NCBI RefSeq assembly: GCF_014647375.1
Contig: NZ_BMPB01000004.1
Location: 186,001 to 250,000 of the forward strand
Direction of reading: 5' to 3'
Length of the DNA stretch: 64,000 nucleotides
Origin: Parabacteroides faecis
GTDB lineage: Bacteria > Bacteroidota > Bacteroidia > Bacteroidales > Tannerellaceae
Of this stretch, positions 1 through 64,000 are shown piece by piece. The translations under genes were made by a program, and so were the position numbers. Position 1 is the first letter of the stretch; each line of letters opens with the position of its first letter. A model generated the notes under the pieces. It did no database searches. It saw only the letters and a program-made list of their open reading frames with translations, and was not told the origin of the DNA.

Positions 1-3000
1 GCGATGAGTGTAATCTCTGCTTCTGTGTATGCTAATGCGGCAATGCAAAGTATAAAAATTACAGTACATCATCAAAATGTACCTATCAGTAAAGTTCTTG
101 ATGATATAGAACGACAAACGGGATATTCTATCCTGGTCCGTAACAATGATATAAATATTAAACAAAAAGTTACGGTCAATGCAACGGACAAAACCTTAAA
201 TCAAGTGCTAGCCTCCGTTTTTGAAGGCATGGAGGTGAAATATGATATTGAAAATAAAACAATATCTATTTATAAACCGAAAGAAACCACTTTTATTACA
301 ACGGCGGTCGATCAGGATAAAAAGATCGTTACCGGTACTATTTATGATCCGAATGGCGAACCGGTGATCGGCGCTAATATTTTAGAGAAAGGTACCAGGG
401 ATAATGGTACGATTTCGGATATCTACGGTAAATTTTCTTTAAATGTGGATGATAATGCGACATTATTGATATCGTATGTAGGTTTTAAGAATCTGGAAGT
501 ACCGGTAAAAGGGAAAAAAGCATTCAATATTACGTTAGCTAGTGATACGGAGTTGTTGGATGAAGTGATAGTTGTCGGTTACATGACGCAGAAAAAAGGA
601 CTGGTGACAGGTGCGGTATCTTCCATGAAGGTGGATGAGAATGTGAAAGCGCTTCCTACTACTTCTGCCGGAAATATTTTGGTCGGTAAATTAGCAGGTG
701 TGAATGTGAGTACGCCGAGTGCTCTTCCTGGTGCTGCACCTAGTATCTCCATTCGTACAGGTGCTTCCTGGAACGCAGAGAATGTTACTTATGTGATCGA
801 TGGTGTTGTTCGTGGTGGTGGTGATTTTAATAATTTGAGCCCGAATGAAATCGAGGATGTCTCTGTATTAAAGGATGCTGCCTCTGCTGCTATTTATGGT
901 TCCCGTTCTGCCGGTGGTGTAATAATTGTTACGACTAAAAAAGGTAATCGGGGAAAACCGACGTTTAATTATTCGTATGGATTTAGTACGGATTCCCGTA
1001 CAAAGAACTCAGAGTTGACAAGTGCTGTTCAGGCCGGTGAAATGTACACCCGCATCAATGGTTCTGCTGATCCTGCAGGCTGGGCCTGGTCGCAGGATGA
1101 AATTGATCATTTTAAAACGATAAATGGTGGTTGGGGGTATGACCAGTTGGAAACAGTATGGAGGAATCCGACAACTCAAACACATAACCTGAGTGTAAAT
1201 GGCGGTAGTGATCGGGTTCGTTATTTTGGGGCTGCTTCTTATGTGAAACAAGAGGGCTTTTTAAAGCCGTTGACGTATGATAAATATAACATTCGTATGA
1301 ATGTAACAGCTGATATTACAAAAGACTTAGAGGTTTTTGCCGGTTTGGCTATTTACAATAACTTCACAGGAAACGCTGTTTTCGAAGATGCTGGTTCCAA
1401 TTACAGTAAACTGAGAGTCTGGCAACCGGACCAACCTGTTTATACGGATAACGGACAATATATCGATTATGGCTGGATTGCCAATATGGGAGCTGCTGTC
1501 GATGGTAGGGGTGGTTATAACAAATCGCAGATGTTGAAACCTCAAGCTGTTATCAGTGCAACTTATAAGATGCCATTCTTGAAAGGTTTAAGCGCAAAAG
1601 TTTCTTATAGCAGAAGTTGGACGAACGATGTCAACAAGAAATTTTATATCAACTATGATTTGGTGACCATGAAAAAAAGTGGTACGAATAATCGCATTAT
1701 GTCGACAAATGATAATGATATCATAAGTACAAGAAAGTCGACATGGGTCGGTAAGGATTATATTGAGCGTAAATCCAGTTGGAGTGATGACAAACAGTTT
1801 AACTTCCAGTTGAATTATGAAAATGTATTTAAAGGCGTACATCGTGTATCGGCAGCATTCGTAACGGAATGGTACGAAGGTGGTGGTGCTGGTGTTACAG
1901 GTGGACGTGAAACTTTTCCGGTATATACAACCGACCAGTTCTGGGCAGCAAGTAGTGCCCGTGCGGATACTTGGGGAAATGGTGATACCGACTGGATCAG
2001 TGGTCGTATGTCTTATATCGGCCAGTTCAGTTATTCGTATGCCGATAAGTATTTGGCAACTTTCTCTTTCCGTGAAGACGGTTCTATGAATTTTGCTCCG
2101 GAGCAGCGTTGGGGATTCTTCCCGGCAGGGTCTCTCGGTTGGGTTATTTCAGAAGAAGGCTTCTTTAATAGAAGTGCCATTCAGTTCTTGAAATTACGTG
2201 GTTCTGTCGGTTTGACTGGTAACGATTCCGTTGGTGGATGGCAGTGGCAAGAGTCTTATAGCTCAGGTAATTCTGCTTATTTTGGTAAAAGCCCTGTGAA
2301 ATCGGTTGGTATAACTTATGGTAGTGTGGTCAACCCGAATCTGACTTGGGAAAAATCATTGAGTTATAATGTCGGAGTGGATATGAACTTCCTGAACCAT
2401 TGGAATATGTCTGCTGATTACTGGTACCGTAATTCTTATGATATTTTGGGTAGCCGTACTAATACATTGCCGTCGACATTTAGTTTGTCCATGCCGGCAG
2501 AAAATTATGGAGAGGTTCATGCACAAGGTATCGATTTCCAATTGGGTTATCGCGGACAAAGTAGAGATTTCTCTTATTTCGCAAACTTGACGATGTCGTA
2601 TGGTTGGAACAAAGTAATTAAAAAAGACCATGCGGAAAATGCGCAATGGATCGATATCGCAGAAGGTAAATCAACTTCTTATATAACAGGTTGGGAATTT
2701 GATAAGATCATCCGTACTCAGGAAGAACTGGATGCGTTTAAGGCAGCTAATCCGAATTACAAACATAACGGTTTATCTCCGGAATTGGGTATGATGGTAT
2801 TTAAGGATTTCAGTGGGCCTGACGGAACTCCCGACGGTGTAATAAACGATTGGGACCGGGTAATATTAAAAGACAGTAACTTCCCTGTTATTTATGGTTT
2901 GAATCTGGGTGGCGGCTGGAAAGGTTTAAATATCGATATGATGTTCTCCGGAAGATTGGGCGAAAAGAAATGGATGTCTGATTTGGCTGGTGGCGTAGAA

Positions 3001-3351
3001 TGGAACCGTATGTGGAACCAATGGTATTATGATAGCTGGACACCGGAAACTCCAAATGCTACATTGCCGAAACGTATCGGTAACAACAACTCGAAAACAT
3101 ATCAGACAAATTCCAGCTACTGGTTGAAAGATGCTAGTTTTATGCGTCTGAAATATCTGACGGTAAGCTATGATTTGCCTAAGGGACAATTTTATAATAA
3201 GATCTTTGATAATGTCCGTTTGTTTGTTACCGGAACAAATTTATTCGTATTAAGTAGCTTTAATAAGAATTATTATGATCCGGAAATTGGAAATGGAAAT
3301 GCTTTCCCGATTTTACGGTCATGGAACTTTGGTGTCGATGTGAAATTCTAA
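1..3351 (+). CDS. SusC-like TonB-dependent outer-membrane receptor, 5'-truncated by the window edge
   Basis: Outer-membrane TonB-dependent transporter of the SusC/RagA type, expected to import oligosaccharides together with the SusD lipoprotein that follows 19 bp downstream. The frame is open to base 1. The first in-frame ATG (base 4) is followed by what looks like the last part of a signal peptide (SVISASVYANA), so the true start is probably upstream of the window. About 1115 residues are visible. The order is an STN domain (about 15-92), a CarboxypepD_reg-like domain (about 105-180, GTIYDPNGEPVIGANI), a TonB box (DEVIVVG, from residue 186), a plug domain (SAAIYGSRSAGGVIIVTTKKG), then a beta-barrel ending in aromatic FGVDVKF. 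The STN domain is the part that in this family contacts FecR anti-sigma factors, so a sigma/FecR pair may lie just upstream. The family call is firm; the substrate is unknown. Confidence 0.95.
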   Translation, partial: AMSVISASVYANAAMQSIKITVHHQNVPISKVLDDIERQTGYSILVRNNDINIKQKVTVNATDKTLNQVLASVFEGMEVKYDIENKTISIYKPKETTFITTAVDQDKKIVTGTIYDPNGEPVIGANILEKGTRDNGTISDIYGKFSLNVDDNATLLISYVGFKNLEVPVKGKKAFNITLASDTELLDEVIVVGYMTQKKGLVTGAVSSMKVDENVKALPTTSAGNILVGKLAGVNVSTPSALPGAAPSISIRTGASWNAENVTYVIDGVVRGGGDFNNLSPNEIEDVSVLKDAASAAIYGSRSAGGVIIVTTKKGNRGKPTFNYSYGFSTDSRTKNSELTSAVQAGEMYTRINGSADPAGWAWSQDEIDHFKTINGGWGYDQLETVWRNPTTQTHNLSVNGGSDRVRYFGAASYVKQEGFLKPLTYDKYNIRMNVTADITKDLEVFAGLAIYNNFTGNAVFEDAGSNYSKLRVWQPDQPVYTDNGQYIDYGWIANMGAAVDGRGGYNKSQMLKPQAVISATYKMPFLKGLSAKVSYSRSWTNDVNKKFYINYDLVTMKKSGTNNRIMSTNDNDIISTRKSTWVGKDYIERKSSWSDDKQFNFQLNYENVFKGVHRVSAAFVTEWYEGGGAGVTGGRETFPVYTTDQFWAASSARADTWGNGDTDWISGRMSYIGQFSYSYADKYLATFSFREDGSMNFAPEQRWGFFPAGSLGWVISEEGFFNRSAIQFLKLRGSVGLTGNDSVGGWQWQESYSSGNSAYFGKSPVKSVGITYGSVVNPNLTWEKSLSYNVGVDMNFLNHWNMSADYWYRNSYDILGSRTNTLPSTFSLSMPAENYGEVHAQGIDFQLGYRGQSRDFSYFANLTMSYGWNKVIKKDHAENAQWIDIAEGKSTSYITGWEFDKIIRTQEELDAFKAANPNYKHNGLSPELGMMVFKDFSGPDGTPDGVINDWDRVILKDSNFPVIYGLNLGGGWKGLNIDMMFSGRLGEKKWMSDLAGGVEWNRMWNQWYYDSWTPETPNATLPKRIGNNNSKTYQTNSSYWLKDASFMRLKYLTVSYDLPKGQFYNKIFDNVRLFVTGTNLFVLSSFNKNYYDPEIGNGNAFPILRSWNFGVDVKF

Positions 3352-3370
3352 CTAAAAAGCTTTGTTAAGT

Positions 3371-5158
3371 ATGAAACGAAAAAATATTATATGCAGTTTA
3401 GCCCTTGCTATCCTATGCGGTTGTAGTTTGGACTATGAAAATTCCGGAACGATCACTCCGGATAATGTCTGGAAAGATAAAACAATGATCAGTTCATTCC
3501 TGACCGATATTTACGGCAGAATGTTGCCGGGATGGCCTGTTAGTGCCAACAATACGGATGAGGGGATGAATGGTCCTACTAGCATGAGTGAATATGTCAG
3601 AGGACAGATCACGATTGATAATTGCGGACAAAAGTTGGATTATGGAAATATAGATCGTATTAACTTCTTCTTGGATCAGTTGGAAACAGTGACTGTTTTA
3701 ACAGACGAAGAAAAGAAACCGTTAAGAGGTCAGGCTCTTTTCTGGAGGGCATGGGATTATTGGGGAAAAATATTTTCAGTAGGTGGTGTTCCATTGATTC
3801 TTCATTTTCAAGATGTGACAGATGTTCCCTCTTTGTTTGTCACCCGAAACAGTACCTCCGAATGCGTGGAACAGATCGTGAAAGATTTGGATGAAGCAAT
3901 CGCCTCTCTCCCTGATACGTGGGAAGGAAAAGATTATGGACGTATCGACAAAGGCTGCGCCATGGCTTTTAAAGGTCGTATGTTGTTACAATATGCCAGT
4001 CCGTTGTTTAATCCGAACAGCGATCAGTCCCGTTGGGAGACAGCCTATAGTGCAAATAAAGCGGCTGTAGACTTTTTACAAAGTGTAGGTAAAGGTTTAT
4101 ATGAAGGCGATTTTGCAGATATTTGGTATGATGAACAGAATCGTGAGGTAGTTATGGTGAACCAGTACATTTATCCGGATCATAAGCTGGATCAAAAAAG
4201 TATTCGTCCTGAACCATTGACAAAAGACGGTGCAAATAATAACCAGGCTATATTTCCGCTTCTAATGGCATTTCCGAAAGGGGATGGTTCCAAATTGGAA
4301 TTGGATGTGAATCGTTTGGCTAATGATCCAACTTACAATGAGCAGTTTATGACCGACTTCTATATGAATCGTGATCCTCGTTTTTATGCGACAATATTCT
4401 GTCCGGGAACGGAATATCCATGTAGTGATGTATTGACTGACGATATGAAGTATTGGAATGCATGGAAACTAATGGCAGATGAAGGATCGTCGACGGGTTA
4501 TAAATATGTGACTTTGATACAAGATCAGTTGAATAAAGGTATTGGTGGTAATTCTTCCGGTTACTATCAGAAAAAAGGTTTGGACCCTGATTTGACGCAA
4601 GCTACCGTATATGATGCAGATATCGACTGGATCGAAATTCGTTTTGCAGAGGTTTTGATGAACTATGGTGAGTGTGCGAACGAATTGGGCAAGAGTGGTG
4701 AAGCATTGCAGGTATTGTATGATATTCGTAAACGTGCAGGTATTGAATCGGGTACGGGTAACTACGGAATTACTGCAACATCTCAAAGCGACATTCGTGA
4801 AGCCTACATTAATGAACGTTTTATAGAATTTGCCTATGAAGGTAAACGTTGGGCTGATTTGCGCCGTTGGAAACGATATGATATTCTGAACAACCTTAAA
4901 TATCGCGCCAGCTTATATCCGGTGATAAAAGATCAGAGTAATATAGCCGGTTTCGACTGGACGAAGGAAATGTATGATCCGGAAGTCCGTAAATTGTTCC
5001 GTTTCGAATATGTAGAATGTGTTGATATGGATAAACAATACATGTTCAACCTGGATTTGAATCATTGGTTCTATTCTATTCATAAGGAAGTTATCGACCG
5101 TAACTCCAAGATTGAGCAAAATGCAGAATGGGGCGGTACTTTTGATCCGTTGAAATAA
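3371..5158 (+). CDS. SusD-like surface glycan-binding lipoprotein
   Basis: SusD/RagB-family lipoprotein, partner of the SusC above, caging the substrate over the transporter at the cell surface. I place the start at the ATG at 3371 rather than the TTG at 3362, because it gives a clean lipoprotein signal (MKRKNIICSLALAILCGCS, lipobox LCGC). Length is about 595 residues, usual for the family. The N-terminal half has the TPR-like helices (ALFWRAWDYWGKIFSVGGVP) typical of SusD. The C-terminal half has the conserved INERFIEFAYEGKRWADLRRW block near residues 480-500. It is co-transcribed with the SusC gene and followed 38 bp downstream by a strong hairpin terminator. Substrate specificity cannot be read from the sequence. 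Confidence 0.95.
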   Translation: MKRKNIICSLALAILCGCSLDYENSGTITPDNVWKDKTMISSFLTDIYGRMLPGWPVSANNTDEGMNGPTSMSEYVRGQITIDNCGQKLDYGNIDRINFFLDQLETVTVLTDEEKKPLRGQALFWRAWDYWGKIFSVGGVPLILHFQDVTDVPSLFVTRNSTSECVEQIVKDLDEAIASLPDTWEGKDYGRIDKGCAMAFKGRMLLQYASPLFNPNSDQSRWETAYSANKAAVDFLQSVGKGLYEGDFADIWYDEQNREVVMVNQYIYPDHKLDQKSIRPEPLTKDGANNNQAIFPLLMAFPKGDGSKLELDVNRLANDPTYNEQFMTDFYMNRDPRFYATIFCPGTEYPCSDVLTDDMKYWNAWKLMADEGSSTGYKYVTLIQDQLNKGIGGNSSGYYQKKGLDPDLTQATVYDADIDWIEIRFAEVLMNYGECANELGKSGEALQVLYDIRKRAGIESGTGNYGITATSQSDIREAYINERFIEFAYEGKRWADLRRWKRYDILNNLKYRASLYPVIKDQSNIAGFDWTKEMYDPEVRKLFRFEYVECVDMDKQYMFNLDLNHWFYSIHKEVIDRNSKIEQNAEWGGTFDPLK

Positions 5159-5196
5159 TAAACATAATTGATTGATTAAATCTTTGTAGGATTAAG

Positions 5197-5224
5197 GGAG
5201 TGTCGGAAGACACTCCTTTTTTTA
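5197..5224 (+). terminator. Rho-independent terminator after the first SusC/SusD pair
   Basis: Perfect 8-bp stem GGAGTGTC (5197-5204) and GACACTCC (5209-5216) with a GGAA tetraloop, followed by an uninterrupted run of T from 5217. It separates the SusC/D unit from the enzyme block downstream. Confidence 0.93.
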
Positions 5225-5246
5225 TGTATCGATGAAAGCTTACAAA

Positions 5247-5312
5247 CAATAATAATCCACAGAATAGGCAATTTTTTGCTATTTAGGATGGGGATGATTG
5301 CTTGTATATTTG
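5247..5312 (+). promoter_or_regulatory. 66-bp dyad promoter element, copy 1
   Basis: First of five copies of a 66-bp element. It opens with CAATAATAATCCAC, carries inverted arms AGGCAAT (5266-5272) and ATTGCTT (5297-5303), and ends in TATATTTG (5305-5312), a match to the Bacteroidetes -7 box TAnnTTTG. This is the most diverged copy: the arm sequence differs from the others on both sides, yet still pairs except for one G/T position. The next gene starts 119 bp downstream, leaving an AT-rich leader in which I see no further structure. There is no TTG at the usual 19-21 bp from the -7 box, so activation by a dyad-binding regulator is one reading. Confidence 0.65.
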
Positions 5313-5431
5313 CACTATTTTACCTGTTTTTTGTTTTTTAACTCTATTTGACTAAATGTTTTAGGTACAAGAAGTGTATTTTATATAAATGAACAGTGAA
5401 AGTTAATTTAATTCTAATCGGAAAAATATAA

Positions 5432-8416
5432 ATGTCTATGAATTTGAAAAGGATGGCAATGGGGGCTGCGTTGATAACTCTATGTCTGTTTGCAGAGGCT
5501 AAAGTAAAACCAGTTGTACATTATAATTTCGGAAAGTCCGGCAATGTCACGTATGCTGTGGCACCGGAGAAATTGACACCGGTAACCGGAAAAGGAGAAT
5601 TGTTTGCGATAGGGCGGCCTGTTTTCTATGCCGATGCTCCCGGTGACAAGAAGATGAAGGGTGAAGGGGGAATTTTATTTAATGGAAACGGCGATGGATA
5701 TAAACTGGAAGGGGCGTTCGGTTCTCCGGCAGAAAATCAGGTATTGGAAATATGGGTAAAACCCCGGTTGGATACTCAACAGGGCGAGAAGGAAAAAGAG
5801 CAGGCACAGGTATTGCTTTCCAATGGAACTGCCAAGGAAGGATATGTATTTGTTCATAGGAGAGGACACTGGTATTTGATTTCCGGTGGTTCGGGACGTG
5901 TTGAAATCGGAGAGGTTTTACCTAACGCCTGGACACATCTGGCGATGGTGATGGAAGAGGGGAAAGGAACCGTTTGGATGAACGGGAAAAAGACCGGAAC
6001 ATTCAAACCTACAAAGGCAATAGCACCTCATTTTTCTATTGCTGTTTCGGAAGAGGGAAAAGAGGCTTTTTACGGTGAAATATATGAAGTAAGATACAGC
6101 ACTTTTGCCACCGGGAAGTTCAATCCGGAATCCGATTTCCTATTGGATTATAAAAAGATAAAAGAGATAAGCAAGCAACGCCTGGCCGAACGCCGTGTCT
6201 TGGTGCAACAACTGGAACAGGCGAGTGCGGGCAAGAAGATTGTTACGGAACTACCCGATGTTCGTCAGGAAAAGGATTGGTTGATCAGTCAGGTAGAAGA
6301 GCCGGCCTGTTTGTTCGTGCAGAAATCGGAAGATGGATTGACATCCAAATTTCAGTTGAATAACGGTTTAGTCTCCCGTACTTTTTATGTCGGTGAAAAT
6401 ATAGCCTGCGTCGAGTATAAAAATCATTCGAATGAGGCAGAGTTTTTACGGGCGGTAAAACCGGAAGCACGTGTTTGCATTGATAGTGTATGGTATGAGG
6501 TCGGCGGATTGAAAGGACAGCCGGAATTATCTTATTTATTGGATAGCTGGTATGCGGAAATGGAAGCTTCCGATCTGGCATTTACGCTTGAGAAGGTGGA
6601 AACCGGTCTTCCGCTGAAACGTTATCCGTGGACTCCGAAATATAATGCCGTTCCCACAGATTGGCCGGCTAAGGGGTTACGTATGGAAATGACTTTCATC
6701 CCGACCGAAAGTATGGTGAATGTAAAAGACGTGAAGGTGAAAGTCAACTATGAAATTTACCAGGGACTACCTTTGATTGCCAAATGGATCGAGGTTGTCA
6801 ATGAGGGGAAAGAGACTGTTTTGTTGAATGACATGGAATGTGAAGTCTTGGCTGTCAATCAGGATCAGGTGAAACGTATTCATGTGGAAAGTGATTTCTC
6901 TTTTGCATTGGTCAATGCGGATATAGAAGGAAGTGCCCTGATGCACTATGCCGGTACTCCCAAGGCATATCATGTGGGAAGTTCTACTACAAAATGGACA
7001 GTCGATAAAGACTATAACACCTGGGCCAGTCATAATCAGGCAGAGGATAAGTTCCTGGGATTCCCACATCATAATTTATTACTGAGCAAACTTCCTATGG
7101 GGCCTTGTACGAAAGTAAGTAAAGAGGTTCCGTTCAAATCGTATATCACTTTCGAATTGTTGCAGGATAGTGATGATCGTGAGCGGCAATCGCTCGGGCA
7201 TCGGCGGATGTATAAAAAGCTGGCTCCTCAGACAACCGAGTCTTTGATCTCCGGAGGTATTACTTCACATGATGAAACGAAATTGAAAGGATTTATCGAC
7301 CAGATGGCCGAATTGGGACTCGAACAGTTGGACATTATGGCTTGGCCTGGCATCAGTCATGATAATCTGGATTCTGCTTATGTGCAATTATGGCGCAGGG
7401 TTGCTTCCTATGCAAAAGAACGTGGTATTGTAATGGGAGGATATGAATTACAGGTGGCGTCTCGCGGACGGGGAGCAGAGGTGGATTGTATTCATCCGGA
7501 AACAGGAAAACCGGGTAGCCTTTTCGGCCAGAGTGTTTGTATTGCCAGCAAATGGAAAGATACATATTATTCTAAAATGTGGGAGTTCTTTGATAAGACG
7601 GGGTTGATGACTTATAATATGGATGGTCCGTATCACGGAGATCCTTGTGCTTCTACTGTACATCCTTACCATGCCTGTTTGGAAGATTCTCAGTGGCAAC
7701 AATGGAAAACGCAAGTAGAGGTTATCCATGAACTGCAGCGCAGGGGAATGTATATTCCTATTCCGGATTGGTATTTCCTGAACGGACAATGTTCTACAGG
7801 AATGGGATATCGGGAAGCAAGTGCAAACCTGACCCCGCAACAGCAATTGTTATTAGGCCGTCAGTATATTTATGACGGAACCTGGCATAAGATCCCGACA
7901 ATGGGATGGATGACTTTGCAGTTGGTTGGTTTTTATACGAATGACCCAAGGGTTGGGTTGGAGCCTCTTTGTGATAATCTGGATCGGTATGAAGCGCAAT
8001 TAATGCAGTTTCTGGGAAGCGGTTGCCATCTGACTATTCGTGGAAATCGTTTATATGATACGCCGGAAACCAAACAGATGGTATCCCGTTGTATCGACTG
8101 GTTTAAGGAATACCGGGATATATTGACTTCCGATATTATCCACGTCAGCCGTCCGACTGGTCGCGATCTGGATTGCATGATGCACGTAAATCCTTTCATT
8201 AAGCATAAAGGTATGGTGGTCGTATTTAATCCGACAGACCGGGATATAACGAAGGAGATGCGTTTACCTCTTTATTACACCGGTTTGAAGGGTAAAGCAA
8301 CAGTCACAGCTTCGGATAGAAACAAACAGAGTTTCTCGTTGAACCAACAAAGTGAATTACTATTGCCTGTTTCTATAAAGGCGCAGGGTGTATCCTGGTT
8401 CCTGATAGAAGAATAA
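5432..8416 (+). CDS. LamG-domain protein fused to an unassigned TIM-barrel glycosidase-like domain
   Basis: Exported protein of 994 residues with an N-terminal signal peptide cleaved near AEAKVK. Residues about 25-240 look like a LamG/concanavalin-type beta-sandwich (HYNFGKSG, GGILFNGNGDGYKLEG, ILEVWVKP-like VLEIWVKP, NAWTHLAMVME), usually carbohydrate binding. The rest resembles clan GH-D type enzymes (GH27/36-like): a beta-rich supersandwich region (about 280-600), then a barrel with LEQLDIMAWPGISHDNLD, MTYNMDGPYHGDP and IPDWYFLNG, and a C-terminal beta domain. Asp731 (in NMDG) and Asp779 (in PDWY) are candidate catalytic acids; this is inference from motif position only. I cannot assign a numbered GH family. 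It is first in the unit behind repeat copy 1, and the GH92 gene follows after 36 bp. Confidence 0.7.
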   Translation: MSMNLKRMAMGAALITLCLFAEAKVKPVVHYNFGKSGNVTYAVAPEKLTPVTGKGELFAIGRPVFYADAPGDKKMKGEGGILFNGNGDGYKLEGAFGSPAENQVLEIWVKPRLDTQQGEKEKEQAQVLLSNGTAKEGYVFVHRRGHWYLISGGSGRVEIGEVLPNAWTHLAMVMEEGKGTVWMNGKKTGTFKPTKAIAPHFSIAVSEEGKEAFYGEIYEVRYSTFATGKFNPESDFLLDYKKIKEISKQRLAERRVLVQQLEQASAGKKIVTELPDVRQEKDWLISQVEEPACLFVQKSEDGLTSKFQLNNGLVSRTFYVGENIACVEYKNHSNEAEFLRAVKPEARVCIDSVWYEVGGLKGQPELSYLLDSWYAEMEASDLAFTLEKVETGLPLKRYPWTPKYNAVPTDWPAKGLRMEMTFIPTESMVNVKDVKVKVNYEIYQGLPLIAKWIEVVNEGKETVLLNDMECEVLAVNQDQVKRIHVESDFSFALVNADIEGSALMHYAGTPKAYHVGSSTTKWTVDKDYNTWASHNQAEDKFLGFPHHNLLLSKLPMGPCTKVSKEVPFKSYITFELLQDSDDRERQSLGHRRMYKKLAPQTTESLISGGITSHDETKLKGFIDQMAELGLEQLDIMAWPGISHDNLDSAYVQLWRRVASYAKERGIVMGGYELQVASRGRGAEVDCIHPETGKPGSLFGQSVCIASKWKDTYYSKMWEFFDKTGLMTYNMDGPYHGDPCASTVHPYHACLEDSQWQQWKTQVEVIHELQRRGMYIPIPDWYFLNGQCSTGMGYREASANLTPQQQLLLGRQYIYDGTWHKIPTMGWMTLQLVGFYTNDPRVGLEPLCDNLDRYEAQLMQFLGSGCHLTIRGNRLYDTPETKQMVSRCIDWFKEYRDILTSDIIHVSRPTGRDLDCMMHVNPFIKHKGMVVVFNPTDRDITKEMRLPLYYTGLKGKATVTASDRNKQSFSLNQQSELLLPVSIKAQGVSWFLIEE

Positions 8417-8452
8417 AGGTAGAGGTTCGTTGAATAAATTAAGTAGATAAAC

Positions 8453-10711
8453 GTGAAAAAGTTTATATTATTACTGATTAGTGGAAGCGTTTACGCTCTG
8501 TTGGCAACAGGATGCAAGGAGGTTGGAGAATCGAATAACCGCTATGTCAATAAATGGATTGGTACAGCTTCAGAGGGCAGGGTTGCTCCTGTTGCCTCTG
8601 TGCCATTCGGAATGATGCAGATAGGTGCGGATACTCGCCCGTATGGAGCCGGATACCATTATCAGGACCCGACAGTTTTAGGATTCAGCCATCTGCATAA
8701 AAGTGGAGGTGGATGTGCTGACTTTTTGGATATACTTTTTATGCCGTTACCCTTGAATCACCCGAAAGGAGAGAATGAGTTGTATTCCAAGCAATATCAG
8801 GCGGCTTTATCCCATCAAGAGGAAAAAGCGGAGCCGGGGTATTATTCGGTCAATTTGTATGCCGGACAACTGATGGTGGAATTGACAGCTTCCCGTCGAT
8901 GCGGACTGCAACGATATCGGTATGATACCGGTGGTGAAATACCGGTCGTTGTCGATTTGAAGTATGGTTCGGAAAGTGCTTGTACCATACAGACCGAGCA
9001 TGATGTGGATACGGTGTATGCCTCTGCGTTCGAGTGGGTCGACTCATGTACGATTTGCGGCTACCGTTTTTCGAACGGTTGGACACCCAGACAGCAAGTC
9101 TATTTCTATTCAAAGTTTTCATCCCCTATCAAAGCTTGTGTTCTGTATGTCGATGATCAACGCATAAAGGAGGTTTCTTCTGCTGAAGGACGGAATGTAA
9201 AGGCGTTACTTACTTTTGAGAACGAGCGTAGCGAGTTGGAAGTCCGGACAGCACTTTCTTCGGTGAGTATGGAGGGGGCTGCTGCCAATCTGCAGTCGGA
9301 AATCGAAGGCAAGACATTTGAAGAGGTGAGGTTGTCGGCATCTGAATCCTGGAGCCGTACGTTGGGGCAGATAGAAATAGAAACCGATGATCCGAAAAAG
9401 AAGGAACTCTTTTATACTTCTTTGCACAATGTCATGTTATACCCATTCTTATTATCGGATGTAGATAATCGTTTTAGGGGACCGGATTGGCAGGTACATC
9501 AAACCGATGGATTCGATTATTATGGTGGTGTGATCGGCTTTTGGGATACGTTTCGGGCGGCTTGCCCTTTGTTGGCTATGCTTAACCCGGATGTGGCGAA
9601 AGATTATGTAAAGACGTTGCTGGAGCATTACAAATATGCCGGTCAATTACCGATATGGACGTTGTGGGGTATTGAGAATTATCAAATGACAGGGATTCAT
9701 TCGTTGCCGGTGATAGCTAACGCTTATCTGAATGGTATTCGTGGTTTCGATACCCGGTTGGCGCTGGAGGCAATGGTCGCATCGGCTATGAAAGATACGT
9801 GCGGCTATTCCATGGGGTATTTTGTCGGCTTGGAAAATTATAAAAAATATGGTTATGTCCCCTGTGATATGGAGATGGAGTCGGTGGCACGTACTTTGGA
9901 GTATGCGTTCGATGATTATGCTTTGGCTCGTTTTGCCGAAGCGATCGGTGCACATAAAGAGGCCGGTTACTTTGCAAATCGCTCGCTTAACTATCGGAAT
10001 GTAATTGATTCCGGAACATTACTGGCCCGGGGACGGCTGGCGGATGGTGGTTGGCGTACGCCTTTCGATCCGTTGGCTTCTTCTCATCGTAGGGATGATT
10101 ATTGTGAGGGCAATGGCTGGCAGTGGACTTTTTTTGTGCCTCATGATGTGGAGGGTTTAGCTACTTTGCTAGGAGGTAAAAAGGCATTGGAGGCCCGGCT
10201 GGATTCTCTTTTCACCATGTCTTCCGAATTGCGCGGGGAAAATATCTCCGGAGATATTTCCGGATTGATTGGACAATATGCACATGGCAATGAACCGGGA
10301 CACCATACCATTTATATGTATAACCGGGTGGGACGTCCCGATAAAACGCAGAAGTATGTCAACCGGGTGTTGACTACCCTGTATGATAATACTCCGGAAG
10401 GTATTTGCGGAAATGAAGATACCGGACAAATGAGTGCTTGGTATGTCTTTAGTTCGTTAGGTTTCTATCCGATGGATCCGGCTTCCGGACAGTATGAATT
10501 GGGAGCTCCTTTATTTGAAAAGGCGACAATCAAGCTGTCTTCGGGAAAAGAGTTCGTTATCAAAGCAACTCGTTTGTCGGAAAAGAATATGTATGTGGAC
10601 AAGGTCTTTCTGAATGGACAGCGTTTGAACCGAACGTATATCACCTTTGAAGAGGTGTTGAAAGGCGGCGAGCTCCTCTTTGAAATGAAGGAAGAGGGAG
10701 AAAAGGTCTGA
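8453..10711 (+). CDS. GH92 family alpha-mannosidase, lipoprotein
   Basis: Calcium-dependent exo-alpha-mannosidase family; known members remove terminal alpha-linked mannose from N-glycans or mannans with inversion. It starts at a GTG (8453) giving a lipoprotein signal with Cys near residue 21 (LLATGCKE). Family signatures are clear: YVNKWIGTASEGRVAPVASV and VPFGMMQIGADTRPYGAGY near the N-terminus, LGFSHLHKSGGGCADF, GFWDTFRAACPLL, GNEPGHHTIYMYN with Glu614 (the position of the family's general acid), and GNEDTGQMSAWYVFSSLGFY with Asp656 in the base region. Length, 752 residues, is normal. The stop codon overlaps the next ATG by one base (TGATG), indicating translational coupling to the GH38-like gene. 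Linkage specificity (alpha-1,2, 1,3 or other) cannot be deduced. Confidence 0.93.
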   Translation: MKKFILLLISGSVYALLATGCKEVGESNNRYVNKWIGTASEGRVAPVASVPFGMMQIGADTRPYGAGYHYQDPTVLGFSHLHKSGGGCADFLDILFMPLPLNHPKGENELYSKQYQAALSHQEEKAEPGYYSVNLYAGQLMVELTASRRCGLQRYRYDTGGEIPVVVDLKYGSESACTIQTEHDVDTVYASAFEWVDSCTICGYRFSNGWTPRQQVYFYSKFSSPIKACVLYVDDQRIKEVSSAEGRNVKALLTFENERSELEVRTALSSVSMEGAAANLQSEIEGKTFEEVRLSASESWSRTLGQIEIETDDPKKKELFYTSLHNVMLYPFLLSDVDNRFRGPDWQVHQTDGFDYYGGVIGFWDTFRAACPLLAMLNPDVAKDYVKTLLEHYKYAGQLPIWTLWGIENYQMTGIHSLPVIANAYLNGIRGFDTRLALEAMVASAMKDTCGYSMGYFVGLENYKKYGYVPCDMEMESVARTLEYAFDDYALARFAEAIGAHKEAGYFANRSLNYRNVIDSGTLLARGRLADGGWRTPFDPLASSHRRDDYCEGNGWQWTFFVPHDVEGLATLLGGKKALEARLDSLFTMSSELRGENISGDISGLIGQYAHGNEPGHHTIYMYNRVGRPDKTQKYVNRVLTTLYDNTPEGICGNEDTGQMSAWYVFSSLGFYPMDPASGQYELGAPLFEKATIKLSSGKEFVIKATRLSEKNMYVDKVFLNGQRLNRTYITFEEVLKGGELLFEMKEEGEKV

Positions 10712-13482
10712 TGAAGTATGTGAATAAACACAATAGAAGTATGTATATGAGATTATGTAAATTACCGATGGCACTTCTTTGCCTGTTTTCTTTATCTGTC
10801 GGTCAGCTTTGTGCACAAGCAGATAATTATAAGAAACATAAGAATGATGAGGTGGAACAAACCTCGAATCAGGAAATGACCTTTTATCTGGTATTCAAAA
10901 GCCATTTCGATATAGGCTATTCTGCCTTGGCACGCGATGTTGTGCATGAATACCGTACTTCCATGATCGATAAAGCAATGGATGTAATGGATAAGAATGC
11001 AGATAAGTTGAAAGATACTCAGTTTGCCTGGACCGTTCCCGGTTGGCCTTTGGAACAAATGTTGTGGGACAGACAGTCGCCCGAACGCCGGTTGCGCATT
11101 GAACGGGCGTTGAAAAATGGTAACCTGGTGACGCATGCTCTCCCTTTCACTACACATACGGGAACACTTGAAGTGGAAGACCTGGTACGTGGACTGGGAT
11201 ATTCTTCCTCTTTGGCACGCCGATATAACCTGCCGCTTCCTACCGATGGGAAGATGACGGATGTACCCGGACATACCTGGGTACTGCCGACGATCCTGTA
11301 TCATGCCGGGATTAAGTTCTTCCATTTCGGCTCAAACCCGACTAATCGGGTGGTACAGGTGCCCGAGCTGTTCTGGTGGGAAGGACCGGACGGTTCAAGA
11401 GTGTTGACGATGTTTTCAGAAGGATACGGCGGCGGTGTATTCCCGCCTGATGGATGGAAGCACAAGGCGTGGCTGACATTCGTACATGCAGGCGACAATG
11501 CCGGACCTCCTGCAGCTGAAGAGGTGGAGAAAGTGATTGCGCATATCAGGGAAAAGTATCCGAAGGCTAAAATACATATCGGTAAGATGTCTGATTTCGC
11601 GGATGCTATTTGGGCAGAGAATCCGGAACTACCGGTGGTACGCGGAGACATGTCCGATAGTTGGGTACATGGTGTGATGTCAAACCCGCAGGCCACGCAA
11701 AAGGCTCGCCGGATACGCCCGTTGATACCGGCTTTGGAAACCTTGCATACACAAGGAAAGGAGTGGGGCATTATTCCGTATGAGATCGATGAGGATCTGG
11801 CATTTGTTTACGAGAAGAGTTTGATGTACGGTGAACATACCTGGGGATTGGCGGATCAACATTTCATCCCCGGATTGGTGGGCAAGGAATGGCATAAGAA
11901 CTATGTTTCAGGGTTGACTCCCAATTATGCCCGCATGGTAGAGTCGTGGGAAGAGCATATCGGTTATATCGAGGATGCGGAAAAGGTGTTGCGTCCGGAA
12001 CTGGAAAACGAGCTTTATACCCTGGCAGAGAACGTGGCGCAGAATGGCTTTCGTTTCGTGGTATACAATCCGCTGCCTTGGATGCGTGGCGGTATAGTGA
12101 ATTTTGCTTTGCCGACGCAAGGATCTATCCAGGACGCGTATGTGAAAGAAGTGGATTCCGACCGCATTCATAAGTTGAAAGTATACGGTGCTGATTCGAA
12201 ACGGTTGGGTACATTCTATGTAGAGGATATTCCGGCCAACGGATATAAAACATTTATTTTGACTAAAGAAGGACCGGCTGAGGAGAAAACAACATTGAAG
12301 GGAAATGAACGTGAGGGTTTTATCGAAAACCGGTGGTATAAAGTAGCATTCGACAAGTCGCGCGGTTGTATAAAGAGTATCTGGGATAAGGTGAATAACC
12401 GTGAACTGGTCGATTCGCGTGCCAAAGACGGCTTCGGTTCATACGTTTACGAACGCTATGACAAGAAACAATCGCTGCAATATCTGAAAGAGTATATTTA
12501 CGACGGTTATAAGAATTCACATTACCGGATCACCGGTAAGAGCTCTTATCTCGACGATCGGACAAAAGGAGTACATGAATCAGCGCGTCGGATGGAGTTG
12601 TATGTGGAAGATCATAAATCATCTATTCAGGCGATTCTTGTTCCACCGGCTTCGGTAGGGGAGGAAAAGCATACGGCTGGTCTGAAGGTGACACTTTACG
12701 AAGATATGCCTTATATCGATATCAAACTGTCGGTTGTCAACAAACCGGCCACCGAAGAGCCGGAAGCCGGATGGATTGCATTGCCTTTCCGGACAGTGGA
12801 ACCGGAATACCGTATCGGTCGCCTGGGTTCGGTGATAGATCCGGCCAAAGATCTGATAGAAGGTAGCCAATTCAATTACATTTGGTCGAACTCGGGATTG
12901 ATGATAAAGGATAAGGAGTATTCGATCGGCATTTGTGCACTGGATGCTCCGGCTTTTCAATTGGGTGATTTAAATTTTATGCACTTCGCGGATAAATATG
13001 AAAACCCTCGGTCACATGTCTATTTCAACCTGTTTAACAATCGCTGGAACACCAACTTTACCTCTTTCTGGCATGGCAACCTGACTACGGAAGTTCGTTT
13101 ATGGGTGAACCAGGCAAGTGCAGACGATGCATCCGGTCTGGTTATTCCGGCTTGGGAAACTCGGCTACCCTTACAAGTAGGTATTGCTACCTGTCCCGGC
13201 GGTAAATTACCTGTGGTGAACGAAGGGGTGAAAGTCTCACGCAAAGGGGTACTTGTCACTGCTTACGGTAACAATCCGGATGGCGAAGGCAAACTGTTAC
13301 GTCTTTGGGAAGAAACCGGAGAAAGTGGTTTCTGTGAAGTCTCTTTGCCAATCCGGAAAGACGGAGTGGCACAACCTGTGAATTTGAGAGGTGTTCCCTG
13401 CGGGCAGCCTGTTAAGATACAGGACGGTACGTTTAATATTCAGTTAGATGGATTTACCCCCGCTAGTTATTTAATATATTAA
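10711..13482 (+). CDS. GH38-like alpha-mannosidase-family enzyme, copy 1
   Basis: Exported enzyme of 923 residues resembling the GH38 superfamily (DUF5054-type branch), whose characterised relatives hydrolyse alpha-mannosides using zinc. The ATG at 10711 overlaps the GH92 stop; the ATG at 10747 would give a tighter signal peptide (MRLCKLPMALLCLFSLSV). The N-terminal motif FKSHFDIGYS holds His65 and Asp67, the usual first metal ligands. MTDVPGHTW holds Asp184, at the family's nucleophile/ligand position, and GEHTWG (His376) is the likely late metal ligand. Beta-sandwich domains fill the C-terminal half. Paralogues occur in this window at 20369 and 60954. True mannosidase activity is inference, although pairing with GH92 supports it. 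Confidence 0.83.
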   Translation: MKYVNKHNRSMYMRLCKLPMALLCLFSLSVGQLCAQADNYKKHKNDEVEQTSNQEMTFYLVFKSHFDIGYSALARDVVHEYRTSMIDKAMDVMDKNADKLKDTQFAWTVPGWPLEQMLWDRQSPERRLRIERALKNGNLVTHALPFTTHTGTLEVEDLVRGLGYSSSLARRYNLPLPTDGKMTDVPGHTWVLPTILYHAGIKFFHFGSNPTNRVVQVPELFWWEGPDGSRVLTMFSEGYGGGVFPPDGWKHKAWLTFVHAGDNAGPPAAEEVEKVIAHIREKYPKAKIHIGKMSDFADAIWAENPELPVVRGDMSDSWVHGVMSNPQATQKARRIRPLIPALETLHTQGKEWGIIPYEIDEDLAFVYEKSLMYGEHTWGLADQHFIPGLVGKEWHKNYVSGLTPNYARMVESWEEHIGYIEDAEKVLRPELENELYTLAENVAQNGFRFVVYNPLPWMRGGIVNFALPTQGSIQDAYVKEVDSDRIHKLKVYGADSKRLGTFYVEDIPANGYKTFILTKEGPAEEKTTLKGNEREGFIENRWYKVAFDKSRGCIKSIWDKVNNRELVDSRAKDGFGSYVYERYDKKQSLQYLKEYIYDGYKNSHYRITGKSSYLDDRTKGVHESARRMELYVEDHKSSIQAILVPPASVGEEKHTAGLKVTLYEDMPYIDIKLSVVNKPATEEPEAGWIALPFRTVEPEYRIGRLGSVIDPAKDLIEGSQFNYIWSNSGLMIKDKEYSIGICALDAPAFQLGDLNFMHFADKYENPRSHVYFNLFNNRWNTNFTSFWHGNLTTEVRLWVNQASADDASGLVIPAWETRLPLQVGIATCPGGKLPVVNEGVKVSRKGVLVTAYGNNPDGEGKLLRLWEETGESGFCEVSLPIRKDGVAQPVNLRGVPCGQPVKIQDGTFNIQLDGFTPASYLIY

Positions 13483-13493
13483 TTAAAATAATA

Positions 13494-15761
13494 ATGAAGA
13501 AGAATTTTATCTCACTGGCTGCAATAGTCTTGTTGCTGTCAGCTTGCGGAATGGAAGGATCTCGTTCGTTCAAAACAGATCGTTTCGGTATCGATGTAGA
13601 TAACCGGGGGTATATTACCGGAATGTGGAACTTGACGCGCGAAAGCCGTAATTTCAGTCCGGCAGACCAACCGTCGCCCCTGTTGTCTCTTTATGATGAA
13701 GACTTGAAGCGTTATTATTATCCGCAAAAGGCCGTTTATAGGGATGGTAAATATAGGTTAGAGTATGAAAATGGATCGGTAGCTACGGTTTGTTTAGACG
13801 AGAAGGACCGGTATTTCAAACTTAAATTAGAGAGCCTGGAGCCTCGTAATGGCATTGACGATGTGCAGTGGGGAAGCTATTACACCAATATCGATAATCT
13901 GTTGGGTGAAATCATAGGTGTGGCCCGCGATACTTCGGCGGCTGTAGGGTATGCTATTGGTGCATTGGCCTTGGATGATAATACGATCGGTGGAGAAGCA
14001 CGTTATACATCCGAGACGGGACCGTCGGGATATATCGCTCATTCTCCCGACCATGCGAACCATCCGTTGCCATTGACCTTGGTTGAGGGACAGCAGTTCA
14101 CTATGGGCGGCGATGGTATCAATGATGTGGCATTTTACAACCGTAAGGAGTCATATTATCGGATCCTTTATGGAAATACGGCTTATGTGGATTGTAATGG
14201 TCGAATTCATATTCGTTACCATTCCCGTGACCGTCGTAAGGGAAAGATGATTTATTCGCCGGAAGGTAATCCTGTTTTCCAAAATAATGAACCGAACCAC
14301 ATGATGCGTCAGGATGTTCCTGGAGTAGATTTCATCGGTTCATCCATTGCTTTGTGGGGTAGTCCGGACAGTACGGCTTTAATGGAAGTTATAGAGAACA
14401 TTGTTTTGAATGAAGGGCTGCCTCATCCTATGTTTAATGGCAAGTGGGTAAAGGATCCTAGCAATTTCATGCCGGATGTGCGTACCTATGGTGGTTTACA
14501 AGATAGTTTTCCTTCTTATGTGAAGCAGATGGGGCTCAAAGTGATCCATACCTATGATCAGCCTTTCTTGCATGCAGATCGGGGGAATGGAGGATATATA
14601 GATGGTCCTAATCATGAGAAGAAACGCTATCATTTTACATCAGGTGATTTGTCAACTCGCGAGTATGCCGACCTCTTGGCGAAGGATGGATTGATTTTAG
14701 GGAGAACATCTATCTCCAATTCGATGGCACCAGGGACAAAGGATTGCAGCCCGGTTCCTTCAGATAGTATCTGTATCCTACACCGTCGTTATTTGACGGA
14801 AAATTTAAATGAAAAGGATACCTTGATCTATATTGACGATCCTACGCATTTAGAGGAGATTGCTTGTTGGGAAGGGCATAGCAAGGAGTTGAATATGGTG
14901 AAGATTGGTAAAGAATTGATCCATTATTTGGGGGTAACTAAAGAAAAACCATACCGTTTGATGAATGTTACACGTGGTTATTGGGATACTGAGGCCGTGA
15001 CACATGCGAAGGGGGATGCTGTAGATAAACTTCAACCTGCTGTGGGAGGTGGATATACCGGTTTGATTCCCAATTTGGAACTTCAGGACGAGATTGCTCA
15101 CCATTATGCCGATATTTGCAAAAACTCAGGCTTGGGTATGTTCGACTATGATGGACAAGAATTTTTCTTCCATACCGGTTTCGGTGGATATGGAGTGAAA
15201 CGTTTCTTTCGGGAAATGTTTGCACAAGCCAAAGCGTATGGCTTACCGGATATTCGTTTTACAGGGGCTACTTTGTCTGAAGGGGCTTGGCATTACCAGA
15301 GTATTTGGAATGTGGGAGGCGGATTGAATATCTATGATGTGAAGAAGCGGGTTTGGGGATCAACCACAAGCCAGGGAAAGGACCTTCGGGATGTTACGTA
15401 TGCCAATTTCTTCCCATCTTCCTTCGGAGCTAATTTCCCGATAACGAAGAACACCACTGTGGAAGATTTTGAGCATATTGAAGCCACAGCTATAGGGTAT
15501 GGGGTTACTTACAACATGACTTTAGGTCAGAAAGATGTCGAAAGTTGTCCGCAGAAATACGCTATCTTTCATGTGATCCGTATCTGGGAGGAAGCTCGCC
15601 GGGCAAATGCTTTCCCAACATATATCCGAAAGATGTTACAGAATCCGGCATTAAGCTGGCGTCTGGAGACAAAGGCTGACAATAGCGGTTGGACTCTCTA
15701 CCAAATGGATAATGGTAAGAAAGTTCGTTCTTTTGATTTATGTACCGATAATAAGCAATAA
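13494..15761 (+). CDS. Family 'X' lipoprotein, copy 1: unassigned putative glycosidase
   Basis: Lipoprotein of 755 residues (MKKNFISLAAIVLLLSACG, lipobox LSAC) that I cannot place in a known family. It has a full-length paralogue at 25529, alike along the whole chain. The N-terminal part (about 25-280) is beta-rich and resembles a carbohydrate-enzyme sandwich domain (SLEPRNGIDDVQWGSYYTN, NLLGEIIGVARDTS). The C-terminal part looks like an alpha/beta barrel with strongly conserved acidic motifs: FDYDGQE (Asp551, Asp553, Glu556), ATLSEGAWHYQS (Glu596) and WGSTTSQGKDLRDVTY. Such motifs suit a retaining or inverting glycosidase, but this is inference. It begins 11 bp after the GH38-like gene. Its stop codon lies inside the first bases of 66-bp repeat copy 2. 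Confidence 0.6.
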   Translation: MKKNFISLAAIVLLLSACGMEGSRSFKTDRFGIDVDNRGYITGMWNLTRESRNFSPADQPSPLLSLYDEDLKRYYYPQKAVYRDGKYRLEYENGSVATVCLDEKDRYFKLKLESLEPRNGIDDVQWGSYYTNIDNLLGEIIGVARDTSAAVGYAIGALALDDNTIGGEARYTSETGPSGYIAHSPDHANHPLPLTLVEGQQFTMGGDGINDVAFYNRKESYYRILYGNTAYVDCNGRIHIRYHSRDRRKGKMIYSPEGNPVFQNNEPNHMMRQDVPGVDFIGSSIALWGSPDSTALMEVIENIVLNEGLPHPMFNGKWVKDPSNFMPDVRTYGGLQDSFPSYVKQMGLKVIHTYDQPFLHADRGNGGYIDGPNHEKKRYHFTSGDLSTREYADLLAKDGLILGRTSISNSMAPGTKDCSPVPSDSICILHRRYLTENLNEKDTLIYIDDPTHLEEIACWEGHSKELNMVKIGKELIHYLGVTKEKPYRLMNVTRGYWDTEAVTHAKGDAVDKLQPAVGGGYTGLIPNLELQDEIAHHYADICKNSGLGMFDYDGQEFFFHTGFGGYGVKRFFREMFAQAKAYGLPDIRFTGATLSEGAWHYQSIWNVGGGLNIYDVKKRVWGSTTSQGKDLRDVTYANFFPSSFGANFPITKNTTVEDFEHIEATAIGYGVTYNMTLGQKDVESCPQKYAIFHVIRIWEEARRANAFPTYIRKMLQNPALSWRLETKADNSGWTLYQMDNGKKVRSFDLCTDNKQ

Positions 15762-15821
15762 TAATCCACAGAATAGGCAGCTATTTGCTATTTTATATGG
15801 GAATAGCTGCCTTTATATTTG
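15756..15821 (+). promoter_or_regulatory. 66-bp dyad promoter element, copy 2
   Basis: Same 66-bp layout as the other copies. The arms AGGCAGCTAT (15775-15784) and ATAGCTGCCT (15803-15812) are a perfect 10-bp inverted repeat. The right arm carries CCT where copies 3 and 5 carry CTT, matching a G in the left arm: a compensatory pair. The -7-like box TATATTTG is at 15814-15821, 39 bp before the GH120 start. The element begins inside the last codons of the preceding gene. Confidence 0.7.
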
Positions 15822-15860
15822 CGTCATCAAATAGATGTGATACTTATTAATATTTAAACC

Positions 15861-17756
15861 ATGAAAAAGATACTATGCTTCATCTCGATGTTCTGTCTGT
15901 GCGGTAATATGTTATCAGCCAAAGAATATCATGTGTCGGTAAAAGGAAGTGATGCCAATAACGGTGATGTTTCATCCCCTTTCAAAACAATTAACTGGGC
16001 AGCCCAAAAGGCTTTGCCGGGAGATACGGTTACGGTACATAACGGAACTTATCGTGAATGGGTGAATCCGCTGAGTGGCGGGGAACGAGAGGGAAAACGT
16101 ATCCTATATCGGGTGGCTGATGGTGAAAAAGCAGAAATCAAAGGTTCGGAATTGGTAACGGGCTGGAAAAAAGAGAAGAAAGGTAAAGGGGTATGGAAGG
16201 TCGTATTACCGAATACATTCTTTGGAAATTATAATCCGTTCAACGACCGTTTGTTCGGTGACTGGCTCTGGTCTGAACGGGTTCATCATATGGGAGATGT
16301 TTATCTGAACGATGTTTCGCTGTATGAAGAATTCAGCCTGGAGAAGGTGTTTACGCCGGATACACTTCGTACGATCCGTGATCCACAGGGTTCTACGAAT
16401 GTATGGTTTGCTGAAGTTGATGCTGACAATACAACTATTTACGCAAACTTTGGCAATGTCGATCCGAATAAGGAAACAGTAGAGGTTTCGGTTCGCCCTA
16501 CCTGCTTTTATCCGACTCGTGAGGGGTTGGACTACATCACGATTCGTGGTTTCCATGTGAGCCAGGCTGCTACTCAGTGGGCTGCTCCGACAGCAGAACA
16601 GGTCGGTATGATCGCTACACATTGGTGTAAAGGCTGGATTATAGAAAATAATGTCATTAAGAATTCCCGTGCCAACGGTATTACTCTGGGTAAGGAACGT
16701 GCCAGCGGACATAATCTGGAATGTAACGACAAGCGTTTGGACGGTACGTTACATTATGTGGAAGTTATATTCAACACGTTGCGCCGCGGATGGAGCAAGG
16801 AGAATGTCGGTTCCCACATCGTTCGGAATAACGTCATTTCCGATTGCGAACAGACCGGTATTTGTGGTAGTATGGGGGCTGCGTTCAGTGAGATTTATGG
16901 AAATCATATTTATAACATCTTAGTGAAGCAGCAATTTGGTGGTGCAGAAATGGCCGGTATCAAATTGCATGGTGCGATAGATACTTATATTCATCACAAT
17001 CGGATCCATAAAACAGGACATTATGGTATCTGGCTGGATTGGATGGCACAGGGTGCGCGTGTCTCATCTAATTTATTATATAATAATCTGACACAGGATT
17101 TATTCTTTGAAGTTTCTCATGGTCCTTACATAGTAGACAATAACATCTCTTTATCGCCCCGCACAATGCAGGAAAATACCGATGGAGGCGCATACCTGCA
17201 TAATATCTTTTCAGGAGATATCAACCGCCTGGACGATCAACGCTACACTCCGTATCACTTGAACCATTCAACAGAAGTGAAAGGTATCCGGACTATTACT
17301 GAAGGTGACCATCGTTTCTATAATAATATTTTTATCGGAGGTGATAACAGTAAGTTGAAATATGGAATGGTGGTGTTCGATGTTTCTCAACGGCCGATCT
17401 ATGCAGAGAACAACTTGTTCCTCAACGGATCCCTGCCTATGACAAACAAAACGCAGGATTGGGTAGAAAAGACAGTCGATCCGAAACTTAAAGTGGAAGA
17501 AACGGCAGATGGTGAAGTATATCTTGTAAGTGACATTAACCTGCAGGAACTATCCTCTTTCAAAGGAAAAAGTATTGATGCCGACCGTCTGGGTATTACC
17601 CAACTGACGGGATTTCCGTTCGAGAACTTTGACGGTACTCCTTTTAAACTGGAGAAAGACTTTTTCGGTAAAGAACGTTCTGCGTCCCCGGTTGTGGGAC
17701 CGGTAGAAAGTTTACCTTCTTCCAAACGTATAAAAGTGTGGCCTAACTTAAAATAA
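15861..17756 (+). CDS. GH120 family right-handed beta-helix glycosidase (beta-xylosidase type)
   Basis: Exported 631-residue protein (signal MKKILCFISMFCLCGNMLSA) forming a right-handed parallel beta-helix. From memory it aligns along most of its length with the GH120 beta-xylosidases such as Thermoanaerobacterium XylC: YREWVNP, GDWLW, VWFAEVD, TIYANF, GWIIENNVI, GSHIVRNN, EIYGNHIYNI, IKLHGAIDTYIHHNRIH. The two GH120 catalytic positions are preserved: Asp393 in WLDWMAQG (nucleophile) and Glu417 in FFEVSHGPY (acid/base). Characterised members release beta-1,4-linked xylose with retention; other beta-pentosidase activity is possible. It is first in the unit behind repeat copy 2. Its presence among mannosidases suggests a xylose-bearing mixed glycan. 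Confidence 0.85.
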   Translation: MKKILCFISMFCLCGNMLSAKEYHVSVKGSDANNGDVSSPFKTINWAAQKALPGDTVTVHNGTYREWVNPLSGGEREGKRILYRVADGEKAEIKGSELVTGWKKEKKGKGVWKVVLPNTFFGNYNPFNDRLFGDWLWSERVHHMGDVYLNDVSLYEEFSLEKVFTPDTLRTIRDPQGSTNVWFAEVDADNTTIYANFGNVDPNKETVEVSVRPTCFYPTREGLDYITIRGFHVSQAATQWAAPTAEQVGMIATHWCKGWIIENNVIKNSRANGITLGKERASGHNLECNDKRLDGTLHYVEVIFNTLRRGWSKENVGSHIVRNNVISDCEQTGICGSMGAAFSEIYGNHIYNILVKQQFGGAEMAGIKLHGAIDTYIHHNRIHKTGHYGIWLDWMAQGARVSSNLLYNNLTQDLFFEVSHGPYIVDNNISLSPRTMQENTDGGAYLHNIFSGDINRLDDQRYTPYHLNHSTEVKGIRTITEGDHRFYNNIFIGGDNSKLKYGMVVFDVSQRPIYAENNLFLNGSLPMTNKTQDWVEKTVDPKLKVEETADGEVYLVSDINLQELSSFKGKSIDADRLGITQLTGFPFENFDGTPFKLEKDFFGKERSASPVVGPVESLPSSKRIKVWPNLK

Positions 17757-17762
17757 CAGTCA

Positions 17763-17834
17763 ATGTCATATAAAAATCATTTATCTCTGGCGGGCAGCCT
17801 GTTTATGACAGGACTGCTTACCAGTTGTCGATAA
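17763..17834 (+). pseudogene. Lipoprotein signal-peptide stub (23 codons)
   Basis: Short frame in the gap between the GH120 gene and the next enzyme. It encodes a complete-looking lipoprotein leader ending in lipobox LTSC, one Arg, then TAA. No downstream frame continues it before 17878. Most likely it is the remnant of a lipoprotein gene lost by deletion or a stop. A functional leader peptide cannot be excluded. It lies 6 bp after the GH120 stop and 43 bp before the family Y start. Confidence 0.4.
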
Positions 17835-17877
17835 TTAGATCAGGGCGTTTTTAATTTATAGATAAAAGACAAAGAAG

Positions 17878-20262
17878 ATGAAAGGGAAATCTGTTAGCAT
17901 ATTACTGTTGATATTTTCGTTTTGCATGGCACCATGGGTCGATGCCCAGGATAACAGAAAGGGATCCTGGTTACCGGAAGACGGAAAGATGTCTGTTCCG
18001 GATAGAAAATCTACAGAGGTGTCCGACTTCTTAAAGTCTTTGCATGGTTATCTGCGTCCGATTGTTTGTGAATATGAGGATGTGGTCTTAAAATCGGCAA
18101 AGGGTTTTAAAAAAGGAAAAGCGCAAGTGCAAACTTCCTCATGGAGTTGTAATATTAACGAAACGACAGTAGCCGATTGTCCCGATGCCTTAGATTTAGA
18201 TATTACCTTTATGATAACAGAAGGAGAGCTGAAATCGGGTGGTGTGGCGTTGGCTTTTGATTTTACCGGTTGGAGCCGCGAGAACTATGTCTTAATGCCC
18301 GCCTATGTATATAATGGAAACAGGTTTCATGTAGAGACCAATGGATATATGGCTCCTTATCCCTCATATTACTATTATAATAAGAACGTTCCGCTATTGT
18401 TTTCCAATAGCCCGCGTTTGTCAGAGGAAAGAAGTGCTTCTAAAATAGAGGCGCTTACAGGTAATCTGGCAACACCTGCATTTTGTTTTTTCTCTCCGAA
18501 GGAACAAAGAGGATGCATCATATTGACAGAGCAGAAAAGTCATTTAGGCAATTATGGAATGTTTATTGAAGAAAATGCATCACAGGATAGGGCTACTTTT
18601 GTCGTTAGTGCTCCCGGTGTTCGTGAGTTGACTGCAGGGTTTGGAGATTTTGGGTATAGTGGGGATCAGGCATGCAAGTGGACTTCCGGTGATCGGTTAC
18701 GGATGAGGTTTCGTATCTATAACTTTGAAGCAAGCGGTATTCCGGATCTTTTAGATAAATTCATGAACGTACGCAAAGAAGTTACAGGGAAAAATAATCC
18801 GAGGAATTTGTGCCCGTTTAGTACGGTTACCTCTTTCACGGCTGATTATAAGAATCAGGTTCGTTGGTTGGAAAAAGGAACGGGTAAAAGTTTTTACCGT
18901 ATGGAGAATTCAGATGGCTATCAGCTCGGCTGGGTTGGTGGCTTGATGGGTACTTTTGCTATGTTGGCATTAGACGATTCATTATCGCGTGAACGGGTTA
19001 TTCAAACGTATGATTATGTCGTTTCGAATATGCGTGGTAAGAGCGGATATTTTTATGGTAGTTTTCGGGATGGAAAGGTAGGGAGTGACAGGGATAATAT
19101 TCCTGACGCAGCTTTGGTGAGAAAAAATTCGGATGCCTTGTTCTTCATGATGAAACACCTCCTGTTATTCGAACAGCAAGGATATGGTGATTTAGTGAAA
19201 CAGGAATGGAAGGATGCCGCAAGAGCTCTTGCACAGGCTTTTGTGAATACCTGGGTTAAAAATAAAGATTTAGGAAACTATGTGAATGCGGCTACGGGCG
19301 AAATAATCATTTATCATTCGACCTCCGGTGCTATTGCACCGGCCGGATTGGTACTGGCTGCTCGATATTTCAAAGAGAATTCTTTTTTGAAAACAGCCAT
19401 GGAAATAGCCGGTTACTTTTATGATGATTATGTGGCCGGGTTGGGACTCACCTGTGCGCATTCCGGGGATATAATGCAGGATGCAGATGCCGATTCCGCC
19501 TATGGATTTATGGAATCTTTAATGGCTTTGTATTATGCGACAATGGATAAAAAATGGTTGTCTATGGCTCAGACGACAGCTCATTTGGCGGCTACCTGGA
19601 CCTTATCCTATGACTATGAATATCCACCCGGTTCTACATTGTATGACTTAAAAGCGAATACGGCTGGCGCCATATGGGCTAGTGTACAAAATAAACATGC
19701 AGCACCTGGGATATGCACCAGCTCGGGAGATTATTTATTTAAACTGTTCAGGGCTACCGGCCAGGTGCGGTATGCCGATCTGTTGAGAGATATCATCCAT
19801 GCGCATGCCGAGGTAATGGAAACGCCGGGAAGATCTACAACCGGTATGGGACCGGGGACATCGATGGAGCGTATCCAAACCACGGATGCAGATGGAAAAG
19901 GTGCCGTCGGAGTGATTCTTAAAACATCCAATGGCTGGACGGAAGATTGCGGTTTGCTGATGTCGCTTGAAGTTCCGGGTATATATGTACAAACCGATCA
20001 GGATGTATTATATGTCTTTGATCATTTAAAGGTTGAGGTTGTATGTCGTAATGGTGACGAGGTGACATTGAGGATAGCTAATCCTACGCGTTTCGATGCT
20101 GCGACGGCTGTTTTCGCAGAACGGTCTTCTTCTGCCGGCAAGCCTTTAGGGTATTGTAATTTTACACAGTGGAAAAAAGTATTGGTGAAGGCCGGAAATA
20201 TCGTGGAGGTTGTAATAAAGGCAACAGACGATATAAAAATAGCCTCGAAAGCCAAGTGCTAA
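17878..20262 (+). CDS. Family 'Y' exported six-hairpin (alpha/alpha toroid) putative glycosidase, copy 1
   Basis: Exported 794-residue protein (signal MKGKSVSILLLIFSFCM, cleavage near VDAQ). The N-terminal half, about 40-300, is beta-rich. From about 340 onward the sequence has the rhythm of paired helices with Trp/Gly-rich turns (LGWVGGLMGTFAMLALDD, KSGYFYGSF, NYVNAATGE, NKHAAPGICTSSGDYLFKLF) seen in six-hairpin glycosidases. I do not recognise a numbered family. A paralogue lies at 23276 and shares the block order throughout. MQDADADSAYG and NGWTEDCGLLMSLEVPGIY hold conserved acids that could be catalytic. It is probably co-transcribed with GH120. A lyase or unsaturated-sugar hydrolase fold is an alternative reading. 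Confidence 0.6.
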   Translation: MKGKSVSILLLIFSFCMAPWVDAQDNRKGSWLPEDGKMSVPDRKSTEVSDFLKSLHGYLRPIVCEYEDVVLKSAKGFKKGKAQVQTSSWSCNINETTVADCPDALDLDITFMITEGELKSGGVALAFDFTGWSRENYVLMPAYVYNGNRFHVETNGYMAPYPSYYYYNKNVPLLFSNSPRLSEERSASKIEALTGNLATPAFCFFSPKEQRGCIILTEQKSHLGNYGMFIEENASQDRATFVVSAPGVRELTAGFGDFGYSGDQACKWTSGDRLRMRFRIYNFEASGIPDLLDKFMNVRKEVTGKNNPRNLCPFSTVTSFTADYKNQVRWLEKGTGKSFYRMENSDGYQLGWVGGLMGTFAMLALDDSLSRERVIQTYDYVVSNMRGKSGYFYGSFRDGKVGSDRDNIPDAALVRKNSDALFFMMKHLLLFEQQGYGDLVKQEWKDAARALAQAFVNTWVKNKDLGNYVNAATGEIIIYHSTSGAIAPAGLVLAARYFKENSFLKTAMEIAGYFYDDYVAGLGLTCAHSGDIMQDADADSAYGFMESLMALYYATMDKKWLSMAQTTAHLAATWTLSYDYEYPPGSTLYDLKANTAGAIWASVQNKHAAPGICTSSGDYLFKLFRATGQVRYADLLRDIIHAHAEVMETPGRSTTGMGPGTSMERIQTTDADGKGAVGVILKTSNGWTEDCGLLMSLEVPGIYVQTDQDVLYVFDHLKVEVVCRNGDEVTLRIANPTRFDAATAVFAERSSSAGKPLGYCNFTQWKKVLVKAGNIVEVVIKATDDIKIASKAKC

Positions 20263-20316
20263 TTGTATTTGGTACAATACGTAAGATTGTATAACTTAAT
20301 AAAAGGAAAGTATAAA

Positions 20317-20345
20317 TTGATTAGATGCTATTCCTCTTATTTTTG
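20317..20345 (+). promoter_or_regulatory. Bacteroidetes-type promoter ahead of GH38-like copy 2
   Basis: TTG (20317-20319), an 18-bp spacer and TATTTTTG (20338-20345) match the -33/-7 pattern of Bacteroidetes housekeeping promoters. The -7 box is 23 bp before the ATG at 20369. This gives the second enzyme cassette its own start in addition to readthrough from copy 2 of the 66-bp element. Confidence 0.5.
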
Positions 20346-20368
20346 TCTCATATTATACGTACACTTAT

Positions 20369-23056
20369 ATGAAACGGATTTTACTTTTTATCGTACTGGC
20401 ATTATTTATATCCCGGTCGAATGCGCAGATAGCTGCGATAGATGTCGATAATGGTTCTGAAAAGACATCGGTCGAAGATATCATTATTGTATTTAAAATG
20501 CATTTTGATATCGGATATACAGACTGGTCGGAATCTATATTGCAGAAATATGCAAATTCCATGATGGATGAAACCTTACATTCGGTGGATGTAACGAGTA
20601 AGTTGCCACAGGAGAAACAGTTTGTGTGGACGCTCCCCGGGTGGCCTATGAAATATATATTGGATAATATATCGGCAGACCGGAAGCCGGATATTGAGGC
20701 AGCCTTGAAAGATGGACGTTTCAGGGTACACGCTCTTCCTTTTACTTATGAGACGGAGTCGAGTGATCTGGAAACGTTGGTTCGCGGAATGTCCTATTCT
20801 TCTCAAATCAACCGGACGTATGGGCATCCGTTGACAAGAGGCGCAAAACTGACTGACGTTCCTTGTCATTCCTGGATTTTACCGACACTACTGACACAGG
20901 CGGGAGTAAAGATTTTACATATCGGATGTAATCCGGGTTCAGTTTCTCCGGAACTTCCGACATTATTCTGGTGGGAAGGTCCTGACGGCTCCCGGCTACT
21001 GACGTTTAACTGGGCTGAATATTATGGATCAGGTGTTTTACCGCCTGAAGGATGGAAGTATAAAACATGGTTAGCCATGATCCATACACATGAAAATACC
21101 GGAGCACCGAAACCGGAAGAGGTTGCGGCTGTATTGGAAGAAGCCCGTAAGAAAGTGCCGGGAGCCAGGGTCAGGATAGGACAACTGGAAGATTTTTACG
21201 ATACGTTGATGAAAGAGAATCCTTCTATTCCTGTGGTACGGGGAGATATGCCCGACACCTGGATCCATGGTTATATGTCGATGCCCAAAGAGGTGAAGAT
21301 CAATAAATCGATGCAACGTCTGATCTATAATGAAGAGACCTTGAATACGTTGCTAAAAGGTTGGAACGCCAAGGCTGAACCTGTGAAACCGTATGTCGAT
21401 AAGGCTATCGAACAGTCGGTATTGTTTGACGAACATACTTTCGGACTGGCAATCAGCCACGGCCACCAGGCTTCCTGGAAATATGGCGATCCGTTTGTGA
21501 TAGATCGTGCGAAAGGTGCTTATGATTTTATTGAAGAATCATGGAACGAAAAGGCTAGCCGTGTACATCGATCGAAACAATATCTTATCCCCTCTTTGCG
21601 TAAAGACATGCGTAATCTGGCCAATGCCGTAGAGGGGGATGGGCAGAAGGTTGTGGTATATAACCCGTTACCCTGGAAGCGCTCGGGTGTTGTTTCGTTG
21701 TATATGAGTGTCTATCAGAAGAAATTTACTGTTTATGGATTGAAAGACGAACAGACTGGCGAGATCATTCCCGCTTATAATGAGGGTAACTATCTCTCAT
21801 TTACCGCTCATGATGTACCTACTTTGGGATATAAAACTTATTCGGTGATAACCGAACCTGTTTCGGAAAAGGCTCACTCCATTCGTGTCGTTCAGGCAGA
21901 GAATGTTATTGAAAACCAGTATTTCAAAGTAGTTATTTCACCGGATAACGGTGCTCTGTTGTCTGTCTGGGATAAGAAACGGCAGCAGGAGATGGTCGAT
22001 ACCGGCAGTGAATACGGCTTTGGCGAGTTTATTCATGAGAAGTTTGGTAATGAAGAGATCGAACGATATAACAAAGCATACGTAAAACCGGGACATCATG
22101 GTTGGGCGGATCCGGAGATGGGACGTCCGGTAGATTCGGCTTTAAAGTATGAAATGGTAAAAGGTAAAGCTTTAAGAATTGCTTATAATCAGACAGTACA
22201 CTCGGTGGAAGCCACAGCCTTCTGCCGTTCCGGTCGTGGTGAAGACTATACCTTGACTTATACGCTTTATGAAGATTCTCCTTATATGGAAATTTGTTGG
22301 GGGATGCAGAATAAGCGGGCCGATATGCAGCCGGAAGGCGGATGGTTGGCATTCCCTTTTAATGTCTCTCAGCCGGTCTTCCATTTAGGACGTACAGGGG
22401 CTGTTGTTAATCCGGCTACGGATTTTATAAAACGGTCTAATCATGATTATTATTTTCTGAATACAGGTATGGCTGTTGTCGACCCGAAAGGTAGGGGATT
22501 CGGATTGAATACACCGAATGCTCCGGCAGTCAGCCTGGATCGCCCGGGATTATATCGTTTTACCGGTGACTTTATTCCTCAAAGACCGAATGTGTTTGTC
22601 AATCTATTCAATACTCAGTGGGGAACAAACTTTACAGAGTGGGTGGAAGGTGCTCTGTCGGCCAGGATTTATCTATGGTCGGTCGATGAATATAAGAATG
22701 AGCCTTCGCTGATCACTCCGACAGAAGAAACACGTGTACCTCTTATGGCTGTTTACAGAGAAGGAAAAGGTGGAGAACTGCCTTTGTCGGCAGAAGGAAT
22801 ACAGTTGTCGAAAAAAGGAGTTCTGGTAACAGCCTTCGGAGCTAACACGGACGGAGACGGAGAAGTCCTGCGGGTCTGGGAACAGGCAGGGGATGCGGGT
22901 GAATGTGTAATCACATTGCCTGACAGCGGTTATCGTACGGCCCAGTATTGTAATCTGCGTGGGGAACGTCTGGGAAAAGCCTTTCCTGTGAAACAAAATA
23001 AAATAACTGTTAACTTGAAGGCTTACCAGCCGTTATCATTAATTCTGGAGAAATAA
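20369..23056 (+). CDS. GH38-like alpha-mannosidase-family enzyme, copy 2
   Basis: Exported 895-residue enzyme (signal MKRILLFIVLALFISRSNAQ), paralogous along its full length to the product at 10711. FKMHFDIGYT carries His45 and Asp47 (metal ligands), LTDVPCHSW carries Asp163 (nucleophile/ligand position), and FDEHTFGLA holds the late His. The Gly usual in VPGH is Cys here, a small change next to the active-site Asp. LFWWEGPDGSR and PGWPMKY-type blocks match copy 1. It lies 106 bp after family Y copy 1 behind a recognisable -33/-7 promoter, and is followed after 4 bp by a small secreted protein gene. Alpha-mannosidase activity is inferred from the superfamily. Confidence 0.83.
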   Translation: MKRILLFIVLALFISRSNAQIAAIDVDNGSEKTSVEDIIIVFKMHFDIGYTDWSESILQKYANSMMDETLHSVDVTSKLPQEKQFVWTLPGWPMKYILDNISADRKPDIEAALKDGRFRVHALPFTYETESSDLETLVRGMSYSSQINRTYGHPLTRGAKLTDVPCHSWILPTLLTQAGVKILHIGCNPGSVSPELPTLFWWEGPDGSRLLTFNWAEYYGSGVLPPEGWKYKTWLAMIHTHENTGAPKPEEVAAVLEEARKKVPGARVRIGQLEDFYDTLMKENPSIPVVRGDMPDTWIHGYMSMPKEVKINKSMQRLIYNEETLNTLLKGWNAKAEPVKPYVDKAIEQSVLFDEHTFGLAISHGHQASWKYGDPFVIDRAKGAYDFIEESWNEKASRVHRSKQYLIPSLRKDMRNLANAVEGDGQKVVVYNPLPWKRSGVVSLYMSVYQKKFTVYGLKDEQTGEIIPAYNEGNYLSFTAHDVPTLGYKTYSVITEPVSEKAHSIRVVQAENVIENQYFKVVISPDNGALLSVWDKKRQQEMVDTGSEYGFGEFIHEKFGNEEIERYNKAYVKPGHHGWADPEMGRPVDSALKYEMVKGKALRIAYNQTVHSVEATAFCRSGRGEDYTLTYTLYEDSPYMEICWGMQNKRADMQPEGGWLAFPFNVSQPVFHLGRTGAVVNPATDFIKRSNHDYYFLNTGMAVVDPKGRGFGLNTPNAPAVSLDRPGLYRFTGDFIPQRPNVFVNLFNTQWGTNFTEWVEGALSARIYLWSVDEYKNEPSLITPTEETRVPLMAVYREGKGGELPLSAEGIQLSKKGVLVTAFGANTDGDGEVLRVWEQAGDAGECVITLPDSGYRTAQYCNLRGERLGKAFPVKQNKITVNLKAYQPLSLILEK

Positions 23057-23060
23057 ACAA

Positions 23061-23279
23061 ATGAAATTCAATAAGTGTGTTTTTGTATGTATTAGTTTTT
23101 TTGTATGCTCTGCTTTGTCCTTATGGTATACGAAGCCTGCAGGAATCAAACAAGATAGCATACAATTTAACGATGTATCAGGTTGTAAGTTCTCGTCTGA
23201 AAAAGATAAAGGCGGTTACTTTCTGACGACGTTTCAGGTAAGGAAAAACAAAATATATAAAATAATAGCTGATATATGA
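23061..23279 (+). CDS. Small secreted protein of unknown function (72 aa)
   Basis: A 72-residue protein with a hydrophobic N-terminus that looks like a signal peptide (KCVFVCISFFVCSALSLW), then about 50 polar residues (SSEKDKGGYFLTTF). I do not recognise it. The start lies 4 bp after the GH38-like stop, and its stop overlaps the family Y start (ATGA), so it sits translationally coupled within the operon. Family Y copy 1 has no equivalent. It may be a genuine small periplasmic protein or the shortened remains of a larger gene. Confidence 0.5.
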   Translation: MKFNKCVFVCISFFVCSALSLWYTKPAGIKQDSIQFNDVSGCKFSSEKDKGGYFLTTFQVRKNKIYKIIADI

Positions 23280-25516
23280 AAAAAACAATTATTCTATGTG
23301 TTCTCTGTCTTTTGTCGAGTATGTATGCAAAGGTAACTGCACAGGCTTCCTGGTTACCGGCTGTGAAAGACGTGAATAAAAATATCCGTTTGTTGGAGTG
23401 TTCTTACAACGAAGCCGAGTTGAAGCATTGTGAAGAAATAAATTCGTCTTCCAACTGGGAAGTACGGACCGAGCAGGCGATGGCAAATGGTGGTAAACTG
23501 TATATTTTTTCTTTTACAGCCAGACGGGATATGAAGGATGCCGGTGTGGCAGTGGCATTCGACCGGTATGGCTGGACAAGCGATAACTATGTGATGATCC
23601 CTTCTTCTGTCTACAATGGCAACAGGCAACGTATTGTAAACCGTTCGTACGCTACCGGCCTCGATAAAACGGATTATAACCGGAAAGATCTGGCGCTAAC
23701 TTCTAATCCGATTCCCCAGCTTTCTCCTGAGTTCGGAGCTCCATCCCGTTTGGAGATCAATGTCAGTAATGCGGCAACTCCGGCTATGACTATGCTGGAA
23801 CGGGGAAAGAAGTCCGGAACGATTTTATTAACCGACCAGGGCATCGAATGGGATAAGCAACTGTTGGACCATGCTTTGATCGTAGAAGAAACTCCGGATC
23901 GCAGTATCGCTTCTTTTGTCGTCAGTGCTCCGGGCGTACGGGAACGTAAACCGGAATTTATCGGTTTCAGCAAAAGTCCCGACCGGGGAATACAGGTGAA
24001 GAAAGGAGACCGGATCGTTATTCGGGTTACCGAGATCACTTTTCCCTGCGAAGATGTACCGGTATTACTGGCCCGCTTTATGAAGGATCGTAAACTGCAT
24101 ACAGCCGGGGAAGCCCCCCGTAATTTGATGCCGATGAGCGAGGTACTGACACGAATGGTACGGAATATCGACGACCGTTATTATGTGGGTGACCAGTGGG
24201 AATACTACTGCCCGGAGAATGCCGACTGGATTTCCTACGGCTGGATTGGCGGTCTGATGAATACCTATCCGATGCTGGCTTTAGGCGATGAGGATCATTT
24301 ACGAAAAGTGAAGAATACGTTCGACTTCGGACTGCCGCGTGCTAAAGGAAAAAGCGGTTATTATTATGATGTTCTCGGATCGGACGGAAAAGTCTTATAC
24401 CGTGATGCGGCCGTCAACAATCCGGGAATCGGCCTGACACGTAAAAACGGGGATGTGCTTTATTGGATGGTCAAGCAATTTATGCTGTTGAAGGAACAGG
24501 GAAAAGCCAATGTTATCGACGCCGGATGGGAAACGAATGTGCGTCTGCTGGCGGATGCTTTTGTCAATACCTGGAAAAAACAGGGTACATGGGGTAATTA
24601 TCTGGATGTGGAAACCGGTAATGTGGCTGTCTATAATACGACGAGCGGCGCTATGGCTGTTGCCGGATTGGCTTTGGCTTCCGGGTATTATAATAATCCG
24701 GCTTATCTGGAAGTGGCTTGCGAGGCAGCGGCAGACTATTACGATAATTTTGCTTTAGTCGGCTTTACTTCCGGTGGCTGTGGGGATATCCTGCAAAATG
24801 CAGATTCGGAAACGGCAGTTGCTCTCCTCACTTCTTTAATGACTCTTTATGAAATAACCGGAAAAGAACAATATCTGAAACAAGCCGGGGATCTGGCAAA
24901 CCTGTGCGCCACCTGGACCGTTTCTTTCCCTTATCGTCTGCCGGAAGATACTCCATTGGCGAAACTCGGTGCGAATCTGACCGGTGCCGTTTGGGCAAGC
25001 ACGCAGAATAAACACGGGGCCCCGGGTTTTTGTACACAGTCAGGAGACGCCTTGTTCAAGTTATACCGTTCTACCGGAGATATGTCTTATGCCGAGTTAC
25101 TTCGGGACGTGATTCATGCTCATGCGGAAGGCGTACAACCGAATGGTAAGATCACGGAGCGTCTGACTTATTGTGATGCCGACAGCCGTGGTTCGCGCGG
25201 AGATGGCGGCAAGACCGGATGGAATGAGACAAACGGAGCAATGATGGCGTTGGAAATCCCCGGTATCTACGTGCGGACGGATATCGGTTCACTCTACGTC
25301 TTTGATCATGTGGAAGCTAAAATTGTAAAGCAGAGCAATAAGCAATTGGTTCTGCAAATCACGAATCCGACCGCTTATGATGCTACCGTAACGATCTTTG
25401 CTGAGAATGCAGAGGAGTCTGCCCGTCCGTTGGGTGATAACGCTTTCCTGCAATGGAAAGATAAAGTGACGGTAAAGGCGGGTAAGTCCGTAAACTATAA
25501 ACTAAAAACAAATTAA
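23276..25516 (+). CDS. Family 'Y' exported six-hairpin (alpha/alpha toroid) putative glycosidase, copy 2
   Basis: Exported 746-residue protein (signal MKKTIILCVLCLLSSMYAKV, cleavage near TAQA), paralogue of the product at 17878 but with a shorter N-terminus. Shared blocks include FDRYGWTSDNYVMIP (FDFTGWSRENYVLMP in copy 1), FVVSAPGVRE, YGWIGGLMNTYPMLALGD, NTTSGAMAVAGLALA, NADSETA, QNKHGAPGFCTQSGD and MMALEIPGIYVRTD. These suggest an N-terminal beta-sandwich followed by a helical toroid. It is not assignable to a known family by eye. It is translationally coupled to the small gene upstream and followed 12 bp later by family X copy 2. Confidence 0.6.
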   Translation: MKKTIILCVLCLLSSMYAKVTAQASWLPAVKDVNKNIRLLECSYNEAELKHCEEINSSSNWEVRTEQAMANGGKLYIFSFTARRDMKDAGVAVAFDRYGWTSDNYVMIPSSVYNGNRQRIVNRSYATGLDKTDYNRKDLALTSNPIPQLSPEFGAPSRLEINVSNAATPAMTMLERGKKSGTILLTDQGIEWDKQLLDHALIVEETPDRSIASFVVSAPGVRERKPEFIGFSKSPDRGIQVKKGDRIVIRVTEITFPCEDVPVLLARFMKDRKLHTAGEAPRNLMPMSEVLTRMVRNIDDRYYVGDQWEYYCPENADWISYGWIGGLMNTYPMLALGDEDHLRKVKNTFDFGLPRAKGKSGYYYDVLGSDGKVLYRDAAVNNPGIGLTRKNGDVLYWMVKQFMLLKEQGKANVIDAGWETNVRLLADAFVNTWKKQGTWGNYLDVETGNVAVYNTTSGAMAVAGLALASGYYNNPAYLEVACEAAADYYDNFALVGFTSGGCGDILQNADSETAVALLTSLMTLYEITGKEQYLKQAGDLANLCATWTVSFPYRLPEDTPLAKLGANLTGAVWASTQNKHGAPGFCTQSGDALFKLYRSTGDMSYAELLRDVIHAHAEGVQPNGKITERLTYCDADSRGSRGDGGKTGWNETNGAMMALEIPGIYVRTDIGSLYVFDHVEAKIVKQSNKQLVLQITNPTAYDATVTIFAENAEESARPLGDNAFLQWKDKVTVKAGKSVNYKLKTN

Positions 25517-25528
25517 TAATAAACTCTT

Positions 25529-27808
25529 ATGACAGAATATAAGAAGATCCTTTCATTGTGTGCCGCCTCTCTGCTTCTTTTCAGTTGTACGACCGGAAAG
25601 ACCTGGGATTTCAATACCGACTATTTTAGTATCGGTGTGAATGATAAAGGGTATATAACGAGTATGAAGAATACGACCGTATCTCCTAACCGCGAGTTCA
25701 GTCCAGCCGATAAACCTTCTCCCTTGATGTCATTGTACGACAGTGAGAAGAAAGTATATTACACGCCCCGGAGTGCTTTTTTCAATGAAACGACCAATTG
25801 TTTCACGTTGGAATACCCGAATGGCTCTGTTGCGGAAGTGGCTTTACAACCCTGCGGTAAATATTTCAAACTGACATTGAATAGCCTGGAGCCGAGAAAT
25901 GGTATCGATGCGATCCAGTGGGGAACTTACTATACGAATATAACCAATCTGTTAGGTGAAATTATCGGTGTGGCCCGCGATACCAGCGATGTAGTGAATT
26001 ACAGTATCGGTGTGCTGGCACTCGACGACAATACATTAGGCGGTACACCTGATATCGAAGGTGATGCCGCCCCTTTCCAGTATATCATTCATACGCCCGA
26101 TAAAGAACGCTACCCATTACCGGACAGCCTGCATGAAGGGCAGGTGTTTACCCTGGGAGGGAATGGTATCAGCGATGTCGCTTTCTATGCCAATAAGGAA
26201 CCTTATTACCGGATCATGTACGGAAATGCGGCTTTGGTGGATAGCCTCGGACGCATTTATCTCAATTATCAGTCGCGTGACCGGTCGAAACCGCGCCAGG
26301 TCTTTTATTCCCTGATCCCGAACATGCCGGCAAACATTCCGAATCATATCGATGTGGAGCCTATACCGGGTGTCGATTTTATCGGCTCTTCCGTAGCTTT
26401 GTGGGGGAGTCCGGACAGTACGGCGCTGTTGGATGTGATTCAAAATATTGTCCTCTCGGAGGGATTACCTTATCCGACCGTAAAAGGCAAATGGGTCAAG
26501 GATCCGGCAGCCTTTAGTCCGGATGTAATGACCAGCGGTAACCGCTATGATAGCATTATTTCGTATACCGCCCGGTTAGGTTTCCCTGCCATCCATGCCT
26601 ACGACCAGGGATTTTTACGTCCCGACCGTGCGAACGCGGGATATCTGGACGGAAAGGACCAGGCAAAGAAACCTTTCCGTTTTAGTTCCGGTAATAAATC
26701 ACATCGTGAATTTGCCGATCTGGCAGCGGAACAAGGGCTGATGTTGGGACGGGTTTGTATAACCAACTCGCTGGCACCCGGCACAATGGATGCCAGTCCT
26801 GTACCGAGCGACAGTTTATGTTACCAGCAGAAACGTACCCTGATGAAGAGTATCACGGCGAAAGATACCGTGATAGTAGTGGACGATCCGAAATTCCTGG
26901 AAGAGATCGCCAGTTGGGAAGGCCATTGCAAGGATTTGAATATAATAAAAATAGGAAAGGAGCTGATCCATTATCTGGGGGTATCCGAAACGGCCCCTTA
27001 TACTTTGCAGAATGTAACCCGGGGATATTGGGGCACGAAGCCTGCTTCCCATGAGGCAAATGAAACGGTTTATAAGTTGCAGGTAACTATCAACTACGGT
27101 TATGACGGTTTGATCCCGGACCTGGCCCTTCAGGATAAGATCGCCGAGTATTATGCAGAGGTGGCAGCCTATAGCGGCCTGACACTTTATGACTTCGACG
27201 GACAGGAATTTCTTTTCAACAATGGACACGGTTATTATTCTGCCAAACGCTTCTTCCGTAAAATGTTTGAAAGGGCGAAAGAACTGGATGTACCTTATAT
27301 CCGTTTCTCCGGCGCCACATTGTCGGAAGGCTCCTGGCATTACCAGAGCGTCTGGAATGTGGGTGGCGGACGTAACCTGTATGATATCGATACCCGCGAA
27401 TGGGGAAGTGCGACCAGTCAGGGAAAAGACTTGCGTGACGTGACCTATTCGAATTATTATCCGGTTTCGTTCGGAGGTAATTTTGCTATAAAAGATACTT
27501 CTACTGTGGAGCAATATGAACATGTGCAGGCCATCTCAGTCGGATACGGTGCAACCTATTTCCTGGCGATCAACCAGGAAGATGTGGAAAGCTGTCCGCA
27601 GAAGGAGGAGATATTCAAAGCCATCCGAATTTGGGAAGATGCTCGTAGGGCGAATGCTTTCCCCCGGCAGATAAAGAAACTTCTCAGGGATCCGTCCTAC
27701 GACTGGAGACTGGAGGCCGGTGAAGACGGAAATAGTTGGACGTTGTACCGTCTTGCCAATGGCGATAAGGTAGAATCGTTTGTTTTACGAAGAGCGGAAG
27801 GGTATTGA
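25529..27808 (+). CDS. Family 'X' lipoprotein, copy 2: unassigned putative glycosidase
   Basis: Lipoprotein of 759 residues (lipobox LFSC after MTEYKKILSLCAASLL), paralogue of the product at 13494 with the same block order: FSPADKPSPLMSLYDSEKK, SLEPRNGIDAIQWGTYYTN, NLLGEIIGVARDTSD, GVDFIGSSVALWGSPDSTAL, LYDFDGQEF (Asp555, Asp557, Glu560), GATLSEGSWHYQSVWNVGGG (Glu600) and WGSATSQGKDLRDVTY. The acidic motifs are identical in spacing between the copies, which supports a catalytic role; the function is not known. It ends the second cassette. A 316-bp intergenic region with palindromes follows, so this is probably the last gene of its transcript. Confidence 0.6.
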   Translation: MTEYKKILSLCAASLLLFSCTTGKTWDFNTDYFSIGVNDKGYITSMKNTTVSPNREFSPADKPSPLMSLYDSEKKVYYTPRSAFFNETTNCFTLEYPNGSVAEVALQPCGKYFKLTLNSLEPRNGIDAIQWGTYYTNITNLLGEIIGVARDTSDVVNYSIGVLALDDNTLGGTPDIEGDAAPFQYIIHTPDKERYPLPDSLHEGQVFTLGGNGISDVAFYANKEPYYRIMYGNAALVDSLGRIYLNYQSRDRSKPRQVFYSLIPNMPANIPNHIDVEPIPGVDFIGSSVALWGSPDSTALLDVIQNIVLSEGLPYPTVKGKWVKDPAAFSPDVMTSGNRYDSIISYTARLGFPAIHAYDQGFLRPDRANAGYLDGKDQAKKPFRFSSGNKSHREFADLAAEQGLMLGRVCITNSLAPGTMDASPVPSDSLCYQQKRTLMKSITAKDTVIVVDDPKFLEEIASWEGHCKDLNIIKIGKELIHYLGVSETAPYTLQNVTRGYWGTKPASHEANETVYKLQVTINYGYDGLIPDLALQDKIAEYYAEVAAYSGLTLYDFDGQEFLFNNGHGYYSAKRFFRKMFERAKELDVPYIRFSGATLSEGSWHYQSVWNVGGGRNLYDIDTREWGSATSQGKDLRDVTYSNYYPVSFGGNFAIKDTSTVEQYEHVQAISVGYGATYFLAINQEDVESCPQKEEIFKAIRIWEDARRANAFPRQIKKLLRDPSYDWRLEAGEDGNSWTLYRLANGDKVESFVLRRAEGY

Positions 27809-27830
27809 AAATAACACAATAGTATTGAGT

Positions 27831-27894
27831 GGTATAGCACTATAGTGTGAAGGACGTTGGCATAGTAGTGCTATATACCTTGGCACTATAGTGC
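27831..27894 (+). promoter_or_regulatory. Double CACTATAGTG palindrome / hairpin cluster
   Basis: CACTATAGTG (27838-27847) and the 12-bp perfect palindrome GCACTATAGTGC (27883-27894) lie 46 bp apart. Between them TAGTGCTATATACC (27866-27879) is close to the reverse complement of GGTATAGCACTA (27831-27842), so large hairpins can form. There is no T-run after the last palindrome beyond ACTTTTAA. It could be a tandem operator for the operon starting at 28125 or a terminator for the X gene. The rest of the gap, 27895-28040, shows nothing I can name. Confidence 0.5.
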
Positions 27895-28040
27895 TACTTT
27901 TAATGATATAGGCATCCTGATGTCTTAAGGATATCTGTCTATCAGGTGTTTTCCGAGATACAGAAAGTGTATAGGCTTATTGTATGAAGGATGATTATGT
28001 ATAGATATTGTTTGTTAGACAATAAATGTCGTCGTTTTTG

Positions 28041-28071
28041 TTGCATATCTACTTGTTAATCTGTATATTTG
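28041..28071 (+). promoter_or_regulatory. Bacteroidetes-type promoter of the GH43-GH2-GH3-GH110-GH95 operon
   Basis: TTG (28041-28043), a 20-bp spacer and TATATTTG (28064-28071) closely fit the -33/-7 consensus. The likely transcript starts about 45 bp before the ATG at 28125. Confidence 0.65.
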
Positions 28072-28124
28072 TCTCCGTAAATACCTGAAAAACTCAATCT
28101 TTATATGTGATAAATACAAGAAGT

Positions 28125-29861
28125 ATGAAAAAGTTATTGCTAACCTTACTGGCTGTACCCTTTTTGGTAAGTTGCCAGGATTCCCATCAGATCGAAGCAA
28201 AGATAGCCCAGTCTCCGAAAACGTTTTGTAATCCGGTCAATCTGAATTACCGGTTTATGAAAATAGATGGAGGTCAGGGGATTCGGGAAGCTGCCGATCC
28301 GGTCGTAGTCTCTTTCAAAGACAACTATTATTTATTTGCTTCCAAGTCGTCAGGCTACTGGTATTCCAATGACTTTACCGATTGGAAGCATGTTTTTATA
28401 ACCGATTCAGTGCTGCCGATCGAGGACTATGCACCGGGACTTTTTATACATAATGACTACCTGTATTATGTCGGTTCCACTCACGGGAAAGGCATGTTGT
28501 ACCGTTCATCCGCTCCGGAAAAAGGGGAATGGGAACCGGTGAAAGAGATCTGGTCTTTCTGGGATCCTGCTTTCTATGTGGAAGGGGATAATTTGTATAT
28601 GTATTATGGCTGCTCACCTGTCGATCCGATTTATATGCAGGTGTTGGATCTGAATACCTTGGAAGCAAAGACAGAAGTAGTCGCTTGCTTTAACAGCAAT
28701 AAAGAAAATTACGGCTGGGAACGGACGGGCGAACTGAACGAACTTCCCCGTCGTCCTTATATCGAAGGTGCCTGGATGACGGCTCATCAGGGAAAGTATT
28801 ATTTACAATATGCCGGCCCCGGAACCGAGTGGAAATCGTATGCGGATGGTGTGTATGTCAGTACATCGCCTACCGGTCCGTTTACTTATATGGAAAACAG
28901 CCCGGTCTCTTATAAACCGACTGGGTTTATCGGTGGTGCCGGACATGGCTGTATGTTTACGGCTGGTAACGAAAACTATTGGAAGGCTGCGACCAATTCG
29001 ATCTCTGTCCGCCATATGTTTGAGCGGAGAGTCTCTTTTTATCCTGCCGGATTCGATAAAGACGGCTATCTGCATACAAATACTTATTTGGGCGATTATC
29101 CGATGTATCTGCCCGGAGGGAAAGAACAAACAGCCGGAAACTATCAACCCGGTTGGATGCTGCTGTCTTATAAGAAGCCGGTGACTGTTTCTTCTTCGCT
29201 GGATGGGTATCCGGCAGGAAACACAGTCGATGAGGATGCCCGTACGGCTTGGGTTGCCGCCTCGAATAAAGAGAACGAATGGCTACAGGTCGACTTGCAG
29301 CAGCTGGCATCTATCCAGGCGATCCAGGTGAATTTCGACGAATACGGAGCCAGCCAGCGGGGCTTTGTCCCCGGCGTTTACCAGAGTTATCTGATCTATG
29401 CTTCGGCGAATGGCGAGGATTGGTATCCGGTAGTGGATTACAGTACTAAAAAAACAGATACGCCTCACGACTATATCGAATTTGAGGCTCCGTTCAAAGC
29501 CCGGTATATCAAATTGCAAAATAAAGAATATACAGTATCCCAGAACCTGTCCGTCCGCGATTTGAGGATATTCGGTAACGGTCTGGGCAGTAAGCCGCGT
29601 GCAATCAATAATTTTACGGTGCAACGCGATCTTACCGATTCGTGTAAAGTTCGTTTAAGTTGGAATGAAGTGCCGCATACCCAGGGATATATTGTCCGTT
29701 ATGGTGTGGCGGAAGACAAACTTTATAACAATTTCCAGGTAATGGGAGAGACAACCCTGGAGATCGGAAGTCTTAATAAAGGTGTTACTTATTATTTTAC
29801 CATAGATACTTATAATGAGAATGGCGTTACTCAAACGTCGCAGATAGAAGTTTGCCAATAA
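28125..29861 (+). CDS. GH43-like beta-propeller enzyme with F5/8-type (discoidin) and Fn3 domains, lipoprotein
   Basis: Lipoprotein (start ATG 28125, signal MKKLLLTLLAVPFLVSCQ, lipobox LVSC) of 578 residues. Residues about 45-350 look like a five-bladed propeller of the GH43 type, with the expected three carboxylates: Asp58 in REAADPVV (base), Asp147 in FWDPAFY (pKa modulator) and Glu214 in YIEGAW (acid). Residues about 365-485 (VTVSSSLDGYPAGNTVDEDA, RTAWVAAS) are a discoidin-type carbohydrate-binding module, and the last 90 are Fn3-like. GH43 enzymes act on arabinosides, xylosides or galactosides; the subfamily cannot be set here. The alternative GTG at 28107 would put six residues ahead of the signal peptide and is less likely. 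First gene of a five-gene operon. Confidence 0.82.
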   Translation: MKKLLLTLLAVPFLVSCQDSHQIEAKIAQSPKTFCNPVNLNYRFMKIDGGQGIREAADPVVVSFKDNYYLFASKSSGYWYSNDFTDWKHVFITDSVLPIEDYAPGLFIHNDYLYYVGSTHGKGMLYRSSAPEKGEWEPVKEIWSFWDPAFYVEGDNLYMYYGCSPVDPIYMQVLDLNTLEAKTEVVACFNSNKENYGWERTGELNELPRRPYIEGAWMTAHQGKYYLQYAGPGTEWKSYADGVYVSTSPTGPFTYMENSPVSYKPTGFIGGAGHGCMFTAGNENYWKAATNSISVRHMFERRVSFYPAGFDKDGYLHTNTYLGDYPMYLPGGKEQTAGNYQPGWMLLSYKKPVTVSSSLDGYPAGNTVDEDARTAWVAASNKENEWLQVDLQQLASIQAIQVNFDEYGASQRGFVPGVYQSYLIYASANGEDWYPVVDYSTKKTDTPHDYIEFEAPFKARYIKLQNKEYTVSQNLSVRDLRIFGNGLGSKPRAINNFTVQRDLTDSCKVRLSWNEVPHTQGYIVRYGVAEDKLYNNFQVMGETTLEIGSLNKGVTYYFTIDTYNENGVTQTSQIEVCQ

Positions 29862-29891
29862 TATATAGAATAGAAAACAAAAGATCGAAGA

Positions 29892-32336
29892 ATGAAAAGA
29901 TTGATTTTTACGGTGATGTTATTGCTCCCTGCCCTTTGGATGGGAGCTCAGTCACAACGGGAGAAAGTGTTGTTGAATCAGGATTGGCTCTTCGCCAAAG
30001 GGCATGCGGCTAATCCGGAAAAGGATTTTAATTATGGACAGGCACTGTCGTTTTCAAAGGTGGCATTTTTACAGGAGTCGACCTTATTGAATGCGGACCA
30101 GGAGTCGCGTTTGTCTATTCCTCATACGCAGAAGTTCGATGACAGTAAATGGGAGAAGATATCTCTGCCGCATGATTGGGGAATGGCTTTGGATTACAGC
30201 AAAGAACAGTTCAAGGTAAAAGGATACCGTAAACTGGGCGGGCGTTCACCTGAAAATAGTGTGGGCTGGTACCGGAAACGGTTCACTCCCGAATTGGTAA
30301 AGGGAGACCGTTATACATTGGAGTTCGAAGGTATATTTCGTGATGCCCAGGTGTGGATGAACGGTATTTATCTGGGACGTGGCGAAAGCGGTTATGTTCC
30401 TTTGGTATTCGATGTGACTGAATGTCTGAATTATGAACCGGATGCAGAAAATGTGATATCCGTACGTGTAGATGCTACTCATTCTGAATTATGGTCGTAC
30501 GAAGGTGCCGGTATTTACCGGAATGTATGGCTCCATCGCACCGCTCCGATCCATATCCCCCAGTGGGGAACTTTTGTGTCGAGCGATGTCAATCTCCAGA
30601 CGAAGGAGGCACGCGTAAAGGCGCAGGTAGAAGTTTCCAATCAGAGTAGCAATGTGGCCAATGTAATTGTGCAAAACTCCATAATCGACCATCAAGGTCG
30701 GGAAATAAACAAGTCGGGCGGCACACTCTCTATCAAACCATTGGAAACCGAACTGTTTGAGATAGAGATGAACGTATCGGAGGCCAGTCTTTGGTCGCTG
30801 AAGACGCCGACTCTTTATACGATGCATACGGATATCCTGGTGGATGGAGCAGTCGTAGATAGTTATGATACTTCTTTCGGAATCCGTGATATCCGTTTTG
30901 ATGCCAACGAAGGTTTCTTCCTCAATGGCGAACGTGTTCAGATCCAGGGCGTATGTTGCCATCAGGACCATGCCGGCGTAGGTATTGCTGTTCCGGACCA
31001 GCTGAATGCGTGGCGAATCGCCCGTCTGAAAGAATATGGAGTGAATGCATATCGTGCATCCCATAATCCTCCGACAACGGCTGTATTGAATGCCTGTGAT
31101 ACACTGGGTATGCTGGTTATGGATGAAATGCGTGTATTGAGTTCCAGCGATGAGGGATTGAATCAGATGAAGACCGTGATCCGTCGCGATCGTAACCATC
31201 CGTCCGTCATCATTTGGTGTTTGGGAAATGAAGAACCGGCGATACAAGGCTCGGAAAAAGGTCGTATGATCGTTGAGCGCATGAAAGCCGTTCAGCGCAA
31301 ACTGGACCCTTCCCGTCCGTGCACGGCGGCGATGAACGGTAGTTGGGGTGAAGGCTTCACTTATGCTGTCGACGTACAGGGCTCGAACTATTATAAGATA
31401 GGTAATATCGACGCTGTACACAAGAAATTCCCGAACCTGCCTTGCATTTTTACCGAAGAGGCAAGTACGGTTATGACACGTGGCATCTATGAAACGAATG
31501 CAGCTAAAGGTTTCCATCAGGCTTACGACCGCGACCATCCGGGATGGGGTGCACGTGCGCAGGAGTGGATGCGCTATGTGGATGCACGTAAATTTGTTGC
31601 CGGAGCCTTCGTCTGGACCGGTTTCGATTATGGTGGCGAGTCGGTAGAACATTACTGGCCGGGCGTAGTGTCTCATTTCGGTATCTTAGACTATTGTGGC
31701 TTCCCGAAAGATGCTTTCTGGTATTATAAGGCTTGGTGGACGGAAGAACCGGTGTTGCATATTCTTCCTCATTGGAATGGAATCGGTACCGATTCGGTAA
31801 ACGTACACCTGTATACCAATATGGATGAAGTCGAACTCTTCATGAATGGTAAGAGTTTGGGTAAAAAACAGGTTGGTAAATTTGATGTTCCCGAATGGCG
31901 TGTTAAATATGCTCCGGGTAAGTTGTTGGCAAAAGGAAAGAAGAACGGAAAGAAATATATAGAGTTGGTAGAAACTACCGGAAAGCCGGCTTCCTTGCAA
32001 CTGGTCAGTGAAAATGGCTCTGCTATCCAGGGTGACGGCAATGACGTTGCTATCATCACCGTAAAAGTCTTGGATGCCAAAGGGCGTGTGGTACCGACTG
32101 CCGAAAACGGAATTCATTTCGATGTCCGTAACGGTAAGATCCTGGGAGTGGGGAACGGTCATCCTTCCAGTCACGAACCGGATGTCTTCCCCTCAGGCAG
32201 CGATGTACACAGGAATGCTTTCGGTGGTTATGCCCAGGTGCTTGTTACCAGCGATCGTTCAGGACAACCTATTGAACTGACAGCCGTATCGGAAGGACTG
32301 AAAGAGAGTAAAATCATTGTCGAAGTAACAAAATAA
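29892..32336 (+). CDS. GH2 family beta-galactosidase-like enzyme
   Basis: Exported 814-residue GH2 enzyme (signal MKRLIFTVMLLLPALWMGAQ), family of retaining beta-galactosidases, beta-mannosidases and beta-glucuronidases. An N-terminal sugar-binding jelly roll (ISLPHDWGMALDY, GWYRKRF, EGIFRDAQVWMNGIYLG) and an immunoglobulin-like domain precede the TIM barrel. The barrel carries NAYRASHNPPT, CLGNEE with acid/base Glu447, and FTEEAST with nucleophile at Glu522 or 523. The C-terminal part (about 625-814) looks like DUF4982 plus an Ig-like domain (MDEVELFMNGKSLGKKQ), common in Bacteroides beta-galactosidases. Beta-galactosidase is the best guess. It lies 30 bp after GH43 and 13 bp before GH3. Confidence 0.9.
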   Translation: MKRLIFTVMLLLPALWMGAQSQREKVLLNQDWLFAKGHAANPEKDFNYGQALSFSKVAFLQESTLLNADQESRLSIPHTQKFDDSKWEKISLPHDWGMALDYSKEQFKVKGYRKLGGRSPENSVGWYRKRFTPELVKGDRYTLEFEGIFRDAQVWMNGIYLGRGESGYVPLVFDVTECLNYEPDAENVISVRVDATHSELWSYEGAGIYRNVWLHRTAPIHIPQWGTFVSSDVNLQTKEARVKAQVEVSNQSSNVANVIVQNSIIDHQGREINKSGGTLSIKPLETELFEIEMNVSEASLWSLKTPTLYTMHTDILVDGAVVDSYDTSFGIRDIRFDANEGFFLNGERVQIQGVCCHQDHAGVGIAVPDQLNAWRIARLKEYGVNAYRASHNPPTTAVLNACDTLGMLVMDEMRVLSSSDEGLNQMKTVIRRDRNHPSVIIWCLGNEEPAIQGSEKGRMIVERMKAVQRKLDPSRPCTAAMNGSWGEGFTYAVDVQGSNYYKIGNIDAVHKKFPNLPCIFTEEASTVMTRGIYETNAAKGFHQAYDRDHPGWGARAQEWMRYVDARKFVAGAFVWTGFDYGGESVEHYWPGVVSHFGILDYCGFPKDAFWYYKAWWTEEPVLHILPHWNGIGTDSVNVHLYTNMDEVELFMNGKSLGKKQVGKFDVPEWRVKYAPGKLLAKGKKNGKKYIELVETTGKPASLQLVSENGSAIQGDGNDVAIITVKVLDAKGRVVPTAENGIHFDVRNGKILGVGNGHPSSHEPDVFPSGSDVHRNAFGGYAQVLVTSDRSGQPIELTAVSEGLKESKIIVEVTK

Positions 32337-32349
32337 AATAGATAATCTC

Positions 32350-34566
32350 ATGAAAAACAAACTAAAAAGTATCGTTTTACTGGCTGTTCTCTCTCTGAAC
32401 GGCCTGGTTGCACAAACGTATGATTATCCGTTCCGGAATCCTGACCTTCCGTTGGACGTACGTGTACAGGATATTATTTCCCGCCTTACGCTGGAAGAAA
32501 AAGTCCAGTTGATGAAACATGCCGCCCCGGCGGTTCCCCGTTTAGGTATACCTGCTTACAACTGGTGGAACGAAGCGCTGCACGGTGTGGCACGTACGAA
32601 GGAAAAGGTGACTGTTTTTCCGCAGGCGATCGGTATGGCTGCTACCTTTGACACGGAGGCTTTGCAACTTATGGGCGATATGACCTCTTCGGAAGGCCGT
32701 GCCCTCTTTAACGAAGATTTACGGGAAGGAAAGACCGGTAGTATTTACCGTGGGCTGACCTATTGGACTCCGAATATCAATATCTTCCGTGATCCCCGCT
32801 GGGGACGTGGACAGGAGTGTTATGGCGAAGACCCTTATCTGACAGGTAAGATGGGAACGGCCATTGTCCGTGGCTTGGAAGGTAGTGATTCTCATTATCT
32901 GAAAGCGGTAGCTTGTGCCAAGCACTATGCCGTACATAGCGGACCGGAAGGTAATCGGCACTATTTTGATGCACGTACCTCTTTGTATGATTTGTGGGAT
33001 ACGTATCTGCCGGCTTTCCGCGAGCTGGTGACGAAAGCGAAAGTACATGGTGTGATGTGCGCTTACAATCGGCTGGAAGGACAACCTTGCTGTGGTCACA
33101 ATGAATTGTTACAGGATATTCTTCGTAACCAGTGGAAATTTGATGGCTATGTGACCTCCGACTGTTGGGCTGTAAAGGACTTTGCTCATCATCACAAAAC
33201 GCATAGCAATGATGTAGATGCTGTAGCAGATGCAGTACTGAAAGGTACCGACCTGGAATGTGGTGATTTGTATCAGAAACTTCAGCAAGGCGTCCAGCAG
33301 GGTATTATTTCGGAAAAAGATATAAATGTATCTTTGGCTCGTCTCTTCAAAATACAGTTCAAATTAGGTATGTATGACCCGGCTGACCGTGTTCCGTATG
33401 CTACGATCGGGCGTGAAGTGATCGAGTGCGATGCGCATAAGGCACATGCTTATAAGATGGCGCAGGAGTCGATGGTCTTATTGAAGAATAATAAGAATAT
33501 ACTTCCCCTGAATGCTTCTAAGATTAAAAGGATTGCTTTAATCGGTCCGAATATGGATAACGGTAGTACATTGTTGGCTAATTATTTTGGTGTGCCCAGC
33601 GAAATCATGACCCCGTACAAGAGTTTGAAGAAACGTTTTGGCAATACGATTCAGATCGATACGCTGACAGGTGTCGGTATTGTTCAGAAACTGGAAGGTG
33701 CCCCTTCTTTTGCCCAGGTAGCCGCACAGGCTAAGAAAGCAGACATCATTATCTTTGTCGGTGGTATCAGTGCCGATTATGAAGGCGAGGCCGGTGATGC
33801 CGGAGCCGCAGGTTACGGCGGTTTTGCCAGCGGTGACCGTACAACGATGAAATTACCTCCTGTGCAGACAGAGTTGATGAAAGAACTGAAAAAGACAGGC
33901 CGCCCGTTGATTCTGGTCAATATGTCCGGTTCTGTTATGAGCTTCGACTGGGAAAGCCGTAATGCCGACGCTATCCTGCAAGCCTGGTATGGCGGGCAAG
34001 CTGCGGGCGATGCCATTACCGATGTCCTTTTCGGTGATTATAACCCGGCAGGCCGTATGCCGCTGACTACTTATATGAATGACGAAGATCTTCCTGATTT
34101 CGAAGATTATTCGATGGCGAACCGAACTTATCGTTATTTCAAAGGCGATGTCCGTTATCCGTTCGGTTACGGTTTGAGTTATACGACATTTGCTTATCAA
34201 CCGTTGTCGAATGCTTCTGTTGTGAAGACCGGTGAAAGTATCCAGGTAACAACGACAGTCACAAATACCGGTAAACGGGATGGCGATGAGGTTGTTCAGT
34301 TGTATGTCTCTCATCCTCAAAACGGAAATACCCGTGTCCCGTTGCGTGCCTTGAAAGGTTTCAAACGTATTCATCTGAATAAGGGCGAAAGCCAGACTGT
34401 CACTTTCACCCTTTCTCCGGAAGAGTTGGCTCTGGTCGACGATAAAGGAAATTTGGTTCAGAAAGAAGGTCCTGTGGAATTATATATCGGCGGAGGTCAA
34501 CCTTATAAATCGGAAGGAAGTTTCGGCGAGTTGAAGATTGAAGGAGAACCTTATGTCGTATACTAA
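32350..34566 (+). CDS. GH3 family beta-glycosidase (beta-glucosidase/xylosidase type)
   Basis: Exported 738-residue GH3 enzyme (signal MKNKLKSIVLLAVLSLNGLVAQ). The N-terminal barrel shows RLTLEEKVQLM, WWNEALHGVA, FPQAIGMAATFD, WTPNINIFRDPRWGRGQE, KHYAVHSGPE and VTSDCWAV, with nucleophile Asp271. The alpha/beta sandwich (about 375-600) follows with QESMVLLKNN, and the end is an Fn3-like domain (VTNTGKRDGDEVVQLYVS). The ALHGVA and HSGPE motifs are those of the beta-xylosidase/beta-glucosidase branch rather than of NagZ. The 3' end overlaps the next gene by 14 bp, so the two are translated in step. Confidence 0.93.
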   Translation: MKNKLKSIVLLAVLSLNGLVAQTYDYPFRNPDLPLDVRVQDIISRLTLEEKVQLMKHAAPAVPRLGIPAYNWWNEALHGVARTKEKVTVFPQAIGMAATFDTEALQLMGDMTSSEGRALFNEDLREGKTGSIYRGLTYWTPNINIFRDPRWGRGQECYGEDPYLTGKMGTAIVRGLEGSDSHYLKAVACAKHYAVHSGPEGNRHYFDARTSLYDLWDTYLPAFRELVTKAKVHGVMCAYNRLEGQPCCGHNELLQDILRNQWKFDGYVTSDCWAVKDFAHHHKTHSNDVDAVADAVLKGTDLECGDLYQKLQQGVQQGIISEKDINVSLARLFKIQFKLGMYDPADRVPYATIGREVIECDAHKAHAYKMAQESMVLLKNNKNILPLNASKIKRIALIGPNMDNGSTLLANYFGVPSEIMTPYKSLKKRFGNTIQIDTLTGVGIVQKLEGAPSFAQVAAQAKKADIIIFVGGISADYEGEAGDAGAAGYGGFASGDRTTMKLPPVQTELMKELKKTGRPLILVNMSGSVMSFDWESRNADAILQAWYGGQAAGDAITDVLFGDYNPAGRMPLTTYMNDEDLPDFEDYSMANRTYRYFKGDVRYPFGYGLSYTTFAYQPLSNASVVKTGESIQVTTTVTNTGKRDGDEVVQLYVSHPQNGNTRVPLRALKGFKRIHLNKGESQTVTFTLSPEELALVDDKGNLVQKEGPVELYIGGGQPYKSEGSFGELKIEGEPYVVY

Positions 34567-36388
34567 ATATTTTTTATTATTGTGTTTTATTCTATTTGCC
34601 TGTTATGTAAAGGCAAATAGAATAGACACCGTTTATGTTTCGGATTTTGGTGTATTACCTAATACTTATGAGAATGTTGTAACGGGTTTACAGGAAGCGA
34701 TAAGAGCTTGTAAACAGACAGGTGCAAAAGTCTTGTGTTTTCCGAAAGGGCGCTATGATATCTGGCCGGAGGGTGCTGTTCGTGCTGAATATTTTATATC
34801 TAATACATCCACAGAAGAAGAGTGTCCTTCGAAAATAAAGACAGTAGGATTATTGTTTAAAGAGATGGAGGATCTTATTGTCGAAGGGAATGGCTCTTTG
34901 TTAATGTATCACGGGAAAATGATCACAATGGTACTGGACCATTGTAAAAATATACAGATCCGGAATATAAGTACAAACTTCCAGCGTCCGACAGCATCAG
35001 AGATTCGATATACCCGGGTTGCGACCGGAGAAACTGTCGTTACTTTACATCCGGATTCGTGGTATGAAATAGTGGACGGATATATAAATCTGTTTGGTGA
35101 AGGATGGAAGTCGAATCGTATTCATTGCAATGAATATGATGCGGAAAAGAAAACTTCCGTTTATACGAATGGTTGGAATGTCTTATCCAAATCAAAAGCA
35201 AAAGAACTGTCTCATGGGGTTGTAAGTTTTTCGACTCCTTCTGATTTTCATCCCAAAGAAGGGAATATATTAACTGCCCGCGATGTTATTCGTGACCAGG
35301 TCGGAATGTTTATACTGGAGAGTCGCGATATTGTTTTGCAGCATGTGAATATGCATTATATGCATGGTTTAGGTATTGTCAGTCAGTTTGTGAATAATAT
35401 CACTATGGACCATGTCAATTGTGTTCCGCCGGAAGGTAGTGGCAGGATACTTGCGGCATCTGCCGATATGATGCATTTTTCCGGGTGTAGTGGAATGATA
35501 AACATTTCGGATTGCCGTTATGAAGGTGCTCATGATGATCCGATAAATATACATGGTACCAATCTGAGGATCATGGAAAAAATGGATGCTAATACGTTAA
35601 GACTTCGTTTTATGCATGGACAGAGTTATGGTTTCGTTGCTTTTCATGAAGGAGATGAAGTCGCTTTTATCAGAGCCAAACGTATGGAACGTTATCAGAG
35701 GGCGAAGGTGCAGGAGGTTCGACGGGTATCAGACAGAGAGGTTATAGTGCGTCTGGATAATCCTGTTCCGGCAGATATAGAGTTTGGATTGGATTGTGTT
35801 GAGAATATGACTTGTACGCCGGAGGTTGAGATCCGTAACAGTTACTTTACCCGTACTTGTACGCGTGGGCTGTTAATTACAACCCCTCGTAAAGCCATTA
35901 TTGAAAATAACACTTTCGAGAAAACAGGTATGAGTGCGATCCTGATAGAGGGAGATGCTGAAGGCTGGTTCGAATCGGGGCCGGTCTGTGATATTTTGAT
36001 TCGGAATAATACTTTTATAGATTGTGCTTATCAGGGTGGTCCGGGTAATGCTGTTATTGCATTGAATCCTTCGAATACACAAATAGATCCTGATCGGCCC
36101 GTTCATAAAAACGTACGTATAGAAGATAATGAATTTCAGGTGTTTGATTATCCGATTCTTTATGCCAAAAGTACGAAGGGACTGGCGTTTAAGAATAATA
36201 CGGTTATCCGGACTAAAGATTTGCAACCGCGATCTTCTAATAAACAGGCCTTCTTCCTGAACGGTTGCAGTCAGGTCGTTATCGAAGGAACGAACTGGGA
36301 GGGAGATATTCTGTCTTCGGGGTTACATCTGGAAAATATGAAAAAGAAACATGTGAGGTTTTCTAAAGATATAACACTGGACAAATGA
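34553..36388 (+). CDS. GH110-like right-handed beta-helix alpha-1,3-galactosidase
   Basis: Exported 611-residue beta-helix protein. The ATG at 34553, which lies within the GH3 gene, gives the signal MSYTKYFLLLCFILFACYVK and is preferred over the TTG at 34538. The layout resembles GH110 alpha-1,3-galactosidases of Bacteroides (Gal110A/B): a DFGVLPNTYENV-type start, NIQIRNISTNFQRP, HVNMHYMHGLGI and GAHDDPINIHGT. The Asp328/Asp329 pair in that last motif is where this family keeps its catalytic acids. Known members act by inversion on blood-group-B or linear alpha-1,3-Gal epitopes. The sequence lacks DUF1565-type features. The stop overlaps the next start as ATGA. A different beta-helix glycosidase is the alternative. 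Confidence 0.77.
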   Translation: MSYTKYFLLLCFILFACYVKANRIDTVYVSDFGVLPNTYENVVTGLQEAIRACKQTGAKVLCFPKGRYDIWPEGAVRAEYFISNTSTEEECPSKIKTVGLLFKEMEDLIVEGNGSLLMYHGKMITMVLDHCKNIQIRNISTNFQRPTASEIRYTRVATGETVVTLHPDSWYEIVDGYINLFGEGWKSNRIHCNEYDAEKKTSVYTNGWNVLSKSKAKELSHGVVSFSTPSDFHPKEGNILTARDVIRDQVGMFILESRDIVLQHVNMHYMHGLGIVSQFVNNITMDHVNCVPPEGSGRILAASADMMHFSGCSGMINISDCRYEGAHDDPINIHGTNLRIMEKMDANTLRLRFMHGQSYGFVAFHEGDEVAFIRAKRMERYQRAKVQEVRRVSDREVIVRLDNPVPADIEFGLDCVENMTCTPEVEIRNSYFTRTCTRGLLITTPRKAIIENNTFEKTGMSAILIEGDAEGWFESGPVCDILIRNNTFIDCAYQGGPGNAVIALNPSNTQIDPDRPVHKNVRIEDNEFQVFDYPILYAKSTKGLAFKNNTVIRTKDLQPRSSNKQAFFLNGCSQVVIEGTNWEGDILSSGLHLENMKKKHVRFSKDITLDK

Positions 36389-38667
36389 GAAAAAATAGTA
36401 ATTTGTTGATGGCATTAGGCTTGTCTGCATTGAGTGTTTTCTTATTCTCATGCAATGATCTTAGTGATAGTGAACAACAATCGGAGGCAATCATACGGAA
36501 ACATACCATACGTTTTACCGAGCCTCCGAAACGGATCCCCAACCGTAATTCGGTAGATGCTCCTTTATTGGGGAATGGTTTTACCGGTGTTGCTTTAGCC
36601 GGTCCGCCCGAAGCACAAACCTTTTATGTGGCAAGAAATGATTTCTGGCGGTTGAAGTCGGCGTTAGATGAATCATATCCGTTGGTGTTAGGCAAAATTG
36701 AGTTGTCGATGCCGGCATTGAAAGGCGCCTCTTATCTGGTGGAGCAACAGTTGTACGATGCTACTACAACTGCCCGGTTTACAAAAGGCAATTTGTCTGT
36801 ATCTTATAAAACTTATATTTCAGCAGAAGAGGACTTATTGGTTCTTGAACTGGAAATGAATGGTGAAGACAGCGTGGAAGGGTACGTGAATCTATCCTTA
36901 CCGGGCGAGAAAGAAACAATAAATAATCCACCGTTAGAACGTGTTTTTCCTGATGAACGGGAGGTCGGCGTTACAAAGGAAGGAGTCTTTTATTTGTGGA
37001 GAGCTTTCGAAGATTCTGTTGACATTCCGACGAAAGCGGCTATGGCTTTACGTATGGGGCAGTCTTCCGATGGTAGTTTTGTGTTGAAGCCAGGTAAACC
37101 GGTTCGTCTGGTCTGTGCTTTCTCTAGTAACTTTAAAAGTAATGACTGTGTTGCTGATGTCATTAAACGAGTTGAAGATTGTTCTTTTACCCATTTAAAT
37201 GAGATTGAAAAGCATCATCAGGAATGGTGGAAAGATTATTGGCAGAAATCCTTTGTCAGTATACCGGATTCGGTAATAGAAAAGCAGTACTATCTGTCTC
37301 TCTATGGAATGGCCTCTTGTAGCCGTGATAAGGATTTTCCCCCTTCTATCTTCGGCACCTGGATTACCCGGGAACGTCCTAACTGGAACGGTGACTACCA
37401 TTTGAATTATAATCATATGGCTCCCTATTACGGTTTGTATTCATCCAACCGTATCGAACAGGCCGATCCGTATTATATGCCAATGCTTGCCCAGATAGCC
37501 CGTGGTAATTATTATTCAGAAGAAGTAACAGGTATTTCCGATGGCATCTTATTACCGGTAGGAGCAGGGCCGTTAGGTATCGAAACGACCCGTCGTTCTC
37601 CCTTTATGGATACTTATTTTAAAGGTTGGATCGATGGAAAGCTGGTGGAGGATGAAGGTTTCTTCATGGGACAGAAGAGCAACTCTTCTTATGCGGTTGT
37701 CAATATGTCGATGCAGTTTTACCGGACCTGGGATAAAGAATATACCCGGAAAGTATATCCGTTCGTGAAGGGTGTTGCTGCTTTCTGGGAAAAATATCTG
37801 ACTCTTGAAGGAGATCGCTATGTCATCTATAATGATGCCATCCACGAAGGCACGGTAGGAACAATGAACCCGATCCTGTCTTTGGGATTGGTTCGGATGG
37901 TCATGCAGACAGTATCGGATATGAGTTCTTTTTTAGGTGTCGATGAAGATAAAAGAGAGCAATGGGCATTTATTAAAGATCATATGTCCGATTATCCGCT
38001 ACAGGAGCGGAACGGAAAAACAGTCTTTCGCTATACGGAGAAAGGTACGGATTGGTGGGGCGATAATACCTTGGGGATACAGCATATTTATCCGGCAGGG
38101 CAGATCGGCTTGAATTCAGATCCGCAACTGTTGCAGATTGCACATAATACAGTCGATGAAATGCGACGTTGGTCCGATTTCAACGGAACGAACAGCTTTT
38201 TCCCGGCGGCCGTACGGATAGGATATGATCCGGACAGCATCCTGGTTCATCTGAATGCTTATTCCCGCCATACGTATCCGAACGGATTCCAGCTGGATAA
38301 TCCGCACGGTATCGAAAATTGGAGCACTGTCCCCAATACGATCAATGAGATGCTTTGTATGGGACATCAGGATATTGTCCGTGTTTTTCCGGTCTGGCCG
38401 CGTGAGAAAGATGCTTCTTTCCATCAGATACGGGTAGAGGGTGCTTTTCTGGTATCCGCAGAATTGAAAAATAAAGAGGTTACTTCCCTTACCATAGTGA
38501 GTGAACAAGGACGACCGTTGACTTTATTGAATCCCTGGAAACAAAAGAAAGTCCGGATGGAAGTCCGGAAGTCCGGCCAGCTGCTGGATGAAAAAGAACT
38601 GGAAGACGATGTTTTTCATTTGGAAACTTTACCGGGTACAAGTTATTTATTTGTAGTAAGTGATTGA
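36385..38667 (+). CDS. GH95-like (alpha/alpha toroid) glycosidase, lipoprotein
   Basis: Lipoprotein (signal MRKNSNLLMALGLSALSVFL, lipobox LFSC) of 760 residues. The N-terminal domain has DAPLLGNGFTGVALAGPPE, the 'leading Gly' motif of GH95/GH65 enzymes. A helical toroid follows (LSLYGMASCSRDKDFPPS, NWNGDYHLNYNHMAPYYGLY, FMGQKSNSSYAVVNMSMQF). WNGDYHLNYN corresponds to the GH95 segment lining the active site. Characterised GH95 members are alpha-L-fucosidases or alpha-L-galactosidases; this one is divergent, so a related toroid activity is possible. It is coupled to GH110 by a 4-base ATGA overlap. An alpha-galactosidase beside a possible fucosidase would suit trimming of blood-group-like termini. 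Last gene of the operon. Confidence 0.7.
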   Translation: MRKNSNLLMALGLSALSVFLFSCNDLSDSEQQSEAIIRKHTIRFTEPPKRIPNRNSVDAPLLGNGFTGVALAGPPEAQTFYVARNDFWRLKSALDESYPLVLGKIELSMPALKGASYLVEQQLYDATTTARFTKGNLSVSYKTYISAEEDLLVLELEMNGEDSVEGYVNLSLPGEKETINNPPLERVFPDEREVGVTKEGVFYLWRAFEDSVDIPTKAAMALRMGQSSDGSFVLKPGKPVRLVCAFSSNFKSNDCVADVIKRVEDCSFTHLNEIEKHHQEWWKDYWQKSFVSIPDSVIEKQYYLSLYGMASCSRDKDFPPSIFGTWITRERPNWNGDYHLNYNHMAPYYGLYSSNRIEQADPYYMPMLAQIARGNYYSEEVTGISDGILLPVGAGPLGIETTRRSPFMDTYFKGWIDGKLVEDEGFFMGQKSNSSYAVVNMSMQFYRTWDKEYTRKVYPFVKGVAAFWEKYLTLEGDRYVIYNDAIHEGTVGTMNPILSLGLVRMVMQTVSDMSSFLGVDEDKREQWAFIKDHMSDYPLQERNGKTVFRYTEKGTDWWGDNTLGIQHIYPAGQIGLNSDPQLLQIAHNTVDEMRRWSDFNGTNSFFPAAVRIGYDPDSILVHLNAYSRHTYPNGFQLDNPHGIENWSTVPNTINEMLCMGHQDIVRVFPVWPREKDASFHQIRVEGAFLVSAELKNKEVTSLTIVSEQGRPLTLLNPWKQKKVRMEVRKSGQLLDEKELEDDVFHLETLPGTSYLFVVSD

Positions 38668-38683
38668 TTAATATACTTTTCAT

Positions 38684-38750
38684 GCTTGCAGGTGTACTGA
38701 TTTGTTTTAATATCTGTTTTTAGCCAGTCCCTGCAAGCTTTATCTTTTTC
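38684..38750 (+). terminator. Probable terminator of the GH43-GH95 operon
   Basis: Perfect 9-bp inverted repeat GCTTGCAGG (38684-38692) and CCTGCAAGC (38730-38738) followed by TTTATCTTTTT. The 37-nt loop is long for an intrinsic terminator, hence moderate confidence. Confidence 0.5.
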
Positions 38751-38782
38751 GTTATTTCTTATTTATATGTTATTTATTTGCC

Positions 38783-38790
38783 TATTTTTG
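38783..38790 (+). promoter_or_regulatory. Candidate -7 box for the first ECF sigma gene
   Basis: TATTTTTG matches TAnnTTTG and lies 45 bp before the sigma ATG. There is no clear TTG at the -33 distance, so the match is partial. Confidence 0.35.
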
Positions 38791-38835
38791 CGCGAAAAGG
38801 GATACGAGATGATTTAATGAAAAAGCTATACCACC

Positions 38836-39384
38836 ATGATCATCAATGAAAGAACATTCAAAGATGTATATAATGACTATTTTGAAACTATATGCCGCTT
38901 CCTGAATTACTATACCCGTGATTATCAGGTGATAGAGGAAGTGGTGCAGGATGTTTTTGTCTGTTTGTGGGAGGACTATGAAGGACAAGAAATACAATAT
39001 ATCAAGACTTTTTTATATAACAGTGCCCGTAACCGGATGCTGAATTATTTACGTGATGAAGATAATCATACTGTTTTATTAGAGAAGTGGGCCCGTATTG
39101 AATTAGAGAAAAACGAATCGGTCGATTGTGTGGACCGTGAGTTATTTTATCAACTATTACAAGCTGCTGTCGGATCTTTACCTGAAAAGTGCCGGGAGAT
39201 ATTTATCCTGAGCCGTGAAGAACAATTAAGCTATAAAGAAATAGCTGATGTAAAGGAAATCTCCGTAAAGACTGTCGAGAATCAGATGGGTATTGCATTA
39301 AAAAAGATCCGTGAATACATAGCAGCTCATTCTGATGAATCGGTGATGATCATTTTACTTTCCCTTTTATCAAAGAATTACTGA
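38836..39384 (+). CDS. ECF-type RNA polymerase sigma-70 factor, module 1
   Basis: Sigma factor of 182 residues, usual for Bacteroidetes ECF sigmas that control SusC/D loci. Region 2 is visible at about 15-80 (YFETICRFLNYYTRDYQVIE, QDVFVCLWEDY) and region 4 at about 115-170 (LPEKCREIFILSREEQLSYK, EIADVKEISVKTVENQMG, a helix-turn-helix). By analogy with known pairs, the FecR protein encoded 141 bp downstream holds it inactive until the cognate SusC signals substrate. It is the first gene of a sigma-FecR-SusC-SusD set. Confidence 0.95.
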   Translation: MIINERTFKDVYNDYFETICRFLNYYTRDYQVIEEVVQDVFVCLWEDYEGQEIQYIKTFLYNSARNRMLNYLRDEDNHTVLLEKWARIELEKNESVDCVDRELFYQLLQAAVGSLPEKCREIFILSREEQLSYKEIADVKEISVKTVENQMGIALKKIREYIAAHSDESVMIILLSLLSKNY

Positions 39385-39525
39385 CATAAGTTTACTTGGT
39401 TTTTTGTGAAGTAACACTTCTTTTGGGTGGTTGGATGGCATATATTTCAATTTATTTATAAAATAATTTATAGGGCTTTGGGGGTTTTAGGGGGATTTAT
39501 GTGTCAACTAACAAAGAACAAGAAA

Positions 39526-40536
39526 ATGAACGAGCAACAAATACCATATGAACTACTGGCTAAATACTTATCCCGACAGTGTACATTGTCTGAGAGGGAG
39601 AAAGTAAATCATTGGCTGAATGAAGATTCCGAACATCGTCTTCTACTGAATAAATTGCAGCAGCAATGGGAAGGTGTACGGGTGAATGCCTCTTCGTATG
39701 TGATACCCGACAAAGTCGAAGTTTGGGGGAAGATACAGGATCGTATCCGTCATAAAGTAAAACAGGTCCCGTTGTATTCCCGCTCACTATTGATCCGCAT
39801 CTCCGGTATTGCAGCTGCTATAGCTTTGATTCTTGGATTTTCTTTGTCTTTTTTATTTAATAGTCAAAAAGATTCCTGGCAGGCATCTCAGTTTGAAAAT
39901 GTAATTATGGCTCCTTCTGGGCAGAAAACCCAACTTGTTCTTCCTGATGGTACACTTGTCTGGTTAAATTCCGGGTCGCGTTTGTCCTATAATTATCAAT
40001 ATAGTACGCATGACCGTATTGTCAATCTGGAAGGAGAAGCCTTCTTTGACGTTAAAAAAGATACTCAATATCCTTTTATAGTCAAGACGGGTACTGTGGA
40101 TGTAAAAGTGCATGGTACGGCATTCAACGTCAGTGCTTATACAGATGAAGAGGCCATAAAGGTCGCTTTGCTTCGAGGGAAGGTTAGCTTGCTGTCGGCC
40201 GAAAATCAAAATTTGCTGACCTATTTGTCTCCTGATCAGGAAGCTATAGTTTCTAAAAAGAGTTTGTCCTGCCGGGTTGAATCTTGTGATGCGGAGATCG
40301 AAGCGAGCTGGCATCACAATCTTTTAAAGTTTGATGGTGATCCTGTAGAAGAAGTTTGGAAGAAACTGGGACGTTGGTATGGAGTAGATATTACGTTATC
40401 GAATGTAGACGTCTCAAAATCTTATTGGTTTACAATTAAGACGGAATCATTAACAGAATTATTAGAGATGATCAATAAAATTTCTCCAATAGAGTATAAA
40501 CTAGACGGAAAGGAGGTGACGATCAGATATAAATAG
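39526..40536 (+). CDS. FecR-family anti-sigma factor, module 1
   Basis: Inner-membrane anti-sigma factor of 336 residues. I place the start at the ATG at 39526, where MNEQQIPYELLAKYLSRQ begins the cytoplasmic sigma-binding segment. An earlier in-frame ATG would add 33 residues unlike the family. Residues about 88-111 form one membrane helix (ISGIAAAIALILGFSLSFLF). The periplasmic FecR domain follows (APSGQKTQLVLPDGTLVWLN, LEGEAFFDVKKD, VHGTAFNVSAY), then the C-terminal DUF4974-like domain that contacts the SusC STN domain. Pairs with the sigma at 38836. Confidence 0.93.
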   Translation: MNEQQIPYELLAKYLSRQCTLSEREKVNHWLNEDSEHRLLLNKLQQQWEGVRVNASSYVIPDKVEVWGKIQDRIRHKVKQVPLYSRSLLIRISGIAAAIALILGFSLSFLFNSQKDSWQASQFENVIMAPSGQKTQLVLPDGTLVWLNSGSRLSYNYQYSTHDRIVNLEGEAFFDVKKDTQYPFIVKTGTVDVKVHGTAFNVSAYTDEEAIKVALLRGKVSLLSAENQNLLTYLSPDQEAIVSKKSLSCRVESCDAEIEASWHHNLLKFDGDPVEEVWKKLGRWYGVDITLSNVDVSKSYWFTIKTESLTELLEMINKISPIEYKLDGKEVTIRYK

Positions 40537-40570
40537 GAAAGTCTTTTTAGACGTATTCTGCCTTATGCGT

Positions 40571-40605
40571 AAAAGGCACAGAGACCCCTAATCTCCATGC
40601 CTTTT
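40571..40605 (+). terminator. Hairpin after the first FecR gene, terminator-like
   Basis: AAAAGGCA (40571-40578) pairs with TGCCTTTT (40598-40605), extended inside by GAGA (40581-40584) and TCTC (40592-40595). The T-run is short. It would separate the regulator genes from the SusC transcript. Confidence 0.5.
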
Positions 40606-40626
40606 GAAATATATATGCTTGTGCTT

Positions 40627-40654
40627 TTATTCTGCCTAAAATTAGACAGAATAA
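40627..40654 (+). promoter_or_regulatory. 28-bp interrupted palindrome upstream of the second SusC
   Basis: TTATTCTG (40627-40634), inner self-complementary CTAAAATTAG (40636-40645) and CAGAATAA (40647-40654) make a dyad with one mismatched pair. No TAnnTTTG box lies between it and the SusC start, so this region may hold the ECF-sigma-dependent promoter or an operator. Confidence 0.45.
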
Positions 40655-40713
40655 CTAATTGATATATAAAGGCAAAGATATAATATATTTTATAATCTTA
40701 AAGCTATTACATA

Positions 40714-43700
40714 ATGTTTAAATTAAGAAGGAAGTTAATTCCGCTTTTACTTACGTTATTTATATTTAATTCTACTTATGCCCAAAGTGAAAAAATTGAT
40801 TTATCAGTAAAAAATGAATCGCTTCGGCAGTTAATTAAACAAATAGAAACAAAAACAGATTACACCTTTATGCTGGACCAGACAGTAGATCAGTCACAAA
40901 AGGTTTCTGTGGATGCTCGTCAGGAAAGTCTGGATGCTATTTTGAAAAAAGCTTTTGCGGGAAAACAAATCAGTTATGAAGTGGTTGGAAAACAGATTAT
41001 TCTGAAAATATCACGTAACAGTCAAAGTAATCAATCGCGAAAAATTAGTGGAACAGTTAAAGATCAGAATGGAGAACCTGTCATCGGAGCGAATGTCTCT
41101 GTAAAAGGGACAACCGTTGGAACTATCACTGATATCGATGGTAATTTTATGTTAGAGGCTCCTACTGATGTTGTGATCCAGATTTCTTATATAGGATATG
41201 TTACTCAGGAAATTAGTTTAGGAAATAAAGATCGTTTGAATGTTCTGTTGAAAGAGGATTTACAAGCATTGGATGAAATCGTTATTATCGGTTACGGAAC
41301 TGCTAAAAGAAAAGATTTTACAGGTTCTGTATCTTCTGTCAAGTTGGAAAATTCACCGATATCATTGGCGACAAATACAAATGCTTTGGAGTCTTTGAAA
41401 GGAAATGTGACCGGACTTGATATTGGTGCGACAAATTCAGCAGGAGGAACTCCTACTATGCAGATTCGCGGACAAAATTCCATATCCGGCTCAAACGATC
41501 CGCTGGTGGTAGTGGATGGTGTTATATTTATGGGAAGTATTAATGATATTAACCCCAATGATATAGCATCTTATGACGTATTGAAAGATGCTACTTCCGC
41601 TGCTGCATACGGTTCTCGTTCTGCTAATGGAGTAATTATTATTACAACTAAAAAAGGTAAGCAAGGTAAGCCGGTCATCCATTTTAATGCAAGAGGAAGC
41701 ATGCAGTCATGGCATCTTAAACCAGAATTGATGAATGGTGAACAATGGCTTGATGCTACGGCCGCTGCGAACGGATATTCTGATTATAGTTTTTTGGTAC
41801 CTCAGGAAGAAATAAACATGAATTCCGGAAAAGAAATAGATTGGTTGGATGAAATTTCACGAACTGGATGGACCCAGGATTATCAGGCGGCAGTATCCGG
41901 AGCCGGTGATAGGATGAACTACTATTTATCAGCTTCCTATACAGAGAGTGGAGGCGTAATAAAAGGTGATGATTATGAACGTGTCTCAATATTGGGAAAA
42001 ATAGATACTGATATTACAAGTTGGTTGCAGATAGGTCTTGATGCAGCATATACCAGAACTGATTATTCCGGTATTGGAGCTAATATTTGGTCAGCTACGA
42101 TCTTATCTCCGTATGCTATGATGTACAGGCCGAATGGTATGCTTGAGGCTATTCCTGACGGTACGCGCGGTAGAGGCAATCCTTTGTGGGGGATCGATGA
42201 CGAATCAAAGAAAGAAAATGTGGATCTTCGTGATAATCTTCGTGCGAATGCGTATGCAGTGGTCAAATGTCCGTGGATTTCCGGTTTAAGCTACCGTTTC
42301 AATTATGCAGGAAATCTTAATTACAGAAAGAACGGTGATTTTACTCATGAGTCATACAATGTTCCGGCCGGGTCGTATGATGATGACTCCCGCTATTCTG
42401 TTGCTACTCAAAATAGTTATTTAAGTAGTGCCGGAGGTAGCATTGCAAATGAAAGAACAACCAGTTATGTGATTGACAATATTTTAAATTATAACCAGAC
42501 ATTTGGAAAACATAATATTGATCTGACCGCAGTTGCAACTCGTGACTACCAGAAGTTTGAATCCCAGACTTTATCAGGTAGTGATTTTGCAGCGAACGGG
42601 AATACAGCTTTAGGTTTAAATGGTCTCCATTATGCGTCTACTCAAAAAATATCATTAAATAACTGGAAAAGAACGAATATAGGGTATTTTGGACGAGCTT
42701 CTTATTCGTTTGGTGACACTTACTACATGACAGCTTCTTATAGAAGAGACGGTTCGTCTGTTTTTGGTGCAAATAATAAATGGGGTAATTTCTGGGCCAT
42801 AGGTACAGCCTGGCGTATGACCAATGAACCATTTGTAAAAAGTGTAGAATTTCTTGATGACATGAAGCTAAAACTGTCGTGGGGAAAAAACGGGAACCAG
42901 GGATTGACACAATATTCAACATTGTCGCAGGTAGTAACAGGTCATTCCGGAGGTATATATTATCCATTTGGTAATTCGGGAAAACCTTCATACGGTATTA
43001 ACCAGAATACTATAGGTAATTCAAACTTAGGATGGGAAACGACTGAGGCATGGAATATGGGATTTGAATCAACCTGGCTGAATAGTCGTTTATTCGTCGA
43101 TGTAGATGTGTATTTATCTAAAACATATGATCAGATTTTTTCTCGCTCGATTCCAGTAATGACTGGATTTGGTAGTATGTACTCTTCCATGGGTGAAGTA
43201 AAAAACAGGGGAGTAGAAGCTACTGTACGGACTGTCAATATTCAGAATAAGGAATTTAACTGGACTACAGGATTGACATTTTGGCTGAATCGTAATAAGC
43301 TGGTTCACTTGTATGGAGAAGACCTTGATGGCGACGGAAAGGAAGATGATGATATCGGAAATAGTCTGTTTATAGGTGAATCGATACATTCTATTTTTGG
43401 ATATGAACAGGATGGAATTGTCCAGACAAATGATACTGAATATATGGAAGCCAATGGTGTTTCTGCAGGAACTCCTAAGTATGTGGATAAAAATAATGAT
43501 GGTGTGATCAATGAAAAAGACCGTTCTGTAATAGGAAATAAGGCACCGAATTTCAAACTGAATTTAAGTAATACGTTACAGTATAAAAACTGGGAGTTGT
43601 ATGTGATGATTGCCGGAGTGTTCGGAGGTAACGGTTATTATCAGGCAGGAAATACAAATGCTTATATAACCGGAGGTGATAGGCAGTGGTTTGCTTCGAA

Positions 43701-44019
43701 TGGTTTGTATATACCTTATTGGACAGAGGCAAATCCGAGTAATAAATATCCGGCTGCAACTTTTACAGGAGATAGTTATTTTCTTGGTTTGCAAAACCGG
43801 GCTTATGTACGTTTACAGGATGTAACGCTTTCGTATACATTCAACCAGCCATGGGTGAAGAATATGGGTATTAATAATTTTAAGTTGTTTATTACAGGGA
43901 AAAACCTGGCTACAATTACCGGCTGGGATGGCGGTGATCCGGAAACCGGTAGTACAGCATTAAGTCAGACATATCCGATAATGACGAACGTTTCTTTTGG
44001 TTTGAATTTGAGTTTCTAA
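40714..44019 (+). CDS. SusC-like TonB-dependent outer-membrane receptor, module 1
   Basis: TonB-dependent oligosaccharide transporter of 1101 residues. The signal peptide is MFKLRRKLIPLLLTLFIFNS with cleavage near TYAQ. The STN domain (about 25-95) signals to the FecR protein. A CarboxypepD_reg-like domain follows from about 110 (VKDQNGEPVIGANVSVKG), then the TonB box DEIVIIGYG from residue 187, a plug (ATSAAAYGSRSANGVIIITT) and the barrel, ending in FGLNLSF. An EDLDGDGKEDD loop in the barrel is typical of SusC proteins. SusD follows after 18 bp. Substrate unknown; the GH106 enzyme downstream suggests a rhamnose-containing glycan. Confidence 0.96.
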   Translation: MFKLRRKLIPLLLTLFIFNSTYAQSEKIDLSVKNESLRQLIKQIETKTDYTFMLDQTVDQSQKVSVDARQESLDAILKKAFAGKQISYEVVGKQIILKISRNSQSNQSRKISGTVKDQNGEPVIGANVSVKGTTVGTITDIDGNFMLEAPTDVVIQISYIGYVTQEISLGNKDRLNVLLKEDLQALDEIVIIGYGTAKRKDFTGSVSSVKLENSPISLATNTNALESLKGNVTGLDIGATNSAGGTPTMQIRGQNSISGSNDPLVVVDGVIFMGSINDINPNDIASYDVLKDATSAAAYGSRSANGVIIITTKKGKQGKPVIHFNARGSMQSWHLKPELMNGEQWLDATAAANGYSDYSFLVPQEEINMNSGKEIDWLDEISRTGWTQDYQAAVSGAGDRMNYYLSASYTESGGVIKGDDYERVSILGKIDTDITSWLQIGLDAAYTRTDYSGIGANIWSATILSPYAMMYRPNGMLEAIPDGTRGRGNPLWGIDDESKKENVDLRDNLRANAYAVVKCPWISGLSYRFNYAGNLNYRKNGDFTHESYNVPAGSYDDDSRYSVATQNSYLSSAGGSIANERTTSYVIDNILNYNQTFGKHNIDLTAVATRDYQKFESQTLSGSDFAANGNTALGLNGLHYASTQKISLNNWKRTNIGYFGRASYSFGDTYYMTASYRRDGSSVFGANNKWGNFWAIGTAWRMTNEPFVKSVEFLDDMKLKLSWGKNGNQGLTQYSTLSQVVTGHSGGIYYPFGNSGKPSYGINQNTIGNSNLGWETTEAWNMGFESTWLNSRLFVDVDVYLSKTYDQIFSRSIPVMTGFGSMYSSMGEVKNRGVEATVRTVNIQNKEFNWTTGLTFWLNRNKLVHLYGEDLDGDGKEDDDIGNSLFIGESIHSIFGYEQDGIVQTNDTEYMEANGVSAGTPKYVDKNNDGVINEKDRSVIGNKAPNFKLNLSNTLQYKNWELYVMIAGVFGGNGYYQAGNTNAYITGGDRQWFASNGLYIPYWTEANPSNKYPAATFTGDSYFLGLQNRAYVRLQDVTLSYTFNQPWVKNMGINNFKLFITGKNLATITGWDGGDPETGSTALSQTYPIMTNVSFGLNLSF

Positions 44020-44037
44020 ATTTTACTTTATAAAACA

Positions 44038-45825
44038 ATGGAAAGAACATATATATATAAAACATTATTGTTGTTGATGACGATATTTGCAGTCGTTGGT
44101 TGTGATGATAGTAAATTTTTGGAAGAAGATCCCGAAACATTTTACACAATTGACAATGTATTTACTACTTCTGAGCAGGTAGATCAAGTGCTTGCCACTT
44201 GTTATATCAAAGTTCACAATATCTATTGTCCTTACAATAACTACGGAGAATTGAATTTGTGGTCATATGGAATGGGAAACGGTACTGATGTTCTTGATGT
44301 ACCGACTATACGTTATTCTTATCGGTTTAACGATTACAGCATGATTAATTCGGAATATGGAGTATTTAAGGATACATATGCCGCGTTTTATTATCTGATT
44401 AATACGGCAAATACAGCCATTTATGCCGCAGGTTTAGAGCATATAATGTGGAATTCGGAATCCGACAAAGCTTATATAATTGCTCAGGCCCGATTCTTCC
44501 GGGCTTTTGCTTACAGAAATTTGGGAGAACTATTTGGAGGAGTTCCGTTGGTTACAGAAATAACTTCTACTCCTAAATATGATTATAAACGTTCGACACG
44601 TATGGAGACCTATCAATATGCTATCGATGAAATGGAAGATATCATAAACGATTTGCCTGTTACAACAGCAGAGGCCGGACGTTTGGTAAGGGCGGCTGTT
44701 CAGCATAATCTTTGTCAGTTGTACATTGATAAGGGAGTTTTGCTGGAAGAGGAAGGTGGTGACGCTGCCAGTGCATATAATAAGGCTATTTCGTATGCCA
44801 ATGATGTTATAGATTCAGGAACCTATAGTCTTATGACGGAACGTTTCGGTGCACGTAAGAACGAAGGACCGGAGTTTTATTATGCCACTTCAGTTACAGA
44901 ACAAACAGCAGATCGGACTTATTCTTCAGCAGGCTATCCTATAGAAGGAAATGTGTATTGGGACCTTTTCCAGATTGGAAATCAAGATTATCAAAATGGA
45001 AATACGGAAGCTATCTGGTGTGCTCAATCTGACTATGAAGTATATAAATCGGACGGTAATCTGGCTTGTTTAGATTACCCGGCTATTTATGGACCGGTTT
45101 TCAGAGATCAGGGGGGAGCTCACATTGGTGGTCAGATGGAAGATGTCGGAGGTTTTGGTTGTAGCCAGGTTACTCCAACTCCTTATTCGCGTGATGGAGT
45201 TTATGAAGATAAATGGGCTGAAGATATGCGTAATTCAGAGGCTGTTTTACGTCGTGTTTTTTTAGGAAATATAAAAACATCTGAATATTATGGAAAGCAA
45301 ATACCTTGGGATGTTCTTTACAAAAAAGATGCGAACGGTAAATATGACGATGGCGCTTATACCTTGATATATCCGATATCATGCAAAATAGGCCCTGACT
45401 TTTATACATTAGCAGCTGACGGTAGAGTATTGCGTAGTATTTTCCGCGATGATTATTTGATACGTTTACCTGAAACAATATTGTTACGTGCCGAGGCAAA
45501 ATTGAGAGTAGGAGATAATTCGGGTGCAGCGTCTGATATAAATATGTTGCGTTCGCGGGCAAAATGCAGTTACCTGGTGACAGCCAGTGATGTCAGCATT
45601 GATTTAATTCTTGACGAAAGAACCCGCGAATTGATGTATGAAGAGAGTCGTTGGAATACCCTTCTTCGTATGGGAGGGACAGTCGCTGTCGATCGTATAA
45701 AAAAATATTCATATTGGAATTATCCCAGATTAACATTGACAAAATCATTTAATCTTTGGCCTATTCCTCAAACTGTTATTGATACGAATAAAGATGTGGT
45801 ACTGGAACAAAATCCCGGTTGGTAA
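44038..45825 (+). CDS. SusD-like surface lipoprotein, module 1
   Basis: SusD/RagB family lipoprotein of 595 residues (signal MERTYIYKTLLLLMTIFAVV, Cys in VGCDD). The TPR-like section includes AQARFFRAFAYRNLGELFGG, and the C-terminal part includes ETILLRAEAKLRVGDNSGAA and LILDERTRELMYEESRW, all typical. Partner of the SusC above; binds the same substrate at the surface. A strong terminator stands 40 bp downstream, so most transcripts should end here. Confidence 0.95.
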   Translation: MERTYIYKTLLLLMTIFAVVGCDDSKFLEEDPETFYTIDNVFTTSEQVDQVLATCYIKVHNIYCPYNNYGELNLWSYGMGNGTDVLDVPTIRYSYRFNDYSMINSEYGVFKDTYAAFYYLINTANTAIYAAGLEHIMWNSESDKAYIIAQARFFRAFAYRNLGELFGGVPLVTEITSTPKYDYKRSTRMETYQYAIDEMEDIINDLPVTTAEAGRLVRAAVQHNLCQLYIDKGVLLEEEGGDAASAYNKAISYANDVIDSGTYSLMTERFGARKNEGPEFYYATSVTEQTADRTYSSAGYPIEGNVYWDLFQIGNQDYQNGNTEAIWCAQSDYEVYKSDGNLACLDYPAIYGPVFRDQGGAHIGGQMEDVGGFGCSQVTPTPYSRDGVYEDKWAEDMRNSEAVLRRVFLGNIKTSEYYGKQIPWDVLYKKDANGKYDDGAYTLIYPISCKIGPDFYTLAADGRVLRSIFRDDYLIRLPETILLRAEAKLRVGDNSGAASDINMLRSRAKCSYLVTASDVSIDLILDERTRELMYEESRWNTLLRMGGTVAVDRIKKYSYWNYPRLTLTKSFNLWPIPQTVIDTNKDVVLEQNPGW

Positions 45826-45865
45826 TGATCTTGTCATAAATTAATGATAAAAATAAATTTATTGA

Positions 45866-45900
45866 GAGGCTTCCTGTGCAAAGACAGGGAAGCCTCTTTA
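45866..45900 (+). terminator. Rho-independent terminator between SusD and GH106
   Basis: GAGGCTTCCTGT (45866-45877) pairs with ACAGGGAAGCCTC (45884-45896) with a single bulge, followed by TTTAT. It lies inside the longest open frame of the next gene (from 45844), which argues for the later start at 45952. Confidence 0.85.
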
Positions 45901-45951
45901 TATGATAATGTGTTTATGATTTTAAATAAAATACAATATAATAATTTGTTT

Positions 45952-48900
45952 ATGAGGAAGATAATCGTTCTTCAAGTAATTGTTCTTTATTCTCTTTCCG
46001 GTCTGGTTACTTTTGCTCAGTCACAAAAATATAAAGGATATCCGAAAAAAGATGCAGATGTTTTTTCAGAATTTGCTACTCCTCCGAAAGGATATGGTAA
46101 TGTGCCTTTCTATTGGTGGAACGGTGACAGTTTAAACCGGGAACGAATGAAAGAACAGCTTGACATTTTATCGGCATCTGCAACAGACGGTTTCGCTGTG
46201 AGTTACATACATATGGATCCGGAAGTGGATGTAGAGGAGATGAAAAACGGATATGGACTTTCCGGAAAAACAGAAGCGGGAAGACCGAATGTTTTCTCCG
46301 GAGATTGGTGGAATTTTTGGAGTTGGTTTGCTAAAGAGTGCACATTAAGAAATGTCGGATTAGGTATGGATGACTATACTATCGGATGGATTGGTAATGG
46401 GTATTATACGGATGAGTTGTTGAAAGAGGAGAAATTTCAGAATTATCAGGGAGAATTGGATATTGTGTCTGATACTGTTTTGGGGGGAACAACTTTTATT
46501 TATGATATCCCGGAACAGTTTGTAGGTGCTGTTGCCTGGCCGGAGAAAATAGATTTGGCTAAACATATATCTGATGGAAAACTTTTGTGGAAAGTTCCGG
46601 AAGGGAAAAATTATAAAGTATATATTCTTTCAACTAAAAAAAGCCATTTATTGCATCCGGACATCGGGAAAGAATATATAAATGTATATTTTGATCGTTT
46701 TGAAAAAAATATGGGAGATGCAGCATCAGGCAGCATGAATTATTTTTTTCAGGACGAGTTATCTTATCCTATTAAAATGGGTTCCTGGTCAGAGGACTTT
46801 AAAGAAGAATTTGAAAAGAGAAAAGGATATGATATTACACTTTATCTTCCGGCCTTAAAAGAAGATATCGGGGATATAACTCCTAAAATACGTCTGGATT
46901 ATTGCGATGTATTAATGGATTTGGCGGAAGAACGTTATTTTCAACCCATTTATAATTGGCATGCTTCACGTGGTTTAATTTATGGAAGCGATAATTTTGG
47001 ACGTGGAACGGAACCATTGGCATACATCGATTATTTCAGAGCCAATTCCTGGTATACTGCACCGGGAAATGATGCACCGTCGACCGGCTCCAGTTTTTTA
47101 CAAACGAAAGTATCCAGTTCGATAGCTCATTTATATGAACGTCCGAGGACGTGGCTTGAAGCTTTTCATAGTATGGGATGGGGGAGTACAGGCTCGTGGC
47201 TGACAAAACAAATGGATCATCATTTTATGGCAGGCGGAAATTTAGTCTGTATGCATGGACTATATTATTCTACGCATGGTGGTTGGTGGGAATGGGCTCC
47301 GCCTTGTTTTCATTTTAGAATGCCTTATTGGCCGCATATGAAACAATGGCTTCAGTATACGGAAAGATTGAGCTATTTGATGAGCCAGGGCACTCATGTT
47401 TGTGATATCGCGTTAATGTATCCGACAGAATCGATGCAGGCTTATCCGGAGGCTAATACAAAGATAGCTTTTGAACAAGCCATGAAACTTAGTAATTCCG
47501 GTTTGGATTATGACTTTATGGATTACAGATCATTGCAAAAATCAAAAGTTGAAAACGCTTGTTTGAACATCTCTGGAGAAAAATACCGTATATTGATTTT
47601 GGCAGATATGAAAGCGATGCATTATTCTTCTTTACTAAAAGTATTGGACTTTTATCGTTCGGGAGGGATAATAATTGCAACTGGCGAATTACCGAAAGCC
47701 AGTACCTGTCTTGGAGAAAATGATCCCAAGGTGGATGCGATTATCCGGGAAATATTTGGTGCGACTTCCCAGGAAATATCTCAGGGAAAGAAAGTAAAGA
47801 AACAGGTTAATAATTCGAATGGTGTAGGGTTATATCTTTCGGAAGATGAGGTTGTGAAACAAATAAAGGCCCTGATTATTCCCGATTTCATATCGGGAAC
47901 CGGAGAAGGTAAAGTTTTGCATAGGTGTGTGGGAGAACGTGATGTCTATATGATTATGGACGTGCCTAAAGATACGGAGTGTTTTTTCAGAGCTACGGGT
48001 AAAGTTGAACTTTGGAATGCTTCTGACGGGACAATATCCGATTATCCTGTCATCCGTCAAACAAAAGAAGGAACATGGCTCAAATTGGAAAAGGAACCTG
48101 ATAATTCGTATTTGTTTGTTTTTTCAAAGGGAAAACCTACTATGGCACCGGAGTTCACAAAAGAACCGAAGGTAATATACGAATCATTGATTACTGGTTC
48201 GTGGGAGACTGAGTTGTTGCCGACTTTAGACAATAAATGGGGTGATTTTCGTTTCCCTGCTTCGGAAGTTATTGGGGCTGAAGCCCGTTCTTTTAAGCAT
48301 CAACCGGCAGTTTCTTCTCCTGAAAACTGGATATTACCTGATTTTGATGATTCGGAATGGCCTGAAAGCGTGTATGGTTTTGGTCCTCAGTTTGTAAGTG
48401 AGTTTAAGTCTGCGGATATTCCATTAAAAAATGTTTCACAGGAGAATGGTTCATCGCAGGAAATATTGGAATTTTCGTGGCAATATGGTGTTTTTGATAA
48501 TCCGGGATCACAAGGCTGGCATGGTTTGAAAGGTAAAGTCAGCAATGGTTTCTTCATATTGGATCAGGGAGGACATCAGATATACAGAAGTCAGGTGTAT
48601 GTCCCGGTTACTGGTTATTATAGAATTGAAATAGAGGGTGTTGATCCCGATTATCTTTTAGTCGATCAGAAACCAGCAGATCGGAATATTTTGCTGGAAG
48701 AAGGATGGCATCAATGCACTGTTGCGTATGCTAATACGGAGAAAGGGAAATTCAGATTTCAAAAAGGAACATATAGGGATTTTAGAAAGAGAAGTTCTGT
48801 GGTATTTTTCCCGGCATCATCTGTTACCCTGGAAAAACCATCTTCATATGATAAAATAATTTCGACACGATGGGCTTTGGGGGATCATTTGTTATATGAT

Positions 48901-49551
48901 CCTTATGGCGGCAACAATCTTGTTTGGAATTATCGTTTCAAGTCTGTTCCCGGAATGGAGGAAATGGATATGACGATAGCCGGAAGTGATTTGAAAGTAT
49001 GGTTCAATGGAAAGGCTATAGAGGAAAGGAATATTCAGCTTTTGTCCGAGGATTCTTCGGGAGTAAGTAAATATCGGGTTATTTTTCCGGATACTCGGAA
49101 AAAGGTTGGCTTGGTTGCTTTCTCTGTCAAAAGAAAACCTGGTTATCAAGGAGCTGGTGTGATTTGTGAACCTGTTAAAATAAAGACAGGAAAGGGACTT
49201 TTAGAAACCGGTAATTGGTCAGAAACCGGAGCTTTGAAATATTATTCAGGTGGAATGTATTACAGAAAGCAGATAACTATACCAAAAATCGGGGCACGGA
49301 GTAAAGTCGTTTTAGATCTGGGAGATGTAAATGCTTCCTGTGAGATAAAAGTTAATGGAAAAGAGGTCGGTATAATGATGAGGCCACCATATAAAATGGA
49401 TATTGGCAAGTATGTTAAACAGGGCGACAATCAACTGGAAGTGTTGGTTTATAGTACATTGTCAAATCATTATCAGACGATTCCGACTCCATATAGAGGA
49501 GATGGTGTTGCCGGACTTTTAGGGCCTGTGTCGTTGAGTATATGTGAATAA
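45952..49551 (+). CDS. GH106-like alpha-L-rhamnosidase
   Basis: Exported enzyme of about 1199 residues (signal MRKIIVLQVIVLYSLSGLVT, cleavage near FAQS). The start at 45952 is chosen because the upstream frame runs through a terminator hairpin and lacks a signal peptide. The N-terminal region matches the GH106 pattern: FATPPKGYGNVPFYWWNGDS, MKEQLDILSASATDGFAVSY, FFQDELSYP with Glu269, and YGSDNFGRGTEPLAY. C-terminal jelly-roll domains (DLGDVNASCEIKVNGKEVGI, RPPYKMDIGKYVKQGDNQLE) are also typical. The family hydrolyses terminal alpha-L-rhamnose with inversion. A terminator precedes it, so expression depends on readthrough or an unseen promoter in 45901-45951. Confidence 0.82.
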   Translation: MRKIIVLQVIVLYSLSGLVTFAQSQKYKGYPKKDADVFSEFATPPKGYGNVPFYWWNGDSLNRERMKEQLDILSASATDGFAVSYIHMDPEVDVEEMKNGYGLSGKTEAGRPNVFSGDWWNFWSWFAKECTLRNVGLGMDDYTIGWIGNGYYTDELLKEEKFQNYQGELDIVSDTVLGGTTFIYDIPEQFVGAVAWPEKIDLAKHISDGKLLWKVPEGKNYKVYILSTKKSHLLHPDIGKEYINVYFDRFEKNMGDAASGSMNYFFQDELSYPIKMGSWSEDFKEEFEKRKGYDITLYLPALKEDIGDITPKIRLDYCDVLMDLAEERYFQPIYNWHASRGLIYGSDNFGRGTEPLAYIDYFRANSWYTAPGNDAPSTGSSFLQTKVSSSIAHLYERPRTWLEAFHSMGWGSTGSWLTKQMDHHFMAGGNLVCMHGLYYSTHGGWWEWAPPCFHFRMPYWPHMKQWLQYTERLSYLMSQGTHVCDIALMYPTESMQAYPEANTKIAFEQAMKLSNSGLDYDFMDYRSLQKSKVENACLNISGEKYRILILADMKAMHYSSLLKVLDFYRSGGIIIATGELPKASTCLGENDPKVDAIIREIFGATSQEISQGKKVKKQVNNSNGVGLYLSEDEVVKQIKALIIPDFISGTGEGKVLHRCVGERDVYMIMDVPKDTECFFRATGKVELWNASDGTISDYPVIRQTKEGTWLKLEKEPDNSYLFVFSKGKPTMAPEFTKEPKVIYESLITGSWETELLPTLDNKWGDFRFPASEVIGAEARSFKHQPAVSSPENWILPDFDDSEWPESVYGFGPQFVSEFKSADIPLKNVSQENGSSQEILEFSWQYGVFDNPGSQGWHGLKGKVSNGFFILDQGGHQIYRSQVYVPVTGYYRIEIEGVDPDYLLVDQKPADRNILLEEGWHQCTVAYANTEKGKFRFQKGTYRDFRKRSSVVFFPASSVTLEKPSSYDKIISTRWALGDHLLYDPYGGNNLVWNYRFKSVPGMEEMDMTIAGSDLKVWFNGKAIEERNIQLLSEDSSGVSKYRVIFPDTRKKVGLVAFSVKRKPGYQGAGVICEPVKIKTGKGLLETGNWSETGALKYYSGGMYYRKQITIPKIGARSKVVLDLGDVNASCEIKVNGKEVGIMMRPPYKMDIGKYVKQGDNQLEVLVYSTLSNHYQTIPTPYRGDGVAGLLGPVSLSICE

Positions 49552-49560
49552 TCAGGGTAC

Positions 49561-49581
49561 TTATTGCTTTAAAAGCAATAA
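49561..49581 (+). repeat. 21-bp palindrome immediately before repeat copy 3
   Basis: TTATTGCTTT, one A, then AAAGCAATAA: a perfect inverted repeat overlapping the first bases of the 66-bp element. It starts 9 bp after the GH106 stop and is not followed by a T-run, so its role as a terminator is doubtful. Confidence 0.5.
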
Positions 49582-49641
49582 TAATCCACTTAATAAGCAG
49601 CTATTTGCTATTTTATATAGCGATAGCTGCTTTTATATTTG
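49576..49641 (+). promoter_or_regulatory. 66-bp dyad promoter element, copy 3
   Basis: Arms AAGCAGCTAT (49595-49604) and ATAGCTGCTT (49623-49632) are perfectly complementary over 10 bp. An inner GCTAT/ATAGC pair extends the hairpin. TATATTTG is at 49634-49641. Only three positions of the 66 differ from copy 4. It is followed by a 184-bp leader before the second ECF sigma gene; beyond the element I see no clear promoter in that leader. Confidence 0.7.
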
Positions 49642-49825
49642 TATTCGATAAATAGTGACGTAGCAAATATAGTGTTATAGTGTGTCACCTTCTTTTATTT
49701 TGTATTTTGTGTGCAAAATAATGTTAAAGAATCACTTTTGAATCACGGAAACCTCCCCCCTGTTATCTCCTTAATATAGGATTCGGTAATAATGCAATGT
49801 ATCATTTATAGAAAAAACACCACGA

Positions 49826-50437
49826 ATGCACAAAATAGAGCAGTTATCAGATCAACAGTTAATGAAGGAGATTATGTCTGATAACTTTAAAGCTTTCACA
49901 GAGCTTTACAATCGGTATAAACACGTTCTCTTTCAGTTTGTCATCCGACTTTCACACGGCGATTATTCGATGGCGGAGGAAGTTGTGCAGGAGACATTTA
50001 TCATTATCTGGGAGAATCGGAAGAAGATTGTGGTTGAATTTTCATTCCAGGGTTATCTGAAAAAGATATCTCGTAACCTGTTTCTGAAGGAAACGGCAAA
50101 ACGCATTCAGGAACAATTGATGATTTCACAGATAGAGAACGTTAGGGAAGCCGAGAATTGTGTAGAGAATGAAGTTGAATTGAATCTGTTGTTGGAGGAA
50201 GTAGAACGTATTATTTCTATGCTGCCGCCAGCCAGACAAAGAGTCTATCGTTTGAAACATATTGAACACCTTTCCCAAAAAGAGATAGCCAGCCAGCTGG
50301 GTATTTCTGAAAATACGGTGGAAAGTCATCTGAGGCAGTCAACAAAGTTCCTTTCCCAAATGCTGAGGGCTAACAGGGGAGACTTGCTGAATGGTATCAT
50401 ATTATTGCTTTATCCGGTTTTATCATTTTTATTTTAA
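49826..50437 (+). CDS. ECF-type RNA polymerase sigma-70 factor, module 2
   Basis: Sigma factor of 203 residues. Region 2 lies at about 20-85 (FTELYNRYKHVLFQFVIRLS, EVVQETFIIIWENRKKI). Region 4 lies at about 125-180 (LPPARQRVYRLKHIEHLSQK, EIASQLGISENTVESHLRQS). A hydrophobic C-terminal tail (LLNGIILLLYPVLSFLF) is common in this Bacteroidetes group. FecR follows after 8 bp behind an AAAGGAG site, so the two are translated together. It controls the SusC/SusD pair downstream by analogy with known sigma/anti-sigma systems. Confidence 0.95.
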   Translation: MHKIEQLSDQQLMKEIMSDNFKAFTELYNRYKHVLFQFVIRLSHGDYSMAEEVVQETFIIIWENRKKIVVEFSFQGYLKKISRNLFLKETAKRIQEQLMISQIENVREAENCVENEVELNLLLEEVERIISMLPPARQRVYRLKHIEHLSQKEIASQLGISENTVESHLRQSTKFLSQMLRANRGDLLNGIILLLYPVLSFLF

Positions 50438-50445
50438 AGGAGATT

Positions 50446-51399
50446 ATGAGCAAACATTTGGAATTACTAGACAAATTCTATGATAATAGGGCTACTGAGC
50501 ATGAAAAACGTCAGTTAGCCGCAATGTTGAACGACTCAGACAGATGGGTGGAGGACTTTGATGGAATCTGGGAACATTCTTTCGGTCATATGCCGGAGTC
50601 GGTAGATGAACGTATTTTTAAGGTTATCAGTAAGACTGTTAACCCCAAAAAGATAAATATCAGGAGGAGCTTTATGCGGATTGCAGCCTATGCAGCCGTA
50701 GTCGGTGCCATTGCTGTATCATTATTCTATTGGAACGAAAACAGGTTGTTAACCAAATATAATGATATGACTGTAGAAGTAGGCCAGGGACAGAAATCGG
50801 ATATTTCTCTGCCGGACGGCACAATAGTCCATCTGAATGCTGACTCGAAACTACGTTATGGTAGTAATTTCAACGGGAAACAACGTCAGGTCGAACTGGT
50901 TGGAGAAGCTTATTTTGATGTTGCAAAAGATGCTCGATCTCCTTTTATCGTAAAAGCTGGAGATATTCAGATACGTGCTTTGGGTACTTCATTTAATGTC
51001 CATGCCTACCCCGATGATGAGAATATCATGACTTATCTGGCAGAAGGTTCGGTCATTATTTCGTCTTCTACCCAATCTATCAACCTAAGCCCAGGAGAAG
51101 TAGCCGTTTATTCGTTGAAGAAAAACCGGATGATAAAGAAAAAGGAAGACGACCGGTTATTTATCGCCTGGATGAATAATGAAATGGTATTCAACGATGA
51201 GCCGATCCTGAATATTATCAAACTACTGGAGCGCAATTATAATGTGAAGTTTGAGATTAAAAGCGATAGGCTGAATTGCATCACTTTCACCGGAACCCTG
51301 AAAAATGCCAGCTTACAGTCTACTCTTTATGCCTTACAATTTACATCTTCCATCTCTTATAAGAAAAAAGATGACGTGATAGAACTCTATAGTGATTAA
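50446..51399 (+). CDS. FecR-family anti-sigma factor, module 2
   Basis: Anti-sigma factor of 317 residues. The cytoplasmic N-terminus (MSKHLELLDKFYDNRATEHE) precedes one membrane helix at about 76-94 (MRIAAYAAVVGAIAVSLFYW). The periplasmic FecR domain shows VGQGQKSDISLPDGTIVHLN, LVGEAYFDVAKD and ALGTSFNVHAY, then a C-terminal STN-contacting domain. A good ribosome site (AAAGGAG) sits upstream. It pairs with the sigma at 49826 and the SusC at 51555. Confidence 0.94.
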   Translation: MSKHLELLDKFYDNRATEHEKRQLAAMLNDSDRWVEDFDGIWEHSFGHMPESVDERIFKVISKTVNPKKINIRRSFMRIAAYAAVVGAIAVSLFYWNENRLLTKYNDMTVEVGQGQKSDISLPDGTIVHLNADSKLRYGSNFNGKQRQVELVGEAYFDVAKDARSPFIVKAGDIQIRALGTSFNVHAYPDDENIMTYLAEGSVIISSSTQSINLSPGEVAVYSLKKNRMIKKKEDDRLFIAWMNNEMVFNDEPILNIIKLLERNYNVKFEIKSDRLNCITFTGTLKNASLQSTLYALQFTSSISYKKKDDVIELYSD

Positions 51400-51448
51400 C
51401 CCTTTAAATAGTATGGATATGACGTAGAAAAAACACATACACAAAAAA

Positions 51449-51523
51449 GGGAAAGTGCTTGCAACACCTTCCCCTATTATCAGTCAATTAAGAGAGTTGA
51501 ATATTCGTAAGTAGTCACTCTCT
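51449..51523 (+). promoter_or_regulatory. Two hairpins between FecR and SusC, module 2
   Basis: The first hairpin is GGGAAAGTG (51449-51457) with CACCTTCCC (51465-51473), one mismatched pair. The second is AGAGAGT (51491-51497) with ACTCTCT (51517-51523). Neither has a proper T-run. As in module 1, structured DNA sits between the regulators and the SusC gene, where an attenuator, operator or ECF promoter would be expected. Confidence 0.4.
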
Positions 51524-51554
51524 GGTAATTAACCATTTAATACTACACAAAAGT

Positions 51555-54500
51555 ATGAATAAAAAATCAGAAATTATTTTTTCCTTTCTGAAAAAAGGAA
51601 ATATTATGAAAAAGATAGGGGCTATATGTATAGTAGCCTTTCTATCCACTTCCGTTTTTGCACAGGTGACTGTCAATGTAAAGCGACAAACCATCAGGCA
51701 GGCCTTACGTACCATTGAAAAAGCTACAGATTATCGTTTCTTTTACAGTAATCAACTCCCGGATTTGGAAAAAACGGTATCTTTTGAAGTCAATAATCAG
51801 TCGATAGATGCGGCCATGAGCCGATTGTTGAATGGAACGGTGTTGATCTATGAGAAGAAAGAAGATAATCAGATTTATCTTGCCGTAAAAAAAGCGGGTA
51901 CCAATCCCATGAAAATATCCGGAACAATAGTAGATGACAATAACGAACCGATCATCGGAGCCAATGTTTCCATGAAGGGAACTACTATAGGAACAATAAC
52001 GGATGTGGACGGAAAATTCAATATCGAAGCCTCTCCGGGCATGACTTTGCTGATTTCGTATATCGGATACGCAACCAAGGAAGTTACTGTAAGTAATCAA
52101 ACTGTCTATAAGATAAAAATGCAGGAAGATACTCAGGCTTTGGATGAAGTGGTCGTAATTGGATACGGTACGCTGAACAGACAGGCTATAACCGGCTCTG
52201 TGACTAAAGCGGATATCAATACCTACCGGGATGTACCGACAAATAATATTATGGAAACAATCAAGGGATCGGTTCCCGGTCTGAATGTCGGTGGCGTAAA
52301 TAAAGCAGGTAGTGTGGCAGGATTCAGCATCCGTGGTCAGAACTCAACCCGGGATGGAGGTAATAATCCTTTGATCGTATTGGATGGAGCTATCTATGAT
52401 GGTTCATTAGCAGATATCCCTTCTGATGATATCGATTCTTTCACTGTGCTGAAGGATGCCAGTGCGGCGGCTGTGTATGGTAGCCGTTCTTCCAATGGTG
52501 TCATCCTGATTCAGACGAAACGAGGTAGAAGTAAAACGTCCAAGCCAGAGTTTTCCGTGAATTTGTCGTATGGTATAAGTAATGAGTTGAAACGTTTGAA
52601 AGTCTATGATGCAGCAGGGTATTTAAGAAAACTGTTGGATGTACGCGAAGCAAACGGATTGGATGCCGATCCGGAGAAGTTAAATATATATCTTCAGCCG
52701 GAAGAAGCTAAAAATTATAATGCAACTCAGGATCATCGTCCGACCTTTACCGATCCTTATGAATTGTTCCGACAGAATGCATATAATTTGAAGGCGAATG
52801 TCAGCATATCCAACAGTTCAGATTTTGCTAATTATTATATTTCTGCGGCATTGACCGACCAGAAAGGTGTTGTCATGAATGATCGTTATAAAAACTTTTC
52901 AGGGCGTGTCAATATCGACAGCAATTTGACAAGCTGGCTGAAAGTAGGAGTAAAAACCAATTATAGTATTCGTGATTACTCCGGCGATTCTCCCGCAATG
53001 AATAAGGCAGCACAGTTCAGTCCTTATGCTTCTTTGTATGATGATGAAGGCCGTTATTTGCAATATCCGCAAACAACGACCTCTTTTGAAAGTCCTTTCT
53101 GGAGCATGAAAACCGATGATACTGAAAAGTACAATATTCTGGGGGCTATATTGAATGCTAAAATAACTATTCCCTGGGTAAAAGGATTATCTTATGAGAT
53201 GGTTTACTCGAATACGTTACGCTGGTCGCAGAAATATTATTTTTATGATGAATATACGACGACCGGCCAGGGGAAAAACGGTAAAGGTGAACGGAAGCAT
53301 GAGAACAACTATAATATGTTGCTGGATAACATGATAAAGTATAATAATACCTTTAATCAAAAGCATAATATCGATGCAACTTTCTTGTATTCGCGTGAAC
53401 GTCGTACATGGGAAAATGCAACTGCTTATGCAGAGAATTTTGACAATACGATTTTAGGAGATAACAAACTGGAAGACGGAAAGAAACAAACAGTAGACAC
53501 AGGTGCCGGCGAAAGTGGCGCAATTGCCTGGATGGCGCGTGGAACTTACACTTTTGACAGTCGCTATTCTATTACGGGAACAGTTCGCCGTGACGGCTGT
53601 TCTGCTTTCAGTGTCAACCGGAAATGGGCGACATTCGCCTCGGGCGGTTTGAACTGGAACATCTCTAATGAGTCTTTTATGAAAGATATTGAACCGATCA
53701 ATAATCTGGCTTTACGTGTTTCATATGGTTCTAACGGAAATCAGTCGATCGACTCTTATAGTACCTTGGCTAAGGTTGGTACTAATAAGTATATTTTTGC
53801 AGGTGATCCTTCCTATTCCATTACACAGGGCATCAGTTCGTTTGCTCTGAATGATCTGGGATGGGAAAAAACAACCGGTTTTAATACAGGAATTGATTTC
53901 TCTCTTTTGAATAACCGCCTTTCCGGTAATATTGATGCCTATTTCACTAATACGACGGATTTGTTGTTTAGTTTGTCGTTGCCTTCTGTTTCCGGAAAAA
54001 CATCTATGCTCTCTAATTTAGGAAAGATCAGAAACAAAGGTGTTGAAATCGGATTACATTCTGTTAATATAGAATCTAAAGATTTCAAATGGACTTCCGA
54101 TTTTGCCTTCTCTCTGAACCGTAATAAAGTGGTTACTATTTATGGAGAAGATAATGATGGTGACGGGAAAGAGGATGATTTGATTAGTTCGGGCTATTTT
54201 ATCGGAAAGACTTTGGGAACCATTTATGGCTATAAGGTAATCGGTATGTGGCAGCAGGAGGATGTGGATAATGGTACGATCATGGACGGTATGCGTCCGG
54301 GGGATTATAAGCTTGAAGATGTTGACGGCGATGGCAAGATCACTTCCGATAAAGACCGTCAGTTCCTGGGTACTTCCAAGGAAAATTTCCGTTGGAGTTT
54401 AACAAATACACTGGAGTATAAGGATTTCTCTTTGATGATATATATCAATTCAATCTGGGGAGGAAACGGTTATTTCCAGTCGGGTAGCAATACTCCTTAT

Positions 54501-54857
54501 TATGACGAATATATAAATAGTGCGGCCCATAACAGGACTGTTTTTGACTATTGGACACCTCGGAATACAGATGCAAAGTATCCGCGTCTAGATTATAATT
54601 CAAATGCAAGATATAAAGGAACAAAGTATATGGATCGTAGTTTCATTAAATTGCAAAAAGTCGCTTTAAGTTATGATCTCTCTCGTTTTGTTAAACGGTT
54701 CGGATTTAATAATATGCGTTTGTCTTTGAGTGCTGATAACCTATTGACGTTTGCTCCTCATTGGGATGGTCTGGATCCGGAAACAGGTTCCGGTTTGACT
54801 ATTTCGTCTTCTCCTTCTATCCGTACATATCAAATGACTTTATTGTTTAACTTCTAA
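51555..54857 (+). CDS. SusC-like TonB-dependent outer-membrane receptor, module 2
   Basis: TonB-dependent oligosaccharide transporter, 1100 residues from the first ATG. The ATG at 51606 (MKKIGAICIVAFLSTSVFAQ) gives a cleaner signal peptide and may be the real start. It has an STN domain (about 38-110), a CarboxypepD_reg-like domain (IVDDNNEPIIGANVSMKGTT), a TonB box DEVVVIGYG from residue 197, a plug (ASAAAVYGSRSSNGVILIQT) and the barrel ending in LLFNF. It carries the same DNDGDGKEDD loop as the module 1 protein. Regulated by the adjoining sigma/FecR pair. SusD follows after 11 bp. Confidence 0.96.
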   Translation: MNKKSEIIFSFLKKGNIMKKIGAICIVAFLSTSVFAQVTVNVKRQTIRQALRTIEKATDYRFFYSNQLPDLEKTVSFEVNNQSIDAAMSRLLNGTVLIYEKKEDNQIYLAVKKAGTNPMKISGTIVDDNNEPIIGANVSMKGTTIGTITDVDGKFNIEASPGMTLLISYIGYATKEVTVSNQTVYKIKMQEDTQALDEVVVIGYGTLNRQAITGSVTKADINTYRDVPTNNIMETIKGSVPGLNVGGVNKAGSVAGFSIRGQNSTRDGGNNPLIVLDGAIYDGSLADIPSDDIDSFTVLKDASAAAVYGSRSSNGVILIQTKRGRSKTSKPEFSVNLSYGISNELKRLKVYDAAGYLRKLLDVREANGLDADPEKLNIYLQPEEAKNYNATQDHRPTFTDPYELFRQNAYNLKANVSISNSSDFANYYISAALTDQKGVVMNDRYKNFSGRVNIDSNLTSWLKVGVKTNYSIRDYSGDSPAMNKAAQFSPYASLYDDEGRYLQYPQTTTSFESPFWSMKTDDTEKYNILGAILNAKITIPWVKGLSYEMVYSNTLRWSQKYYFYDEYTTTGQGKNGKGERKHENNYNMLLDNMIKYNNTFNQKHNIDATFLYSRERRTWENATAYAENFDNTILGDNKLEDGKKQTVDTGAGESGAIAWMARGTYTFDSRYSITGTVRRDGCSAFSVNRKWATFASGGLNWNISNESFMKDIEPINNLALRVSYGSNGNQSIDSYSTLAKVGTNKYIFAGDPSYSITQGISSFALNDLGWEKTTGFNTGIDFSLLNNRLSGNIDAYFTNTTDLLFSLSLPSVSGKTSMLSNLGKIRNKGVEIGLHSVNIESKDFKWTSDFAFSLNRNKVVTIYGEDNDGDGKEDDLISSGYFIGKTLGTIYGYKVIGMWQQEDVDNGTIMDGMRPGDYKLEDVDGDGKITSDKDRQFLGTSKENFRWSLTNTLEYKDFSLMIYINSIWGGNGYFQSGSNTPYYDEYINSAAHNRTVFDYWTPRNTDAKYPRLDYNSNARYKGTKYMDRSFIKLQKVALSYDLSRFVKRFGFNNMRLSLSADNLLTFAPHWDGLDPETGSGLTISSSPSIRTYQMTLLFNF

Positions 54858-54868
54858 TCTGATTAAAA

Positions 54869-56578
54869 ATGAAATTAATAAAACAACTATTTATAGGATT
54901 GGTACTTGCCGGCTCTATGACCTCCTGTTATGATTTACTGACAGAGGTACCTAAAGATTTTTTGACTCCGGAAAATTCATATACAGATAGAAAAGGTTTC
55001 GAGGCTGCTTTAGCAAATATTTATCTGAGCATAAGAAATGATTTTTATGCCAATACGGATAGCTGGCAGAATTATGACCTGATGGGAGTGGATGTGGATT
55101 TGAACAGTCCTCGTTCCGGTACAGATACATATCCGGAGTATTTTTACTGGAATACGTTGAATGCCGATAATGGATTTGCCAAAAAATGGTGGCAACGGTT
55201 GTATGGATATATTTACAGTTGTAATGTCATTATCAATCGGGCAGAGAGTTCACTTGTAAAATGGAATTCTGAAGAAGAAAAGAATGCGATTGTAGGAGAG
55301 GCGAAATTCTTACGCGCGTTTGCTTATCGCTTTTTAGCTAATATGTGGGGAAATGCACCTGTCGTTTTAGAAGAAACCACTTCTCCTCAGTTTAATTATC
55401 AGAGTGTGTCCCAAGAGGAAATTTATAGGCAATGTAAAGAAGATTTACTGTTTGCAATCCAGTGGATGCCGGAAATAGATAGTCAAAAAGGGGGAAGAGC
55501 TTCTAATGTGGCAGCCCGGCATTTGTTATCGGAGATTTTGATTTGTATGAAAGATTATAACGGTGCAGTGGAACAGGCTACTGCTGTTATTAATAATCCG
55601 TCGATGTCTTTGATGACGGAAAGATTCGGTAAATTGAAAGATTTTACTTTCGAAGGTTATGATTACCAGGGAGAGAAAGAACGATGGGGGGATGTATACT
55701 GGGATCTTTTCAGAGAAAATAATTTCAATAGAATTGACGGAAATAAGGAATGTATCTGGAATGTGCAGTTTGATGTTGAATTGGAAGGAGGTGGAAATGT
55801 AGGTGTTTCCGGCGGTAATTTCACTATGGAACGTTGGATAGGTACGAACTGGTGGAACCTGAAAGATACTGATGGCAATCCGAACTGGCTGAAAGATATC
55901 TTAAGCGGACGTCCTGTGGATCAGATTTCTATAACTAATTATGCTGCAAATCAAATATGGCAGTACAAGGGAGACTGGGATCGTGATATGCGTAATTCCA
56001 AATATAATATGCGGCGCGAATATTACTGGACAAATCCTAATAGCCGTTTTTACGGTCAGTTAATGACAGAAGAGACATTAGGTAATAAAGAGGATTTATT
56101 CCGGGTTACTCAACCTATTTTTATTAAAGTCGTTACTGCCCGGCATCACGGACAATTCAAAGATGCAACGAGTGGCGAAACTCATGATAATGGCCGTATT
56201 TATAAAGATTGGTATATTATGCGTCTGGCAGAAACCTATTTATTGCGTGCCGAAGCAAATATGTTGGCAGGTAAGCTTGATGCAGCTGCAGCCGATATAA
56301 ATGTCGTACGTAACAGGGCCAATGCAACTCCTGTTGCAGCTTCCGATGTTAACCAGGATTTGATTCTGGATGAGCGGGCTCGTGAACTCTATATGGAAGA
56401 TTTTCGTCTGAATACCTTGATGCGAATGAATAAACTGACTGAATATCTGATGAAGTATAATCCGAAAGTTGTTCAGGGAGGATATCAGTTAGGAAATCAT
56501 TTGAATAAATTGCCTGTTCCTAATTCGGAAATAGAAGCAAACAAGGAAGGTGGCTTGATCCAGAATGAGGGTTATTAA
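54869..56578 (+). CDS. SusD-like surface lipoprotein, module 2
   Basis: SusD/RagB family lipoprotein of 569 residues (signal MKLIKQLFIGLVLAGSMTS, then Cys). Typical blocks are EAKFLRAFAYRFLANMWGNA, RLAETYLLRAEANMLAGKLD and LILDERARELYMEDFRLNTL. It binds substrate for the SusC above. An intrinsic terminator follows after 23 bp. Confidence 0.95.
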   Translation: MKLIKQLFIGLVLAGSMTSCYDLLTEVPKDFLTPENSYTDRKGFEAALANIYLSIRNDFYANTDSWQNYDLMGVDVDLNSPRSGTDTYPEYFYWNTLNADNGFAKKWWQRLYGYIYSCNVIINRAESSLVKWNSEEEKNAIVGEAKFLRAFAYRFLANMWGNAPVVLEETTSPQFNYQSVSQEEIYRQCKEDLLFAIQWMPEIDSQKGGRASNVAARHLLSEILICMKDYNGAVEQATAVINNPSMSLMTERFGKLKDFTFEGYDYQGEKERWGDVYWDLFRENNFNRIDGNKECIWNVQFDVELEGGGNVGVSGGNFTMERWIGTNWWNLKDTDGNPNWLKDILSGRPVDQISITNYAANQIWQYKGDWDRDMRNSKYNMRREYYWTNPNSRFYGQLMTEETLGNKEDLFRVTQPIFIKVVTARHHGQFKDATSGETHDNGRIYKDWYIMRLAETYLLRAEANMLAGKLDAAAADINVVRNRANATPVAASDVNQDLILDERARELYMEDFRLNTLMRMNKLTEYLMKYNPKVVQGGYQLGNHLNKLPVPNSEIEANKEGGLIQNEGY

Positions 56579-56601
56579 TTCATAGTATATTAGAAAAAGA
56601 G

Positions 56602-56641
56602 GAGGATTAAGTGTTGGAAAGCTTATGAATCCTCTTTTTTG
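56602..56641 (+). terminator. Rho-independent terminator after the third SusD
   Basis: GAGGATT (56602-56608) pairs with AATCCTC (56628-56634), followed by seven T. The flanking A-run on the left also pairs with the T-run, so it may work in both directions. Confidence 0.75.
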
Positions 56642-56644
56642 AAT

Positions 56645-56652
56645 TATTTTTG
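56645..56652 (+). promoter_or_regulatory. Candidate -7 box for the GH97 gene
   Basis: TATTTTTG matches TAnnTTTG and lies 64 bp before the GH97 ATG, just after the terminator. No TTG is seen at the -33 distance. Confidence 0.35.
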
Positions 56653-56716
56653 TTCGCAGAAATAGTAAGATGATGGCTATGGCCGGGAGGGAGAAATAGA
56701 TAAAAGTAATTATATC

Positions 56717-58591
56717 ATGAAAAAAACAATTATTTTATTAACTGCGTTATTGCAGTCTGTTTTCGTTAGTGCACAAACGACTGGTTCGTTGAAAAGTCCT
56801 TCGGAGTTATTGAATGCAGAAATTGATGTGAAGGATCAATCTGTACAGATTAGTTTGTATGAAAAAGGAAGTAAGGTAGTAGATGTGAAAACCCTTCAAT
56901 TGGAGTTGGCAGAAAATATTTTGCAGGGTAATTGGTCTGTTATTAATCAAACAAAAAAATCAGTTGATCAAACCTGGCAACCTATCTATGGAGAACGTTC
57001 TCTTGTGACAGACCGGTATAATGAGTTAAAATTATCATTTCGTTTGGATGAAAACCTGAAAGAAATGACCTTGTTTGTCCGCTTGTATGATGAAGGTTTG
57101 GCTTTTCGCTATGCTTTCGATAATTTGGACTTTTGGAACTGTACGCTGACTGAAGAAAATACGCAATTCCTGTTCAAAGAGGACTGCAAGACCTGGGTAA
57201 CCGGTATGGCGCAAGGAGCTTATTCGGAAAAGAGATTGAGTTCATTGACTGGGGTGGCCGATCGTCCGCAGGTTATTCAGGTAAATGATCATCGTTTTGT
57301 GGCAATCGGTGAAGCGGCCTTGGTCGATTATTCCCGAATGAAGCTTGAAAAGAGCGAAACCGGTTTGGGGGTACAATCCGTACTATCGGGAAAGGTAAAC
57401 CTGGATTTGGCTAAATATCAATCCCCCTGGCGCTATGTGATGGTTGCCGAGCATCCGGGAAAGCTGGTAGAACATAATTATTTCGTACTCAATCTGAATG
57501 AACCTAATCAAATAGCCAATACGAGTTGGATCAAACCCGGGCAAGTGCTTCGTGAGGTTACGTTGACTACGGCAGGAAGTTTGGCGTGTATCGATTTTGC
57601 TGCGGAAAACAATATTGCTTATGTGCTGTTTGATGCCGGTTGGTATGGTGCGGAAGAAGATATGAAATCGGATGCAACAACGGTAACGATCGATCCTGCC
57701 CGTTCCAAAGGACCGCTCGATTTGCCTGAAGTGATAAAATATGCAGAATCCAAAGGGGTAGGAATACTTGTGTACGTGAATAAAAAAGCCTTGCATCAAC
57801 AATTGGATGAAATACTTCCTTTATATAAAAAGTGGGGTATCAAAGGTGTAAAATACGGTTTTGTGAATGTGGGTGACCAGTATGCAACGGCTTGGTTGCA
57901 TCAGGCTGTACGAAAGGCGGCAAAGTATGAATTGATGGTCGATATCCATGATGAATATCGACCGACAGGTTATTCACGAACTTATCCGAACTTGCTGACT
58001 CAGGAAGGTATCCGTGGTGATGAAGAAAGCCCGTCATTAGATCAGGCTATCTATACTTTATATAATCGTATGATTTGCGGGGCAGGTGATTATACCAACT
58101 GTTATTTTGCAGAAAGGGTGACGGAAAAGATGGGAGGCCGTGCAGCTCAGCTAGCTAAGCTGGTTGCTATTTATAGTCCGTGGCAGTTTGTTTACTGGTA
58201 TGACCGTCCCGAGAAGTCTCCGTCCCGTGCAGGTGGAGCAGGTTCTGCCGAATCTGTGATAAAAACAGATGGCGCCACTAAATTTTATAATTCAATTCCG
58301 ACTGTGTGGGATGATACACGATTCATGGAAGGAAAGATGGGGGAATATGCTGTAGTAGCTCGTCGTTCTGGCTCCGATTGGTATATTAGTATCCTGAATG
58401 CAGGAGACAAAAGGCAGGTGACATTGCCGCTGGATTTCCTGAAAGATACGTCTGCCTGTGAAGCGACTCTTTATTATCAGGCACCTGGAAAGAAAAAAGA
58501 TGTGGTAAGTATAAAAACGATAAAACTACAGTCCTCGTTGGTTCTTGATGTAGAGGCGAATAGCGGATGTGTGTTGCATCTTACCCGTTGA
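56717..58591 (+). CDS. GH97 family alpha-glucosidase-like enzyme, inverting-type active site
   Basis: Exported 624-residue GH97 enzyme (signal MKKTIILLTALLQSVFVSAQ), a calcium-dependent family covering alpha-glucosidases (SusB) and alpha-galactosidases. An N-terminal beta-supersandwich (KSPSELLNAEIDVKDQ, RLYDEGLAFRYAF) leads into a barrel with WIKPG, LFDAGWYG, KGVKYGFVNVGDQ, DIHDEYRPTGYSRTYPN and GIRGDEE. In retaining members the strand-4 motif has an Asp nucleophile; here that place is Gly381. The base-type glutamates of the inverting group are present as Glu413 (HDE) and Glu436/437. This argues for an inverting, SusB-like alpha-glucosidase rather than an alpha-galactosidase; the substrate linkage is not determined. 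Confidence 0.9.
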   Translation: MKKTIILLTALLQSVFVSAQTTGSLKSPSELLNAEIDVKDQSVQISLYEKGSKVVDVKTLQLELAENILQGNWSVINQTKKSVDQTWQPIYGERSLVTDRYNELKLSFRLDENLKEMTLFVRLYDEGLAFRYAFDNLDFWNCTLTEENTQFLFKEDCKTWVTGMAQGAYSEKRLSSLTGVADRPQVIQVNDHRFVAIGEAALVDYSRMKLEKSETGLGVQSVLSGKVNLDLAKYQSPWRYVMVAEHPGKLVEHNYFVLNLNEPNQIANTSWIKPGQVLREVTLTTAGSLACIDFAAENNIAYVLFDAGWYGAEEDMKSDATTVTIDPARSKGPLDLPEVIKYAESKGVGILVYVNKKALHQQLDEILPLYKKWGIKGVKYGFVNVGDQYATAWLHQAVRKAAKYELMVDIHDEYRPTGYSRTYPNLLTQEGIRGDEESPSLDQAIYTLYNRMICGAGDYTNCYFAERVTEKMGGRAAQLAKLVAIYSPWQFVYWYDRPEKSPSRAGGAGSAESVIKTDGATKFYNSIPTVWDDTRFMEGKMGEYAVVARRSGSDWYISILNAGDKRQVTLPLDFLKDTSACEATLYYQAPGKKKDVVSIKTIKLQSSLVLDVEANSGCVLHLTR

Positions 58592-58619
58592 TAAAGGAAT
58601 CGTTTAGAAAATAGGTAAG

Positions 58620-58685
58620 CAATAATAATCCACCAAATAGGCAGCTATTTGCTATTTTATATAGCGATAGCTGCTTTTATATTTG
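58620..58685 (+). promoter_or_regulatory. 66-bp dyad promoter element, copy 4
   Basis: Arms AGGCAGCTAT (58639-58648) and ATAGCTGCTT (58667-58676) pair with one G/T position. TATATTTG is at 58678-58685, 49 bp before the ATG at 58735. After the -7 box it shares GTATTC and ATAAAT with copy 3. Confidence 0.7.
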
Positions 58686-58734
58686 TATTCCATAAATTAG
58701 AGGTTGTTTGTATAGAAGCAATAGGAGGGAGTTA

Positions 58735-60849
58735 ATGATGAAAATGAAGTTCATTTTATTAGTCTTTTTTGTTTTACACGGGAGTATTATCCATGGAAAA
58801 GATGAAAACAAATCAGATATAAGTCAAACGAAGATAACGGTAAAACCCGGTTCGGGAACTTTGCAACAAGCTATTCGTAAAGCTGCATCGATAGAGGGAG
58901 ATGTCATTATAGAAATGGCAGGTGGTGAGTATCGTACCGATAAAACGATTGAAATCTTGCCGGGAAACTGGCATTCTTTACGAATAAAAAGTAAAAAAGG
59001 GGAGAAAGTCTCTGTTTCCGGCGATAAGGTCATTTCTTTGAGTAAAATAAGACCGGTTAAAGATCCGGTTGTTTTGTCCCGTCTACAGGAAAGTGTACGT
59101 GGAAAAGTTGTTGAGGTGGATTGTAAAAGTGTTGTAGAAACATTGGCGAATATTCGCCCTTCCGGATTTGGACGTAAATCATTACCGGCCTGGTCTGAGT
59201 TGATTGTAGATACTGAGCCGTTACATTTATCCCGTTGGCCGAACGATTCGATGGTGTTGATCGGGCGTGTCGATATTTCCGGAGGTCCGGAAGATAAGCA
59301 GCAAGGTCGGTTGCCTGTTTTCCATTTTCAGGAAGAACGGCCGGGGCATTGGGCACATACGGATAATATGTGGATAGGCGGTTATTTTGGTCATGGTTAT
59401 GCGGATGATATGATACCGGTAAAATCGATTAACATGCAAGATTCCACAGTACATGCAGGAATGTTTACAACCTATCAGTTTTTTACCGGTGCAGATTTTC
59501 GTCGGTGGTTCGCCTTAAATTTATTGGAAGAAATAGATCGGGCGGGAGAATATGTGATCGATCCGGATACACGGAAGTTTTACTTTCTTCCGGGAGATAA
59601 AAAAATATCGAAAGTCCGTTTGACTGTTTTAGAGAGTCCTGTTATTGCTGTGGAAAATTGCAGGAACGTGACAATAGAAAGTATTACGATTGAAAATAGC
59701 CGGGGAATAGGTGTTTATATGGATAATACGGAAAACATATTGTTACAGGGATGTATAATTCGTAATGTCGGCAATGTTGGAGTTTGCATAGGAAAAGGAA
59801 CTGATTCTCCTGAGAGATCTGTCGGTGACCAGACACATGCGATGGAAGCTGGTGGGGAACTCTGCAGTAGAAAGGTAGGCGATATGATGGGAAAAATATA
59901 TGAGAATACAATACTGGATCGGCAAGCCGGTAAAAATAACGGGGTAAAAGATTGTTATATTTACAATACAGGTGCTGGCGGTGTCAGTTTAGGAGGAGGT
60001 AACCGTGTTACTTTGACCCGTTCGGATAATTATGTGGAGAATTGTAAAATATCCCGTTATAACCGTATCGAAAAATCATACCGGCCCGGCGTTTGGATCG
60101 ATGGTGTAGGAAACCGGGTTACGAAATGCGATATATCAGATGCACCGAGTATGGCTATTCTGTTTCATGGGAACGATCATACAATAGAGTACTGTAATAT
60201 CACGCAGGTTTGTCAGGAGGTAGACGACCAGGGGGCTATCTATTACGGACGTGATCCGTCGGAGCGAGGTAATGTTATTCGCTACAATTATTTTCATGAA
60301 TTGAGTCCCCGTCACCGTGTAACAGCTACTTATCATGACGATGGGGCTTGTGGAAGCGAGGTTTACGGGAATATTTATTTTAAGGCCGGTTCATTACCTG
60401 TTCTGATAGGAGGTGGAATGGATCATAAATATTATAATAATATCTTTATTAATTCTCCTACGGCTATCCATCTGGATAATCGTTTACAAAACTGGGCGAA
60501 AAATATGTTGGACAAAGGAGGTATTTATGATAAAAGATTACAAGCTGTCAATTATACGCAGCCTCCTTATAGTATAAAATATCCCGAATTGGTCAACTAC
60601 TGGCAGGAAGATCCGGCTTTTCCGAAAAGAAACCAGATACATGGAAACTTGTTTTACAAGATAACGGACTTACTGCATGGAAATAGTTTGTGGGGAGAGT
60701 TCTGGAATAACTGGGTGACGGATGAAGATCCGGGGTTTGTCGATCCGTCCGATCCTTTGAAAGGATTCAGGAAAGATGCCGGTATTTTTAACCGGATAGC
60801 CGGTTTTAAAGAAATTCCTTATTCTGAGATTGGTTCGACATTGGAGTAA
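58735..60849 (+). CDS. Right-handed parallel beta-helix protein, GH141-like
   Basis: Exported protein of about 704 residues. The ATG at 58735 has a strong AGGAGGG site a few bases upstream and begins MMKMKFILLVFFVLHGSIIH; the TTG at 58708 is rejected. The N-terminal part shows TLQQAIRKAASIEGDVIIEM. The helix repeats show NVTIESITIENSRGIGVYMD, GAGGVSLGGGNRVTL, NYVENCKISRYNRIEKSYRP, DDQGAIYYGRDPSERGNVIR and YNYFHELSP. This block order resembles GH141 (alpha-L-fucosidase/xylanase) and related beta-helix enzymes, but I cannot fix the family by eye. It stands alone between repeat copies 4 and 5. Activity is inference. Confidence 0.65.
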   Translation: MMKMKFILLVFFVLHGSIIHGKDENKSDISQTKITVKPGSGTLQQAIRKAASIEGDVIIEMAGGEYRTDKTIEILPGNWHSLRIKSKKGEKVSVSGDKVISLSKIRPVKDPVVLSRLQESVRGKVVEVDCKSVVETLANIRPSGFGRKSLPAWSELIVDTEPLHLSRWPNDSMVLIGRVDISGGPEDKQQGRLPVFHFQEERPGHWAHTDNMWIGGYFGHGYADDMIPVKSINMQDSTVHAGMFTTYQFFTGADFRRWFALNLLEEIDRAGEYVIDPDTRKFYFLPGDKKISKVRLTVLESPVIAVENCRNVTIESITIENSRGIGVYMDNTENILLQGCIIRNVGNVGVCIGKGTDSPERSVGDQTHAMEAGGELCSRKVGDMMGKIYENTILDRQAGKNNGVKDCYIYNTGAGGVSLGGGNRVTLTRSDNYVENCKISRYNRIEKSYRPGVWIDGVGNRVTKCDISDAPSMAILFHGNDHTIEYCNITQVCQEVDDQGAIYYGRDPSERGNVIRYNYFHELSPRHRVTATYHDDGACGSEVYGNIYFKAGSLPVLIGGGMDHKYYNNIFINSPTAIHLDNRLQNWAKNMLDKGGIYDKRLQAVNYTQPPYSIKYPELVNYWQEDPAFPKRNQIHGNLFYKITDLLHGNSLWGEFWNNWVTDEDPGFVDPSDPLKGFRKDAGIFNRIAGFKEIPYSEIGSTLE

Positions 60850-60850
60850 G

Positions 60851-60916
60851 CAATAATAATACACGGAATAAGCAGCTATTTGCTATTTTATATAGCGATA
60901 GCTGCTTTTATATTTG
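60851..60916 (+). promoter_or_regulatory. 66-bp dyad promoter element, copy 5
   Basis: Perfect arms AAGCAGCTAT (60870-60879) and ATAGCTGCTT (60898-60907), with TATATTTG at 60909-60916, 37 bp before the GH38-like ATG. The element starts one base after the stop codon of the preceding gene. Confidence 0.7.
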
Positions 60917-60953
60917 TATTCTGAATATATTCATACCATGAAAAAATAAAAAT

Positions 60954-62948
60954 ATGTATATGAAACGAATTCTACTATTTCTCCTGGTAATGTTTGGAGG
61001 AATTTTTCAACTTAGAGGGCAGGAAATAAATACCTCTGTCGATAAAGTGTATGTTGTTTTTAAAACACATCTGGACGTTGGTTTTACCGATTTGAGTTCT
61101 GTAGTAACTCAGCGTTATATAACAGAATTTATACCGAAAGCATTGGATGTCTCGGAAAAGTTGCGTGCTGAGAATACAGATGAACAATATGTCTGGACAA
61201 CGGGGGCATGGTTGATCTGGAAATATCTCCATACAGCATCCCCAAAAGAAGTAGAGCGTCTGGAGGCCGCTATCCGGCGCGGAGATATAGTTTGGAATTC
61301 GGTTCCTTATACCGTTGAGTCTGAGTCGATGAATCTGGACTTGTTCGAAACCTGCCTGCTTTTGTCGCATAAGTTGGATGAGAAATATGGAAAGAAAACA
61401 ATTGCCGCTAAAATGACTGATGTACCGGGACATACACGTAGTATTGTTGCTCCGATGAGTCGTGCGGGGATTCGTTTCCTGCATATAGGTGTGAATCCGG
61501 CTTGTCCTATTCCTGCTGTTCCTGAATTCTGCCGTTGGAGAGATACGGATGGTAGTGAGTTGATTCTGGTCTATCAGCAGGATTACGGATCGGAGAACAT
61601 ACTTCCGGGAGGCAAAGCGGTTATATCCATTAATTTTACCGGAGATAATCATGGTCCTCATTCTTATGAAAAGGTGAAGGAAATTTATGCCGGTTTGCAT
61701 AAACGTTACCCGAATGCTCGTCTGATAGCCTCTTCTTTCAATGAAATCGCCGAAGAATTGGTTGCGATACAGGATAAGCTGCCGGTAGTGACTTCGGAAA
61801 TCGGCGATACCTGGATTTATGGTTATGGAAGTGCACCTGTACGAATGGCTAAATTCAGGGCCTTGTCCGAACTTTACTCGAAGTGGTTGCGTGAAAAGAA
61901 AATAGATAAAAACAGTGATGCCGCACTCGATTTTGCTCTGGAGTTAGGATTAATAGCTGAACATACACAGGGTGTTGATGTGAAAACACATCTCCATAAT
62001 TGGGATAAATATGATATGGATCTTTTCCTTCCGGCTCGTTCTACTCCTCCTTTCCAAAAGGCAGAAGCGTCATGGAAAGAGTTGGACGAGTATATTTATA
62101 GTGCCATCCAATACCTGCCGCACGATTTGCAAGCAGAGGCGTTGGCTAAAATGAAAGAGATCGATCATCCGGTTGTGCCTTCATTTACGGAAAAAGCCCA
62201 ATCTATATCTTCTGCTCCTTGGCAGGCCGCAGTATTGAAAAATGGCGTATTGAAGATCGAGGGGCTGTCGTATCAAATGTATGATGCAGCCGACTATGAT
62301 CATTATCTGGATAATTATCTGCGTGCCCGTTATGGATGGGCTTTGGCCGACATAGGTAAGCCTGAATTGGATAAATCGAAAGCCGTAAGTGTTTCTCTTC
62401 CGGTACAGGTCGTCAAGCAGGAAGTTTGTAAAGATAAAAAAGGAATACGAACGGTGAGTGAACTTGCTTTTCCCGAGCGTCCGGAAGTCGACCGGCGGGT
62501 ATATCCTGAAAAGATGTATGTGGATGTATTGGAATATAAGAATGGCAAGAAAGCAGAAGTTGCGTTGACAATAAAGGGGAAACCTGCGGTTCGCTTGCCG
62601 GAAGCCTATTGGTTATCTTTTAATACAGATGATATTCTTTCGATCGTTGCAGAAAAGGTCGGCGAGCGTGTCGATCTGTTCGATGTGGTGGAAAAGGGAA
62701 ATCGCCAGCAGCATGGCATCGACCGTTATGTGGATTTGGTTACCTCATCCGGAACTATCCGTATCTGGAGCGAAGCTGCTTTTCTTGTCAATGTAGGAGA
62801 GGCGAAAGGTATAAACTATTCATTGGAATATCCTGACAAAAAAGGAGGTATTCATTTTAATCTGAGCAATAATCTTTGGAATACAAACTTTAGCATGTGG
62901 AACGAGGGGTCGTTAACCTATCGCTTTACGATTGAACGTATAAAGTGA
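60954..62948 (+). CDS. GH38-like alpha-mannosidase-family enzyme, copy 3 (short form)
   Basis: Exported 664-residue enzyme (ATG at 60954 or 60960; signal MKRILLFLLVMFGGIFQLRG). FKTHLDVGFT carries His39 and Asp41, KMTDVPGHTR carries Asp156, and IAEHTQGVD the late His; these are the metal and catalytic positions of the GH38 superfamily (DUF5054-type branch). It lacks about 230-260 residues of C-terminal beta-sandwich present in the copies at 10711 and 20369, and its central part differs, so it is a separate subfamily rather than a recent duplicate. It is alone behind repeat copy 5 and is followed by a terminator. Its exact sugar specificity is open. Confidence 0.8.
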   Translation: MYMKRILLFLLVMFGGIFQLRGQEINTSVDKVYVVFKTHLDVGFTDLSSVVTQRYITEFIPKALDVSEKLRAENTDEQYVWTTGAWLIWKYLHTASPKEVERLEAAIRRGDIVWNSVPYTVESESMNLDLFETCLLLSHKLDEKYGKKTIAAKMTDVPGHTRSIVAPMSRAGIRFLHIGVNPACPIPAVPEFCRWRDTDGSELILVYQQDYGSENILPGGKAVISINFTGDNHGPHSYEKVKEIYAGLHKRYPNARLIASSFNEIAEELVAIQDKLPVVTSEIGDTWIYGYGSAPVRMAKFRALSELYSKWLREKKIDKNSDAALDFALELGLIAEHTQGVDVKTHLHNWDKYDMDLFLPARSTPPFQKAEASWKELDEYIYSAIQYLPHDLQAEALAKMKEIDHPVVPSFTEKAQSISSAPWQAAVLKNGVLKIEGLSYQMYDAADYDHYLDNYLRARYGWALADIGKPELDKSKAVSVSLPVQVVKQEVCKDKKGIRTVSELAFPERPEVDRRVYPEKMYVDVLEYKNGKKAEVALTIKGKPAVRLPEAYWLSFNTDDILSIVAEKVGERVDLFDVVEKGNRQQHGIDRYVDLVTSSGTIRIWSEAAFLVNVGEAKGINYSLEYPDKKGGIHFNLSNNLWNTNFSMWNEGSLTYRFTIERIK

Positions 62949-62951
62949 ATG

Positions 62952-63031
62952 ATTCCCTGTTATACTCCTGAGTTGAAAAATGCATTAACTTAATGTTTTT
63001 TATACACAAAGGATATAACAGGGAATTTTTT
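62952..63031 (+). terminator. Long-armed inverted repeat with T-run after the third GH38-like gene
   Basis: Perfect 13-bp arms ATTCCCTGTTATA (62952-62964) and TATAACAGGGAAT (63014-63026), then TTTTT. The loop of 49 nt is long. CCCCTGTTA occurs again just downstream, before the sigma gene, so the right half could also act on the next promoter. Confidence 0.55.
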
Positions 63032-63063
63032 GTATATCTTTATCCCCTGTTAGCTATATTATT

Positions 63064-63627
63064 ATGAAGGAGAATACCGAGATACAAACGTTTAATCATC
63101 TGTTTACGAATTACAAAGGACGTTTCGTTCACTTTGCCAGGACATATGTGGATGATGAGATGATGGCTGAAGATATAGCGATCGAGAGCTTGATGTATTA
63201 TTGGGAAAACCGTCAAAAGCTCGATTCTCATTCAAATGTGCTTGCTTATATATTGACCGTTATCAAGCATAAATGTCTGGACCATTTACGGCAGTTGCGT
63301 ATTCAGGAAGATTTTGTCGAGTATGTAAAAACGAACGAGACCCGAAAGTTGAATTTACGCATTGCCACGTTGGAAGCCTGTAATCCGGAACGGATCTTTT
63401 CTGAAGAACTTCAGGAACTGGTTGATAAGGCTTTACTTACCCTTCCGGCACAGACCCGTGATATTTTTACAAGAAGTCGTTATCATAACCAGAGCCATAA
63501 AGAAATAGCTGATGCGCTGGGACTTTCGACCAAAGCTGTAGAATTTCATATAACCAAAGCATTGAGAGTACTTCGTGTTGCCTTGAAAGATTATTTACCT
63601 GCATTGTTTTTCTTTGGTATTTGTTAG
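63064..63627 (+). CDS. ECF-type RNA polymerase sigma-70 factor, module 3
   Basis: Sigma factor of 187 residues. Region 2 is at about 10-75 (LFTNYKGRFVHFARTYVDDE, AIESLMYYWENRQKL). Region 4 is at about 125-175 (LPAQTRDIFTRSRYHNQSHK, EIADALGLSTKAVEFHITKA). A FecR gene starts 278 bp downstream, so this opens another sigma/anti-sigma-controlled locus that continues past the window. No TAnnTTTG box is seen immediately upstream. Confidence 0.94.
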   Translation: MKENTEIQTFNHLFTNYKGRFVHFARTYVDDEMMAEDIAIESLMYYWENRQKLDSHSNVLAYILTVIKHKCLDHLRQLRIQEDFVEYVKTNETRKLNLRIATLEACNPERIFSEELQELVDKALLTLPAQTRDIFTRSRYHNQSHKEIADALGLSTKAVEFHITKALRVLRVALKDYLPALFFFGIC

Positions 63628-63905
63628 TAGACCGGTCTTTTCTTCCTTTTGAATGAATATTCATTTTTGACAAAATGCTTCTTTTAAAACTCTTTGATGA
63701 TCATATTGATGTGTTAAAAAATATTAGTCGCAGGGGTATTTTCATTTACCTGGTATAGTAATCCTATTTTCATGGTATGGTAGTTACATTTTGATAATCT
63801 GAAAAAGGATAAAATAGCAATGTTAAGATATTTATTTCAAAAAAGATCACTTTTTCGTTAGGGATGTTCCATCGTTAATCGCTTTATAGGCAGAAACACG
63901 AAAAG
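63628..63905 (+). other. 278-bp gap between sigma and FecR with a degenerate direct repeat
   Basis: No convincing gene. TATTTTCAT occurs at 63737-63745 and 63765-63773, each followed by a near-copy of GGTATAGTA (63752-63760) or GGTATGGTA (63774-63782). I see no TAnnTTTG box and no terminator hairpin. The gap is longer than in the other two modules (141 and 8 bp). Confidence 0.35.
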
Positions 63906-64000
63906 ATGGAGAAAGAAATACTATATAAATATTTTGAAGGTATAGCCTCCCCGGAGGAAGAAGATGCTGTGTATCGTTGGTTGGATGCCTCTTCCGAAAA
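63906..64000 (+). CDS. FecR-family anti-sigma factor, 3'-truncated by the window edge
   Basis: ATG at 63906 opens a frame that runs off the window: MEKEILYKYFEGIASPEEED, then AVYRWLDASSE. This is the usual cytoplasmic N-terminus of FecR-type anti-sigma factors (compare LLDKFYDNRATEHEKRQL in module 2). Only 31 codons are visible, so the call rests on this motif plus its position after an ECF sigma gene. Confidence 0.7.
   Translation, partial: MEKEILYKYFEGIASPEEEDAVYRWLDASSE

Follow-up and report, generated by a model that had tools for sequence, protein, structure and literature searches.

A 66-bp element that recurs ahead of separate gene units in the window (the whole stretch of DNA analysed, 64,000 nt) most probably works as a regulatory switch, which a small set of gut bacteria carries ahead of some ten units for glycan breakdown. 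Judged from sequence, each copy has a high probability of being an AraC-activated promoter, in which the operator, recognized by a single one-component regulator of the AraC family, keeps a constant spacing from the -7 box, and the ten units are best read as an AraC-controlled PUL regulon that includes an ECF-sigma operon. The marks of an operator that can be recognized without experiment are present: a direct repeat of about 21 bp, a neighbouring regulator that co-occurs with the element, and a fixed distance to the promoter that makes the site abut or overlap the -33/-35 region.

An earlier note had described five copies of identical length and internal spacing, and both a coordinate check across the window and an unguided repeat search bear this out. 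In the unguided search, the five form family D1, the sole five-copy direct-repeat family among the 12 families listed, with members 70-100% identical to the reference across 81 nt. All five copies and their predicted targets lie on the plus strand. Copy 1 (5247..5312) carries core 1, TCCAC, at 5256-5260, core 2, GCTAT, at 5278-5282, weak dyad arms at 5266-5275 and 5294-5303, and a -7 box, TATATTTG, at 5305-5312. It precedes a LamG-domain gene at 5432, within a unit (5432..15761) predicted to be an operon from spacing only and encoding the LamG-domain protein, GH92, GH38 and a 755-aa protein with no Pfam match at E 0.001. Copy 2 (15756..15821; core 1 15765-15769, core 2 15787-15791, dyad arms 15775-15784 and 15803-15812, -7 box 15814-15821) takes in the stop codon that closes the preceding ORF at 15761, and its predicted target is a GH120 gene (PF21258) at 15861..17756. 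Copy 3 (49576..49641; core 1 49585-49589, core 2 49607-49611, dyad arms 49595-49604 and 49623-49632, -7 box 49634-49641) precedes genes for an ECF sigma factor, a FecR anti-sigma factor, SusC, SusD and GH97 (49826..58591), a predicted unit whose extent as one transcript is provisional; the orthologous sigma gene is preceded by an element copy in two further genomes. Copy 4 (58620..58685; core 1 58629-58633, core 2 58651-58655, dyad arms 58639-58648 and 58667-58676, -7 box 58678-58685) lies ahead of a gene for a right-handed beta-helix protein, the predicted target at 58708..60849, which is a 713-aa ORF from TTG with an ATG further in. Copy 5 (60851..60916) has a variant core 1, TACAC, at 60860-60864, with core 2 at 60882-60886, dyad arms at 60870-60879 and 60898-60907, and the -7 box at 60909-60916; its predicted target, a GH38-like gene at 60954..62948, encodes a DUF5054 protein of 664 aa.

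Across the whole Parabacteroides genome, a sequence-only model found 10 copies at E <= 5.3e-15, the next match having an E of 0.1. Three of these lie beyond the window on the same strand as the window copies, at C4:256326, C4:261696 and C4:269836. Eight of the ten are thus on one strand within 79 kb, and the other two are at a second glycan locus, on contig C1. Strong copies occur in four of 39 genomes of the genus, P. gordonii and P. goldsteinii among them. Across 393 genomes of the order, 4 gave weak matches (E 4e-4 to 1e-3) that were, on reading, unconvincing as elements, and a survey of GH120 relatives outside the four-genome clade covered 21 loci and detected the element in L018, L019 and L030 only. 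Copies occupy positions that are not orthologous, some of them overlap or abut upstream stop codons, and it is clear that the cassette has multiplied. This is what a plain interspersed or mobile repeat, intergenic by chance, might look like, and the earlier note had proposed a genome-wide search to recognize one. The hits proved not to be random relative to genes: there are 10 sharply bounded copies, 8 of which share a locus; all are oriented with the coding strand, and most come directly ahead of a gene start. Moreover, conservation is internal to the element, and promoters of regulator homologues have matching geometry (both described below), so we regard a mere repeat as extremely improbable.

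To define the element, 27 copies were aligned, leaving out the partial or weak hits L066, L067, L079, L083, L084 and L085-L088. The alignment is gap-free, and two parts of it are constant: a left box of 38 bp and the -7 box, which follows after 20 bp. The spacer between them varies in sequence and is fixed in length. Of the 38 left-box columns, 20 never vary and 26 show the same base in 26 or all 27 copies. The two cores, TCCAC and GCTAT, are 22 bp apart, and a further 22 bp leads from core 2 to the -7 box. The cores agree in two of five bases and differ in the other three as T/G or C/T, making a short, partly degenerate repeat; AATARGCA between them is also conserved, which is beyond the need of a plain two-half-site operator. 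A strict pattern, TCCAY-N17-KCTATT-N21-TANNTTTG, found 23 sites in 10 genus genomes, comprising 22 element copies and one AraC-homologue promoter (G004), and none in the reversed control. It passes over copies whose cores or -7 box vary, such as copy 5 with its variant core 1. Since this genome has at least 86 HTH_18 matches, the operator pattern is not a general property of AraC genes.

The primary-sigma promoter of Bacteroidetes consists of TAnnTTTG at -7 and TTTG near -33 (PMC7366714). The suggestion that TATATTTG fits the -7 box holds up: the box is TATNTTTG in 22 of 27 copies and TANNTTTG in 24, and TAnnTTTG is matched in all five window copies, in 10/10 copies of this genome and in 24/27 overall. 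The element resembles the primary-sigma promoter in its -7 box, TATNTTTG, and departs from it in having no TTTG at the -33 distance; 26 bp separate the -7 box from the end of the nearest upstream TTTG, as the note had observed, and the -33 position is occupied by the second operator core plus TATTT. In Flavobacterium johnsoniae, a -33 motif was likewise not found (PMC7366714).

A candidate regulator is encoded about 10.8 kb past the window end (C4:260777-261712, minus strand), divergent from an element copy. The note knew of no named regulator for this site, and this gene supplies a candidate. The protein (C4:260777-261664) is 296 aa long, with Pfam AraC_binding and HTH_18 domains only. A search with HTH_18 placed an AraC-family gene next to, and divergent from, one copy in each of the four genomes with the element, and orthologues of the regulator (100, 96, 95 and 88% identity) occur, of 39 genomes, only in these four; across the other 35, the closest homologue has 50% identity, or no homologue reaches E 1e-20. 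Taken alone, adjacency of an AraC gene to a copy is weak evidence, as the chance of an HTH_18 gene so near one of ten copies is about 0.2 (a rough estimate from ~86 genes in 6.66 Mb). Next to araC in P. gordonii, the copy still has its box; its -7 box is lost and no sizeable ORF is close downstream, as expected if the box also serves araC. Beside the C1 copies, no AraC gene was found among the 11 ORFs of L016/L017 scanned, a subset of the ORFs there; P0001, a 300-aa protein beside one C1 copy, has a weak HTH_50 match under the Pfam cut-off and no NCBIfam hit.

For footprinting, we compared 60 divergent promoters of homologues with 35-50% identity, including only matches with a fetched locus; the set excludes L116, which is partial, L118, at 26% identity, and the orthologues from the four element genomes. 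In 17 of the 60, TCCA-N17..19-CTATT is present with a -7-like TTTG after it; downstream regions gave 0/60, the opposite orientation and reversed sequence none, and Markov sequences a mean of 0.04. This motif was first read off some of the loci, and it is present in 8 of the 24 seen earlier and 9 of the 36 fetched afterwards. Pairs of TCYAY are found in 26/60 promoters at 21 bp (20 promoters) or 22 bp (6), compared with 0-2 at each other offset from 8 to 40 and a chance expectation of about 0.29 per offset (maximum 3). In 20 of these 26, the -7-like box starts exactly 22 bp past core 2, the distance seen in the element; L142, counted in the 26, appears to be a chance pair. The remaining 34 promoters have no TCYAY repeat at 21/22 bp, among them those of the related regulators C4:308217 and C1:779371 of this genome. 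The choice of TCYAY followed inspection of the loci, and the 60 promoters are interrelated, so the counts are not independent. The layout TCYAY-N16/17-KCYAT-N22-(-7 box) also recurs at AraC-subfamily promoters in several families of the order.

A similar layout is known from hybrid two-component systems (HTCS). In Bacteroides thetaiotaomicron, these have an AraC-type DNA-binding domain and recognize two tandem sites ahead of PUL genes, arranged as direct repeats with a mean distance of 21 bp (PMC3878776), and the present genome has 20 matches to the Y_Y_Y domain. The box could accordingly be the site of an HTCS or of another regulator encoded elsewhere. However, a Y_Y_Y search, together with Pfam analysis of selected ORFs, found no HTCS-type regulator in the cluster: contig C4 has a single Y_Y_Y match, at 425142, 155 kb off. 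An HTCS is a membrane sensor-kinase fusion (PMC3878776), unlike the two-domain candidate, and the geometry tracks the one-component AraC subfamily. We therefore consider such a regulator quite improbable.

The first description of the element centred on its dyad, and the five copies on which it was based all have a full or near-full one. The arms pair as described, with compensatory changes, and RNA folds of the window copies have energies of -13.7 to -21.6 kcal/mol (z -1.8 for copy 1 and -4.2 to -5.7 for copies 2-5); Rfam at the gathering threshold gave 0 matches in the window. Among all 27 copies, the dyad is full or near-full in 12 (own1-5, own10, go_063, go_068, go_074, go_077, gd_065 and gd_070), and these 12 show compensatory changes. 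The five copies outside the window include one that keeps it (C4:256326) and four that lack it. The 15 copies without a good dyad keep the 38-bp left box, and nearly all keep the -7 box at the same spacing. Thus the dyad does not define the element, and selection on it, as originally claimed, holds at most for a subset of copies. Likewise, a shared site probably does tie the units into one regulon, as had been proposed, but that site is not the dyad. A hairpin at the 5' end of the regulated mRNAs, also suggested, is unlikely, because the hairpin precedes the -7 box and hence the inferred transcription start. The AraC-promoter model leaves the conserved dyad of the 12 copies unaccounted for.

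It is possible, at a tentative level, that the dyad is a functional RNA core, a terminator-like hairpin that ends the upstream gene's transcripts, with the -7 box TTTTATATTT doubling as U-tract; dyad copies would then combine terminator, operator and promoter in one cassette, and transcript 3' ends would fall at TTTATATTT. In the 12 copies, the hairpin beats nearly all spacer shuffles (p <= 0.008). In the covariation analysis that the note had called for, across the 27 copies, the score (0.228 vs 0.170, sd 0.012, in shuffles) and the cells changed on both sides (23 vs 6.5) were each exceeded in 0/500 shuffles, but the number of pair types was not above shuffles (158/500), a partner slid by +3 still scores 0.183, and the 24/59 covariation by itself has a Fisher p of 0.06. 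Compensatory changes are seen at orthologous promoters, both of GH120 (G-C, G-C, A-T) and of the sigma operon (A-T, A-T, G-C), and the non-Watson-Crick cells in the 12 copies are G.T in 8 of 10 and never A.C, as RNA pairing allows. An upstream co-directional stop lies within 90 nt in 10/12 dyad copies vs 7/15 others by mechanical ORF calls, so seven non-dyad copies are likewise close behind a stop. The 15 other copies have no hairpin above shuffles at p 0.05 and yet keep the left box. The U-tract after the hairpin is not continuous, a canonical-looking terminator already stands directly before copy 1, and a scan of 45001-64000, with a simple stem rule that may miss bulged stems, listed no plus-strand terminator at copies 3-5.

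Alternatively, the dyad could be a DNA operator added to the direct repeat, bound by a symmetric dimeric regulator, perhaps a repressor, or acting as an extra inverted AraC half-site. In dyad copies, the right arm repeats the GCTAT core inverted and extends into the spacer ahead of the -7 box, a position at which bound protein would obstruct polymerase, and some of the 15 other copies (for example own6, x_064 and x_069) pair slightly above shuffles by pair count. The absence of a good dyad from those 15 copies argues against this reading, as do the G.T-preserving changes, which suit RNA more than DNA, and the homologue promoters, where a hairpin at p 0.05 was found in just 3/20; we consider it rather unlikely. 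The same 3/20 leaves the dyad unsupported as a general trait of the AraC subfamily. Overall, the dyad appears to be a secondary feature of fewer than half of the copies, perhaps with a role in ending upstream transcripts. Slightly less probable than the terminator reading itself is one in which overlapping bases of the dyad copies serve as AraC operator, upstream terminator hairpin and promoter, with the -7 box as U-tract and with the hairpin and the second operator core sharing sequence.

Returning to the AraC-activated promoter, positions 1-38 would form the operator of the AraC_binding + HTH_18 regulator, which probably binds as a dimer to the TCCAC and GCTAT half-sites, arranged as a direct repeat 22 bp apart, or two helical turns. 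The downstream edge of the operator would take the -33 region, and the primary sigma factor would use the -7 box TATNTTTG, 22 bp past core 2. Since there is no good -33 box, the promoter would need an activator, and we infer activation rather than repression. Binding of a ligand, presumably a sugar, may then switch on the roughly ten units, which include GH120, GH92/GH38, GH97, GH3 and beta-helix enzymes as well as the ECF-sigma/FecR operon; the latter would relay the signal to its SusC/SusD pair. The copy divergent from the regulator gene could also serve autoregulation.

AraC-family RhaR motifs in Bacteroides are predicted direct repeats with a 21-bp periodicity (PMC3870299), a likeness of layout. 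The RhaR (rhamnose) regulon consists of one target operon (PMC3878776), whereas the element marks about ten promoters in two PUL regions, an ECF-sigma operon included. None of the titles and abstract openings listed in literature searches describes this regulon. A very large glycan locus, which has many enzymes and several ECF-sigma/FecR pairs but lacks an HTCS, thus gains a single candidate master regulator, with an exact predicted operator, and an ECF-sigma operon is placed under a candidate AraC regulator. As the layout recurs at AraC-subfamily promoters, sites and targets of other regulators in the subfamily could be predicted from sequence. If the triple use of the dyad copies is true, a single copying event that puts the cassette between genes would yield a further unit, insulated and co-regulated, and this would account for the growth of the glycan locus.

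The five copies of the 66-bp element that the earlier note had described in the window are present at the positions reported. The genome-wide search that the same note had proposed covered all 33 contigs (6.66 Mb) and used a model of sequence alone, trained on nine copies; it recovered ten copies, all at E <= 5.3e-15, the next match reaching only E = 0.1. Eight lie on the plus strand of contig C4, spanning 191244 to 269904, the window being C4:186001-250000, and two lie on contig C1 (at 455661 and 503099), in a second glycan locus. Copy 1 stands before a LamG-protein gene with GH92/GH38 after it, copy 2 before GH120, copy 3 before an ECF sigma/FecR/SusC/SusD/GH97 set, copy 4 before a beta-helix protein and copy 5 before a DUF5054 protein; the other C4 copies, at 256326, 261696 and 269836, precede GH97, GH3/GH38 and a second GH120, respectively. 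Of the genes behind the two C1 copies, one matches GH43 below threshold and the other, coding for 822 aa, has no Pfam hit. This mix of targets includes families known from plant as well as host glycans.

Among 39 genomes of the genus, strong copies occur in four: the source genome (10), P. gordonii (G009, 6), P. goldsteinii (G013, 7) and one further genome (G038, 4). Three of these four each hold a single additional weak match, and lone weak matches (E 0.003-0.009) were found in two further genus genomes. An order-wide search of 393 genomes, with stricter filters and few of the genus in the draw, found strong copies in the source genome only. A copy stands before a GH120 gene in each of the four element genomes and before the sigma gene in three of them; the GH120 protein shares 93-94% identity with its P. 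gordonii and P. goldsteinii counterparts, which places the source genome in Parabacteroides. The cluster contains four ECF-sigma genes (L012:16130-17801; window 38836-40536, 49826-51399 and 63064-63627), and the element is directly upstream of the third only. For the first three, whose next ORF was scanned, that ORF is a FecR gene; L013:14-865 is the one that comes after the fourth. Farther along the glycan locus, past the end of the window and 3' of the second GH120 gene, a gene for a corrinoid (B12)-binding protein and two of the URO-D family (L014:3850-7454, C4 ~271.8-275.5 kb) are possibly a methyltransferase set for O-methylated sugars.

The 27 strong copies align without gaps, shorter or weaker matches (among them L079, L083 and L084) having been excluded. 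The conserved left part, positions 1-38, reads CAATAATAATCCAC-NN-AATARGCA-NN-T-W-TTTGCTATTT, with 20 of 38 columns invariant and 26 of 38 holding the same base in 26 or more copies. The -7 box, positions 59-66, is TATNTTTG (exact in 22 of 27), and the 20-base spacer between the conserved parts is fixed in length and variable in sequence. The putative half-sites TCCAC (core 1) and GCTAT (core 2) are 22 bp apart, with 22 bp onward to the -7 box. At L083 and L084 the element is truncated after ~29 bp; at L084 (P. goldsteinii, G013:C11:342579), the upstream sequence resembles that of the source-genome copy at C1:455661, pointing to a rearrangement breakpoint inside the element. L079 (G038:C7:836289) is a half-decayed element, with the right half and -7 box only, before a 187-aa ORF; by eye, the sequence upstream of this ORF is similar to that in front of the window's ECF-sigma gene at 63064.

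In a first round of Pfam scans, restricted to selected ORFs, the cluster showed several ECF-sigma/FecR pairs and no HTCS. When the four element genomes were searched with the HTH_18 profile, each yielded a divergent AraC-family gene directly adjoining one copy: C4:260789 beside copy 261696 in the source genome, C1:3786391 beside 3787300 in G009, C22:301279 beside 302186 in G013, and C7:850967 beside 851874 in G038. The source-genome ORF (L013:10774-11712, minus strand) has AraC_binding and HTH_18 domains (Pfam), and, counted from the MAKVE start that they share, all four genes encode 296 aa. Orthologues at 88-100% identity are confined to the four element genomes of the 39, the next best being 50% identical. 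In the P. gordonii copy beside this gene (L092/L081, G009:C1:3787300), the operator box is kept and the -7 box is TGACATAG; the first ATG-started ORF of at least 80 aa on that strand starts ~847 bp downstream. Perhaps the regulator site was retained here and the divergent promoter lost.

If this regulator family binds the box, then promoters of its homologues should have related sites, and part of them do. Among 60 divergent upstream regions of homologues 35-50% identical to the regulator (24 loci seen earlier, 36 fetched later), 17 contain TCCA-N17..19-CTATT followed by a -7-like box; the controls gave 0/60 for downstream regions and none when the orientation was flipped or the sequence reversed, and a Markov model yields 0.04 on average. 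This pattern was derived from the earlier loci, where it occurs in 8/24, and was found in 9/36 of those fetched later. Pairs of TCYAY, a core picked after the loci had been read, are spaced by 21 bp in 20 of the 60 promoters and by 22 bp in 6, compared with 0-2 at any other offset from 8 to 40 (Markov mean 0.29). A -7-like box starts exactly 22 bp beyond core 2 in 20 of these 26 promoters, the same distance as in the element, and at some of the homologue sites, such as L132 (GCAATAATAATCCAT), the sequence itself is near that of the element. The pair at 21/22 bp is absent from 34 of the 60 promoters, so their sites either differ or are elsewhere. The strict pattern TCCAY-N17-KCTATT-N21-TANNTTTG has 23 sites in ten genus genomes, and its reverse has none; 22 are element copies (9 in the source genome, 3 in G009, 6 in G013, 4 in G038), and the remaining site, in G004, is an AraC homologue's promoter. 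At L098, L100, L103, L110, L129, L131 and L135, the regulator homologue is divergent from a gene with an MFS sugar porter-like start, as judged by eye from the DNA.

The earlier note had taken the shared site to be a dyad with compensatory arm changes. Compared with spacer shuffles, the hairpin is strong in only 12 of 27 copies (p <= 0.008), and we correct the site to a putative direct repeat of AraC type and name a candidate regulator for it. The compensatory changes hold within the 12, where the arms co-vary, including between orthologous promoters: the arm pair at the GH120 promoter is G-C in the source genome (own2) and P. goldsteinii and A-T in P. gordonii, and that at the sigma-operon promoter is A-T in own3 and go_068 and G-C in gd_070. 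The hairpin of the other 15 falls short of p 0.05, a few pairing slightly above shuffles by count. Non-Watson-Crick cells in the 12 comprise 8 G.T and 2 mismatches, with no A.C; the 24/59 pair taken alone gives a Fisher p = 0.06. Over all 27 copies the covariation score, 0.228, is above 500/500 shuffles, although kinship among sequences can lift such a score without structure. A +3 slide of the partner scores fairly close (0.183 vs 0.228), and the number of pair types is not above shuffles (158/500 reach it). We take the arm pairing in the 12 dyad copies as genuine, but secondary to the element. Copy 1 has the weakest dyad among the window copies; a canonical-looking terminator (inverted repeat plus T run) lies just 5' of it, at window ~5195-5230.

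Judged from sequence, the site is probably an AraC-type direct repeat, with the AraC-family gene beside one copy in each element genome as candidate regulator. Direct-repeat operators of this type are already known, as passages of PMC3870299 and PMC3878776 describe, and the element would thus be a further member of that kind. What is more surprising is that the covarying hairpin of the 12 dyad copies lies over operator core 2 and the spacer that leads to the -7 box.
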